Part shown: piece after piece, positions 1 to 64,000 of the stretch
How the letters are laid out: every line of letters begins with the position of its first letter
Position numbering within the stretch: the first letter of the stretch is position 1
Assembly: GCA_026413225.1 (NCBI GenBank)
Contig: CM048591.1
Coordinates: 39,525,803-39,589,802 of the forward strand
DNA length: 64,000 bases
Reading direction: 5' to 3'
From: Otis tarda
Lineage: Eukaryota; Chordata; Aves; Otidiformes; Otididae
The notes under the pieces: generated by a model
What the model was told of the DNA's origin: nothing
The model's database searches: none
The model's input: only the letters and a program-made list of their open reading frames with translations
Program-made: the position numbers and the translations under genes

Positions 1-3000
1 CATTCTTAACATTTGAAACTGAATAATAAAGTTGAACTAAAAATTATGCTTTCTGATCTCTCCATTTCATTCCGCTTATCAGTTAATTAAATGCTTTGCT
101 TGATGTTTGAGGAAACCCAACATTTTAGTGATGAATAAAGTACTGTTGCTCAGTACTGTTGCTATTCTTTTAGGGGGAATTGTCTGAAAAAAAAAGCCTT
201 TTGGTTTTGATCTGTATAGGTTACATACAGAAGCTGTATTTCTGCTAATACTTGAAGTGCAGGCCAGCTCTTTTTCAGGATATTGCAGGTGAGATATTGA
301 TGAGATATTTGATTCTTACTGTGATCCCCTTAAAACAAGTCATAAGATCAGCCCCAGTTGGAGGAGGGAAGTTCTCCTCCCTGTCTATGGGTGACCACCA
401 GCACCAGCTGGCAATGACAGCAGTGAGGATCAACTCCCAGCCCACTTGGCTTTCAAACTCGAGGAAGAAATGAGCCAGCCCTGCCTTTGTGACCCTGAAG
501 GCTTAGTTTGAGGGTACTGTGACTATCAGTCAAAGCTGTCAATAATTTGAATGAGGGACTAATTAGCACCAAATCCAAGCACTGATCCAGGGCTAACACA
601 CAGTACGATCACATCTCTAATGGTACACCTTCTGGTAGCACTGAAGTAGATTTCACAGCACATCAGTGATGCTGTTGAAGCTGTTTCCCCTCAAAATGTC
701 AGGCTATTTTATGTATAAATTCTTGTAGTGGTGGTGTTCACCCACTGCATTAGAACTCACTGACACCAAATTTCTGGTGCATATTTTTTATGTTACTAAA
801 AGCTCCAAAGTTATTTTTTACAGAAGCAATGGGTTTGTATTTTTTGCTTTCTAGAGTGCTGTTTGTCCTTAACCAGCCCTCTGATGAGTTGAATGACATG
901 AGTGAGAAGTTTTGAACCGATAAGAAGTTTTGAACCAAGAAAAATGTCGTTAGTTGATTTAGAAAATAATTAATACAGCTTCTGTTTATGTAACATAGGA
1001 TATATTACCTGAAATGTCTATAGCACGTAAGTGGATGGCTTGTTACTTTGGAGTGAGAAAAAGTGTGGTTATTACAGTGATAGTTGGAGTGCCTGTGTGG
1101 AAATCAACAGGAGACATCTCAGCTTATGAATCCTCTTCTCTATTTTTCTTTCCTTTCTTTCCTTCCAGAATATTTCTGGATTATAGAAGCATTTTGAATG
1201 TGTGTCTGTTGATGGATGTTTAGAAATTTGTGTGTTACCATTTCTATTAACTTGTGAGGTATGAAGGAAACTGAATCCTTTCTGGAAAAAAAAAATAAAT
1301 GTGATGCAGTCCAGAGATACCTTCATCCTAATAGTACAGTCTGTTTAGCACATTCCATCTTGGCAAATGAAGCTGTTCTCAAAAAGGTACACTGCCAGAC
1401 AGGAAGCTGCATTTGCAGAAACAAATAAAAATGAGAACATGAAGCTATTCACCCACCTCACTGCCAATTCACTCTCTGTGGTTTGTCTTCTATCATCTCC
1501 CCGTTAGTGTTTTCTGAACTCCTCTTTTTTAATCAAGAGGGGATCTATTAGAAATCAGTAACCCTCCTTCAGAAAAGCCCTCTAGCTATTATTTAGCTAG
1601 TCTTAGCTTATTTGTAGCCATTTTGCACCTCAGAACTAATAACTACCGAGTGGAAGGGCTTTTAGGAGCACTTGGAGTCCTGGCTTCTCTTGGGCTTCAG
1701 TAGGTACTTTGACCTGAGGACGTCACACTTAAGGGACAGGGCACTGCCCCTCAGTTCACAGTGTGCTGTAGCAACTCCTCCAGATGAAACAGACAAAAAA
1801 ACTCTAAGCAGTAAAATGATATGTAGAACTGCGAGCAAAAAAAACCTGTGTTTGCGCATTCATGAATCTCAGTAAGTTGAAGAAGAAAATGAGACCCTTG
1901 TGCAGAGACCTTGTCGGCAGAAACAGAACCGGCATCAAGATCTCTTGATTCCTACTTCAGTGTGATAATTGGCAGAGCTATAAAACCTTTGAATGTCTGC
2001 GAGAAGGATGTTCTGTGTGAGAACGATAAGCAGCAGTAAATGCAATGGAAAATATATTAAAAGTAGGGCAACTATAAAAATATTTTCCTTTATATAACCC
2101 TCAAGCTTATGGTAGACAGCAGTTTAAAGGGCTGGTCAGGAGCATCTTCCAGAGCACTATGTTTTACATACTTTGCTTAGAGACATTGATGGTGTCTTTC
2201 ATTAAATTATCATTTTATTCATCTTTTAACTCATCCATCTTTAATTAAGTCCTTTAGCACACTGTATCAATATATTTCACAGTTTAATAATACTCTAGCT
2301 GAAAGAGGTTTTTTGGTTTTACATTTGCAGCAAAATTCTTAATTCCTAACTGCTTTTATGAGAAATAGGGAATTACTATTCCCTCTCAACAGTATTCATA
2401 GTACTTTAAGTTTTTTATCTTATTTTCCCTCCTTCTCCCCTCTATTTGTCTCAGGTGGAAAGGCCTTGTCTCTTACAGTACACTGTACAAGTATTTTATA
2501 CGTGTAATCATCTTTGTTTTCATTCTCTATTTTTTCGTAATTATCTTATATCTTTCTTAAAATTGACTAAGCAGAGCTAGATAGCTTTTTATGTTTTTTT
2601 TTTTTTCCCTCAAATCCTTTCCCAATAATTTGTAAGGTTCTCTTTGACTTTCTGATGACACTTGCTGCTGAAATGATGTGTTCCAGGAAGTATTCATGAC
2701 AATTTCAAGATCTTTTCCAAAAGAGATTGACTGGGTCAGAAGCCATACTTGTGCTTTTCCTCTTGGTGTTACTGTGGAATTTCTGTATTACATTTACCAT
2801 TTTAGTGCCAATTTATTCAGTGTTACAGGAAGTCTGTATTTCCTAGTTGCCTTTAGGAATTGTGTGTTCTGAATAATTCTGTGTTATATAGCATCCCCTT
2901 TTCAGGTCATTTTCCAGCACCCTAAACTGTTCACAGTCCTTGTAATCTTTCCCTGATGCTGATGTCTGCTTCATACCGGAACACTAGGAAATGTGGAGAG

Positions 3001-5193
3001 TCCCTTCCATCGCATGATGGCTTTGTTTCTTTAGGAGGCTTTCTGACAGACTTGTTACAACTTCCCACAATATTCATAGATACTATCAGCTCACCCACCT
3101 GCTCACTGAATCCGTCACAGAACTCTGCGGTATTTTTGAGACATTTTTATCTACAAAGCTGTATTAGTTTATCTCCAATACAGTTTCTTTATCCTTTTGC
3201 TTTCTGTATTTTATCATTATAGTTTATCCTAGTTTCCTTGGCACAGATCACAAACACACCAGTCTGACTTTTTCATATAATTTCCAGACAATTTTGCAAC
3301 CTTCTGTTGTTAAAACCTTGCGGACTGCACTGGGGCAGGATTTTACTCAGTGATCATTATGTCAGAGAGGCCGAAGGTACCTATTAATAACATTTCAGAA
3401 ATACAATCAGATGTGATATTTGTAGGATGTTTTTTTCAGTAGACTAATATTTGATGATTTATTTCCTTTGGCTGTCTTAGCTGTCAGTTCTGTTTCATGA
3501 GTTATTGTTACACCAAATGCCACAGTAGCCAACAACTCTCACTCTGCATCTGCTTCTCAATCTGACACATGGATGTTTGATATTAAAAACAAAAATTAAG
3601 AAGAACAAATTCAAATTAGAATGTCCGCTGTTTCTTTAGTATCAGCAATATTTTGCATTGAAACATTTGGCTCATGAACAAACAGGAGATAACATAAAGA
3701 TAAAAGCATTCCCAGAAGGTTAGAATGCAACTTGTTAATGAAGAAAGCAGCAGCATGCATGTTATATTGGATTATCTTTAAATATTACCATAACAAAGTT
3801 CAAAGGCTTTGCAGAGATTCAGTTAATCTTCCTTAAATAACTTTGCAGTTCTAGGTGTTTGATCATAACACCTACAGCATGTCAAATGCTTACTGTAAAT
3901 GCACAACCAAATTTTCAGCTGTAGGTACTGCAGATTTTATTTGCAGTTATGAAATGTCTCAAATACATTTCTTCAAAACTATGAATAATGTTTTATTTTC
4001 ATGGCACTTGTCTAGAGTTGCGTATTTGGCTCTTACTAGTAGAAAATATATGAAGTGAGTGGCTGCATCTGCTTCAATTCATTTTAGCAAAAACAAAGCC
4101 AGGTCTTGAAATTGCAAGGCATCATCCCTGGTTGCAGCCATCATCCAGTGAGGTTCCCACTGACTGTAAAAGGGGAAACATAACCCGTTTTTTTATAGGG
4201 GTTTTATATATAGTATTCCTTTGTTTCTTTTCACTCTTCCTCTCGAGAATCACCTGCTGTACTATATTTTACATGAACTCTATTTCTACATGAATCCAAA
4301 ATTCAAGATATGTAGGACTGTTTGCTACAGTCCTACATACAGCTTATGGGGCAACTGTGCTATGACAGTGCTTCTGTTTCTGTATTAGCTTTTAAATGTT
4401 TTAATGGTAGATCTTAAATGTAGGAAGTCCTAACTGGTTTTGAGCCCTGGGTCCTAGAAAACAACCTCTCTCTTCATGTGACACCAATGCAGTTTCAGTC
4501 AGTATAGAGACTGAGTAATTTAACTTCTAATTTGAAAGAAAAGAATAAAGGGTCAGTGCCTCTGAGGTCTCTGAGCTTACATGGCTTCCAGGGAACTTCA
4601 GGTATAAAAACTGTCAAAGCACTTCAGCAAATGTCATCCTTTCTTTAGGATTATTTGATGTGGCTCAGTTTGTCTGATGACTAATTGATACAGTTTTATT
4701 CTGTTCTTAGCTCAAGCCTTTAATATCGCATCTGACAGTAGATATCAAGTCTATCTCAGCACTCTTTACAAGATCAGTCAGGCCAAATCATCTGCAGAAA
4801 GATTCCTTGTAGCTGGGTAGTGGGGATTTTGTGCTCCAGCCTGATGAGTGGCTGTGTGTCTGGCTGTCCCTTTGGACGTGCACGAGGTAAAGAGTCTAAT
4901 TTGCGTTAGATCACATAAAGCCGGGAAACTGAGCATATATCTAGAATATTGCATGCTTTTCTGATGCAGTCGTCTAAACTATGTAACAGAAAACATTTCT
5001 AAAAGTTACTGACTTAAGTCAGCTAAGTCAGTCAAGCACTGCTTGAAGGCCTTTTTTTTTTTTTCTTTCTTTGAACAATATGGGTGAATTTTCAAGGTTT
5101 CTAAAATTATTACCTAGAGTCATGTGTCTGTTCCTAAATAAAAAAGCTCTGATTTTCTGAGGCAGTACATGTTGGTGTACGTGTTGGCAAAAC
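1..5193. other. AT-rich non-coding flank, no gene recognised
   Basis: Both strands are broken by frequent stops and no open frame resembles a known protein. Poly-T and poly-A runs and short hairpins occur, as expected for intergenic or intronic vertebrate DNA. I see no tRNA, rRNA or snRNA signature. It could be part of a long intron of a gene outside the window. Confidence 0.6.
4309..4339. repeat. Perfect 13-bp stem hairpin with 5-nt loop
   Basis: Arm 4309-4321 (tatgtaggactgt) is exactly complementary to 4327-4339 (acagtcctacata), with ttgct as the loop. It is too short for a canonical microRNA precursor. Most likely a chance or replication-derived palindrome. Confidence 0.7.
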
Positions 5194-6040
5194 TGTCACA
5201 GTTTAGCCCCACTTGGGACCAGACTATGCAATCTCTCTTTCACTCTCCCCACCCTCCCTCTTCTCGGGCTTAACATTATTTCTACCTCCTTCCCCCACCT
5301 TCATGCTCCAGCATGGGGTCCCACCCACGGGCTACAGTCCTTCATGAACTGCTCCGGTGTGGGTCATTTCTTCCACGGGGCACAATCCCTCCGGAAAGGC
5401 TGCCCCAGCGGGCCCTCCACAGGCCACAGCCTCCTTCAGGCATCCTCCCGTCCTGACATGGGGTCCTCCACGGGCTGCAGGTGGATCTCTGCTCCTCTGT
5501 GGGCCTCCATGGGCTGCAGGGGGACAACCTGCTCCACCCGGTCATCACCACAGGCTGCAGGGGAACCGGGAGCTCTCGACTGGGAGCAGCATTACTCCTC
5601 CTTTCTTCACTGACCTTGGCGTCTGCAGCCATTCCTCTCACAGGAAATTCTTCACAATTGGCTCAGGCAGACGCCTCTCAGGATCTCGTCACATCTCATC
5701 TCCTCTCCACTTCTTGCAGCCGGGCCGGGCCAAGTAGGGCCCAGTTGGCCACCCAGCGGGAGGCCAGAAGGTGGGGGCTGCAAGGCCCACAAGGCTGGCA
5801 CCTATCCCTCTCTGCCCCTGCTCCAGCTTCTTCACATCATCTTTTGTTTGTTTGTTTGTTTGTTTGTTTGTTTTTCTGTTTTCCCCCTTCTTAAATACGT
5901 TATTGCAGAGTTGTTATCAGGGAACATTCTGCTACCAATTGGCAGGTCCACCCTAGACCCGGACAAAGGGGAAACAACTTCTAGCAGCTTCTTACAGAAG
6001 CTGCTGCCATAGCCCCGCCTCACTAAATAAAACTAACACA
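5194..6040 (-). mobile_element. Solo LTR of an avian endogenous retrovirus
   Basis: GC-rich block with repeated phrases of the type 'ccacgggctgcag' and 'ctgctcc', characteristic of a very common avian ERV LTR. Read on the minus strand it begins TGTGTTAG near 6040 and ends CTGTGACA near 5194, giving the TG...CA ends expected of an LTR. A TATA-like 'acgtatttaag' lies at about 5893-5903 on the minus strand. No gag, pol or env sequence lies on either side, so it is a solo LTR left by recombination. The ends are by eye; no clean target-site duplication is visible (a shared 'aaac' is possible). Confidence 0.75.
5844..5875. repeat. (TTTG)n microsatellite inside the LTR
   Basis: About eight uninterrupted tttg units followed by a T run. 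It interrupts the otherwise GC-rich LTR just before the TATA-like region. Confidence 0.9.
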
Positions 6041-9000
6041 AACGCCTACTGATTGACTCCTTGAAATGTAAGGTTTTTTTAAAAAATAACTCTGGGTTTT
6101 CAGTTTTAAAGTTTGGTCTTTCCTTAACTTCAGAGACTCTTAACGTGCTTATACAGTATTGATACATGAACATAACCATTTTACCCCTCCCAGAATTGCA
6201 AAATACAAAACTAGTAATAGATGCAGTTTCTTGAATCTTGTATCCTATTTCCCTTTTATTTTTTTTCCTTCCCTACCCACACCTCCAGAACCATTGCAGA
6301 ATCTTCATCCTGATACATTTCTCTCACTGCTCTATCTCTATTCACTGCATGTATTAATTTCCTTTTTTCTCTCTTTCCTTTGTAAGCAAAGTAATCTGTC
6401 TCCTTAACCTCAACCCCACATACATATATAGCTCACTCATTTGAGTCTTCCCTTTGATGTGTATGTGGCAACTCTTTCCAGCAGTGGAGTACCTCCTGTT
6501 AGATCTTTCTCTTCTGATTGACCTGTACACTTGCAGCTCAGCAGAAGAGTCCTCAGATCTTCTAGCCTTTTGAGATGCAAGACTTTCCCTTGAAGTACGT
6601 AGATGACTAGTTTTATACAGGAAATCCAGTTAGGCATTTCACAATGATTTATTAACATCCAGATTGCAAAATTCATGCTTTCAATCCTATACTTCATACA
6701 GTCTTTCCCAGTGAGATATATTTAAACTAGGCTGAAGATATTTTTCTAGGTGGAAATAAAAACAACCCCTTACCTTTTAGCAAATAAATTTTTAATAGGA
6801 CCGCAGCATATAGTGACACAATGTGTTAGTGCATCCACATTTCATCTGAGAAGATTATACTTTCTAGTTCAGACCATTGAACAAAATGAGTTTAAGAAGT
6901 GTTTCCATTATCTTAAGTCAGCTGCAAGGTTTTAGAGTTTTATAGTGTTTCAAGGGTGTTTCAAGAGATGATTCAAGGCAGGCGCTCAGTGCAGCTTTAG
7001 TTATTTAAATAATTAGTTTCCTTCTTATGAGGATTGAGGATGCAATGGTGGAAGACTATGCCCTTTCAACACCCATTTGTCACAAAACCGAAGAGAGCAG
7101 TAAATAAATCTGAAGTTCTAGCAATGTTTGCCAAAGGAAAACCTTAAATTGGTACCAGAAATTGCAATTCATGTGACTTAGCAACCTTCTTGTATAAACT
7201 TACATAGCACCCACCTGTACTGCTTTTGGTGTCAGAAATCATTGGCTTTTCCCTCACTTACATGAACAACAAATTCTCTTGTGGAACACAAGTGAATTTC
7301 AGATTTCTGCCCAAATACATTTGCATAATATGTACTAGAAGATTTATGACAACTTTAGCAAAACAAGAAACCAGTAACTCCATTTATTTAGAGACAGAGG
7401 CTTTAGAGGTAAAATCAAATCATTCCAACATTATTTTCAGAGGATCATGTCAAGGCTCATGTCTTGCCTAATATTATGCATGTAGAGATGGTATTCTAAT
7501 GGTTTTATGCACCCTTTAATATATTTATATGAATAAGGATTGAAATAATCAAAGCCATAATCAGTGTCGTTAAACACACACACACAAAAAAAGACATCCA
7601 TAATGGCACAACTTCTATACCTCTGTTTTTAAAAAAAGCATATGGAAATGAAGAGCTGTTTAAAAACAGTTTTACAGGTGACATTAAATTTTATTGGAAG
7701 CTGTTGATCTGTGTATATTTATACTTGGCCTTGTCTAAATTATTTTTGCAATTACTATTTTGTTTAAATTTTCTCCAGAGCTAGGATGAAAGTTTTGAAA
7801 TTCAGGTTTCATACAGAATTGGTTATCACCATATTTCTTTAGTTCCCTCTGTATTTAGTGTCTGGCATGGAACACAGCTTATATGTATAGGAGTTAATTT
7901 ATATTTCTTTCTGTTGATAGAGGATGATTTTACTTAACCATCATATTTGTCATAAAAGTGTATGAGTTTTTATTTTTTGATCTGCAGCTGTAACAGACAG
8001 TTACAGTTACTAACTGTTCAAATATAATTCAGATTCTAATCCAAAGTTTCTGTGCAGCTTCAATACTACTGCTGAACATTTGTCCATCATTAATACTTCT
8101 CTTTTATTTTGAACTCATTTGTCTAAGAAAATGCTGGTAATAAACTGATGAACAGTCTGATGATAAATGAACAGAACACATACATTTTACTGTCAGAGAC
8201 AGTGAATCTGTTATCAACAAATTAATTGAAATGTGGTGAAAACAAGGAAAATAGGAAGGGATTTGCAGAAGTCCCTGCTATGGTGTAGAGCCTGGCTGTT
8301 CCCATCACTGTGCTGCTGAAGAATATCAGGTTTTGAACTGTAAACAGGTTAATTGTATCTTGAACTCTGATATAGTATATGGACTCACTGCCCTAGTTTA
8401 CAATACTTAAAACTTTACAAACCATATCAATACCAGCTTCAGAAAATCTCATCTGACTTCTCTTTATTTTACTCTTTGCCATGAACATGTTGGAAGAGAA
8501 CACACTAAAATTTCTGTTCGTAAAGTCCATGTGCTGTGTATAGGTGAGATCAGAAGATGTCAGGAAATATGACAGTAAATTTAAAAGCCATGGAGCATAT
8601 AAAGAAAAGGAAGAATTACAGCCAAACCCTGATTAGTTCTTTTTAGACCTGTAAAACAGCAAGTGCTGTTTTGTTTTATTTGTTCTTGGATACTTTGAAA
8701 GCACTTTTTAGATTACTTCCTTAGTGGGGAAGAGTGGAGAGCCAGATATAAAGGCCTGTGTAAAGTGAGAAACGGTGCTACAGTATTTCTCTGGGAATTG
8801 ACAGAGAGCAAAAATAGCCAAAGATTTGATAACAATGACCTTAAGGTCTGTGTAACTTAAATATCTCATCAAGGTACATTTTTTAAGGTACAAAAAGGTA
8901 GTATTTTTTTTTCTTTAAACAAATTACATACTGGTAAAGATAGGAAGAATGCATACTCTTCTATAGAAGAGTATGCAGCATGGGTAATATACTTCCTGGA

Positions 9001-11170
9001 TAAACCAAAGAACTTAATTTCTTACATTGTCTGAGGGCTTAAAGCTTTATAGATCTTTACCATCAGAATTTAGGGCCATAGCCTTCACCTATACCAGGAG
9101 TTGCATTAAAATATAATGATGTGAACAAGTATTGTGATATCTATCCATTAAAAATGCTAAATCTTTTTTTAAAAGGTAAATCATACGGTAAGTCTTCTGA
9201 TAAATTAGGCAAAAAATATCAGTAAATGTATATGTCTTGATTGTATCAGTTCTACAAAACATTCTACAAAAATATGACAACTAAATATATCATCGTTCAT
9301 GTGAATGCATATTGATTGAACTAAAGGAGATTACTTGGCATAAATAACATTACTCATGTACACACATTTCTAAACAGGAAACCACGAGTATTGTCATGCT
9401 GAAAGATGTAATGTAACACTTCTGACCAGTTTCTAAGAAGAAAGGTCTTTTCTCCTTCAGTCACCTGGAAGACTTCCATACTTTATCACAGTAAATCTTT
9501 CCATCAGTAATGAAAATTACTGACTCCCAAAAAATAACTTATTAAAATAGTTATGCTCTAAAATTTCATAAAACATGAGATATTTCTTACTTTCTCAGCA
9601 TACCTGTTTCAACTTGCTAAATATACTGAGGCTTCTCTGAATATTGTCACCTTCTTTCTAGCTAGAACTGAAATAGCGGTGACATGAAGTCAGGCTTTAC
9701 CTTTACAACTAATTATTTAAGACACTGAGTTCTGTTATAAGGCACACTGAAATTTGAATGATGATACAAGCCGTGCTCAGAGTATATAAAGTCATGTGAA
9801 TATAATATTTTTCATCCAAATACTTTGACTGTGGAAGAAAACCCCAAACATCTTTTTTAGACATATCTTCTTCCGTATTCTTTCTTCCAGTCTCATTACT
9901 TTTGCTGAATTTTCTTACAGTAGACTTTCTGCTTGTGCGAAGACCATTGACACAATCATTGCCCTGTGCCAACTGTGATTCACTTATGGTTTTTCCCTTT
10001 TGTTGAAGTTGAAAATGAAAGAAACCAGTAGTAGAACAAAGTTTTTGGAAATACATTTTTGCTGAAGTGTATGCAATGGCTCTTAACTGCTGTTGCATAA
10101 AATGAGCTGGCTTGTTCAAGTTTCTCCTGAAGTCAACATTGGTAAACAACATGAAAACCATTACTTTGGATTTTCATGTCCCATGGATTGACTTGGAAAC
10201 ATTTTGAAAAATTGACAGAGTTAATTAAAAAGAACTTATTTTGTCTCTCTTTCACATTCAGTGGATGTTTTTTTCTGGTTCTGCGTTAATGGAGTCTGCT
10301 GTGCTACCATGAAATACTGACAGAAAGCCTAGCAAATGTCTTTCCAAATTGTCACCAGGATCTGTCCAAACAGTATGATAAATGTCAAGTTTCAATCAAA
10401 AAATAAATGGTTCTGTCTTGTAGAGGCAGCTACTGAGCTGATGAGATCCATGTTATTTTATATGCCATATACAGGCAGCCTTAGGGACTAAGTAGCTATT
10501 GTGAGTATTTAAAATTTCCAGAAATTCTGGCTAACTGCTCTTCCTGTTTTAATCTAAGAGTGTTTACCTGGTACATTCATTTTTAAGGATGGTAGAATAG
10601 AATTTCAAATTTTATATCTAAATTTTTACATAGTTGAGAGTTCTCTTGAAAGAGCACAGGAGCTCTTTAGTCCTGCTCTGAGTGTACTCCTACCCTTTTA
10701 GATGTCTTTGCAGGTTGAGGTTTGTCCATTCTGTTTTCTTGCAAGATTCATTTTTTGCCCACTTGGAGTAAACTCTGGAATCAGCATCACTTACTTCCAC
10801 TGTAAAACATGTCTGACAGCTGAAGTGACACCTCCAGACAAATTTCACACATTGTAGGTAGAGCTTGCTAGCCTTCCATGACCTCTACTTTAGGAGATGG
10901 ATTTTGGTGTTGCTCTGTCTGTGCAGAGTAAGACTGAGAAATTGAAAAGTCAGGTTTCTTTCAATATTTATAATTTCTCTGCCTAGCAGCAGTGATGAAT
11001 AAAGGTCCTGTGCAGATCAGATTTTTAGGTAGATTGGTTATCTAACAAACTGAAGTGTTGTCTTCTAGAACCTACTCTTTTTTTTTTTCCAGTAAGACTG
11101 CCTGCAAGATGTTAATATTGAACTAACAGGAGTTGCAAGGAGGCTGTGTGTTACTTGTGTAGGGTCCATA
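6041..11170. other. AT-rich non-coding sequence, no gene recognised
   Basis: No recognisable exon or RNA gene. The only notable items are the palindrome at 8950-8977 and an isolated 150-codon minus-strand open frame at 9709-10161. That frame matches no family I know and has no supporting features beyond a plausible acceptor (ttgacttcag) near its 5' end. Confidence 0.55.
8950..8977. repeat. Perfect 28-bp palindrome
   Basis: The half-site tgcatactcttcta (8950-8963) is followed immediately by its exact reverse complement (8964-8977) with no spacer. A perfect 28-bp dyad is unusual in vertebrate DNA. No larger inverted repeat surrounds it. Confidence 0.9.
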
Positions 11171-11264
11171 GAGGCATAGAATGGTTTGGGTTGGAAAAGA
11201 CCTTCAAAGATCACCTAGTCCAACCTCCTTCCTATGGACAGGGACATCTTTCATTAGATCAGGT
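11171..11264 (-). mobile_element. CR1: CR1 LINE 3'-end fragment
   Basis: The plus strand reads 'gcatagaatggtttgggttgg', then 'aaagatcacctagtccaac' and 'ggacagggacatctt', then 'agatcaggt'. This is the reverse complement of the conserved 3' tail of avian CR1, the commonest bird retroposon. Only the extreme 3' end remains, as is normal for 5'-truncated CR1 copies. Confidence 0.9.
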
Positions 11265-14200
11265 GGAAGATATGAAGAATAATTCTTTTTTCTCTGCCCA
11301 TGGTAAAGCTAATGTTCTGTAAGCTCTAGTTATTCCAAATAAAAAATGATAACTATAAGACTGTGATAAAGAGAGATTGACTTACAAAATATTAATGATT
11401 ATAAATACAATTAAAATCCGTGCAAATTCTGTGATACCTAGAGAACTTGGATCCACAGAAATCTTTTCCAGACACTGTGCTATGAAGCATTCCTCCATAC
11501 AGGATCATACCCAGGCCAGTGTTTGTTCAAGGGTATAGCTAGTGTGTTCAGTGACTGCTGTTGCATCTGTTTCCCTGTGCAGCTTTTAGGATGTTCTCTG
11601 AAAATCTTCCTTTTTGTTGCTAAGTTTAATCATATTATGAATAGTCTGAAAAATAGCCTTGTGCTTTGAGCTTGCTTCAGTATGTTGACATATCTGTGTG
11701 TGCTCTGACATATCTGTGTGTGCTCTGACTCACTCCAAACTGAGACGCCGACAGATTATCCTTTGCTTTAGCTTTTCAGGTACCAGTCATGTCAATATAC
11801 TTTTTCATCATGAAAATCTGAACTGGTTTACTTTCATGATAAAACAAAGATATGTACTTCAGTAATTATGAACTATTTTAGATTACACTTCACTTTTCAT
11901 GTTTGCTATTTGAGATTGAGTATATTTTACTTGGAAAGACTGGAAAGAAGTCTAGGAACAAAATAGCTGCCATGTTGGGCACACAGAGAAAGAAATGTAA
12001 TATTTTTGTATTACATAGCATCAGAAAATAGATAGCATCAGGTTTTTCGAGCTGCATGTACAAAAATACTCTGTAAGGAATAGAGGAATGTGAGAAGAGC
12101 AAGGGAATGTAACCTACCAGCCCTATCTTCACATGAAAAGAAATAATATGTCATTCACTAAAGTAATCAAAACAGTTAAGTAGTTTTTCTAATGCTGTTC
12201 TTAGATCTATGTCTGTGCCAAAAATGGTTTGAAGCTTTCAATATGGAAGATACATGCAATGTTTAACTGAACATTCAAGCTCACAGAAGGTCATTGTGGG
12301 TTGGATATGTCCAGTCTCATAATAATAAATACCTTTCTGAAACAGAGAAGTTATGTGGAGGTAACCAGCTCAACCTTTTGGAGTTGTTCAGATAACTTTC
12401 AGTGCTTATTTTCTTCTGCTCTGACTGTGGGAAAGGTTGGAGATAGTTACTATGGTACTCTAGGACTTATTCTGGGAAATGAGGTGGATGTTATTAACCA
12501 AGTAAAGAGGCTTTTTCAAAAAGGAGGGAATCAAAGATGAAGGTGACTTGCTGGCTGGTGATTCCAAGATGTACTTTTCTGTATTTTTGTGGTTGCTTCT
12601 TCCTGCTGAAAGCTGGGGGTAACATCTGGGAAGTGTTCCTGAACACTTAATATAGCTTTATAGTTACATCATTTTTTGCGTATTTCTCAGGAAAAACAGA
12701 AAGCAAGTAAAAATGTTCTGAATTTTCTCTGTGACCCCTAATGATGCCTCTCCAGTAGCAGACCATGGTTTACCATGATTGGCCTCATCCTGGAAAGATC
12801 TCAAAGAACTTCATAACAATTTATTTTGGATGAAACTAAACAGGAAAGTGCATGACAGTAGCATGCGTTTTGTGCTTCAGCTTCTACTGGCCATTCACTC
12901 CCTGGGAGCAGGCTAGGACAAGTCGAAAGTTAAACCTTCCTAAAAGCAGGTGTTGTGGAGCCTCAGCACCAACTGTTTCTTTCTGCTGATCTTCTTCTAT
13001 GGGCTAACACTTGCTACTGTAGACATTGCCTAAATTTATTAGCTGCACAAACTTCAAGACTCGTACTAAAGCAAGTTACTTAGAAATTAAGATATTATCT
13101 TAATATAAAGAAATAATGTCATTTGTATTGTTTATTAAGCACACATAATACCACTAGGAATCATGAAACTTACACTAAAACAGTAACATTCTTCACAAAT
13201 GCTTTTTAAAGAAATGTTGAATCTACTCTCTTCTTCCCTCTGATTTTACTCATTCAGAGGTCTCTGTAAATTCTGCCAAGATGCAGATATTTTTTTTACT
13301 TTTGGTCCTTGAATGAAAGCAATGTGGACTTCTGGATACATTGAGATTGGCAGGAAGAATGGGACATTTTCAGCTCTGCCACAACAGCACGTGCGGCCCA
13401 GACAACTGTAATTGAAAGTCGTTAAAGTCTGAAGGTTTGACCCAACAAGCGGAGAACTAGTAACTCTGTGAGATTCTAATTATTACAGAATTTATTTTCC
13501 TCCTTTTTTTTTTTTTTTTAAGATAAAACCCAGTACACTGGAGACACCTTCCATGGAAAGTATGGGTCCATGCCACATCAGAAAATCAGGTGTTAAGTGT
13601 ACATCTGATGACAGGAATCCTTCCCTATCATCTTACATTGCATCTGCTCTGGCAGAAGCCAAGACCTGACTGACAAAAAGTTTGATAAATCACCCTCCAG
13701 TCCCCAGCAGGGCAGTATAGATGCTTATGCTTGCATTGTCTGTATTACACTTCTGACAGCTAAGGTTAGAGATCACTCTTGGAAGTTCTCTCTTTTTTTC
13801 CCCATGAAAAAGAAACTTACTCAAACTCTGTCTCCCTTTTTCCACTCTTCGTTGTAGTAGTTGGTGCCAGTCTATTTTTAGCATTATCCACTTAACTCTA
13901 GCTCTTGAGACATCTGATTGAAAAGAGAATGACAATGTGAAGATAGCTACTGATGATGAAAAGCAAACGGATCATTTTGTCACTGCATCAACTGATTTTC
14001 AAATCTCTAATACTTAGAAGCCTTTCGGGGTCCCCTCTGGAACACTTCCCACCACAGTGCATTTCTTGAGGGAGGAGAATGCAGTACTTCTGTTAAAAGA
14101 GCTGTCAGTTTGTTTGAGGGGAAACAGGCATTGTATACATAATGAAGGTACAAACTATTTTGGCATAAAATTGTAGCACTTTCAGAATATTCTACATTTG

Positions 14201-17200
14201 GTGCAATTGTAAGCCTCTAAGGAGTGCTTTTAAATGCTTTGTTGCTGTTAGATAACTTTGGACTGTTTTGAGATAGGGATATCTGCATTTTGAGGTAACC
14301 TCTTTTTTTTTTCTTTCATTTTTCTCTCCCTGTAGACATTTGTTCCATTATTGGAATAGCATCGTTTAAACAAGTGTTTCTGCAAGCATTAAACAAGTTT
14401 CCCAGATTTGCCTTTCTTTGGTGACTGACTTTGGTGTTTAAAATGAGGCAAAATTTAATCCAACCTTTTCCTATTTTGAGGACATTTCTCTCTCTATCTT
14501 TTCTCCTTCTTCCACCTCTGTCTGTCTTTTTTCCTTCTTCCACATTTACCCACTGTGCCAAGTAAGGCATGTGCTGCTTCTGCATTTTTCCTACTGTTTC
14601 CAACACCTATGGGGTCACTTCCTTCTTCTCTACAGACTATTTTAGGACCTAGCTTCTCAGTGACCCCTTTTATCCTGACCAGTTTGGATAAACTCGGTCA
14701 CTTAAGTCAAAAGTCTTGGATGTAGGGAATGGAAAACATGACTACGTGTGTCTGAGAAGCCAGACTAAAAATAGGAAGAACACTTGCCTGACTTGCTTTA
14801 CTTTCCTGTCTCTGGCAGGCTAGGGTCTGAAACAAATGAAATATTATAATGGGACAACTGAGGAGTTTTTAACAAAACACACTCAGTAATAAGTCACATA
14901 TCAGTTCCAGGTCTATTGAGATGCTTTCTGCCACATTTCCACCAGGAACTTCATCATATTTTTGCATTTGTGGCCCTGGAGTCAAGAAAGATGCTGAGAA
15001 ATACTGAATTTCCCACAGGAATGCACAACATCTTACATCTGAGACAGTACTAGGTTTAGGCAAAATTTATTCTGGCTCCATATCCATACTGGAGAACATT
15101 GTACAATTAATGGTTATTGACTTCATATTGGCTTCAGGTATTCTGTACCTGAATATTACCAATGTTATGAGATTGAACCCTATAGCTTATGCTGAGCTTA
15201 GAAACCAGTTTCAGAGTCAACAGGATCTGAGGATTTGGCAAGAAATAGATAAAGAGACGGGAAAGTCACCACATTGACAGATTCTGGGATTGAGAGGTCT
15301 TGTGAGATAGACTTAGATTGAAAGGGTAGCCACACAGTCAAAGGAAACTGTTGCCTTAAACAAATATGTATATAGCTAAATATATGCTTTGAGGACGTAG
15401 AAAAATAAAACTTAAAGTTAAGACCCAGTTTCTAAGCCATTGGGAAAGAAGAATCGGTAATGCTGGTGTTTCGGGTGAATGGTTCAGCTCCAGGCAACAC
15501 CCTAGCAACTGAAAAACTAAACTCCCTTAAAATAACTTCAAATACTCAAGCAAGGTCAGCCTCTTGAAAAAGAGACATTGGAGTTTGCAGGATGGAAGGA
15601 TGTAAGACTCTGAATCATGATTGTTCTTTGGTAGTGGATGTGAATTAAGTTTTCCTACCACCTTGGATCTAAATGTCTTCCTCGGGTGGCAGTAAGGCAT
15701 TCAGCGGTGGTCTTGCTTCCTTCAGTATCTCTGCGAGCAGTTATCCTGTTTGCAAATATTCTTGTATGCATTTGACCAAAGAGTGAGCAAGACAGACCAA
15801 ATTCAGTGGCTGCAGTGCATCCATTTAGGAGAAGACTGTCTGACTACAGTGAATGGCTTTGTGTCTGAGAATATAAGGTTAACAAGAGTCCAGAGTACCT
15901 GATCCCATAGTATCCTAGGACTAATAAATAACAAATTTAGATTCAGATCTCCTTAGGCTGAGGAGGGAATTGAAGTTGGGTTGTTCATTTACAGAGGTGA
16001 AGTGGTTTACCACTTGGGGTATTTTTTGTGGATATTTTTTCTGTCTGACTGCATTTGACAAAATCTGGCCAAATTCATTAATAGCTTTTTAATAGCTAGG
16101 GATTTTTTTTGTTGTTTGGTTGTGGGTTTTTTTTGTTTTAATGGCCAAACTGTTTACCATATTGTAAGGCTGGATGTTAATGATTGATATATTTCAGTCC
16201 TCCTATTACCTAGTTTAATGGACTACCCTTCTTGAAAGCAGATATGTAGTTTTGATTTTGAAATAAACATGTCTTAATGAGGATGTTTTTCACTCGAGGG
16301 CTGAGCTTCTTCCTGAAAAGTGTTGAACATTCGTGTAGATGCGCCTCTAATCAAAGACCTGTAGAATCTAGTTACTTCATATTTCCATCTGCAAATATCC
16401 TAAGTCTGGAAAGAAAGAGGTTGGAACAGGAAATAGATGAGACAACTGAGAAAAGGAAGTAGTAAAATAAAAGGCTAGATGATAGAAACTGTATGATGAA
16501 GGGGAATTCTATGGAGAGATATTAAAAAGTGACATAAGCAAGAAAAGCTGCAGAAAGGAAGATTTCCCAAATGTATTTTTAATTGAAAACTTTTGTCAAC
16601 GTATGAGTGAAAAGAGAATCAATCAAGTGGCAAACCAATGACAATAATAATTCACAATCTCTCTCCAGTTCTCTATTTTTCTTAAGTAGGTTAATCAAGT
16701 TGGTATGGCTCAAACAAAAGGATTGTGTAGAGTCGTGTACAAATGCTCATGAATGGACAAGAGAAAAAGATAAGAGGGAAAATAAATTATATAAATTGTT
16801 TTCAGGTGTCTTGTTGATTTGTTTATTTCTAATTGTTAAGATAACATGGTTCCAGATAATTTTTTTCTACTTAGAACATACCTTAGAAATTTTCATCCCT
16901 TCCCAGGATTTGTCATCACCAGCTGAATCAACTGCTTACTTTTACATCTCTCATCTCCTCCTCTACAATTGGAATTAAAGACTCAATGTAGACTTAGATA
17001 AAACAGAGCAAGGGAACAAAATTTACAGTTTTTCATGCTAACTCCATGGATGCTCCCAAGAGTCATTGCCCTCAGAGCAGCAGCTGGATGTTCATTGTGC
17101 TGAATCAAGTATAATGAGAATAGAAACTGTATATACTGCTCTAGCAATTGCTCTGGTAACACCCTTGAGACATTCTCAGCCCAGTAATCTCTTGCAGAAG

Positions 17201-20200
17201 GAATGAAATTGAATCTGTCAGTTCTGCTTACATACTTACAAAAAGAGGCTTTAATTGTTGCTTGATTAGATTACCATTTTACTTATGGTACTTACACTCA
17301 CAGAATTTCAGGTTATCTGTATTCTAAAAGAAAAAGTCTCACTTACTCTGTCATGGAATGGGTTAATACCTGCCTGACATTTACTTTCCCCTACTCCCTT
17401 TGTAGTCTTTTACTATTCATTTGGTGTACATGATCTGGTGAATTATTTTCAAGGAACAAAACCTTGTGAAGGGCTACATTATATTTCGTTCGCAGGTTGT
17501 ACTATTAAATGATTATAATTTCCTGGAAACTTCTGTAATATTTGGTGTTAATATCCTGAAGTAATGCTTCTGGTAAAATTGGGGGTATAAATCAGTGTTG
17601 GTTAAATTGAAACTGAGTCTATTCTGCCTGTAGTGTAGCTTTTAATTACAGCATTTCATACACCACGGATAATTCTGCCATCAGAAAATCTTTTTTTTCA
17701 AATCAGCTTTTATGAAACCATTTACATTTACTTTCTAGAAAAACTGTAACTGTAGGTGGATGCATAAAGAAATAGCAGAAGCCAGATTTTTTTTTCCCCC
17801 TCTTTTAATGTATGTAGTATATTGTTGTAGAGACTTGCCTGTGGCCCGATTAATTTTATATTTGAGGGGCTTATAATTCTTTTTATAAACATGTGCTTGG
17901 GGTTGAAGATGGCCCAGACTAGTTCTACTACTGGAGACATTCTTTATGAAGCTGAACTAAGATAATTCATTATGTGCCTTAAATAAAGGATCAATATTCC
18001 AATTCAGTGAAATGGCAACAAATCTTCACTTCACCGTACAAAACCCTTAAATCCCATACCAGTAGTTTCACAGATGCCTGCTACTTAGTTGAAGGAACAT
18101 CTGAAGAGAAGCACTTTTCCACAGTCATACTTTAAAAGGTTGGTCTTCTATGCTTCTATTTTAATTCCAGAAAATGAACAATAGCAAAGCACTAAAATAG
18201 AAAGAACGGTGTCACTGCAATAAACTATTTCACTTAGCTCCAGACAAAAGCATTTCAACAGAAGAAGGGGTTTTAAGCAAATGTTATATTTAATACATAC
18301 CTTTAGATGTGGTCATGAGTCTCAGTTTCCTTTCCCTGGCAACAGTGTAAATGAAGAATGACTTAATTGAAATCCATTGAGTTTCACAGACACAAATAAA
18401 AGAAGAATCTGACGGAATAATTATTATTCATAATAAATAAGTTTAATATGCGCACTATTAAAGCTGATTAAAAGTGGAAGTCATAAAGGGCCATTTTTTC
18501 AAATAATTACTGGATTTTAAATTCCAAAATAAGACATTAAATAGTCTTACTGTTTTTTTTTTTCCTTCCCTATTTTCTTATTGAAGGAAGGAGGAGTAAG
18601 GGGTAGCAAAAGAGAGAATCAGAGTTCAGAAGAATTATTTTCTTTCTTCTGAAGTCTGAGAAAGAAATTTCCCTTACTGATACTGTTGGGTTCTCTCTGT
18701 TTTCAGTGAAAGGCTGTTGGTGCTTGTATTTAATTCCAGTAAGAGCTACTAGTCACAATGGATTAACTGTTTCGGTTTCACTTGTGCTGGCCCATCTTTC
18801 TGTTCTTCCTTACCAGGTAGTTTCTCAAGGTATCCACTTGTGAGTTTATAAGACACAAGTGTATACAGATATTATTGTTTACATACTCTTTGTAAAATGT
18901 ATATACCAGTGCACGTATTAAAAATTTAGACTTGAATGGAAGTAGCTTATTTTCAGTATACATGTAGCCTCTAAAAAAAGCATTAGTGGCATTATTGCAC
19001 ATAAACATTTTGATCTACCTAACATATACCAAAATTGTTCCCAGATTTCATTGTGGATTTACATGTCAGGAGAAGTATTTGAATAGATTTAAAAGAATTA
19101 ACCATCATATAACCTTGGTCTGAATGTTTATTTTTGAGATTGGAAGGATGTGTTTAAAGTATTTTGAGAGGACAGGGAAATGGGAAGAAATATGTATTTT
19201 AAAACCATAAAGAAGGATGGCACCTGATGTTCTATTTTAAGTGTCCTGAGGTTAAAATTGTGAACCTTCACAAATATTATTTAACTACAAATGTAAAATA
19301 GCTGCATACTATTTAGCTCAGTAGGTAAAACTTCAGTGAGATAGGAGGGAAGCGTTATGATTAAGACTGTGTGTAGGAAAGTATCAAGAAAGAGAAATAC
19401 AAGTTTTTTACATTATCCCTGACTTTTCTGGTTTTTTTTGTGAGACAATACTCGTGGAGTGTTATTTGCTGTTGTCTTGTGCCTATATCTCTTCATTTGA
19501 GTACAACACTGGAAATAAAAAAATTATAAAATCAGATCACCAGCATGCTCTACTAGCTTTCCACTTGCGAAAATAACTACATGAAATGTTAGGCAACTGA
19601 TTAATTCCCTCTTTGTTTTTGAAAGTATATACTGCTGGTCTGGCAGGAGAAGAGGGAGTTGTTTTATGTTTTGGAGGAGGACCCTTCCCTGAAGTCATGT
19701 CCAACATGTGCTACTTAAATGCAGAATCTTGAAAAAAGTAATTAACCTTTCTCATCTCTAGAGCATTTGTTTTCTTTTGATTAAGTTTTTTGCAGTGGGC
19801 TAGAGGGAAGAGAAAGCTCAAAGTGTCTTCACTGGTGGGATTCATTAGCAAGATGATTCTTCCAAGTTTGACAGGTGGCAGGAACATTGTGACCTTTGTG
19901 TCTTAACACTGGAAGAAATGTCCTGTGTTCCTCTTCATGTGTGGGAAGCGGCTGTATTACTATCAGCATATTTTTGGCAAACTGCTGAGAAAATCTGCAG
20001 TTTCTTAGAGGGAAGGGAGCACAGGATGATGTGCTGTGTTGCACTTCTGTGCAACATTTTCCTCCACTCCCCAAAGGACTCCTGTAACTGCCCTGCCTTG
20101 TCAGCATAACAAGATGTTAAAGCATTTAAGGATGCTGTGGTAGGAACGAGAGCGAGACCTCTTTACGTGCTTACATCTTTATAATGCTCTTCAGGATGTA

Positions 20201-20398
20201 TATTTTCAAAAAATAGAAATTCAGCATAGATGGAAGCAATCTCCAAAGTTTTCTTTAACTGATGAACTGAAAGGATATCAGAAGTTTAATATTCATTCTG
20301 AATACTAAGTTTCCTTGCTTTCTGTTTGAGATTTGAATTCAATTCTGTTAGAAGAGGTTTATCTACTGGATTAGATTGCAGAGCCAAAACTTCCCAGA
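11265..20398. other. AT-rich non-coding sequence, no gene recognised
   Basis: Open frames are short and of random composition. No splice-bounded exon, RNA gene or clear transposon was recognised. Simple runs of T and A, and one short tandem duplication at 11686-11725, are the only patterns seen. Confidence 0.55.
11686..11725. repeat. 20-bp exact tandem duplication
   Basis: The 20-mer starting tgacatatctg is present twice back to back (11686-11705 and 11706-11725) with no mismatch. Probably a recent replication-slippage duplication. Confidence 0.95.
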
Positions 20399-20500
20399 GT
20401 TTTATTTGTATGACAATGAATTAGTTAGTAACAATTGAGACTAGTTTTAAGTCATAATTTTGTTTTTTATCCTAACTCAACATCTCAAACAAACAACTTC
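20399..20500 (+). repeat. Left arm of a 102-bp inverted repeat
   Basis: The reverse complement of this segment occurs at 21644-21745 with one mismatch in 102 (c versus t in 'gacttaaaac'/'gatttaaaac'). The arms are separated by about 1.14 kb that contains a CR1 fragment. The inner end of this arm runs straight into a 20-bp perfect palindrome (20496-20515). Confidence 0.95.
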
Positions 20501-20515
20501 TCTTTAAAGAGAAGT
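20496..20515. repeat. Perfect 20-bp palindrome at the inverted-repeat edge
   Basis: acttctcttt is followed by aaagagaagt with no spacer. It overlaps the innermost five bases of the left arm. Such a site could have primed a fold-back event. Confidence 0.9.
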
Positions 20516-20937
20516 GAATCTGCAAACAATAAGTTAGGGACTTAAACCACATAATCTGACTTAAATAGCTTTTTGAGACTTTCACGTTATCTAGCTATTA
20601 TTTCTGAATTGCTTTTATTGTATGGACTATGATAAAGAAGTCCAATAGGAGGATTAATGCATAAAAATCTGAACACATCTTCCATTGCAACAACAACCAA
20701 AGTTGTGATAAAGATGAGGAAAGAAATGTACCTATTTAGACTGCCTTCACCAGCTGAAATATGCTGTCTTTAGTCTGACCTAAATCACATGAAAAAGAAA
20801 GGTAGAGACCATTTCAGACTGCTCAGACACATGAATTTACACCAATACTTTTATAATTTTGCCACATCATAGTTTTGGCTTAAATGGTTCCACTTTGTAT
20901 GCAAACTAAACAAAAGAGTATTGTTTCTAGGTTAGTA

Positions 20938-21226
20938 ACTAGTGGTGTACCCCAGGATCATTACTGGGTCAAGTCTTGCTGAACATCACTGTCTGGATGA
21001 TGGGTCTGAGTGTACCCTCAGCAAGTTTGATGATGGTACAAAACTGAGAGGAGTGGTTGATACACCAGAGGGTCATGCTGCCATCCAGATGGACTTTCAT
21101 AGACTAGAGAAGTAGGCTGACAGGAGACTCATGAAGTTCAGCAAAGAGAAGTACCAAGTCCTGCACACTGCACCATGCACCAGTATATACTGGGAAGGAG
21201 CTTTATCGAAAAGGCCCTGAGGGAAA
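20938..21226 (+). mobile_element. CR1: CR1 LINE fragment, reverse-transcriptase 3' part, degenerate
   Basis: The plus strand carries avian CR1 sense phrases in order: 'gtgtaccccaggatca' and 'actgggtcaagtcttg', then 'ctggatgatggg' and 'gtaccctcagcaagtttg'. Further on come 'gaggagtggttgatacac' and 'gctgacaggagactcatg', then 'ccatgcaccagtatatactg'. About 20 bases of the consensus are missing near 20990, and in-frame stops show it is dead. It lies between the two arms of the inverted repeat and in the opposite orientation to the other CR1 pieces here. Confidence 0.9.
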
Positions 21227-21643
21227 ATACTTTTCAGAGGGCATCAGTATCCCTTTACAAAGTGTGTTATACACATATACAAAGTTTCTAGGGGTTTGTA
21301 TTATCTCAAATAGGTATTATTTTGGATTTATGTTTCAAATTTGGATAGCCAAGGGCTTAAGATACCAGTGGTTTCCACATTTTGCAGTTGTCTGACTGGC
21401 AGATTACTACGGTTAGGAAAAGCAATGTATTCAGTCTGTGTCAGTAATTACAGAAATTCACTGTCCCTTACATACAAAGAGACATTTAATACATATATCA
21501 AACTCACCAAAGTTAAAAAAACCCCACATTTTTACAACTTCATAGAGTTAAAAAACAATCACTGTTTTGGCTTGCACTGCAGTGTTTATGAAACAAGTCT
21601 TGAATTCAACATTTTTCTGTTTCCTTTTTATGCATGCATAAAA
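21227..21643. other. AT-rich spacer inside the inverted repeat, no gene recognised
   Basis: An open frame of about 108 codons on the plus strand (21341-21667) has random composition and runs into the inverted-repeat arm. I do not consider it a gene. Confidence 0.5.
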
Positions 21644-21745
21644 GAAGTTGTTTGTTTGAGATGTTGAGTTAGGATAAAAAACAAAATTATGATTTAAAAC
21701 TAGTCTCAATTGTTACTAACTAATTCATTGTCATACAAATAAAAC
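21644..21745 (-). repeat. Right arm of the 102-bp inverted repeat
   Basis: Matches 20399-20500 in reverse complement at 101 of 102 positions. It lies only about 210 bp before the start of the tandem array. Confidence 0.95.
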
Positions 21746-22146
21746 AGATCTACATTTTTCTATATGCAAAGCCTATTTTCTAAATATTGAAAGTTTCTGA
21801 ATTGACATGCATACAAAAAAGAAAGCTTATTGCAACAAATTATTATTCTTGATTTTGAAGGAATTAAAAGGTCACAGGTAAAAAAAATATATAGTGGAAT
21901 GTTCTCTGGACCTCATTGTGAAATAAATGAGAAACGTTACTAACACTGTACCTGGAAACTGAATGATGGTATATAATCTCAAAAAATGGATTAAAAATCT
22001 GCCTGAAGACGTGCAAGACCACAACAGTGATCGTAACTGTGATGTGATTGTAAAGTGATGTAGTGTGAAGTCCATCCCTCAGTAACAACAGAACCTGTCA
22101 CTCGGGGGTTCAATGGCAATAAGCACTCCAGGCCTGACCAGAAGGT

Positions 22147-22322
22147 AAAGCCTGTTGTGAAGGGCGTTGTCCAAGTACCTCCTTTCAAGGCACTGACAGG
22201 CACGGGGCATGGACCGGCTGGCTCTAGGGAGCCTGTTCCAGTGTCTGACCGGCCTCTTGGTAAAGAAAGGTTTCCTAATATCAAGTCTGAACCTCCTCTG
22301 ATGCAGCTTTGAACCACTGCCA
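22147..22322 (-). mobile_element. CR1: CR1 tail fragment A (unit 1)
   Basis: The plus strand shows 'ggagcctgttccagtgtctg', then 'cttggtaaagaaaggtttcc', 'taatatcaagtctgaacctc' and 'atgcagctttgaacca'. This is the antisense of the conserved CR1 region upstream of the 3' end. Translated on the minus strand it gives the familiar avian peptide RHWNRLPR. The fragment lies 3' of the RING gene. Confidence 0.85.
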
Positions 22323-22802
22323 TGCAGCCCAGCGCTGGATCGCAGCGGGGAGAGCTCAGCACCTCCCTCTCCTCTTCCTCTCCTCGATGCAGAGAGCAGC
22401 ACCGAGTCATGACTCCACGCAAGATGAGGGATTTGTGTGCTGCCGTGGCGAGGCTGTGCTGGGCAGTGCAGGCTGGTAAGGAGAGCAGAGCTCTGGGACA
22501 CAGGAGCAGAGGGTGCACTGAGGAGGCCAGGCCTGGGGTGATGAGTGGTGGGGCACGCGCTGGCCCTGGAGAGCCCCCAGCTGGAAACTTCTGCTCTGGA
22601 ACCAGCTGCAGAGGTGCAGGCCTGGATCTGGGCAGCACCTGCCTTTGTGGGGAGCAATGAAATAGTACGGGGCACACATAGAAGGACCCCTCAGCGTTAC
22701 ATGCCAGCTGTCTCAGCAAAAAAAAAACCTAAAAAAGGGTGAGGATAGCAAGGCCGCCTGCACTGTTAGTGACACTGACACTTTTTCTGTAGTTTCAATG
22801 CA
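22323..22802. other. GC-rich segment downstream of the RING gene (unit 1)
   Basis: Open frames exist on both strands (112 codons plus, about 198 codons minus) because stops are rare in GC-rich DNA. The minus frame runs straight into the CR1 tail, so it is not a convincing gene. An A run near 22718-22727 varies between units from 9 to 13 A. No function assigned. Confidence 0.45.
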
Positions 22803-22808
22803 TTTATT
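22803..22808 (-). promoter_or_regulatory. AATAAA polyadenylation signal for the RING gene (unit 1)
   Basis: Reads AATAAA on the minus strand, 369 nt beyond the CDS stop, in all units within one base of the same spacing. A GT-rich element is not obvious. Assignment to the gene rests on position and strand. Confidence 0.5.
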
Positions 22809-23171
22809 TTACTTGGATAATTGGGTTTAGGGGGCTGGGAGCCCTTGAGGGCTGGCAGATGTCCCAGCCGATGGTGTGGTCTTGTTTTGGTCATGCCCTG
22901 AGGCACCCTCCACGGTCACCGGCGTGGTGCTGATTTCTTGTTGTCTGGAGAGGCCTCAGAGCTGCCAGTCTTCCTCTTTAGGGGTCGCCGTGGCCCCCGG
23001 GGGAGCGTTTACTGCCCCAGCTGGAAGTGGAGGGCCCAGGCACAGCCTCCTGTGGCTGCACCCGGGCCTCTTCTTGCTCCGCAGAGGTGGCAATGGGAGC
23101 AGAGGGGTGGCTGCCAGGACTCCCGCCAGTGGCAGTGGGTGAGGCGCCGGGGAGCTCCTCCCCACCAGATC

Positions 23172-23924
23172 TCACAGGGCTGCCAGACAGGGCTGCGCTG
23201 GGGGCGAGACACCCTCTTGGGGAGGCAGCAGGGCTGGGAGCACCCGCGGGGCTGCCCTCCAGCCCCCGGCAGCATGGGCGTCCTGCTGGCCCAGGGGACG
23301 ACGGGCCTCTCTGCTGGGCCCTTGCACGGTGACATGTGCACGCTGTTGTGCACGTGTCACTGTGCGGTTTTGGACGGAGCCTCCCAGCATCTGGACCGGC
23401 AGCAGCTCTGCATCCACCCTGCTGTTGGTGGGGATGCCCGTGTTGGTGTTCTCTGCCACGGCTGCCTCCAGCACCCTGTTGCCAAAGAGCTCCTCCAGCT
23501 CCTGATGGACCCAGGACTGCAGGGTCTGGAAGAGCGTTGGATGGTTCTCAAAATGGCTCAACCAGTTTGGGGGCTGGAGGCCGCCCGCAGGATGCCTGGG
23601 CACCCCTTCTGCCACTCGTCCTTGCGCTGCCCCACGGCGATGGAGGTGGTGGGCGCCCTGGGGTCTGGGAGCTCCTGCGGCCTGGCGGACAATGACTGAT
23701 GATGTCCCAGGTGGTGTAATGACATGCTCCATGTAGTCATTGTCCGCCCGCACCGAGTGCAAGATGGATAGGATCCTCCTCTTGCAGAGGGGGCACTCGG
23801 GTTTGGTTTCAGCCCACCGCAAGATGCACAGATAGCAGAACTGGTGGAGGCATGGCATCACGTAGCTGACCTCCTCCCAGCTGTCCAGGCATATTGGACA
23901 GCGGTCCTTCAGCTCTGTGGCCAT
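23172..23924 (-). CDS. TOPORS-like RING-finger E3 ubiquitin ligase, short form (unit 1)
   Basis: 250-residue frame starting at ATG 23924 (MATELKDRC). Residues 9-47 form a complete C3HC4 RING: Cys9, Cys12, Cys25, His27, Cys30, Cys33, Cys44, Cys47. Ile11 and Trp37 occupy the usual E2-contact positions, with a basic Lys48 after the last Cys. The following HSVRADND (56-63) and residues 114-156 (WLSHF, LQSWVHQELEELFG) match the order of conserved blocks in TOPORS, a nuclear ubiquitin and SUMO E3 ligase. The remaining TOPORS length, including its RS-rich part, is absent. From about residue 221 the frame looks shifted, because the frame two bases over stays open, is Ser/Pro-rich and ends in basic residues. 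An upstream GTG would add three codons but the ATG is the natural start. Ubiquitin-ligase activity is inferred, not shown. Confidence 0.75.
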   Translation of the reverse strand: MATELKDRCPICLDSWEEVSYVMPCLHQFCYLCILRWAETKPECPLCKRRILSILHSVRADNDYMEHVITPPGTSSVIVRQAAGAPRPQGAHHLHRRGAAQGRVAEGVPRHPAGGLQPPNWLSHFENHPTLFQTLQSWVHQELEELFGNRVLEAAVAENTNTGIPTNSRVDAELLPVQMLGGSVQNRTVTRAQQRAHVTVQGPSREARRPLGQQDAHAAGGWRAAPRVLPALLPPQEGVSPPAQPCLAAL

Positions 23925-23943
23925 GCTCTCCACTGGCTGCGGT

Positions 23944-24467
23944 GGGCTGGGGGAGCTGGGGATGTTGAGCCGCTCCCTCTCCCTGGTGCCGCAGCAGCGG
24001 GTGTCACGCTAGAAAAGGAAGAGAGGCCACCGTCACTGGTTGGCCCGGGTAGAGGTGGAAGAAATGCCCAGGTCCCTCAAGAAGGAAGCCCTCCCAGCTC
24101 CCCGGCCAGCTCACCTCTGCTGCTGCGAGCGCACCGCCTGGGTATCCCGGCTGCCTGAACCTGGCAGGGCCGGGGAAAATCCTGCCCCGGCTCTGGGGTC
24201 GGGGCTGGGGGAGCTGGGGATGTTGAGCCGCTCCCTCTCCCTGGTGCCGCAGCAGCAGGTGTCACGCTAGAAAAGGAAGAGAGGCCACCATCACTGGTTG
24301 GCCCGGGTGGGGGTGGAAGAAATGCCCAGGTCCCTCAAGAAGGAAACCCTCCCAGCTCCCCGGCCAGCTCACCTCTGCTGCTGCGAGCGCACCTCCTGGG
24401 GATCCCGGCTGCCTGAACCTGGCAGGGCCGGGAAAAATCCTCCAGTCCTGCACTGGCTCTGGGGTCG
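23944..24467 (-). repeat. Duplicated 258-bp exon-intron leader module (unit 1)
   Basis: Two tandem copies (23944-24201 and 24202 to about 24467) differ at few positions. On the minus strand each holds a donor AG/GTGAGC, a 106-nt interval, and a pyrimidine-rich acceptor ending ttccttttctag. Predicted introns are 24009-24114 and 24267-24372, and the exon between them is 152 nt (24115-24266). These would splice a 5' leader onto the RING exon. The G run before the start codon is 5 G here, which closes the frame upstream of the ATG. Confidence 0.7.
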
Positions 24468-25059
24468 CACACGGAGAGCTGCAACGAGCAACTCCCCGAG
24501 CACGACACCAGCACCGACGGCCTCACTCAGCACTCCAGCCTCGCCAACTGCTCAGCTGGAGTCTGGGCACGAGCCCACCGCGTGAGACTCAGCACCCGCT
24601 CATAGGCACTGAGGGTGTCCTGGTCACAATCCATTGCTCAGGGATGTTCCAAGCTGTTGCTAGGTGACATCAGAGTCCTTCACCTGGACACGTCTCCGTC
24701 CATCTCTTGGTGACAACAAAACCTGTTGCCAAAATTGGGGGCTCGATGGCATCAGAACCCATCACTTGGGCAAATCGCTGTCCACTGGTCAGGGACATCA
24801 CAACAGGCTGTCCTCATCCACAGCGCTTGCCCTGGCAGCACTGCTGCCCCGGCACACACGTCTGGGCTTACCAGAATGCCACTGCCCACTCCATCCCCTC
24901 CATCTCTTGTCTTGTTCTCGGCATCGGTGTTTCACGCCGGTCACCGAGGCCTCGGCCCTGTCTTCTTGGGGCCCCGTCATGTCACTCTGGCTGTGGCAGG
25001 TGTCTCCAGGCACATATGGCAAGAGGGCTCACTGGCCAACACAGCCTTGACGTCTTCAT
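24468..25059. other. GC-rich region upstream of the RING gene, probable promoter side (unit 1)
   Basis: No protein recognised, although frames of 112-146 codons are open on the plus strand. The minus strand would contain the transcription start. A weak RFX X-box-like site (gttgctaggtgac, 24656-24668) and a MYB-type core (ccaactg, about 24529) are present. The phrase 'gacaacaaaacctgt' at about 24711 echoes 'taacaacagaacctgt' at 22083, so the two flanks of the gene share ancestry. Confidence 0.4.
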
Positions 25060-25150
25060 TTTAAAGTTAAAGCCTGTTCTGAATGGCATTTTCCAAATGC
25101 CTCTTTTTAATGCGCTGATAGGCACGAAGCATCGACCAGGACTCTAGGAC
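25060..25150 (-). mobile_element. CR1: CR1-like tail fragment B (unit 1)
   Basis: The pattern 'aaagcctgttctgaatggca', 'ttccaaatgcctc', 'gctgataggcacgaagcatc', 'gactctagg' aligns by eye with the left part of fragment A at 22147-22230. It stops before the conserved 'gcctgttccagtg' block. An older, more diverged copy on the other side of the gene. Confidence 0.65.
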
Positions 25151-25429
25151 CACTTCAGGTCACATTATAGGTGATGTTAAAAAAAAAAAAGTTTCTCAAA
25201 TTAATTATAAGATTGTAGAGGCTATTCGGCACAGTTCCCCTTGTACTTCGTCTTCCAAAGAACACTGATTTTGGAAGAAAACGTTGCACTGTTACTTCAG
25301 CCTCAGTGAGAAAGTAAATGAGAAGGAGTGTCAAAGGAACCCAGCTATGTAGACTCATACTAAGAGCAGACTTGGAGAATCAGCAATCAGCTAACCTACA
25401 GCTGGAGTTCGTACCACTGGTCACCACCC

Positions 25430-26000
25430 TGTAGGCCTAGCCATTCAGCAAGTTTTCAGTCCACCTCACTCTCTGTTCTACTTCATCAGCTTCTCTACAA
25501 GGATCTTACAGCACACAGTGTCAAAAGCCTTACTGAAATCTAGACAGTATCCACTGTCCTCCCCTCGTCTGCCAGGCCAGTCATTTAATCGGAGACATTT
25601 ATTAAGTTGATCAACCATGACTCCCCCTTGCTGAACCATTTTGACTATGCCTGATGATCTTTGTGTCCTTCATGAGCCTGGAAATGGTTTCCAGGACTAG
25701 CTGCTCCATCACCTCCCCAGAGACTGAGGTGAGACTGACTAGCCTGTTGGTCCTTGGCCAGTTCTCCTTTCTGCCCTTCTTGGAGATAGGAGTCGCTTTT
25801 CTCAGGTCCTCAGGTACTACTCCCAGTGACCATGATTGATAAAAGATTGTTGAGAGCGGCCTCACAATGACGTCAGACAGCTCCCTCAGCCTTCAGGAGT
25901 GCATCCTATCAGTGCTGATGGACTTCTGTGTGACCAGTTTGCTTAAGCATTTATTCAGTGACCTGGTCCTCTTCAACCAAGGGCACGTCTTCATTTCTCC
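25430..26000 (-). pseudogene. CR1: CR1 LINE reverse-transcriptase fragment (unit 1)
   Basis: Minus-strand translation gives recognisable avian CR1 RT pieces in order: TQKSISTDRMH, PLSTIFYQSWSLGVVPEDLR, VSLTSVSGEVMEQLVLETI, and further 3' the degenerate 'LLTLC' region. These correspond to the N-terminal fingers and start of the palm of the RT. Stops and frameshifts on both sides of an open stretch at 25611-25865 show it is dead. It is carried passively by the tandem unit. Confidence 0.88.
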
Positions 26001-28331
26001 AGACTTTCCCTCTGGGACGTGGAATTCCTGAAGGCCTGAGACTATCAAGAGTAACACAAACCCAATTAAAACAGTCTCTCTGTATTGTGAATACTGACTG
26101 AGCAGTGAGTGGAACACCCACTCCTTCATGCCGTAAATGTTCTGCCATAGGCAATACATAGATAGCACTTCAAATGTATTTACATATGCTTTTGAATAAC
26201 CCTCCAAAATGTTATTAGATGTACATATTCAAAAGGTGGTTAGCTGGTTGCTCTTAATTTCCTTATTTTGGTACCTTTCGTACAGATACGCAAGAGAACA
26301 GAAGGTGATTTTAGTACGGATTTGAGCTTATTTGAGGTCTCACACAAGTGAAAGACTATTGCACAGCGCTGTACCACCAGGACGGTATGTGAGATGACCT
26401 TCGTGCCACTCTATTTCTCTCTCAGAAAGAACTGATGTTTCTTTCTTGAGGAGGGGCGTAAGTTGCTCTGCATCAATATTTTTGCATGTCTTGATCTACT
26501 TATTTTAAGTGGCAGTCCGCTCTCTACTCACCTGCTGGTAGGTCCCATGTTTACTCTGACATTACCGATAGTTCATTTAAATCTCTCCTCATAGTTGTTT
26601 CTGAGCAGTCTGTTCAAGCGTTTCTCTCCTCCATGCCACTGTCAGCAGTGCAGACTGTTTCATTATTTGATACCGTAGCCCAAAACATGCAGAAGGTGCT
26701 GGAACCATATTAGGAACCGATTTGGAAAGAAGTTAATTGTGGTGCAGGAATGTATACTGAGTCTGTGACAGGAAACTATTGTATCAGAAGGCTTTATCCT
26801 GAGGAGGTAGAGCTCTAAAATATTCCTGAAATGATAAATTATGCTCTGATGTATATTGTAGCGTTTTTTATAAGAAAGGTTGTAACTTTCACAGTGGTTG
26901 TGCTCAATTTGTTTAATAATCCGACAGCTCTAGCAGCAGAAGGTTTTTATCTTTCATTTAAAAAACACGTACTTGGAGCACGTGCCTCGGTCGGTTCTGG
27001 GATCTGGTCTTAATTACTTAGGAAATCTTTTACAGAAAGACAGAAGTAATTCTAGACTATTTAACAAGCAGGTTTCACTGAAGCAAAATGCCTTTATGTG
27101 ACGCACTGTGTCTTGTCACAGGCCTGGAGAGCCATTTACTGCCAACTGCAAGCTGCTGTGCTGGGGTTCCTGTTCTGTGCAGCCGTAGTTGCAGCAGAGG
27201 ACTGCACAGTGTTTAGACCAGGTCTGTGATTTACTTATCCTGAGAGGTGGTCCCCACTTACTTCCAAGTCGAGAACAAATATTAGGCAGCCTCTCTACTG
27301 CCTGCCTCTGTGTGCTGCTCTTCTTGGCTCATTTATTAGGGAATACTTCTGGGCTGCAAGAGAGATCGTCTGTCTCGACAGACTCTTTACAGGGTGGCTT
27401 TTTTCAAAGCAGAAGAGAAGGCTTTATTAGGATGGGAGCTGCAGGAAGCAAGTGTGTTAGAGATGTGTATTTTGATAGGGTTAGGAGCAGGGGTTTTTTT
27501 TTCTGTCAGTTTGTAAGAGGATAACTGGGACTTCTCTGAGCTTGTAGGTGTAAGTAAGACCTTAGGTTTAACTGCCTGCTCGTTGATGTTTCACCTCTGA
27601 ATCTATTGTCTCTTGTTCTGGTTCCTTTCTTTGAGATTATATTGTATTTATCATAGTCTAATTCGGTTTCCAGTAAAGTATCAAGTGTAAAGATATGGTG
27701 AAGTAAGACTGAAACGTGACCTTTGTGCGGCACCTGAATTCCGGTAGGACTCAACCTGCTGTTTCTGCTGCCTGCCCTTTCCCGCTGTCCTGCCTGAGAC
27801 AAGCAGGAGTGTCGTTTTCACGGAGGCAGCAGTACTGTGAATATGTATATTGTTGGCTGTGAAGAAGAAGTGGTGATGTTAAATATTGATTTGTGTCAGG
27901 CTGGTATCTTGAGAAAGAAAAGCACGCTCCCAGAATTCAAAGAAAAATATTGTCATAATCAAGGGTTCAGGCCATAGATTTCAGGCTCTGTCAGGGAAAA
28001 GTGTTTGTATTCAAGGACTGGTGTGGACCTGTGTCCACCAGGATTGTGATAGCATGAAATGAAGTCTGTCTTTATGTAGTTTTGGGTGTAGTCTACCCAG
28101 AAAAAAATATTTATAAGGAATAGCTGTTGGCTGACTTTTCTACAAAAACCAGTGAGCAAATACAGGTGACAGTAAACAGGTAATTCCAGACTGTCAGATG
28201 TCTGCTTGCATGTTTTCAGTGCTGGAGTGTGCCGCTGCCTGCTTCTTTAGTTGTCCTTTTCCATACGTGAGTGTCATAGAGGTACTGTTTCACCTGTGGT
28301 GGCATCTCCTCCTGCTCTTCTGGGGAAAACG
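26001..28331. other. AT-rich filler of the tandem unit, no gene recognised (unit 1)
   Basis: No protein family or transposon recognised on either strand. A G/T run near 27491 (4 G then 9 T here) varies between units. Absent from the left flank, so it was part of the segment that became the repeat unit. The same holds for the equivalent stretch of each later unit. Confidence 0.5.
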
Positions 28332-28346
28332 AGAGAGAATCTCTCT
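28332..28346. repeat. 15-bp palindrome at the unit 1/unit 2 junction
   Basis: agagaga, a single a, then tctctct. It lies five bases before the start of the next unit and recurs at every internal junction (for example near 34729, 41122, 47520, 53913 and 60307). It is absent at the left edge of the array. Confidence 0.85.
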
Positions 28347-28539
28347 AAAATCTGAATGACGGTATATAATCTCAAAAAATGGATTAAGAATCTGCCTGAA
28401 GACGTGCAAGACCACAACAGTGATCGTAACTGTGATGTGATTGTAAAGTGATGTAGTGTGAAGTCCATCCCTCAGTAACAACAGAACCTGTCACTCGGGG
28501 GTTCAATGGCAATAAGCACTCCAGGCCTGACCAGAAGGT

Positions 28540-28715
28540 AAAGCCTGTTGTGAAGGGCGTTGTCCAAGTACCTCCTTTCAAGGCACTGACAGGCACGGGG
28601 CATGGACCGGCTGGCTCTAGGGAGCCTGTTCCAGTGTCTGACCGGCCTCTTGGTAAAGAAAGGTTTCCTAATATCAAGTCTGAACCTCCTCTGATGCAGC
28701 TTTGAACCACTGCCA
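28540..28715 (-). mobile_element. CR1: CR1 tail fragment A (unit 2)
   Basis: Same insertion and same ends as in unit 1, so it was present before amplification. Confidence 0.85.
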
Positions 28716-29198
28716 TGCAGCCCAGCGCTGGATCGCAGCGGGGAGAGCTCAGCACCTCCCTCTCCTCTTCCTCTCCTCGATGCAGAGAGCAGCACCGAGT
28801 CATGACTCCACGCAAGATGAGGGATTTGTGTGCTGCCGTGGCGAGGCTGTGCTGGGCAGTGCAGGCTGGTAAGGAGAGCAGAGCTCTGGGACACAGGAGC
28901 AGAGGGTGCACTGAGGAGGCCAGGCCTGGGGTGATGAGTGGTGGGGCACGCGCTGGCCCTGGAGAGCCCCCAGCTGGAAACTTCTGCTCTGGAACCAGCT
29001 GCAGAGGTGCAGGCCTGGATCTGGGCAGCACCTGCCTTTGTGGGGAGCAATGAAATAGTACGGGGCACACATAGAAGGACCCCTCAGCGTTACATGCCAG
29101 CTGTCTCAGCAAAAAAAAAAAAACCTAAAAAAGGGTGAGGATAGCAAGGCCGCCTGCACTGTTAGTGACACTGACACTTTTTCTGTAGTTTCAATGCA

Positions 29199-29204
29199 TT
29201 TATT
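29199..29204 (-). promoter_or_regulatory. AATAAA polyadenylation signal (unit 2)
   Basis: 369 nt beyond the CDS stop, minus strand. Confidence 0.5.
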
Positions 29205-29567
29205 TTACTTGGATAATTGGGTTTAGGGGGCTGGGAGCCCTTGAGGGCTGGCAGATGTCCCAGCCGATGGTGTGGTCTTGTTTTGGTCATGCCCTGAGGC
29301 ACCCTCCACGGTCACCGGCGTGGTGCTGATTTCTTGTTGTCTGGAGAGGCCTCAGAGCTGCCAGTCTTCCTCTTTAGGGGTCGCCGTGGCCCCCCGGGGA
29401 GCGTTTACTGCCCCAGCTGGAAGTGGAGGGCCCAGGCACAGCCTCCTGTGGCTGCACCCGGGCCTCTTCTTGCTCCGCAGAGGTGGCAATGGGAGCAGAG
29501 GGGTGGCTGCCAGGACTCCCGCCAGTGGCAGTGGGTGAGGCGCCGGGGAGCTCCTCCCCACCAGATC

Positions 29568-30320
29568 TCACAGGGCTGCCAGACAGGGCTGCGCTGGGGG
29601 CGAGACACCCTCTTGGGGAGGCAGCAGGGCTGGGAGCACCCGCGGGGCTGCCCTCCAGCCCCCGGCAGCATGGGCGTCCTGCTGGCCCAGGGGACGACGG
29701 GCCTCTCTGCTGGGCCCTTGCACGGTGACATGTGCACGCTGTTGTGCACGTGTCACTGTGCGGTTTTGGACGGAGCCTCCCAGCATCTGGACCGGCAGCA
29801 GCTCTGCATCCACCCTGCTGTTGGTGGGGATGCCCGTGTTGGTGTTCTCTGCCACGGCTGCCTCCAGCACCCTGTTGCCAAAGAGCTCCTCCAGCTCCTG
29901 ATGGACCCAGGACTGCAGGGTCTGGAAGAGCGTTGGATGGTTCTCAAAATGGCTCAACCAGTTTGGGGGCTGGAGGCCGCCCGCAGGATGCCTGGGCACC
30001 CCTTCTGCCACTCGTCCTTGCGCTGCCCCACGGCGATGGAGGTGGTGGGCGCCCTGGGGTCTGGGAGCTCCTGCGGCCTGGCGGACAATGACTGATGATG
30101 TCCCAGGTGGTGTAATGACATGCTCCATGTAGTCATTGTCCGCCCGCACCGAGTGCAAGATGGATAGGATCCTCCTCTTGCAGAGGGGGCACTCGGGTTT
30201 GGTTTCAGCCCACCGCAAGATGCACAGATAGCAGAACTGGTGGAGGCATGGCATCACGTAGCTGACCTCCTCCCAGCTGTCCAGGCATATTGGACAGCGG
30301 TCCTTCAGCTCTGTGGCCAT
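29568..30320 (-). CDS. TOPORS-like RING-finger E3 ligase, short form (unit 2)
   Basis: Encodes the same 250 residues as unit 1, with all eight zinc ligands kept. Here the G run upstream of the ATG has 6 G, so the minus-strand frame stays open from the predicted splice acceptor at 30406 through the ATG. It adds an Ala/Pro-rich stretch (TPAAAAPGRG, PPSPPQPVES). A spliced transcript could therefore carry an N-terminal extension in this copy but not in unit 1. Downstream, the C/G run at about 29391-29400 is 6 C plus 4 G, which disrupts the alternative C-terminal frame. Confidence 0.75.
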   Translation of the reverse strand: MATELKDRCPICLDSWEEVSYVMPCLHQFCYLCILRWAETKPECPLCKRRILSILHSVRADNDYMEHVITPPGTSSVIVRQAAGAPRPQGAHHLHRRGAAQGRVAEGVPRHPAGGLQPPNWLSHFENHPTLFQTLQSWVHQELEELFGNRVLEAAVAENTNTGIPTNSRVDAELLPVQMLGGSVQNRTVTRAQQRAHVTVQGPSREARRPLGQQDAHAAGGWRAAPRVLPALLPPQEGVSPPAQPCLAAL

Positions 30321-30339
30321 GCTCTCCACTGGCTGCGGT

Positions 30340-30864
30340 GGGCTGGGGGGAGCTGGGGATGTTGAGCCGCTCCCTCTCCCTGGTGCCGCAGCAGCGGGTG
30401 TCACGCTAGAAAAGGAAGAGAGGCCACCGTCACTGGTTGGCCCGGGTAGAGGTGGAAGAAATGCCCAGGTCCCTCAAGAAGGAAGCCCTCCCAGCTCCCC
30501 GGCCAGCTCACCTCTGCTGCTGCGAGCGCACCGCCTGGGTATCCCGGCTGCCTGAACCTGGCAGGGCCGGGGAAAATCCTGCCCCGGCTCTGGGGTCGGG
30601 GCTGGGGGAGCTGGGGATGTTGAGCCGCTCCCTCTCCCTGGTGCCGCAGCAGCAGGTGTCACGCTAGAAAAGGAAGAGAGGCCACCATCACTGGTTGGCC
30701 CGGGTGGGGGTGGAAGAAATGCCCAGGTCCCTCAAGAAGGAAACCCTCCCAGCTCCCCGGCCAGCTCACCTCTGCTGCTGCGAGCGCACCTCCTGGGGAT
30801 CCCGGCTGCCTGAACCTGGCAGGGCCGGGAAAAATCCTCCAGTCCTGCACTGGCTCTGGGGTCG
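30340..30864 (-). repeat. Duplicated exon-intron leader module (unit 2)
   Basis: Predicted introns 30406-30511 and 30664-30769, each 106 nt, with the donor and acceptor of unit 1 unchanged. Confidence 0.7.
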
Positions 30865-31456
30865 CACACGGAGAGCTGCAACGAGCAACTCCCCGAGCAC
30901 GACACCAGCACCGACGGCCTCACTCAGCACTCCAGCCTCGCCAACTGCTCAGCTGGAGTCTGGGCACGAGCCCACCGCGTGAGACTCAGCACCCGCTCAT
31001 AGGCACTGAGGGTGTCCTGGTCACAATCCATTGCTCAGGGATGTTCCAAGCTGTTGCTAGGTGACATCAGAGTCCTTCACCTGGACACGTCTCCGTCCAT
31101 CTCTTGGTGACAACAAAACCTGTTGCCAAAATTGGGGGCTCGATGGCATCAGAACCCATCACTTGGGCAAATCGCTGTCCACTGGTCAGGGACATCACAA
31201 CAGGCTGTCCTCATCCACAGCGCTTGCCCTGGCAGCACTGCTGCCCCGGCACACACGTCTGGGCTTACCAGAATGCCACTGCCCACTCCATCCCCTCCAT
31301 CTCTTGTCTTGTTCTCGGCATCGGTGTTTCACGCCGGTCACCGAGGCCTCGGCCCTGTCTTCTTGGGGCCCCGTCATGTCACTCTGGCTGTGGCAGGTGT
31401 CTCCAGGCACATATGGCAAGAGGGCTCACTGGCCAACACAGCCTTGACGTCTTCAT

Positions 31457-31547
31457 TTTAAAGTTAAAGCCTGTTCTGAATGGCATTTTCCAAATGCCTC
31501 TTTTTAATGCGCTGATAGGCACGAAGCATCGACCAGGACTCTAGGAC
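31457..31547 (-). mobile_element. CR1: CR1-like tail fragment B (unit 2)
   Basis: Identical in position to the unit 1 copy, followed by a 12-A run. Confidence 0.65.
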
Positions 31548-31826
31548 CACTTCAGGTCACATTATAGGTGATGTTAAAAAAAAAAAAGTTTCTCAAATTA
31601 ATTATAAGATTGTAGAGGCTATTCGGCACAGTTCCCCTTGTACTTCGTCTTCCAAAGAACACTGATTTTGGAAGAAAACGTTGCACTGTTACTTCAGCCT
31701 CAGTGAGAAAGTAAATGAGAAGGAGTGTCAAAGGAACCCAGCTATGTAGACTCATACTAAGAGCAGACTTGGAGAATCAGCAATCAGCTAACCTACAGCT
31801 GGAGTTCGTACCACTGGTCACCACCC

Positions 31827-32397
31827 TGTAGGCCTAGCCATTCAGCAAGTTTTCAGTCCACCTCACTCTCTGTTCTACTTCATCAGCTTCTCTACAAGGA
31901 TCTTACAGCACACAGTGTCAAAAGCCTTACTGAAATCTAGACAGTATCCACTGTCCTCCCCTCGTCTGCCAGGCCAGTCATTTAATCGGAGACATTTATT
32001 AAGTTGATCAACCATGACTCCCCCTTGCTGAACCATTTTGACTATGCCTGATGATCTTTGTGTCCTTCATGAGCCTGGAAATGGTTTCCAGGACTAGCTG
32101 CTCCATCACCTCCCCAGAGACTGAGGTGAGACTGACTAGCCTGTTGGTCCTTGGCCAGTTCTCCTTTCTGCCCTTCTTGGAGATAGGAGTCGCTTTTCTC
32201 AGGTCCTCAGGTACTACTCCCAGTGACCATGATTGATAAAAGATTGTTGAGAGCGGCCTCACAATGACGTCAGACAGCTCCCTCAGCCTTCAGGAGTGCA
32301 TCCTATCAGTGCTGATGGACTTCTGTGTGACCAGTTTGCTTAAGCATTTATTCAGTGACCTGGTCCTCTTCAACCAAGGGCACGTCTTCATTTCTCC
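31827..32397 (-). pseudogene. CR1: CR1 reverse-transcriptase fragment (unit 2)
   Basis: Longest open part 32008-32262. Same breaks as in unit 1. Confidence 0.88.
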
Positions 32398-34936
32398 AGA
32401 CTTTCCCTCTGGGACGTGGAATTCCTGAAGGCCTGAGACTATCAAGAGTAACACAAACCCAATTAAAACAGTCTCTCTGTATTGTGAATACTGACTGAGC
32501 AGTGAGTGGAACACCCACTCCTTCATGCCGTAAATGTTCTGCCATAGGCAATACATAGATAGCACTTCAAATGTATTTACATATGCTTTTGAATAACCCT
32601 CCAAAATGTTATTAGATGTACATATTCAAAAGGTGGTTAGCTGGTTGCTCTTAATTTCCTTATTTTGGTACCTTTCGTACAGATACGCAAGAGAACAGAA
32701 GGTGATTTTAGTACGGATTTGAGCTTATTTGAGGTCTCACACAAGTGAAAGACTATTGCACAGCGCTGTACCACCAGGACGGTATGTGAGATGACCTTCG
32801 TGCCACTCTATTTCTCTCTCAGAAAGAACTGATGTTTCTTTCTTGAGGAGGGGCGTAAGTTGCTCTGCATCAATATTTTTGCATGTCTTGATCTACTTAT
32901 TTTAAGTGGCAGTCCGCTCTCTACTCACCTGCTGGTAGGTCCCATGTTTACTCTGACATTACCGATAGTTCATTTAAATCTCTCCTCATAGTTGTTTCTG
33001 AGCAGTCTGTTCAAGCGTTTCTCTCCTCCATGCCACTGTCAGCAGTGCAGACTGTTTCATTATTTGATACCGTAGCCCAAAACATGCAGAAGGTGCTGGA
33101 ACCATATTAGGAACCGATTTGGAAAGAAGTTAATTGTGGTGCAGGAATGTATACTGAGTCTGTGACAGGAAACTATTGTATCAGAAGGCTTTATCCTGAG
33201 GAGGTAGAGCTCTAAAATATTCCTGAAATGATAAATTATGCTCTGATGTATATTGTAGCGTTTTTTATAAGAAAGGTTGTAACTTTCACAGTGGTTGTGC
33301 TCAATTTGTTTAATAATCCGACAGCTCTAGCAGCAGAAGGTTTTTATCTTTCATTTAAAAAACACGTACTTGGAGCACGTGCCTCGGTCGGTTCTGGGAT
33401 CTGGTCTTAATTACTTAGGAAATCTTTTACAGAAAGACAGAAGTAATTCTAGACTATTTAACAAGCAGGTTTCACTGAAGCAAAATGCCTTTATGTGACG
33501 CACTGTGTCTTGTCACAGGCCTGGAGAGCCATTTACTGCCAACTGCAAGCTGCTGTGCTGGGGTTCCTGTTCTGTGCAGCCGTAGTTGCAGCAGAGGACT
33601 GCACAGTGTTTAGACCAGGTCTGTGATTTACTTATCCTGAGAGGTGGTCCCCACTTACTTCCAAGTCGAGAACAAATATTAGGCAGCCTCTCTACTGCCT
33701 GCCTCTGTGTGCTGCTCTTCTTGGCTCATTTATTAGGGAATACTTCTGGGCTGCAAGAGAGATCGTCTGTCTCGACAGACTCTTTACAGGGTGGCTTTTT
33801 TCAAAGCAGAAGAGAAGGCTTTATTAGGATGGGAGCTGCAGGAAGCAAGTGTGTTAGAGATGTGTATTTTGATAGGGTTAGGAGCAGGGTTTTTTTTTTC
33901 TGTCAGTTTGTAAGAGGATAACTGGGACTTCTCTGAGCTTGTAGGTGTAAGTAAGACCTTAGGTTTAACTGCCTGCTCGTTGATGTTTCACCTCTGAATC
34001 TATTGTCTCTTGTTCTGGTTCCTTTCTTTGAGATTATATTGTATTTATCATAGTCTAATTCGGTTTCCAGTAAAGTATCAAGTGTAAAGATATGGTGAAG
34101 TAAGACTGAAACGTGACCTTTGTGCGGCACCTGAATTCCGGTAGGACTCAACCTGCTGTTTCTGCTGCCTGCCCTTTCCCGCTGTCCTGCCTGAGACAAG
34201 CAGGAGTGTCGTTTTCACGGAGGCAGCAGTACTGTGAATATGTATATTGTTGGCTGTGAAGAAGAAGTGGTGATGTTAAATATTGATTTGTGTCAGGCTG
34301 GTATCTTGAGAAAGAAAAGCACGCTCCCAGAATTCAAAGAAAAATATTGTCATAATCAAGGGTTCAGGCCATAGATTTCAGGCTCTGTCAGGGAAAAGTG
34401 TTTGTATTCAAGGACTGGTGTGGACCTGTGTCCACCAGGATTGTGATAGCATGAAATGAAGTCTGTCTTTATGTAGTTTTGGGTGTAGTCTACCCAGAAA
34501 AAAATATTTATAAGGAATAGCTGTTGGCTGACTTTTCTACAAAAACCAGTGAGCAAATACAGGTGACAGTAAACAGGTAATTCCAGACTGTCAGATGTCT
34601 GCTTGCATGTTTTCAGTGCTGGAGTGTGCCGCTGCCTGCTTCTTTAGTTGTCCTTTTCCATACGTGAGTGTCATAGAGGTACTGTTTCACCTGTGGTGGC
34701 ATCTCCTCCTGCTCTTCTGGGGAAAACGAGAGAGAATCTCTCTAAAAACTGAATGACGGTATATAATCTCAAAAAATGGATTAAGAATCTGCCTGAAGAC
34801 GTGCAAGACCACAACAGTGATCGTAACTGTGATGTGATTGTAAAGTGATGTAGTGTGAAGTCCATCCCTCAGTAACAACAGAACCTGTCACTCGGGGGTT
34901 CAATGGCAATAAGCACTCCAGGCCTGACCAGAAGGT

Positions 34937-35112
34937 AAAGCCTGTTGTGAAGGGCGTTGTCCAAGTACCTCCTTTCAAGGCACTGACAGGCACGGGGCAT
35001 GGACCGGCTGGCTCTAGGGAGCCTGTTCCAGTGTCTGACCGGCCTCTTGGTAAAGAAAGGTTTCCTAATATCAAGTCTGAACCTCCTCTGATGCAGCTTT
35101 GAACCACTGCCA
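34937..35112 (-). mobile_element. CR1: CR1 tail fragment A (unit 3)
   Basis: Same fragment as in unit 1. Confidence 0.85.
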
Positions 35113-35592
35113 TGCAGCCCAGCGCTGGATCGCAGCGGGGAGAGCTCAGCACCTCCCTCTCCTCTTCCTCTCCTCGATGCAGAGAGCAGCACCGAGTCAT
35201 GACTCCACGCAAGATGAGGGATTTGTGTGCTGCCGTGGCGAGGCTGTGCTGGGCAGTGCAGGCTGGTAAGGAGAGCAGAGCTCTGGGACACAGGAGCAGA
35301 GGGTGCACTGAGGAGGCCAGGCCTGGGGTGATGAGTGGTGGGGCACGCGCTGGCCCTGGAGAGCCCCCAGCTGGAAACTTCTGCTCTGGAACCAGCTGCA
35401 GAGGTGCAGGCCTGGATCTGGGCAGCACCTGCCTTTGTGGGGAGCAATGAAATAGTACGGGGCACACATAGAAGGACCCCTCAGCGTTACATGCCAGCTG
35501 TCTCAGCAAAAAAAAAACCTAAAAAAGGGTGAGGATAGCAAGGCCGCCTGCACTGTTAGTGACACTGACACTTTTTCTGTAGTTTCAATGCA

Positions 35593-35598
35593 TTTATT
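35593..35598 (-). promoter_or_regulatory. AATAAA polyadenylation signal (unit 3)
   Basis: 370 nt beyond the CDS stop, one base further than in unit 1 because of a longer C/G run. Confidence 0.5.
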
Positions 35599-35962
35599 TT
35601 ACTTGGATAATTGGGTTTGGGGGGCTGGGAGCCCTTGAGGGCTGGCAGATGTCCCAGCCGATGGTGTGGTCTTGTTTTGGTCATGCCCTGAGGCACCCTC
35701 CACGGTCACCGGCGTGGTGCTGATTTCTTGTTGTCTGGAGAGGCCTCAGAGCTGCCAGTCTTCCTCTTTAGGGGTCGCTGTGGCCCCCCGGGGGAGCGTT
35801 TACTGCCCCAGCTGGAAGTGGAGGGCCCAGGCACAGCCTCCTGTGGCTGCACCCGGGCCTCTTCTTGCTCCGCAGAGGTGGCAATGGGAGCAGAGGGGTG
35901 GCTGCCAGGACTCCCGCCAGTGGCAGTGGGTGAGGCGCCGGGGAGCTCCTCCCCACCAGATC

Positions 35963-36715
35963 TCACAGGGCTGCCAGACAGGGCTGCGCTGGGGGCGAGA
36001 CACCCTCTTGGGGAGGCAGCAGGGCTGGGAGCACCCGCGGGGCTGCCCTCCAGCCCCCGGCAGCATGGGCGTCCTGCTGGCCCAGGGGACGACGGGCCTC
36101 TCTGCTGGGCCCTTGCACGGTGACATGTGCACGCTGTTGTGCACGTGTCACTGTGCGGTTTTGGACGGAGCCTCCCAGCATCTGGACCGGCAGCAGCTCT
36201 GCATCCACCCTGCTGTTGGTGGGGATGCCCGTGTTGGTGTTCTCTGCCACGGCTGCCTCCAGCACCCTGTTGCCAAAGAGCTCCTCCAGCTCCTGATGGA
36301 CCCAGGACTGCAGGGTCTGGAAGAGCGTTGGATGGTTCTCAAAATGGCTCAACCAGTTTGGGGGCTGGAGGCCGCCCGCAGGATGCCTGGGCACCCCTTC
36401 TGCCACTCGTCCTTGCGCTGCCCCACGGCGATGGAGGTGGTGGGCGCCCTGGGGTCTGGGAGCTCCTGCGGCCTGGCGGACAATGACTGATGATGTCCCA
36501 GGTGGTGTAATGACATGCTCCATGTAGTCATTGTCCGCCCGCACCGAGTGCAAGATGGATAGGATCCTCCTCTTGCAGAGGGGGCACTCGGGTTTGGTTT
36601 CAGCCCACCGCAAGATGCACAGATAGCAGAACTGGTGGAGGCATGGCATCACGTAGCTGACCTCCTCCCAGCTGTCCAGGCATATTGGACAGCGGTCCTT
36701 CAGCTCTGTGGCCAT
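35963..36715 (-). CDS. TOPORS-like RING-finger E3 ligase, short form (unit 3)
   Basis: Protein identical to units 1 and 2. The frame is open upstream to the acceptor at 36801, as in unit 2 (6 G run). Downstream, the C/G run is 6 C plus 5 G, so the alternative frame continues uninterrupted to a stop at 35706. It ends in a basic tail (RPLKRKTG, NKKSAPRR) that would suit a nuclear protein. This copy is the first in the window to keep both the RING frame and the full tail frame, offset by two bases from each other. Confidence 0.75.
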   Translation of the reverse strand: MATELKDRCPICLDSWEEVSYVMPCLHQFCYLCILRWAETKPECPLCKRRILSILHSVRADNDYMEHVITPPGTSSVIVRQAAGAPRPQGAHHLHRRGAAQGRVAEGVPRHPAGGLQPPNWLSHFENHPTLFQTLQSWVHQELEELFGNRVLEAAVAENTNTGIPTNSRVDAELLPVQMLGGSVQNRTVTRAQQRAHVTVQGPSREARRPLGQQDAHAAGGWRAAPRVLPALLPPQEGVSPPAQPCLAAL

Positions 36716-36734
36716 GCTCTCCACTGGCTGCGGT

Positions 36735-37259
36735 GGGCTGGGGGGAGCTGGGGATGTTGAGCCGCTCCCTCTCCCTGGTGCCGCAGCAGCGGGTGTCACG
36801 CTAGAAAAGGAAGAGAGGCCACCGTCACTGGTTGGCCCGGGTAGAGGTGGAAGAAATGCCCAGGTCCCTCAAGAAGGAAGCCCTCCCAGCTCCCCGGCCA
36901 GCTCACCTCTGCTGCTGCGAGCGCACCGCCTGGGTATCCCGGCTGCCTGAACCTGGCAGGGCCGGGGAAAATCCTGCCCCGGCTCTGGGGTCGGGGCTGG
37001 GGGAGCTGGGGATGTTGAGCCGCTCCCTCTCCCTGGTGCCGCAGCAGCAGGTGTCACGCTAGAAAAGGAAGAGAGGCCACCATCACTGGTTGGCCCGGGT
37101 GGAGGTGGAAGAAATGCCCAGGTCCCTCAAGAAGGAAACCCTCCCAGCTCCCCGGCCAGCTCACCTCTGCTGCTGCGAGCGCACCTCCTGGGGATCCCGG
37201 CTGCCTGAACCTGGCAGGGCCGGGAAAAATCCTCCAGTCCTGCACTGGCTCTGGGGTCG
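36735..37259 (-). repeat. Duplicated exon-intron leader module (unit 3)
   Basis: Predicted introns 36801-36906 and 37059-37164. The second copy reads 'ggtggaggtgg' where units 1, 2 and 7 read 'ggtgggggtgg'. Confidence 0.7.
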
Positions 37260-37851
37260 CACACGGAGAGCTGCAACGAGCAACTCCCCGAGCACGACAC
37301 CAGCACCGACGGCCTCACTCAGCACTCCAGCCTCGCCAACTGCTCAGCTGGAGTCTGGGCACGAGCCCACCGCGTGAGACTCAGCACCCGCTCGTAGGCA
37401 CTGAGGGTGTCCTGGTCACAATCCATTGCTCAGGGATGTTCCAAGCTGTTGCTAGGTGACATCAGAGTCCTTCACCTGGACACGTCTCCGTCCATCTCTT
37501 GGTGACAACAAAACCTGTTGCCAAAATTGGGGGCTCGATGGCATCAGAACCCATCACTTGGGCAAATCGCTGTCCACTGGTCAGGGACATCACAACAGGC
37601 TGTCCTCATCCACAGCGCTTGCCCTGGCAGCACTGCTGCCCCGGCACACACGTCTGGGCTTACCAGAATGCCACTGCCCACTCCATCCCCTCCATCTCTT
37701 GTCTTGTTCTCGGCATCGGTGTTTCACGCCGGTCACCGAGGCCTCGGCCCTGTCTTCTTGGGGCCCCGTCATGTCACTCTGGCTGTGGCAGGTGTCTCCA
37801 GGCACATATGGCAAGAGGGCTCACTGGCCAACACAGCCTTGACGTCTTCAT

Positions 37852-37942
37852 TTTAAAGTTAAAGCCTGTTCTGAATGGCATTTTCCAAATGCCTCTTTTT
37901 AATGCGCTGATAGGCACGAAGCATCGACCAGGACTCTAGGAC
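37852..37942 (-). mobile_element. CR1: CR1-like tail fragment B (unit 3)
   Basis: Unchanged from unit 1; the following A run is 11 A. Confidence 0.65.
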
Positions 37943-38220
37943 CACTTCAGGTCACATTATAGGTGATGTTAAAAAAAAAAAGTTTCTCAAATTAATTATA
38001 AGATTGTAGAGGCTATTCGGCACAGTTCCCCTTGTACTTCGTCTTCCAAAGAACACTGATTTTGGAAGAAAACGTTGCACTGTTACTTCAGCCTCAGTGA
38101 GAAAGTAAATGAGAAGGAGTGTCAAAGGAACCCAGCTATGTAGACTCATACTAAGAGCAGACTTGGAGAATCAGCAATCAGCTAACCTACAGCTGGAGTT
38201 CGTACCACTGGTCACCACCC

Positions 38221-38791
38221 TGTAGGCCTAGCCATTCAGCAAGTTTTCAGTCCACCTCACTCTCTGTTCTACTTCATCAGCTTCTCTACAAGGATCTTAC
38301 AGCACACAGTGTCAAAAGCCTTACTGAAATCTAGACAGTATCCACTGTCCTCCCCTCGTCTGCCAGGCCAGTCATTTAATCGGAGACATTTATTAAGTTG
38401 ATCAACCATGACTCCCCCTTGCTGAACCATTTTGACTATGCCTGATGATCTTTGTGTCCTTCATGAGCCTGGAAATGGTTTCCAGGACTAGCTGCTCCAT
38501 CACCTCCCCAGAGACTGAGGTGAGACTGACTAGCCTGTTGGTCCTTGGCCAGTTCTCCTTTCTGCCCTTCTTGGAGATAGGAGTCGCTTTTCTCAGGTCC
38601 TCAGGTACTACTCCCAGTGACCATGATTGATAAAAGATTGTTGAGAGCGGCCTCACAATGACGTCAGACAGCTCCCTCAGCCTTCAGGAGTGCATCCTAT
38701 CAGTGCTGATGGACTTCTGTGTGACCAGTTTGCTTAAGCATTTATTCAGTGACCTGGTCCTCTTCAACCAAGGGCACGTCTTCATTTCTCC
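38221..38791 (-). pseudogene. CR1: CR1 reverse-transcriptase fragment (unit 3)
   Basis: Longest open part 38402-38656. Same breaks as in unit 1. Confidence 0.88.
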
Positions 38792-41329
38792 AGACTTTCC
38801 CTCTGGGACGTGGAATTCCTGAAGGCCTGAGACTATCAAGAGTAACACAAACCCAATTAAAACAGTCTCTCTGTATTGTGAATACTGACTGAGCAGTGAG
38901 TGGAACACCCACTCCTTCATGCCGTAAATGTTCTGCCATAGGCAATACATAGATAGCACTTCAAATGTATTTACATATGCTTTTGAATAACCCTCCAAAA
39001 TGTTATTAGATGTACATATTCAAAAGGTGGTTAGCTGGTTGCTCTTAATTTCCTTATTTTGGTACCTTTCGTACAGATACGCAAGAGAACAGAAGGTGAT
39101 TTTAGTACGGATTTGAGCTTATTTGAGGTCTCACACAAGTGAAAGACTATTGCACAGCGCTGTACCACCAGGACGGTATGTGAGATGACCTTCGTGCCAC
39201 TCTATTTCTCTCTCAGAAAGAACTGATGTTTCTTTCTTGAGGAGGGGCGTAAGTTGCTCTGCATCAATATTTTTGCATGTCTTGATCTACTTATTTTAAG
39301 TGGCAGTCCGCTCTCTACTCACCTGCTGGTAGGTCCCATGTTTACTCTGACATTACCGATAGTTCATTTAAATCTCTCCTCATAGTTGTTTCTGAGCAGT
39401 CTGTTCAAGCGTTTCTCTCCTCCATGCCACTGTCAGCAGTGCAGACTGTTTCATTATTTGATACCGTAGCCCAAAACATGCAGAAGGTGCTGGAACCATA
39501 TTAGGAACCGATTTGGAAAGAAGTTAATTGTGGTGCAGGAATGTATACTGAGTCTGTGACAGGAAACTATTGTATCAGAAGGCTTTATCCTGAGGAGGTA
39601 GAGCTCTAAAATATTCCTGAAATGATAAATTATGCTCTGATGTATATTGTAGCATTTTTTATAAGAAAGGTTGTAACTTTCACAGTGGTTGTGCTCAATT
39701 TGTTTAATAATCCGACAGCTCTAGCAGCAGAAGGTTTTTATCTTTCATTTAAAAAACACGTACTTGGAGCACGTGCCTCGGTCGGTTCTGGGATCTGGTC
39801 TTAATTACTTAGGAAATCTTTTACAGAAAGACAGAAGTAATTCTAGACTATTTAACAAGCAGGTTTCACTGAAGCAAAATGCCTTTATGTGACGCACTGT
39901 GTCTTGTCACAGGCCTGGAGAGCCATTTACTGCCAACTGCAAGCTGCTGTGCTGGGGTTCCTGTTCTGTGCAGCCGTAGTTGCAGCAGAGGACTGCACAG
40001 TGTTTAGACCAGGTCTGTGATTTACTTATCCTGAGAGGTGGTCCCCACTTACTTCCAAGTCGAGAACAAATATTAGGCAGCCTCTCTACTGCCTGCCTCT
40101 GTGTGCTGCTCTTCTTGGCTCATTTATTAGGGAATACTTCTGGGCTGCAAGAGAGATCGTCTGTCTCGACAGACTCTTTACAGGGTGGCTTTTTTCAAAG
40201 CAGAAGAGAAGGCTTTATTAGGATGGGAGCTGCAGGAAGCAAGTGTGTTAGAGATGTGTATTTTGATAGGGTTAGGAGCAGGGGGTTTTTTTCTGTCAGT
40301 TTGTAAGAGGATAACTGGGACTTCTCTGAGCTTGTAGGTGTAAGTAAGACCTTAGGTTTAACTGCCTGCTCGTTGATGTTTCACCTCTGAATCTATTGTC
40401 TCTTGTTCTGGTTCCTTTCTTTGAGATTATATTGTATTTATCATAGTCTAATTCGGTTTCCAGTAAAGTATCAAGTGTAAAGATATGGTGAAGTAAGACT
40501 GAAACGTGACCTTTGTGCGGCACCTGAATTCCGGTAGGACTCAACCTGCTGTTTCTGCTGCCTGCCCTTTCCCGCTGTCCTGCCTGAGACAAGCAGGAGT
40601 GTCGTTTTCACGGAGGCAGCAGTACTGTGAATATGTATATTGTTGGCTGTGAAGAAGAAGTGGTGATGTTAAATATTGATTTGTGTCAGGCTGGTATCTT
40701 GAGAAAGAAAAGCACGCTCCCAGAATTCAAAGAAAAATATTGTCATAATCAAGGGTTCAGGCCATAGATTTCAGGCTCTGTCAGGGAAAAGTGTTTGTAT
40801 TCAAGGACTGGTGTGGACCTGTGTCCACCAGGATTGTGATAGCATGAAATGAAGTCTGTCTTTATGTAGTTTTGGGTGTAGTCTACCCAGAAAAAAATAT
40901 TTATAAGGAATAGCTGTTGGCTGACTTTTCTACAAAAACCAGTGAGCAAATACAGGTGACAGTAAACAGGTAATTCCAGACTGTCAGATGTCTGCTTGCG
41001 TGTTTTCAGTGCTGGAGTGTGCCGCTGCCTGCTTCTTTAGTTGTCCTTTTCCATACGTGAGTGTCATAGAGGTACTGTTTCACCTGTGGTGGCATCTCCT
41101 CCTGCTCTTCTGGGGAAAACGAGAGAGAATCTCTCTAAAATCTGAATGACGGTATATAATCTCAAAAAATGGATTAAGAATCTGCCTGAAGACGTGCAAG
41201 ACCACAACAGTGATCGTAACTGTGATGTGATTGTAAAGTGATGTAGTGTGAAGTCCATCCCTCAGTAACAACAGAACCTGTCACTCGGGGGTTCAATGGC
41301 AATAAGCACTCCAGGCCTGACCAGAAGGT

Positions 41330-41505
41330 AAAGCCTGTTGTGAAGGGCGTTGTCCAAGTACCTCCTTTCAAGGCACTGACAGGCACGGGGCATGGACCGG
41401 CTGGCTCTAGGGAGCCTGTTCCAGTGTCTGACCGGCCTCTTGGTAAAGAAAGGTTTCCTAATATCAAGTCTGAACCTCCTCTGATGCAGCTTTGAACCAC
41501 TGCCA
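41330..41505 (-). mobile_element. CR1: CR1 tail fragment A (unit 4)
   Basis: Same fragment as in unit 1. Confidence 0.85.
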
Positions 41506-41987
41506 TGCAGCCCAGCGCTGGATCGCAGCGGGGAGAGCTCAGCACCTCCCTCTCCTCTTCCTCTCCTCGATGCAGAGAGCAGCACCGAGTCATGACTCCA
41601 CGCAAGATGAGGGATTTGTGTGCTGCCGTGGCGAGGCTGTGCTGGGCAGTGCAGGCTGGTAAGGAGAGCAGAGCTCTGGGACACAGGAGCAGAGGGTGCA
41701 CTGAGGAGGCCAGGCCTGGGGTGATGAGTGGTGGGGCACGCGCTGGCCCTGGAGAGCCCCCAGCTGGAAACTTCTGCTCTGGAACCAGCTGCAGAGGTGC
41801 AGGCCTGGATCTGGGCAGCACCTGCCTTTGTGGGGAGCAATGAAATAGTACGGGGCACACATAGAAGGACCCCTCAGCGTTACATGCCAGCTGTCTCAGC
41901 AAAAAAAAAAAACCTAAAAAAGGGTGAGGATAGCAAGGCCGCCTGCACTGTTAGTGACACTGACACTTTTTCTGTAGTTTCAATGCA

Positions 41988-41993
41988 TTTATT
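41988..41993 (-). promoter_or_regulatory. AATAAA polyadenylation signal (unit 4)
   Basis: 369 nt beyond the CDS stop, minus strand. Confidence 0.5.
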
Positions 41994-42356
41994 TTACTTG
42001 GATAATTGGGTTTGGGGGGCTGGGAGCCCTTGAGGGCTGGCAGATGTCCCAGCCAATGGTGTGGTCTTGTTTTGGTCATGCCCTGAGGCACCCTCCACGG
42101 TCACCGGCGTGGTGCTGATTTCTTGTTGTCTGGAGAGGCCTCAGAGCTGCCAGTCTTCCTCTTTAGGGGTCGCCGTGGCCCCCGGGGGAGCGTTTACTGC
42201 CCCAGCTGGAAGTGGAGGGCCCAGGCACAGCCTCCTGTGGCTGCACCCGGGCCTCTTCTTGCTCCGCAGAGGTGGCAATGGGAGCAGAGGGGTGGCTGCC
42301 AGGACTCCCGCCAGTGGCAGTGGGTGAGGCGCCGGGGAGCTCCTCCCCACCAGATC

Positions 42357-43109
42357 TCACAGGGCTGCCAGACAGGGCTGCGCTGGGGGCGAGACACCCT
42401 CTTGGGGAGGCAGCAGGGCTGGGAGCACCCGCGGGGCTGCCCTCCAGCCCCCGGCAGCATGGGCGTCCTGCTGGCCCAGGGGACGACGGGCCTCTCTGCT
42501 GGGCCCTTGCACGGTGACATGTGCACGCTGTTGTGCACGTGTCACTGTGCGGTTTTGGACGGAGCCTCCCAGCATCTGGACCGGCAGCAGCTCTGCATCC
42601 ACCCTGCTGTTGGTGGGGATGCCCGTGTTGGTGTTCTCTGCCACAGCTGCCTCCAGCACCCTGTTGCCAAAGAGCTCCTCCAGCTCCTGATGGACCCAGG
42701 ACTGCAGGGTCTGGAAGAGCGTTGGATGGTTCTCAAAATGGCTCAACCAGTTTGGGGGCTGGAGGCCGCCCGCAGGATGCCTGGGCACCCCTTCTGCCAC
42801 TCGTCCTTGCGCTGCCCCACGGCGATGGAGGTGGTGGGCGCCCTGGGGTCTGGGAGCTCCTGCGGCCTGGCGGACAATGACTGATGATGTCCCAGGTGGT
42901 GTAATGACATGCTCCATGTAGTCATTGTCCGCCCGCACCGAGTGCAAGATGGATAGGATCCTCCTCTTGCAGAGGGGGCACTCGGGTTTGGTTTCAGCCC
43001 ACCGCAAGATGCACAGATAGCAGAACTGGTGGAGGCATGGCATCACGTAGCTGACCTCCTCCCAGCTGTCCAGGCATATTGGACAGCGGTCCTTCAGCTC
43101 TGTGGCCAT
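42357..43109 (-). CDS. TOPORS-like RING-finger E3 ligase, short form (unit 4)
   Basis: Protein identical to unit 1, with one silent change at 42645. Upstream of the ATG the frame is open to the acceptor at 43195, but its residues differ (SNPPKPVES instead of SPPQPVES) because of clustered substitutions. The C/G run downstream is 5 C plus 5 G, as in unit 1, so the alternative tail frame is broken. Confidence 0.75.
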   Translation of the reverse strand: MATELKDRCPICLDSWEEVSYVMPCLHQFCYLCILRWAETKPECPLCKRRILSILHSVRADNDYMEHVITPPGTSSVIVRQAAGAPRPQGAHHLHRRGAAQGRVAEGVPRHPAGGLQPPNWLSHFENHPTLFQTLQSWVHQELEELFGNRVLEAAVAENTNTGIPTNSRVDAELLPVQMLGGSVQNRTVTRAQQRAHVTVQGPSREARRPLGQQDAHAAGGWRAAPRVLPALLPPQEGVSPPAQPCLAAL

Positions 43110-43128
43110 GCTCTCCACTGGCTTCGGT

Positions 43129-43654
43129 GGGTTGGAGGGAGCTGGGGATGTTGAGCCGCTCCCTCTCCCTGGTGCCGCAGCAGCGGGTGTCACGCTAGAA
43201 AAGGAAGAGAGGCCACCGTCACTGGTTGGCCCGGGTAGAGGTGGAAGAAATGCCCAGGTCCCTCAAGAAGGAAGCCCTCCCAGCTCCCCGGCCAGCTCAC
43301 CTCTGCTGCTGCGAGCGCACCGCCTGGGTATCCCGGCTGCCTGAACCTGGCAGGGCCGGGGAAAATCCTGCCCCGGCTCTGGGGTCGGGGCTGGGGGGAG
43401 CTGGGGATGTTGAGCCGCTCCCTCTCCCTGGTGCCGCAGCAGCAGGTGTCACGCTAGAAAAGGAAGAGAGGCCACCATCACTGGTTGGCCCGGGTGGAGG
43501 TGGTAGAAATGCCCAGGTCCCTCAAGAAGGAAACCCTCCCAGCTCCCCGGCCAGCTCACCTCTGCTGCTGCGAGCGCACCTCCTGGGGATCCCGGCTGCC
43601 TGAACCTGGCAGGGCCGGGAAAAATCCTCCAGTCCTGCACTGGCTCTGGGGTCG
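43129..43654 (-). repeat. Duplicated exon-intron leader module (unit 4)
   Basis: Predicted introns 43195-43300 and 43454-43559. The second G run has 6 G. A private 'ggtggtagaa' occurs near 43500. Confidence 0.7.
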
Positions 43655-44246
43655 CACACGGAGAGCTGCAACGAGCAACTCCCCGAGCACGACACCAGCA
43701 CCGACGGCCTCACTCAGCACTCCAGCCTCGCCAACTGCTCAGCTGGAGTCTGGGCACGAGCCCACCGCGTGAGACTCAGCACCCGCTCGTAGGCACTGAG
43801 GGTGTCCTGGTCACAATCCATTGCTCAGGGATGTTCCAAGCTGTTGCTAGGTGACATCAGAGTCCTTCACCTGGACACGTCTCCGTCCATCTCTTGGTGA
43901 CAACAAAACCTGTTGCCAAAATTGGGGGCTCGATGGCATCAGAACCCATCACTTGGGCAAATCGCTGTCCACTGGTCAGGGACATCACAACAGGCTGTCC
44001 TCATCCACAGCGCTTGCCCTGGCAGCACTGCTGCCCCGGCACACACGTCTGGGCTTACCAGAATGCCACTGCCCACTCCATCCCCTCCATCTCTTGTCTT
44101 GTTCTCGGCATCGGTGTTTCACGCCGGTCACCGAGGCCTCGGCCCTGTCTTCTTGGGGCCCCGTCATGTCACTCTGGCTGTGGCAGGTGTCTCCAGGCAC
44201 ATATGGCAAGAGGGCTCACTGGCCAACACAGCCTTGACGTCTTCAT

Positions 44247-44337
44247 TTTAAAGTTAAAGCCTGTTCTGAATGGCATTTTCCAAATGCCTCTTTTTAATGC
44301 GCTGATAGGCACGAAGCATCGACCAGGACTCTAGGAC
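44247..44337 (-). mobile_element. CR1: CR1-like tail fragment B (unit 4)
   Basis: Unchanged from unit 1; the following A run is the longest of this site in the window. Confidence 0.65.
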
Positions 44338-44618
44338 CACTTCAGGTCACATTATAGGTGATGTTAAAAAAAAAAAAAAGTTTCTCAAATTAATTATAAG
44401 ATTGTAGAGGCTATTCGGCACAGTTCCCCTTGTACTTCGTCTTCCAAAGAACACTGATTTTGGAAGAAAACGTTGCACTGTTACTTCAGCCTCAGTGAGA
44501 AAGTAAATGAGAAGGAGTGTCAAAGGAACCCAGCTATGTAGACTCATACTAAGAGGAGACTTGGAGAATCAGCAATCAGCTAACCTACAGCTGGAGTTCG
44601 TACCACTGGTCACCACCC

Positions 44619-45189
44619 TGTAGGCCTAGCCATTCAGCAAGTTTTCAGTCCACCTCACTCTCTGTTCTACTTCATCAGCTTCTCTACAAGGATCTTACAG
44701 CACACAGTGTCAAAAGCCTTACTGAAATCTAGACAGTATCCACTGTCCTCCCCTCGTCTGCCAGGCCAGTCATTTAATCGGAGACATTTATTAAGTTGAT
44801 CAACCATGACTCCCCCTTGCTGAACCATTTTGACTATGCCTGATGATCTTTGTGTCCTTCATGAGCCTGGAAATGGTTTCCAGGACTAGCTGCTCCATCA
44901 CCTCCCCAGAGACTGAGGTGAGACTGACTAGCCTGTTGGTCCTTGGCCAGTTCTCCTTTCTGCCCTTCTTGGAGATAGGAGTCGCTTTTCTCAGGTCCTC
45001 AGGTACTACTCCCAGTGACCATGATTGATAAAAGATTGTTGAGAGCAGCCTCACAATGACGTCAGACAGCTCCCTCAGCCTTCAGGAGTGCATCCTATCA
45101 GTGCTGATGGACTTCTGTGTGACCAGTTTGCTTAAGCATTTATTCAGTGACCTGGTCCTCTTCAACCAAGGGCACGTCTTCATTTCTCC
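44619..45189 (-). pseudogene. CR1: CR1 reverse-transcriptase fragment (unit 4)
   Basis: Longest open part 44800-45054, with one private substitution ('gagagcagcc' for 'gagagcggcc') near 45045. Confidence 0.88.
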
Positions 45190-47727
45190 AGACTTTCCCT
45201 CTGGGACGTGGAATTCCTGAAGGCCTGAGACTATCAAGAGTAACACAAACCCAATTAAAACAGTCTCTCTGTATTGTGAATACTGACTGAGCAGTGAGTG
45301 GAACACCCACTCCTTCATGCCGTAAATGTTCTGCCATAGGCAATACATAGATAGCACTTCAAATGTATTTACATATGCTTTTGAATAACCCTCCAAAATG
45401 TTATTAGATGTACATATTCAAAAGGTGGTTAGCTGGTTGCTCTTAATTTCCTTATTTTGGTACCTTTCGTACAGATACGCAAGAGAACAGAAGGTGATTT
45501 TAGTACGGATTTGAGCTTATTTGAGGTCTCACACAAGTGAAAGACTATTGCACAGCGCTGTACCACCAGGACGGTATGTGAGATGACCTTCGTGCCACTC
45601 TATTTCTCTCTCAGAAAGAACTGATGTTTCTTTCTTGAGGAGGGGCGTAAGTTGCTCTGCATCAATATTTTTGCATGTCTTGATCTACTTATTTTAAGTG
45701 GCAGTCCGCTCTCTACTCACCTGCTGGTAGGTCCCATGTTTACTCTGACATTACCGATAGTTCATTTAAATCTCTCCTCATAGTTGTTTCTGAGCAGTCT
45801 GTTCAAGCGTTTCTCTCCTCCATGCCACTGTCAGCAGTGCAGACTGTTTCATTATTTGATACCGTAGCCCAAAACATGCAGAAGGTGCTGGAACCATATT
45901 AGGAACCGATTTGGAAAGAAGTTAATTGTGGTGCAGGAATGTATACTGAGTCTGTGACAGGAAACTATTGTATCAGAAGGCTTTATCCTGAGGAGGTAGA
46001 GCTCTAAAATATTCCTGAAATGATAAATTATGCTCTGATGTATATTGTAGCATTTTTTATAAGAAAGGTTGTAACTTTCACAGTGGTTGTGCTCAATTTG
46101 TTTAATAATCCGACAGCTCTAGCAGCAGAAGGTTTTTATCTTTCATTTAAAAAACACGTACTTGGAGCACGTGCCTCGGTCGGTTCTGGGATCTGGTCTT
46201 AATTACTTAGGAAATCTTTTACAGAAAGACAGAAGTAATTCTAGACTATTTAACAAGCAGGTTTCACTGAAGCAAAATGCCTTTATGTGACGCACTGTGT
46301 CTTGTCACAGGCCTGGAGAGCCATTTACTGCCAACTGCAAGCTGCTGTGCTGGGGTTCCTGTTCTGTGCAGCCGTAGTTGCAGCAGAGGACTGCACAGTG
46401 TTTAGACCAGGTCTGTGATTTACTTATCCTGAGAGGTGGTCCCCACTTACTTCCAAGTCGAGAACAAATATTAGGCAGCCTCTCTACTGCCTGCCTCTGT
46501 GTGCTGCTCTTCTTGGCTCATTTATTAGGGAATACTTCTGGGCTGCAAGAGAGATCGTCTGTCTCGACAGACTCTTTACAGGGTGGCTTTTTTCAAAGCA
46601 GAAGAGAAGGCTTTATTAGGATGGGAGCTGCAGGAAGCAAGTGTGTTAGAGATGTGTATTTTGATAGGGTTAGGAGCAGGGTTTTTTTTTCTGTCAGTTT
46701 GTAAGAGGATAACTGGGACTTCTCTGAGCTTGTAGGTGTAAGTAAGACCTTAGGTTTAACTGCCTGCTCGTTGATGTTTCACCTCTGAATCTATTGTCTC
46801 TTGTTCTGGTTCCTTTCTTTGAGATTATATTGTATTTATCATAGTCTAATTCGGTTTCCAGTAAAGTATCAAGTGTAAAGATATGGTGAAGTAAGACTGA
46901 AACGTGACCTTTGTGCGGCACCTGAATTCCGGTAGGACTCAACCTGCTGTTTCTGCTGCCTGCCCTTTCCCGCTGTCCTGCCTGAGACAAGCAGGAGTGT
47001 CGTTTTCACGGAGGCAGCAGTACTGTGAATATGTATATTGTTGGCTGTGAAGAAGAAGTGGTGATGTTAAATATTGATTTGTGTCAGGCTGGTATCTTGA
47101 GAAAGAAAAGCACGCTCCCAGAATTCAAAGAAAAATATTGTCATAATCAAGGGTTCAGGCCATAGATTTCAGGCTCTGTCAGGGAAAAGTGTTTGTATTC
47201 AAGGACTGGTGTGGACCTGTGTCCACCAGGATTGTGATAGCATGAAATGAAGTCTGTCTTTATGTAGTTTTGGGTGTAGTCTACCCAGAAAAAAATATTT
47301 ATAAGGAATAGCTGTTGGCTGACTTTTCTACAAAAACCAGTGAGCAAATACAGGTGACAGTAAACAGGTAATTCCAGACTGTCAGATGTCTGCTTGCATG
47401 TTTTCAGTGCTGGAGTGTGCCGCTGCCTGCTTCTTTAGTTGTCCTTTTCCATACGTGAGTGTCATAGAGGTACTGTTTCACCTGTGGTGGCATCTCCTCC
47501 TGCTCTTCTGGGGAAAACGAGAGAGAATCTCTCTAAAAACTGAATGACGGTATATAATCTCAAAAAATGGATTAAGAATCTGCCTGAAGACGTGCAAGAC
47601 CACAACAGTGATCGTAACTGTGATGTGATTGTAAAGTGATGTAGTGTGAAGTCCATCCCTCAGTAACAACAGAACCTGTCACTCGGGGGTTCAATGGCAA
47701 TAAGCACTCCAGGCCTGACCAGAAGGT

Positions 47728-47903
47728 AAAGCCTGTTGTGAAGGGCGTTGTCCAAGTACCTCCTTTCAAGGCACTGACAGGCACGGGGCATGGACCGGCT
47801 GGCTCTAGGGAGCCTGTTCCAGTGTCTGACCGGCCTCTTGGTAAAGAAAGGTTTCCTAATATCAAGTCTGAACCTCCTCTGATGCAGCTTTGAACCACTG
47901 CCA
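47728..47903 (-). mobile_element. CR1: CR1 tail fragment A (unit 5)
   Basis: Same fragment as in unit 1. Confidence 0.85.
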
Positions 47904-48382
47904 TGCAGCCCAGCGCTGGATCGCAGCGGGGAGAGCTCAGCACCTCCCTCTCCTCTTCCTCTCCTCGATGCAGAGAGCAGCACCGAGTCATGACTCCACG
48001 CAAGATGAGGGATTTGTGTGCTGCCGTGGCGAGGCTGTGCTGGGCAGTGCAGGCTGGTAAGGAGAGCAGAGCTCTGGGACACAGGAGCAGAGGGTGCACT
48101 GAGGAGGCCAGGCCTGGGGTGATGAGTGGTGGGGCACGCGCTGGCCCTGGAGAGCCCCCAGCTGGAAACTTCTGCTCTGGAACCAGCTGCAGAGGTGCAG
48201 GCCTGGATCTGGGCAGCACCTGCCTTTGTGGGGAGCAATGAAATAGTACGGGGCACACATAGAAGGACCCCTCAGCGTTACATGCCAGCTGTCTCAGCAA
48301 AAAAAAACCTAAAAAAGGGTGAGGATAGCAAGGCCGCCTGCACTGTTAGTGACACTGACACTTTTTCTGTAGTTTCAATGCA

Positions 48383-48388
48383 TTTATT
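48383..48388 (-). promoter_or_regulatory. AATAAA polyadenylation signal (unit 5)
   Basis: 370 nt beyond the CDS stop, minus strand. Confidence 0.5.
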
Positions 48389-48752
48389 TTACTTGGATAA
48401 TTGGGTTTGGGGGGCTGGGAGCCCTTGAGGGCTGGCAGATGTCCCAGCCGATGGTGTGGTCTTGTTTTGGTCATGCCCTGAGGCACCCTCCACGGTCACC
48501 GGCGTGGTGCTGATTTCTTGTTGTCTGGAGAGGCCTCAGAGCTGCCAGTCTTCCTCTTTAGGGGTCGCCGTGGCCCCCCGGGGGAGCGTTTACTGCCCCA
48601 GCTGGAAGTGGAGGGCCCAGGCACAGCCTCCTGTGGCTGCACCCGGGCCTCTTCTTGCTCCGCAGAGGTGGCAATGGGAGCAGAGGGGTGGCTGCCAGGA
48701 CTCCCGCCAGTGGCAGTGGGTGAGGCGCCGGGGAGCTCCTCCCCACCAGATC

Positions 48753-49505
48753 TCACAGGGCTGCCAGACAGGGCTGCACTGGGGGCGAGACACCCTCTTG
48801 GGGAGGCAGCAGGGCTGGGAGCACCCGCGGGGCTGCCCTCCAGCCCCCGGCAGCATGGGCGTCCTGCTGGCCCAGGGGACGACGGGCCTCTCTGCTGGGC
48901 CCTTGCACGGTGACATGTGCACGCTGTTGTGCACGTGTCACTGTGCGGTTTTGGACGGAGCCTCCCAGCATCTGGACCGGCAGCAGCTCTGCATCCACCC
49001 TGCTGTTGGTGGGGATGCCCGTGTTGGTGTTCTCTGCCACGGCTGCCTCCAGCACCCTGTTGCCAAAGAGCTCCTCCAGCTCCTGATGGACCCAGGACTG
49101 CAGGGTCTGGAAGAGCGTTGGATGGTTCTCAAAATGGCTCAACCAGTTTGGGGGCTGGAGGCCGCCCGCAGGATGCCTGGGCACCCCTTCTGCCACTCGT
49201 CCTTGCGCTGCCCCACGGCGACGGAGGTGGTGGGCGCCCTGGGGTCTGGGAGCTCCTGCGGCCTGGCGGACAATGACTGATGATGTCCCAGGTGGTGTAA
49301 TGACATGCTCCATGTAGTCATTGTCCGCCCGCACCGAGTGCAAGATGGATAGGATCCTCCTCTTGCAGAGGGGGCACTCGGGTTTGGTTTCAGCCCACCG
49401 CAAGATGCACAGATAGCAGAACTGGTGGAGGCATGGCATCACGTAGCTGACCTCCTCCCAGCTGTCCAGGCATATTGGACAGCGGTCCTTCAGCTCTGTG
49501 GCCAT
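48753..49505 (-). CDS. TOPORS-like RING-finger E3 ligase, short form, two missense variants (unit 5)
   Basis: Differs from unit 1 at His95Arg (codon 49221-49223) and Ala243Val (codon 48777-48779). Neither touches the RING or the residue 114-156 block. The upstream G run has 5 G, so the frame closes just above the ATG as in unit 1. The alternative tail frame is intact to 48496. Its leader (49525-50048) is the most diverged of all copies, so this copy may differ in expression more than in protein. Confidence 0.75.
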   Translation of the reverse strand: MATELKDRCPICLDSWEEVSYVMPCLHQFCYLCILRWAETKPECPLCKRRILSILHSVRADNDYMEHVITPPGTSSVIVRQAAGAPRPQGAHHLRRRGAAQGRVAEGVPRHPAGGLQPPNWLSHFENHPTLFQTLQSWVHQELEELFGNRVLEAAVAENTNTGIPTNSRVDAELLPVQMLGGSVQNRTVTRAQQRAHVTVQGPSREARRPLGQQDAHAAGGWRAAPRVLPALLPPQEGVSPPVQPCLAAL

Positions 49506-49524
49506 GCTCTCCACTGGCTGCGGT

Positions 49525-50048
49525 GGGCTGGGGGAGCTGGGGATGTTGAGCCGCTCCCTCTCCCTGGTGCCGCAGCAGCGGGTGTCACGCTAGAAAAGTA
49601 AGAGAGGCCACCGTCACTGGTTGGCCCGGGTAGAGGTGGAAGAAATGCCCAGGTCCCTCAAGAAGGAAACCCTCCCAGCTCCCCGGCCAGCTCACCTCTG
49701 CTGCTGCGAGCGCACCTCCTGGGGATCCCGGCTGCCTGAACCTGGCAGGGCCGGGGAAAATCCTGCCCCGGCTCTGGGGTCGGGGCTGGGGGAGCTGGGG
49801 ATGTTGAGCCGCTCCCTCTCCCTGGTGCCGCAGCAGCAGGTGTCACGCTAGAAAAGGAAGAGAGGCCACCATCATTGGTTGGCCGGGGTAGAGGTGGAAG
49901 AAATGCCCAGGTCCCTCAAGAAGGAAACCCTCCCAGCTCCCCGGCCAGCTCACCTCTGCTGCTGCGAGCGCAGCTCCTGGGGATCCCGGCTGCCTGAACC
50001 TGGCAGGGCCGGGAAAAATCCTCCAGTCCTGCACTGGCTCTGGGGTCG
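49525..50048 (-). repeat. Duplicated exon-intron leader module, converted version (unit 5)
   Basis: Predicted introns 49590-49695 and 49848-49953. The first copy carries variants typical of the second copy in other units ('aaggaaaccc', 'cacctcctggggatcccgg'). The second copy carries private changes ('gccggggtagagg', 'gcgcagctcc'). A substitution at 49599 lies in the acceptor pyrimidine tract. Confidence 0.7.
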
Positions 50049-50640
50049 CACACGGAGAGCTGCAACGAGCAACTCCCCGAGCACGACACCAGCACCGACG
50101 GCCTCACTCAGCACTCCAGCCTCGCCGACTGCTCAGCTGGAGTCTGGGCACGAGCCCACCGCGTGAGACTCAGCACCCGCTCGTAGGCACTGAGGGTGTC
50201 CTGGTCACAATCCATTGCTCAGGGATGTTCCAAGCTGTTGCTAGGTGACATCAGAGTCCTTCACCTGGACACGTCTCCATCCATCTCTTGGTGACAACAA
50301 AACCTGTCGCCAAAATTGGGGGCTCGATGGCATCGGAACCCATCACTTGGTCAAATCGCTGTCCACTGGTCAGGGACATCATGACAGGCTGTCCTCATCC
50401 ACAGCGCTTGCCCTGGCAGCACTGCTGCCCTGGCACACACGTCTGGGCTTACCAGAATGCCACTGCCCACTCCATCCCCTCCATCTCTTGTCTTGTTCTC
50501 GGCATCGGTGTTTCACGCCGGTCACCGAGGCCTCGGCCCTGTCTTCTTGGGGCCCCGTCATGTCACTCTGGCTGTGGCAGGTGTCTCCAGGCACATATGG
50601 CAAGAGGGCTCACTGGCCAACACAGCCTTGACGTCTTCAT

Positions 50641-50731
50641 TTTAAAGTTAAAGCCTGTTCTGAATGGCATTTTCCAAATGCCTCTTTTTAATGCGCTGAT
50701 AGGCACGAAGCATCGACCAGGACTCTAGGAC
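50641..50731 (-). mobile_element. CR1: CR1-like tail fragment B (unit 5)
   Basis: Back to the array consensus, outside the diverged tract. Confidence 0.65.
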
Positions 50732-51011
50732 CACTTCAGGTCACATTATAGGTGATGTTAAAAAAAAAAAAAGTTTCTCAAATTAATTATAAGATTGTAG
50801 AGGCTATTCGGCACAGTTCCCCTTGTACTTCGTCTTCCAAAGAACACTGATTTTGGAAGAAAACGTTGCACTGTTACTTCAGCCTCAGTGAGAAAGTAAA
50901 TGAGAAGGAGTGTCAAAGGAACCCAGCTATGTAGACTCATACTAAGAGGAGACTTGGAGAATCAGCAATCAGCTAACCTACAGCTGGAGTTCGTACCACT
51001 GGTCACCACCC

Positions 51012-51582
51012 TGTAGGCCTAGCCATTCAGCAAGTTTTCAGTCCACCTCACTCTCTGTTCTACTTCATCAGCTTCTCTACAAGGATCTTACAGCACACAG
51101 TGTCAAAAGCCTTACTGAAATCTAGACAGTATCCACTGTCCTCCCCTCGTCTGCCAGGCCAGTCATTTAATCGGAGACATTTATTAAGTTGATCAACCAT
51201 GACTCCCCCTTGCTGAACCATTTTGACTATGCCTGATGATCTTTGTGTCCTTCATGAGCCTGGAAATGGTTTCCAGGACTAGCTGCTCCATCACCTCCCC
51301 AGAGACTGAGGTGAGACTGACTAGCCTGTTGGTCCTTGGCCAGTTCTCCTTTCTGCCCTTCTTGGAGATAGGAGTCGCTTTTCTCAGGTCCTCAGGTACT
51401 ACTCCCAGTGACCATGATTGATAAAAGATTGTTGAGAGCGGCCTCACAATGACGTCAGACAGCTCCCTCAGCCTTCAGGAGTGCATCCTATCAGTGCTGA
51501 TGGACTTCTGTGTGACCAGTTTGCTTAAGCATTTATTCAGTGACCTGGTCCTCTTCAACCAAGGGCACGTCTTCATTTCTCC
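51012..51582 (-). pseudogene. CR1: CR1 reverse-transcriptase fragment (unit 5)
   Basis: Longest open part 51193-51447. Same breaks as in unit 1. Confidence 0.88.
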
Positions 51583-54120
51583 AGACTTTCCCTCTGGGAC
51601 GTGGAATTCCTGAAGGCCTGAGACTATCAAGAGTAACACAAACCCAATTAAAACAGTCTCTCTGTATTGTGAATACTGACTGAGCAGTGAGTGGAACACC
51701 CACTCCTTCATGCCGTAAATGTTCTGCCATAGGCAATACATAGATAGCACTTCAAATGTATTTACATATGCTTTTGAATAACCCTCCAAAATGTTATTAG
51801 ATGTACATATTCAAAAGGTGGTTAGCTGGTTGCTCTTAATTTCCTTATTTTGGTACCTTTCGTACAGATACGCAAGAGAACAGAAGGTGATTTTAGTACG
51901 GATTTGAGCTTATTTGAGGTCTCACACAAGTGAAAGACTATTGCACAGCGCTGTACCACCAGGACGGTATGTGAGATGACCTTCGTGCCACTCTATTTCT
52001 CTCTCAGAAAGAACTGATGTTTCTTTCTTGAGGAGGGGCGTAAGTTGCTCTGCATCAATATTTTTGCATGTCTTGATCTACTTATTTTAAGTGGCAGTCC
52101 GCTCTCTACTCACCTGCTGGTAGGTCCCATGTTTACTCTGACATTACCGATAGTTCATTTAAATCTCTCCTCATAGTTGTTTCTGAGCAGTCTGTTCAAG
52201 CGTTTCTCTCCTCCATGCCACTGTCAGCAGTGCAGACTGTTTCATTATTTGATACCGTAGCCCAAAACATGCAGAAGGTGCTGGAACCATATTAGGAACC
52301 GATTTGGAAAGAAGTTAATTGTGGTGCAGGAATGTATACTGAGTCTGTGACAGGAAACTATTGTATCAGAAGGCTTTATCCTGAGGAGGTAGAGCTCTAA
52401 AATATTCCTGAAATGATAAATTATGCTCTGATGTATATTGTAGCATTTTTTATAAGAAAGGTTGTAACTTTCACAGTGGTTGTGCTCAATTTGTTTAATA
52501 ATCCGACAGCTCTAGCAGCAGAAGGTTTTTATCTTTCATTTAAAAAACACGTACTTGGAGCACGTGCCTCGGTCGGTTCTGGGATCTGGTCTTAATTACT
52601 TAGGAAATCTTTTACAGAAAGACAGAAGTAATTCTAGACTATTTAACAAGCAGGTTTCACTGAAGCAAAATGCCTTTATGTGACGCACTGTGTCTTGTCA
52701 CAGGCCTGGAGAGCCATTTACTGCCAACTGCAAGCTGCTGTGCTGGGGTTCCTGTTCTGTGCAGCCGTAGTTGCAGCAGAGGACTGCACAGTGTTTAGAC
52801 CAGGTCTGTGATTTACTTATCCTGAGAGGTGGTCCCCACTTACTTCCAAGTCGAGAACAAATATTAGGCAGCCTCTCTACTGCCTGCCTCTGTGTGCTGC
52901 TCTTCTTGGCTCATTTATTAGGGAATACTTCTGGGCTGCAAGAGAGATCGTCTGTCTCGACAGACTCTTTACAGGGTGGCTTTTTTCAAAGCAGAAGAGA
53001 AGGCTTTATTAGGATGGGAGCTGCAGGAAGCAAGTGTGTTAGAGATGTGTATTTTGATAGGGTTAGGAGCAGGGGTTTTTTTTCTGTCAGTTTGTAAGAG
53101 GATAACTGGGAGTTCTCTGAGCTTGTAGGTGTAAGTAAGACCTTAGGTTTAACTGCCTGCTCGTTGATGTTTCACCTCTGAATCTATTGTCTCTTGTTCT
53201 GGTTCCTTTCTTTGAGATTATATTGTATTTATCATAGTCTAATTCGGTTTCCAGTAAAGTATCAAGTGTAAAGATATGGTGAAGTAAGACTGAAACGTGA
53301 CCTTTGTGCGGCACCTGAATTCCGGTAGGACTCAACCTGCTGTTTCTGCTGCCTGCCCTTTCCCGCTGTCCTGCCTGAGACAAGCAGGAGTGTCGTTTTC
53401 ACGGAGGCAGCAGTACTGTGAATATGTATATTGTTGGCTGTGAAGAAGAAGTGGTGATGTTAAATATTGATTTGTGTCAGGCTGGTATCTTGAGAAAGAA
53501 AAGCACGCTCCCAGAATTCAAAGAAAAATATTGTCATAATCAAGGGTTCAGGCCATAGATTTCAGGCTCTGTCAGGGAAAAGTGTTTGTATTCAAGGACT
53601 GGTGTGGACCTGTGTCCACCAGGATTGTGATAGCATGAAATGAAGTCTGTCTTTATGTAGTTTTGGGTGTAGTCTACCCAGAAAAAAATATTTATAAGGA
53701 ATAGCTGTTGGCTGACTTTTCTACAAAAACCAGTGAGCAAATACAGGTGACAGTAAACAGGTAATTCCAGACTGTCAGATGTCTGCTTGCATGTTTTCAG
53801 TGCTGGAGTGTGCCGCTGCCTGCTTCTTTAGTTGTCCTTTTCCATACGTGAGTGTCATAGAGGTACTGTTTCACCTGTGGTGGCATCTCCTCCTGCTCTT
53901 CTGGGGAAAACGAGAGAGAATCTCTCTAAAATCTGAATGACGGTATATAATCTCAAAAAATGGATTAAGAATCTGCCTGAAGACGTGCAAGACCACAACA
54001 GTGATCGTAACTGTGATGTGATTGTAAAGTGATGTAGTGTGAAGTCCATCCCTCAGTAACAACAGAACCTGTCACTCGGGGGTTCAATGGCAATAAGCAC
54101 TCCAGGCCTGACCAGAAGGT

Positions 54121-54296
54121 AAAGCCTGTTGTGAAGGGCGTTGTCCAAGTACCTCCTTTCAAGGCACTGACAGGCACGGGGCATGGACCGGCTGGCTCTA
54201 GGGAGCCTGTTCCAGTGTCTGACCGGCCTCTTGGTAAAGAAAGGTTTCCTAATATCAAGTCTGAACCTCCTCTGATGCAGCTTTGAACCACTGCCA
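54121..54296 (-). mobile_element. CR1: CR1 tail fragment A (unit 6)
   Basis: Same fragment as in unit 1. Confidence 0.85.
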
Positions 54297-54777
54297 TGCA
54301 GCCCAGCGCTGGATCGCAGCGGGGAGAGCTCAGCACCTCCCTCTCCTCTTCCTCTCCTCGATGCAGAGAGCAGCACCGAGTCATGACTCCACGCAAGATG
54401 AGGGATTTGTGTGCTGCCGTGGCGAGGCTGTGCTGGGCAGTGCAGGCTGGTAAGGAGAGCAGAGCTCTGGGACACAGGAGCAGAGGGTGCACTGAGGAGG
54501 CCAGGCCTGGGGTGATGAGTGGTGGGGCACGCGCTGGCCCTGGAGAGCCCCCAGCTGGAAACTTCTGCTCTGGAACCAGCTGCAGAGGTGCAGGCCTGGA
54601 TCTGGGCAGCACCTGCCTTTGTGGGGAGCAATGAAATAGTACGGGGCACACATAGAAGGACCCCTCAGCGTTACATGCCAGCTGTCTCAGCAAAAAAAAA
54701 AACCTAAAAAAGGGTGAGGATAGCAAGGCCGCCTGCACTGTTAGTGACACTGACACTTTTTCTGTAGTTTCAATGCA

Positions 54778-54783
54778 TTTATT
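54778..54783 (-). promoter_or_regulatory. AATAAA polyadenylation signal (unit 6)
   Basis: 369 nt beyond the CDS stop, minus strand. Confidence 0.5.
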
Positions 54784-55146
54784 TTACTTGGATAATTGGG
54801 TTTGGGGGCTGGGAGCCCTTGAGGGCTGGCAGATGTCCCAGCCGATGGTGTGGTCTTGTTTTGGTCATGCCCTGAGGCACCCTCCACGGTCACCGGCGTG
54901 GTGCTGATTTCTTGTTGTCTGGAGAGGCCTCAGAGCTGCCAGTCTTCCTCTTTAGGGGTCGCCGTGGCCCCCCGGGGGAGCGTTTACTGCCCCAGCTGGA
55001 AGTGGAGGGCCCAGGCACAGCCTCCTGTGGCTGCACCCGGGCCTCTTCTTGCTCCGCAGAGGTGGCAATGGGAGCAGAGGGGTGGCTGCCAGGACTCCCG
55101 CCAGTGGCAGTGGGTGAGGCGCCGGGGAGCTCCTCCCCACCAGATC

Positions 55147-55899
55147 TCACAGGGCTGCCAGACAGGGCTGCACTGGGGGCGAGACACCCTCTTGGGGAGG
55201 CAGCAGGGCTGGGAGCACCCGCGGGGCTGCCCTCCAGCCCCCGGCAGCATGGGCGTCCTGCTGGCCCAGGGGACGACGGGCCTCTCTGCTGGGCCCTTGC
55301 ACGGTGACATGTGCACGCTGTTGTGCACGTGTCACTGTGCGGTTTTGGACGGAGCCTCCCAGCATCTGGACCGGCAGCAGCTCTGCATCCACCCTGCTGT
55401 TGGTGGGGATGCCCGTGTTGGTGTTCTCTGCCACGGCTGCCTCCAGCACCCTGTTGCCAAAGAGCTCCTCCAGCTCCTGATGGACCCAGGACTGCAGGGT
55501 CTGGAAGAGCGTTGGATGGTTCTCAAAATGGCTCAACCAGTTTGGGGGCTGGAGGCCGCCCGCAGGATGCCTGGGCACCCCTTCTGCCACTCGTCCTTGC
55601 GCTGCCCCACGGCGATGGAGGTGGTGGGCGCCCTGGGGTCTGGGAGCTCCTGCGGCCTGGCGGACAATGACTGATGATGTCCCAGGTGGTGTAATGACAT
55701 GCTCCATGTAGTCATTGTCCGCCCGCACCGAGTGCAAGATGGATAGGATCCTCCTCTTGCAGAGGGGGCACTCGGGTTTGGTTTCAGCCCACCGCAAGAT
55801 GCACAGATAGCAGAACTGGTGGAGGCATGGCATCACGTAGCTGACCTCCTCCCAGCTGTCCAGGCATATTGGACAGCGGTCCTTCAGCTCTGTGGCCAT
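55147..55899 (-). CDS. TOPORS-like RING-finger E3 ligase, short form (unit 6)
   Basis: Ala243Val as in unit 5, otherwise identical to unit 1, including all zinc ligands. The upstream G run is 5 G (frame closed above the ATG). The alternative tail frame is intact to 54890. The sharing of Ala243Val by adjacent units fits local duplication or conversion between neighbours. Confidence 0.75.
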   Translation of the reverse strand: MATELKDRCPICLDSWEEVSYVMPCLHQFCYLCILRWAETKPECPLCKRRILSILHSVRADNDYMEHVITPPGTSSVIVRQAAGAPRPQGAHHLHRRGAAQGRVAEGVPRHPAGGLQPPNWLSHFENHPTLFQTLQSWVHQELEELFGNRVLEAAVAENTNTGIPTNSRVDAELLPVQMLGGSVQNRTVTRAQQRAHVTVQGPSREARRPLGQQDAHAAGGWRAAPRVLPALLPPQEGVSPPVQPCLAAL

Positions 55900-55918
55900 G
55901 CTCTCCACTGGCTGCGGT

Positions 55919-56443
55919 GGGCTGGGGGAGCTGGGGATGTTGAGCCGCTCCCTCTCCCTGGTGCCGCAGCAGTGGGTGTCACGCTAGAAAAGGAAGAGAG
56001 GCCACCGTCACTGGTTGGCCCGGGTAGAGGTGGAAGAAATGCCCAGGTCCCTCAAGAAGGAAGCCCTCCCAGCTCCCCGGCCAGCTCACCTCTGCTGCTG
56101 CGAGCGCACCGCCTGGGTATCCCGGCTGCCTGAACCTGGCAGGGCCGGGGAAAATCCTGCCCCGGCTCTGGGGTCGGGGCTGGGGGGAGCTGGGGATGTT
56201 GAGCCGCTCCCTCTCCCTGGTGCCGCAGCAGCAGGTGTCACGCTAGAAAAGGAAGAGAGGCCACCATCACTGGTTGGCCCGGGTGGAGGTGGAAGAAATG
56301 CCCAGGTCCCTCAAGAAGGAAACCCTCCCAGCTCCCCGGCCAGCTCACCTCTGCTGCTGCGAGCGCACCTCCTGGGGATCCCGGCTGCCTGAACCTGGCA
56401 GGGCCGGGAAAAATCCTCCAGTCCTGCACTGGCTCTGGGGTCG
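55919..56443 (-). repeat. Duplicated exon-intron leader module (unit 6)
   Basis: Predicted introns 55984-56089 and 56243-56348. A private 'cagcagtgggtg' occurs at about 55968, where others read 'cagcagcgggtg'. Confidence 0.7.
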
Positions 56444-57035
56444 CACACGGAGAGCTGCAACGAGCAACTCCCCGAGCACGACACCAGCACCGACGGCCTC
56501 ACTCAGCACTCCAGCCTCGCCAACTGCTCAGCTGGAGTCTGGGCACGAGCCCACCGCGTGAGACTCAGCACCCGCTCGTAGGCACTGAGGGTGTCCTGGT
56601 CACAATCCATTGCTCAGGGATGTTCCAAGCTGTTGCTAGGTGACATCAGAGTCCTTCACCTGGACACGTCTCCGTCCATCTCTTGGTGACAACAAAACCT
56701 GTTGCCAAAATTGGGGGCTCGATGGCATCAGAACCCATCACTTGGGCAAATCGCTGTCCACTGGTCAGGGACATCACAACAGGCTGTCCTCATCCACAGC
56801 GCTTGCCCTGGCAGCACTGCTGCCCCGGCACACACGTCTGGGCTTACCAGAATGCCACTGCCCACTCCATCCCCTCCATCTCTTGTCTTGTTCTCGGCAT
56901 CGGTGTTTCACGCCGGTCACCGAGGCCTCGGCCCTGTCTTCTTGGGGCCCCGTCATGTCACTCTGGCTGTGGCAGGTGTCTCCAGGCACATATGGCAAGA
57001 GGGCTCACTGGCCAACACAGCCTTGACGTCTTCAT

Positions 57036-57126
57036 TTTAAAGTTAAAGCCTGTTCTGAATGGCATTTTCCAAATGCCTCTTTTTAATGCGCTGATAGGCA
57101 CGAAGCATCGACCAGGACTCTAGGAC
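57036..57126 (-). mobile_element. CR1: CR1-like tail fragment B (unit 6)
   Basis: Unchanged from unit 1. Confidence 0.65.
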
Positions 57127-57404
57127 CACTTCAGGTCACATTATAGGTGATGTTAAAAAAAAAAAGTTTCTCAAATTAATTATAAGATTGTAGAGGCTAT
57201 TCGGCACAGTTCCCCTTGTACTTCGTCTTCCAAAGAACACTGATTTTGGAAGAAAACGTTGCACTGTTACTTCAGCCTCAGTGAGAAAGTAAATGAGAAG
57301 GAGTGTCAAAGGAACCCAGCTATGTAGACTCATACTAAGAGGAGACTTGGAGAATCAGCAATCAGCTAACCTACAGCTGGAGTTCGTACCACTGGTCACC
57401 ACCC

Positions 57405-57975
57405 TGTAGGCCTAGCCATTCAGCAAGTTTTCAGTCCACCTCACTCTCTGTTCTACTTCATCAGCTTCTCTACAAGGATCTTACAGCACACAGTGTCAAA
57501 AGCCTTACTGAAATCTAGACAGTATCCACTGTCCTCCCCTCGTCTGCCAGGCCAGTCATTTAATCGGAGACATTTATTAAGTTGATCAACCATGACTCCC
57601 CCTTGCTGAACCATTTTGACTATGCCTGATGATCTTTGTGTCCTTCATGAGCCTGGAAATGGTTTCCAGGACTAGCTGCTCCATCACCTCCCCAGAGACT
57701 GAGGTGAGACTGACTAGCCTGTTGGTCCTTGGCCAGTTCTCCTTTCTGCCCTTCTTGGAGATAGGAGTCGCTTTTCTCAGGTCCTCAGGTACTACTCCCA
57801 GTGACCATGATTGATAAAAGATTGTTGAGAGCGGCCTCACAATGACGTCAGACAGCTCCCTCAGCCTTCAGGAGTGCATCCTATCAGTGCTGATGGACTT
57901 CTGTGTGACCAGTTTGCTTAAGCATTTATTCAGTGACCTGGTCCTCTTCAACCAAGGGCACGTCTTCATTTCTCC
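57405..57975 (-). pseudogene. CR1: CR1 reverse-transcriptase fragment (unit 6)
   Basis: Longest open part 57586-57840. Same breaks as in unit 1. Confidence 0.88.
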
Positions 57976-60514
57976 AGACTTTCCCTCTGGGACGTGGAAT
58001 TCCTGAAGGCCTGAGACTATCAAGAGTAACACAAACCCAATTAAAACAGTCTCTCTGTATTGTGAATACTGACTGAGCAGTGAGTGGAACACCCACTCCT
58101 TCATGCCGTAAATGTTCTGCCATAGGCAATACATAGATAGCACTTCAAATGTATTTACATATGCTTTTGAATAACCCTCCAAAATGTTATTAGATGTACA
58201 TATTCAAAAGGTGGTTAGCTGGTTGCTCTTAATTTCCTTATTTTGGTACCTTTCGTACAGATACGCAAGAGAACAGAAGGTGATTTTAGTACGGATTTGA
58301 GCTTATTTGAGGTCTCACACAAGTGAAAGACTATTGCACAGCGCTGTACCACCAGGACGGTATGTGAGATGACCTTCGTGCCACTCTATTTCTCTCTCAG
58401 AAAGAACTGATGTTTCTTTCTTGAGGAGGGGCGTAAGTTGCTCTGCATCAATATTTTTGCATGTCTTGATCTACTTATTTTAAGTGGCAGTCCGCTCTCT
58501 ACTCACCTGCTGGTAGGTCCCATGTTTACTCTGACATTACCGATAGTTCATTTAAATCTCTCCTCATAGTTGTTTCTGAGCAGTCTGTTCAAGCGTTTCT
58601 CTCCTCCATGCCACTGTCAGCAGTGCAGACTGTTTCATTATTTGATACCGTAGCCCAAAACATGCAGAAGGTGCTGGAACCATATTAGGAACCGATTTGG
58701 AAAGAAGTTAATTGTGGTGCAGGAATGTATACTGAGTCTGTGACAGGAAACTATTGTATCAGAAGGCTTTATCCTGAGGAGGTAGAGCTCTAAAATATTC
58801 CTGAAATGATAAATTATGCTCTGATGTATATTGTAGCATTTTTTATAAGAAAGGTTGTAACTTTCACAGTGGTTGTGCTCAATTTGTTTAATAATCCGAC
58901 AGCTCTAGCAGCAGAAGGTTTTTATCTTTCATTTAAAAAACACGTACTTGGAGCACGTGCCTCGGTCGGTTCTGGGATCTGGTCTTAATTACTTAGGAAA
59001 TCTTTTACAGAAAGACAGAAGTAATTCTAGACTATTTAACAAGCAGGTTTCACTGAAGCAAAATGCCTTTATGTGACGCACTGTGTCTTGTCACAGGCCT
59101 GGAGAGCCATTTACTGCCAACTGCAAGCTGCTGTGCTGGGGTTCCTGTTCTGTGCAGCCGTAGTTGCAGCAGAGGACTGCACAGTGTTTAGACCAGGTCT
59201 GTGATTTACTTATCCTGAGAGGTGGTCCCCACTTACTTCCAAGTCGAGAACAAATATTAGGCAGCCTCTCTACTGCCTGCCTCTGTGTGCTGCTCTTCTT
59301 GGCTCATTTATTAGGGAATACTTCTGGGCTGCAAGAGAGATCGTCTGTCTCGACAGACTCTTTACAGGGTGGCTTTTTTCAAAGCAGAAGAGAAGGCTTT
59401 ATTAGGATGGGAGCTGCAGGAAGCAAGTGTGTTAGAGATGTGTATTTTGATAGGGTTAGGAGCAGGGTTTTTTTTTTCTGTCAGTTTGTAAGAGGATAAC
59501 TGGGACTTCTCTGAGCTTGTAGGTGTAAGTAAGACCTTAGGTTTAACTGCCTGCTCGTTGATGTTTCACCTCTGAATCTATTGTCTCTTGTTCTGGTTCC
59601 TTTCTTTGAGATTATATTGTATTTATCATAGTCTAATTCGGTTTCCAGTAAAGTATCAAGTGTAAAGATATGGTGAAGTAAGACTGAAACGTGACCTTTG
59701 TGCGGCACCTGAATTCCGGTAGGACTCAACCTGCTGTTTCTGCTGCCTGCCCTTTCCCGCTGTCCTGCCTGAGACAAGCAGGAGTGTCGTTTTCACGGAG
59801 GCAGCAGTACTGTGAATATGTATATTGTTGGCTGTGAAGAAGAAGTGGTGATGTTAAATATTGATTTGTGTCAGGCTGGTATCTTGAGAAAGAAAAGCAC
59901 GCTCCCAGAATTCAAAGAAAAATATTGTCATAATCAAGGGTTCAGGCCATAGATTTCAGGCTCTGTCAGGGAAAAGTGTTTGTATTCAAGGACTGGTGTG
60001 GACCTGTGTCCACCAGGATTGTGATAGCATGAAATGAAGTCTGTCTTTATGTAGTTTTGGGTGTAGTCTACCCAGAAAAAAATATTTATAAGGAATAGCT
60101 GTTGGCTGACTTTTCTACAAAAACCAGTGAGCAAATACAGGTGACAGTAAACAGGTAATTCCAGACTGTCAGATGTCTGCTTGCATGTTTTCAGTGCTGG
60201 AGTGTGCCGCTGCCTGCTTCTTTAGTTGTCCTTTTCCATACGTGAGTGTCATAGAGGTACTGTTTCACCTGTGGTGGCATCTCCTCCTGCTCTTCTGGGG
60301 AAAACGAGAGAGAATCTCTCTAAAATCTGAATGACGGTATATAATCTCAAAAAATGGATTAAGAATCTGCCTGAAGACGTGCAAGACCACAACAGTGATC
60401 GTAACTGTGATGTGATTGTAAAGTGATGTAGTGTGAAGTCCATCCCTCAGTAACAACAGAACCTGTCACTCGGGGGTTCAATGGCAATAAGCACTCCAGG
60501 CCTGACCAGAAGGT

Positions 60515-60690
60515 AAAGCCTGTTGTGAAGGGCGTTGTCCAAGTACCTCCTTTCAAGGCACTGACAGGCACGGGGCATGGACCGGCTGGCTCTAGGGAGC
60601 CTGTTCCAGTGTCTGACCGGCCTCTTGGTAAAGAAAGGTTTCCTAATATCAAGTCTGAACCTCCTCTGATGCAGCTTTGAACCACTGCCA
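60515..60690 (-). mobile_element. CR1: CR1 tail fragment A (unit 7)
   Basis: Same fragment as in unit 1. Confidence 0.85.
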
Positions 60691-61172
60691 TGCAGCCCAG
60701 CGCTGGATCGCAGCGGGGAGAGCTCAGCACCTCCCTCTCCTCTTCCTCTCCTCGATGCAGAGAGCAGCACCGAGTCATGACTCCACGCAAGATGAGGGAT
60801 TTGTGTGCTGCCGTGGCGAGGCTGTGCTGGGCAGTGCAGGCTGGTAAGGAGAGCAGAGCTCTGGGACACAGGAGCAGAGGGTGCACTGAGGAGGCCAGGC
60901 CTGGGGTGATGAGTGGTGGGGCACGCGCTGGCCCTGGAGAGCCCCCAGCTGGAAACTTCTGCTCTGGAACCAGCTGCAGAGGTGCAGGCCTGGATCTGGG
61001 CAGCACCTGCCTTTGTGGGGAGCAATGAAATAGTACGGGGCACACATAGAAGGACCCCTCAGCGTTACATGCCAGCTGTCTCAGCAAAAAAAAAAAACCT
61101 AAAAAAGGGTGAGGATAGCAAGGCCGCCTGCACTGTTAGTGACACTGACACTTTTTCTGTAGTTTCAATGCA

Positions 61173-61178
61173 TTTATT
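61173..61178 (-). promoter_or_regulatory. AATAAA polyadenylation signal (unit 7)
   Basis: 369 nt beyond the CDS stop, minus strand. Confidence 0.5.
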
Positions 61179-61541
61179 TTACTTGGATAATTGGGTTTGG
61201 GGGCTGGGAGCCCTTGAGGGCTGGCAGATGTCCCAGCCGATGGTGTGGTCTTGTTTTGGTCATGCCCTGAGGCACCCTCCACGGTCACCGGCGTGGTGCT
61301 GATTTCTTGTTGTCTGGAGAGGCCTCAGAGCTGCCAGTCTTCCTCTTTAGGGGTCGCTGTGGCCCCCCGGGGGAGCGTTTACTGCCCCAGCTGGAAGTGG
61401 AGGGCCCAGGCACAGCCTCCTGTGGCTGCACCCGGGCCTCTTCTTGCTCCGCAGAGGTGGCAATGGGAGCAGAGGGGTGGCTGCCAGGACTCCCGCCAGT
61501 GGCAGTGGGTGAGGCGCCGGGGAGCTCCTCCCCACCAGGTC

Positions 61542-62294
61542 TCACAGGGCTGCCAGACAGGGCTGCGCTGGGGGCGAGACACCCTCTTGGGGAGGCAGCA
61601 GGGCTGGGAGCACCCGCGGGGCTGCCCTCCAGCCCCCAGCAGCATGGGCGTCCTGCTGGCCCAGGGGACGACGGGCCTCTCTGCTGGGCCCTTGCACGGT
61701 GACATGTGCACGCTGTTGTGCACGTGTCACTGTGCGGTTTTGGACGGAGCCTCCCAGCATCTGGACCGGCAGCAGCTCTGCATCCACCCTGCTGTTGGTG
61801 GGGATGCCCGTGTTGGTGTTCTCTGCCACGGCTGCCTCCAGCACCCTGTTGCCAAAGAGCTCCTCCAGCTCCTGATGGACCCAGGACTGCAGGGTCTGGA
61901 AGAGCGTTGGATGGTTCTCAAAATGGCTCAACCAGTTTGGGGGCTGGAGGCCGCCCGCAGGATGCCTGGGCACCCCTTCTGCCACTCGTCCTTGCGCTGC
62001 CCCACGGCGATGGAGGTGGTGGGCGCCCTGGGGTCTGGGAGCTCCTGCGGCCTGGCGGACAATGACTGATGATGTCCCAGGTGGTGTAATGACATGCTCC
62101 ATGTAGTCATTGTCCGCCCGCACCGAGTGCAAGATGGATAGGATCCTCCTCTTGCAGAGGGGGCACTCGGGTTTGGTTTCAGCCCACCGCAAGATGCACA
62201 GATAGCAGAACTGGTGGAGGCATGGCATCACGTAGCTGACCTCCTCCCAGCTGTCCAGGCATATTGGACAGCGGTCCTTCAGCTCTGTGGCCAT
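61542..62294 (-). CDS. TOPORS-like RING-finger E3 ligase, short form (unit 7)
   Basis: Protein identical to unit 1, with a silent change at about 61638. The frame is open upstream to the acceptor at 62380, as in units 2 and 3. The alternative tail frame is intact to 61285, with one Ser to Pro change just 3' of the RING-frame stop. With unit 3 it is one of two copies combining the open N-terminal extension and the unbroken tail frame. Confidence 0.75.
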   Translation of the reverse strand: MATELKDRCPICLDSWEEVSYVMPCLHQFCYLCILRWAETKPECPLCKRRILSILHSVRADNDYMEHVITPPGTSSVIVRQAAGAPRPQGAHHLHRRGAAQGRVAEGVPRHPAGGLQPPNWLSHFENHPTLFQTLQSWVHQELEELFGNRVLEAAVAENTNTGIPTNSRVDAELLPVQMLGGSVQNRTVTRAQQRAHVTVQGPSREARRPLGQQDAHAAGGWRAAPRVLPALLPPQEGVSPPAQPCLAAL

Positions 62295-62313
62295 GCTCTC
62301 CACTGGCTGCGGT

Positions 62314-62838
62314 GGGCTGGGGGGAGCTGGGGATGTTGAGCCGCTCCCTCTCCCTGGTGCCGCAGCAGCGGGTGTCACGCTAGAAAAGGAAGAGAGGCCA
62401 CCGTCACTGGTTGGCCCGGGTAGAGGTGGAAGAAATGCCCAGGTCCCTCAAGAAGGAAGCCCTCCCAGCTCCCCGGCCAGCTCACCTCTGCTGCTGCGAG
62501 CGCACCGCCTGGGTATCCCGGCTGCCTGAACCTGGCAGGGCCGGGGAAAATCCTGCCCCGGCTCTGGGGTCGGGGCTGGGGGAGCTGGGGATGTTGAGCC
62601 GCTCCCTCTCCCTGGTGCCGCAGCAGCAGGTGTCACGCTAGAAAAGGAAGAGAGGCCACCATCACTGGTTGGCCCGGGTGGGGGTGGAAGAAATGCCCAG
62701 GTCCCTCAAGAAGGAAACCCTCCCAGCTCCCCGGCCAGCTCACCTCTGCTGCTGCGAGCGCACCTCCTGGGGATCCCGGCTGCCTGAACCTGGCAGGGCC
62801 GGGAAAAATCCTCCAGTCCTGCACTGGCTCTGGGGTCG
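62314..62838 (-). repeat. Duplicated exon-intron leader module (unit 7)
   Basis: Predicted introns 62380-62485 and 62638-62743. Both copies match units 1 and 2. Confidence 0.7.
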
Positions 62839-63430
62839 CACACGGAGAGCTGCAACGAGCAACTCCCCGAGCACGACACCAGCACCGACGGCCTCACTCA
62901 GCACTCCAGCCTCGCCAACTGCTCAGCTGGAGTCTGGGCACGAGCCCACCGCGTGAGACTCAGCACCCGCTCATAGGCACTGAGGGTGTCCTGGTCACAA
63001 TCCATTGCTCAGGGATGTTCCAAGCTGTTGCTAGGTGACATCAGAGTCCTTCACCTGGACACGTCTCCGTCCATCTCTTGGTGACAACAAAACCTGTTGC
63101 CAAAATTGGGGGCTCGATGGCATCAGAACCCATCACTTGGGCAAATCGCTGTCCACTGGTCAGGGACATCACAACAGGCTGTCCTCATCCACAGCGCTTG
63201 CCCTGGCAGCACTGCTGCCCCGGCACACACGTCTGGGCTTACCAGAATGCCACTGCCCACTCCATCCCCTCCATCTCTTGTCTTGTTCTCGGCATCGGTG
63301 TTTCACGCCGGTCACCGAGGCCTCGGCCCTGTCTTCTTGGGGCCCCGTCATGTCACTCTGGCTGTGGCAGGTGTCTCCAGGCACATATGGCAAGAGGGCT
63401 CACTGGCCAACACAGCCTTGACGTCTTCAT

Positions 63431-63521
63431 TTTAAAGTTAAAGCCTGTTCTGAATGGCATTTTCCAAATGCCTCTTTTTAATGCGCTGATAGGCACGAAG
63501 CATCGACCAGGACTCTAGGAC
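63431..63521 (-). mobile_element. CR1: CR1-like tail fragment B (unit 7)
   Basis: Unchanged from unit 1. Confidence 0.65.
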
Positions 63522-63800
63522 CACTTCAGGTCACATTATAGGTGATGTTAAAAAAAAAAAAGTTTCTCAAATTAATTATAAGATTGTAGAGGCTATTCGG
63601 CACAGTTCCCCTTGTACTTCGTCTTCCAAAGAACACTGATTTTGGAAGAAAACGTTGCACTGTTACTTCAGCCTCAGTGAGAAAGTAAATGAGAAGGAGT
63701 GTCAAAGGAACCCAGCTATGTAGACTCATACTAAGAGGAGACTTGGAGAATCAGCAATCAGCTAACCTACAGCTGGAGTTCGTACCACTGGTCACCACCC

Positions 63801-64000
63801 TGTAGGCCTAGCCATTCAGCAAGTTTTCAGTCCACCTCACTCTCTGTTCTACTTCATCAGCTTCTCTACAAGGATCTTACAGCACACAGTGTCAAAAGCC
63901 TTACTGAAATCTAGACAGTATCCACTGTCCTCCCCTCGTCTGCCAGGCCAGTCATTTAATCGGAGACATTTATTAAGTTGATCAACCATGACTCCCCCTT
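63801..64000 (-). pseudogene. CR1: CR1 reverse-transcriptase fragment, cut by the window end (unit 7)
   Basis: Only the 3' third of the fragment is in the window. Confidence 0.8.

Follow-up and report, generated by a model that had tools for sequence, protein, structure and literature searches.

The window analyzed here, a 64-kb stretch of Otis tarda DNA, ends in a tandem array of ~6.39-kb units. This is probably a genuine macrosatellite-like bird array, in which each unit carries one spliced gene of a Topors-like RING E3 family, a gene already tail-less before amplification.

Layout of the array and probable exchange between units

Self-BLASTN of the window detected a direct repeat at 21956-64000 that continues to the window end. 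The repeat consists of six full head-to-tail units and ~3.68 kb of a seventh, and both self-BLASTN and the unit alignment confirmed the original prediction of this arrangement. The predicted extent, from 21959 to 64000, was correct at the window end, but the start was placed at 21956 by self-comparison. The array (self-BLASTN and unit alignment) and its units (self-BLASTN) are as follows.

21956 to 64000, no strand assigned: whole tandem array, with the last unit partial
21956 to 28347, minus strand: unit 1, at the array edge
28348 to 34745, minus strand: unit 2, the reference unit
34746 to 41137, minus strand: unit 3
41138 to 47536, minus strand: unit 4
47537 to 53928, minus strand: unit 5
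53929 to 60322, minus strand: unit 6
60323 to 64000, minus strand: unit 7, partial, with the coding part and both introns within the window

Anchor-to-anchor spacings in the unit alignment were 6395, 6397, 6393, 6398, 6393, and 6394 bp, in agreement with a predicted unit size of about 6.395 kb. The units had been judged by eye to be more than 99% alike, and pairwise identities of 99.35-99.89% were measured for the seven units (21 pairs, gaps excluded, with unit 7 represented by its part within the window). All seven units, the last of them partial, are therefore near-identical, multi-kilobase, and arranged head to tail, as in a macrosatellite. On sequence evidence, we consider the array real. 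No other copies of the Topors-like family were detected in the left flank by tblastn with 120 proteins at E 1e-2. No RNA family matched at the gathering score, and Pfam hits above the cut-off were absent from ten further open reading frames in the unit and flank.

The units differ at 41 SNP columns, 33 of which are private to a single unit and 8 of which are shared. The shared sites form 28 pairs, and all four combinations occur in 16 of these; without sites 21958, at the edge, and 27493, bordering a homopolymer, they still occur in 5 of 15 pairs. Unit 5 has 18 private SNPs. Sixteen of these fall within 24018-24850 (unit-1 coordinates), upstream of the coding part, a clustering that gene conversion from a diverged unit would be expected to produce. 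At 21967 and 21995, unit 1 carries its only two private SNPs. These lie less than 40 bp from the array edge, where homogenization is expected to fail. The mosaic of shared SNPs, the conversion-like tract in unit 5, and the edge divergence in unit 1 form the pattern of concerted evolution, and we infer that the mosaic originated by exchange between units. Because the units exchange sequence, as the mosaic and the unit 5 tract indicate, seven equal frames amount to one observation. Seven intact frames were thus rejected as a sign of selection, since the frames are mutually dependent.

The Topors-like gene of each unit

The same 250-aa frame was found on the minus strand of all seven units. It occurs in three protein variants, with A243V in units 5 and 6 and H95R in unit 5.

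23172 to 23924, minus strand: coding frame of unit 1, 250-aa Topors-like RING protein
29568 to 30320, minus strand: coding frame of unit 2, with the Pfam RING match
35963 to 36715, minus strand: coding frame of unit 3
42357 to 43109, minus strand: coding frame of unit 4
48753 to 49505, minus strand: coding frame of unit 5 (H95R, A243V)
55147 to 55899, minus strand: coding frame of unit 6 (A243V)
61542 to 62294, minus strand: coding frame of unit 7

The RING of unit 2 matches PF13923 (E 5e-12). Its C3HC4 ligands (C9, C12, C25, H27, C30, C33, C44, and C47) are invariant in the window protein and 36 relatives. These results support the prediction of a minus-strand RING gene in every unit. RING E3 structures, some of them determined with an E2, match the fold predicted for the RING. 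The middle part, where a helical domain would be expected in the family, aligns to the family; model confidence there was mostly below 60, which is too low for its fold to be used.

At E <= 1e-3, 158 homologs of the window protein were found, with a top identity of 64% among the matches listed; P0013 is 67% identical to it in the family alignment. A scan of viral contigs for DNA of relatives yielded none. All 91 named proteins among the best 120 of the 158 homologs come from birds (by eye), in line with the predicted bird origin. Their annotations read TOPRS ligase, Topors-like, or uncharacterised LOC protein. The array gene belongs to the avian "E3 ubiquitin-protein ligase Topors-like" family, which is already annotated in birds, and we found no paper treating it as a family in the literature searched. 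In a midpoint-rooted tree, the window protein and 13 others, among them proteins from stork, shearwater, eagle, hawk, crane, ibis, and tit, form a group of 14 (support 0.99), and its terminal branch is ~2.5 times the median. With this family the window copies have in common the RING, an alignable middle part, the exon junction, and the protein start; they differ in that a frame change cuts them short at 250 aa.

The predicted relationship to TOPORS was also upheld. In a profile-profile comparison, the family aligned to TOPORS in two domains, the RING and a second one, with a probability of 99.9. The RING region is 46% identical to penguin TOPORS over 69 residues (E 2e-23), and P0054, from the bird family, aligns to the second TOPORS domain (E 3e-7). 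The middle part of the window protein alone gave no significant pairwise alignment to TOPORS. PF26084, which we take to be this second conserved domain, is annotated for TOPORS proteins and for none of the 120 listed bird-family relatives (by eye). Its absence from our Pfam searches was dropped as evidence, since they miss it even in a genuine TOPORS (P0197). TOPORS is a vertebrate E3 of ~1000 aa whose long C-terminal part the bird family does not have, and the 250-aa window frame falls well short of a protein of that size.

Sites at which at least 80% of the family agrees were scored as conserved. None of 38 such sites is changed in residues 1-72 (the RING) versus 8 of 24 in residues 73-218 (Fisher p 0.0002). 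This contrast is not special to the array gene, as its clade shows the same. Eight clade members with a changed middle were tested, and they carry changes at 6-12 of the 24 middle sites and 1-3 changes in the RING. For P0013, which is one of the eight, the middle count is 8 of 19.

Clade relatives are 327-346 aa long. In the array, a frame change near residue 219 is common to all seven copies, which stop at 250 aa. The Ser/Pro-rich tail of the family, with its terminal basic motif, is absent from the 250-aa frame. By a crude motif, the basic tail is kept by 95 of the 120 relatives among the matches listed; the motif was failed by the other 25, at least three of them wrongly, by eye. In unit 2, where the tail frames were read, stop-free tail matches lie outside the 250-aa frame, in frame -3 at 29661-29377 and in frame -2 at 29398-29315. 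The run at the residue-219 frame change, which was compared in all seven units, has the same length in each, and the second frame change varies between units. The tail was probably lost before amplification. Both changes are at short G/C runs, and there is a small chance that they reflect a shared assembly consensus error. The frame had been called intact, which is correct for the RING and middle part, but not for the C-terminus, which is frameshifted in every copy and has no tail. The other features of the gene are listed for unit 2.

30664 to 30769, minus strand: 5' intron 1, 106 nt, GT-AG (motifs in all seven units)
30406 to 30511, minus strand: 5' intron 2, 106 nt (donor and acceptor motifs in all seven units)
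29315 to 29661, minus strand: remains of the family C-terminal tail (tblastn of P0001, P0002, and P0003)
29199 to 29204, minus strand: AATAAA poly(A) signal

GT-AG sites for two predicted 106-nt introns are present in each of the seven units, as had been proposed. The junction of intron 1 matches that in 428-aa duck and goose proteins. Intron 2 is the product of a 258-bp tandem duplication, which created a chimeric 152-nt exon (read by hand). An N-terminal extension like that of the 428-aa proteins was rejected since the chimeric exon shifts the frame (by hand) and the upstream pieces are scattered over several frames. In all seven units, AATAAA lies 1116 or 1117 bases downstream of the start codon. 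The start context is good, with A at -3 and G at +4 in the one unit printed.

Origin and state of the array

Under the explanation we favor, a genuine array of a spliced gene that was tail-less from the outset, a paralogue already out of frame in its tail would have been amplified head to tail. Unequal exchange and gene conversion would then hold the units near-identical. If transcribed, each unit would produce an mRNA with a two-intron 5' leader. The product would be a 250-aa RING ligase that lacks the family tail and has the same divergent middle domain as its clade. Such a product could in principle recruit an E2, and its substrate choice and location would probably be altered. Transcription of the units and ligase activity are putative, as is the cause of the amplification, which we think was mainly mutational (concerted evolution of the repeat) rather than a case of shown dosage selection.

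It is less probable, but quite possible, that the array is instead dead. The founder would have become a pseudogene before amplification, and the 250-aa frame would be a leftover in a non-coding satellite with a gene fossil. Such an origin fits the frame change and missing tail, which are seen in all copies, and the second frame change, which differs between units. The coding part has 4 SNPs in 753 bp, two of which change an amino acid, and this density of 5.3 per kb shows no clear depletion compared to 6.4 per kb in the whole unit. However, the conserved RING sites are all unchanged despite the long terminal branch, although a gene that died only recently may still show such conservation as a relic of its past. 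Retention of the splice motifs and poly(A) signal in all seven units and the good start context also argue against a dead gene. An "eroding middle domain" was dropped as a sign of decay, as tailed clade members are equally altered there. Because the changed middle domain is common to the clade, a dead array becomes slightly less likely.

Another explanation, which we find unlikely, is that the amplification was selected, with large amounts of a RING-only Topors-like ligase coming from the array, possibly in the germline or an immune tissue. The intact RING and gene signals in all units are consistent with this. Several birds also have more than one family member; Grus japonensis, a crane, is the name on 14 of the 120 clusters listed. 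A chicken Topors-like gene is among the changed liver genes in a table of PMC7563548, and PMC9643717 reports measurements on duck embryonic gonads for a gene named topors. However, these chicken and duck transcripts do not come from the array gene, and the one from duck may be that of TOPORS itself. The tail is gone from all copies of the array, and no clear coding constraint is seen among units. With these SNP densities, the original suggestion of dosage selection or a germline role is unsupported.

We consider it very doubtful that the gene is a purposeful short, RING-centered TOPORS derivative, tail-less and without its own targeting parts, that is made in bulk from the macrosatellite and, in one tissue or stage, competes with or regulates the parental Topors-like ligases in a dosage-dependent manner. 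If this were true, the array would be the bird counterpart of human RS447/USP17. Finally, an assembly artefact (a unit repeated in error, a misjoin at 21956, or frame changes created by polishing) is very unlikely: each of the 12 gap columns in the unit alignment falls on a homopolymer and GC content steps from 35% in the flank's last kb to 54% in the array's first kb, but each unit has distinct SNPs in blocks that copied reads would not yield, the two private SNPs of unit 1 sit at the outer edge, and the residue-219 run does not vary.

Comparison with known coding arrays

Macrosatellites vary in copy number among individuals and usually have tens of copies. To our knowledge, coding macrosatellites are few and have been studied best in mammals. 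One of them is the human macrosatellite D4Z4, which has a known link to disease and a kilobase unit with one gene, the homeobox gene DUX4. Both D4Z4 and the bird array are kilobase repeats with a gene in each unit, but only D4Z4 carries a homeobox gene.

The closest parallel is human RS447/USP17, which had originally been named as a parallel. According to an excerpt of PMC2874809, RS447 has a tandem unit of 4746 bp with an ORF for the ubiquitin-system enzyme USP17 (DUB-3), the ORF is intact in 20 of 23 copies on chromosome 4, and the copy number is estimated at 20-103. As described there, RS447 resembles the bird array in its tandem multi-kb unit, each with a ubiquitin-system enzyme ORF, and differs in encoding a deubiquitinase rather than a member of a ligase family. 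The chicken Z-macrosatellite, which has transcription units on lampbrush loops at the chromosome end in an excerpt of PMC7397634, is also a bird macrosatellite and is likened here by its description.

The Otis tarda array is a further case of a coding tandem repeat, drawn from a bird family that is already annotated. It shows how a single altered version of a gene can fill every unit seen. A bird ligase array beside a human deubiquitinase array would make it possible to compare why ubiquitin-system genes enter such repeats.

An array of near-identical units

Self-comparison of the window (BLASTN) yielded a single direct repeat at 21956-64000, with the boundaries listed here.

Array edge and later unit starts (BLASTN)
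21956, array edge
28348, start of unit 2
34746, start of unit 3
41138, start of unit 4
47537, start of unit 5
53929, start of unit 6
60323, start of unit 7

In the unit alignment, the anchor positions (21951, 28346, 34743, 41136, 47534, 53927, and 60321) are spaced 6393-6398 bp apart. Six units are complete, and unit 7 ends at the window end after ~3.68 kb. Pairwise unit identity is 99.35-99.89% (21 pairs, gaps excluded). The original prediction of a tandem array of six full units and a partial seventh, more than 99% alike, was confirmed.

The left flank (1-21955) has no similarity to the unit at E 1e-3 and no member of the Topors-like family at E 1e-2. Its mean GC is 37%, versus 52% for unit 2. 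Within it lies a 106-nt inverted repeat, 98% identical (20399-20504 / 21640-21745), whose right arm stops ~210 bp short of the array edge; this might be the trace of a template switch close to the array junction. An ARAGORN tRNA-Tyr call at 5940-6034 (minus), lacking Rfam support at the gathering score, is probably a pseudogene or a chance call. Inside unit 2, the gene is flanked by a 74-nt direct repeat, 80% identical (28535-28608 / 31461-31534), which looks similar to a LINE (CR1) fragment. A 93-aa open frame at 32008-32289 (minus) in the same unit has no Pfam match and looks similar to a CR1 reverse transcriptase fragment.

A Topors-like gene in each unit

Each unit carries one minus-strand frame of 250 codons beginning MATELKDRCPICLD, with three protein variants across the seven units. 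The predicted C3HC4 RING gene was found in every unit, the RING matching PF13923 in Pfam (E 5e-12). Two GT-AG introns of 106 nt each lie 5' of the coding frame in 7/7 units, as had been proposed. Both introns derive from a 258-bp tandem duplication of an exon end together with an intron, which produced a chimeric 152-nt exon. The splice sites are supported by two 428-aa relatives from goose and duck (P0106 and P0118), which read RSQQQSVTPAAAAP and RSEQQSVTPAAAAP, respectively, across the same exon junction, and by the alignment of P0106 to the unit on either side of it. The start codon is preceded by A at -3 and followed by G at +4 in the one unit printed, and AATAAA occurs 1116 or 1117 bases 3' of the start codon in 7/7 units. 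Since the stop of the 250-aa frame is in the last exon of the gene model, the transcript would be expected to escape nonsense-mediated decay.

A search of 5.8 billion proteins returned 158 homologs. Among the best 120 of the 158, 91 are organism-named, and by eye all 91 are birds. Their names are Topors-like, TOPRS ligase, or uncharacterised, apart from a few annotated otherwise. The TOPORS label was tested against genuine TOPORS proteins. In a profile comparison, the bird family aligns with TOPORS across the RING and a second domain (probability 99.9), which bears out the claimed TOPORS-like identity. In pairwise comparison, the RING is the only part of the window protein with a significant match to penguin TOPORS (46% over 69 residues), and the bird family member P0054 matches TOPORS in the second domain too (E 3e-7). 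The Pfam version used misses PF26084 even in penguin TOPORS and cannot decide on the second domain. By sequence, the best solved structure is the equine herpesvirus 1 RING (E 3e-18), above every cellular RING in the table; by fold it ranks 15th. The predicted RING fold resembles RING E3s of the RNF8, RING1B/BMI1, and TRIM21 type, several of which were solved with an E2. Ubiquitination of p53 by TOPORS requires the RING, which is dispensable for its sumoylation of p53 (PMC7916862).

RING constraint and tail loss

Conserved sites were defined by at least 80% agreement among the other sequences. The window protein has changed 0 of 38 such sites in residues 1-72 and 8 of 24 in residues 73-218 (Fisher p 0.0002). 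The other 106 sequences have a median of 2 changes in each part, and 9/106 have at least 8 in the middle part. Divergence of the middle part is not a sign of decay of the window gene but a trait of its clade (the window protein and 13 relatives), because in each of eight other clade members tested, 6 to 12 of 24 sites are changed there (P0013, 8/19), against 1 to 3 changes across the RING part. The RING/middle divergence ratio is 0.24-0.45 between the window protein and 11 near relatives; for the 55 pairs that those relatives form, its median is 0.31, with a range of 0.10-0.77. These ratios indicate that the RING was constrained for most of the lineage of the window gene.

The frame had been described as intact. 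This holds for the RING and the middle part, but the tail falls outside the 250-aa frame. Four relatives from the clade, P0001 to P0004, have 327-346 aa, with a Ser/Pro-rich tail ending in or near a basic stretch. Against unit 2, P0001 matches frame -1 at 30320-29532, a match that is poor beyond ~29661 and runs through the stop. It continues in frame -3 at 29661-29377 (57% identity) and in frame -2 at 29398-29321, extending to 29315 with P0002 and P0003. The run at the first frame change has equal length in 7/7 units; at the second, a one-base length difference separates units 1, 2, and 4 from 3, 5, 6, and 7. No stop interrupts the matched parts of the tail, suggesting that the tail was lost recently relative to the age of the family. 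Early protein ends are not unique to the window, since flycatcher P0026 and cowbird P0038 are also without the basic tail. The window protein's own last residues were not found among the best 120 of the 158 homologs, save for a weak match to P0014 (E 0.57).

Probable exchange between units, and known parallels

The array has 41 SNP columns, 33 private to a single unit and 8 shared. All four combinations occur in 16/28 pairs of shared sites, and in 5/15 once an edge site and a homopolymer-border site are removed. Of the 18 SNPs private to unit 5, 16 cluster in an 833-bp stretch upstream of the coding frame (unit-1 coordinates 24018-24850). Unit 4 has seven private SNPs; the only two in unit 1 lie no more than 40 bp from the array edge. 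The pattern is that expected if units exchange sequence and undergo gene conversion. The cluster in unit 5 points to a divergent donor unit at another place in the array or the genome, and the donor is probably not among the units seen. If the repeated units were an assembly duplicate, such mosaic and clustered differences would be hard to explain. Because units exchange sequence, the seven frames count as one witness, not seven.

The number of SNPs per kb is highest in the leader and introns (22.7, mostly from unit 5), followed by the 3' UTR (10.8), the coding frame (5.3), the rest (4.2), and the 3' flank (3.6); the overall figure is 6.4. Of the 41 SNPs, 4 are coding, two of them amino-acid changes. 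With little power, these densities give no clear sign of current constraint within the array.

The nearest parallel is human RS447/USP17, as had been suggested, a repeated unit with an ORF: the unit is 4746 bp, copies are estimated at 20-103, and the ORF is intact in 20/23 chromosome-4 copies (PMC2874809). The authors of that study suggest that the gene lies in a variable repeat owing more to the instability of the region than to selection (PMC2874809). The chicken Z-macrosatellite is another bird macrosatellite (PMC7397634). Topors-like is in a chicken liver expression table (PMC7563548), duck embryonic gonads were assayed for topors (PMC9643717), TOPORS appears in gene lists from a study of bird brain (PMC11439032), and one listing puts chicken TOPORS on chromosome Z (PMC1876622). 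The portions seen of the literature on Topors-like, or on TOPORS with birds, contained no account of the avian family or array, and the word Topors was absent from the matches listed in wider literature searches.

The ideas of dosage and the germline are not supported. Judged from its sequence, this bird array appears to be a well-formed coding macrosatellite whose unit is built on a shortened Topors-like gene. Of the new facts, the most useful are the tail loss common to the units, the full conservation of the RING, and the mosaic pattern of variation from unit to unit.
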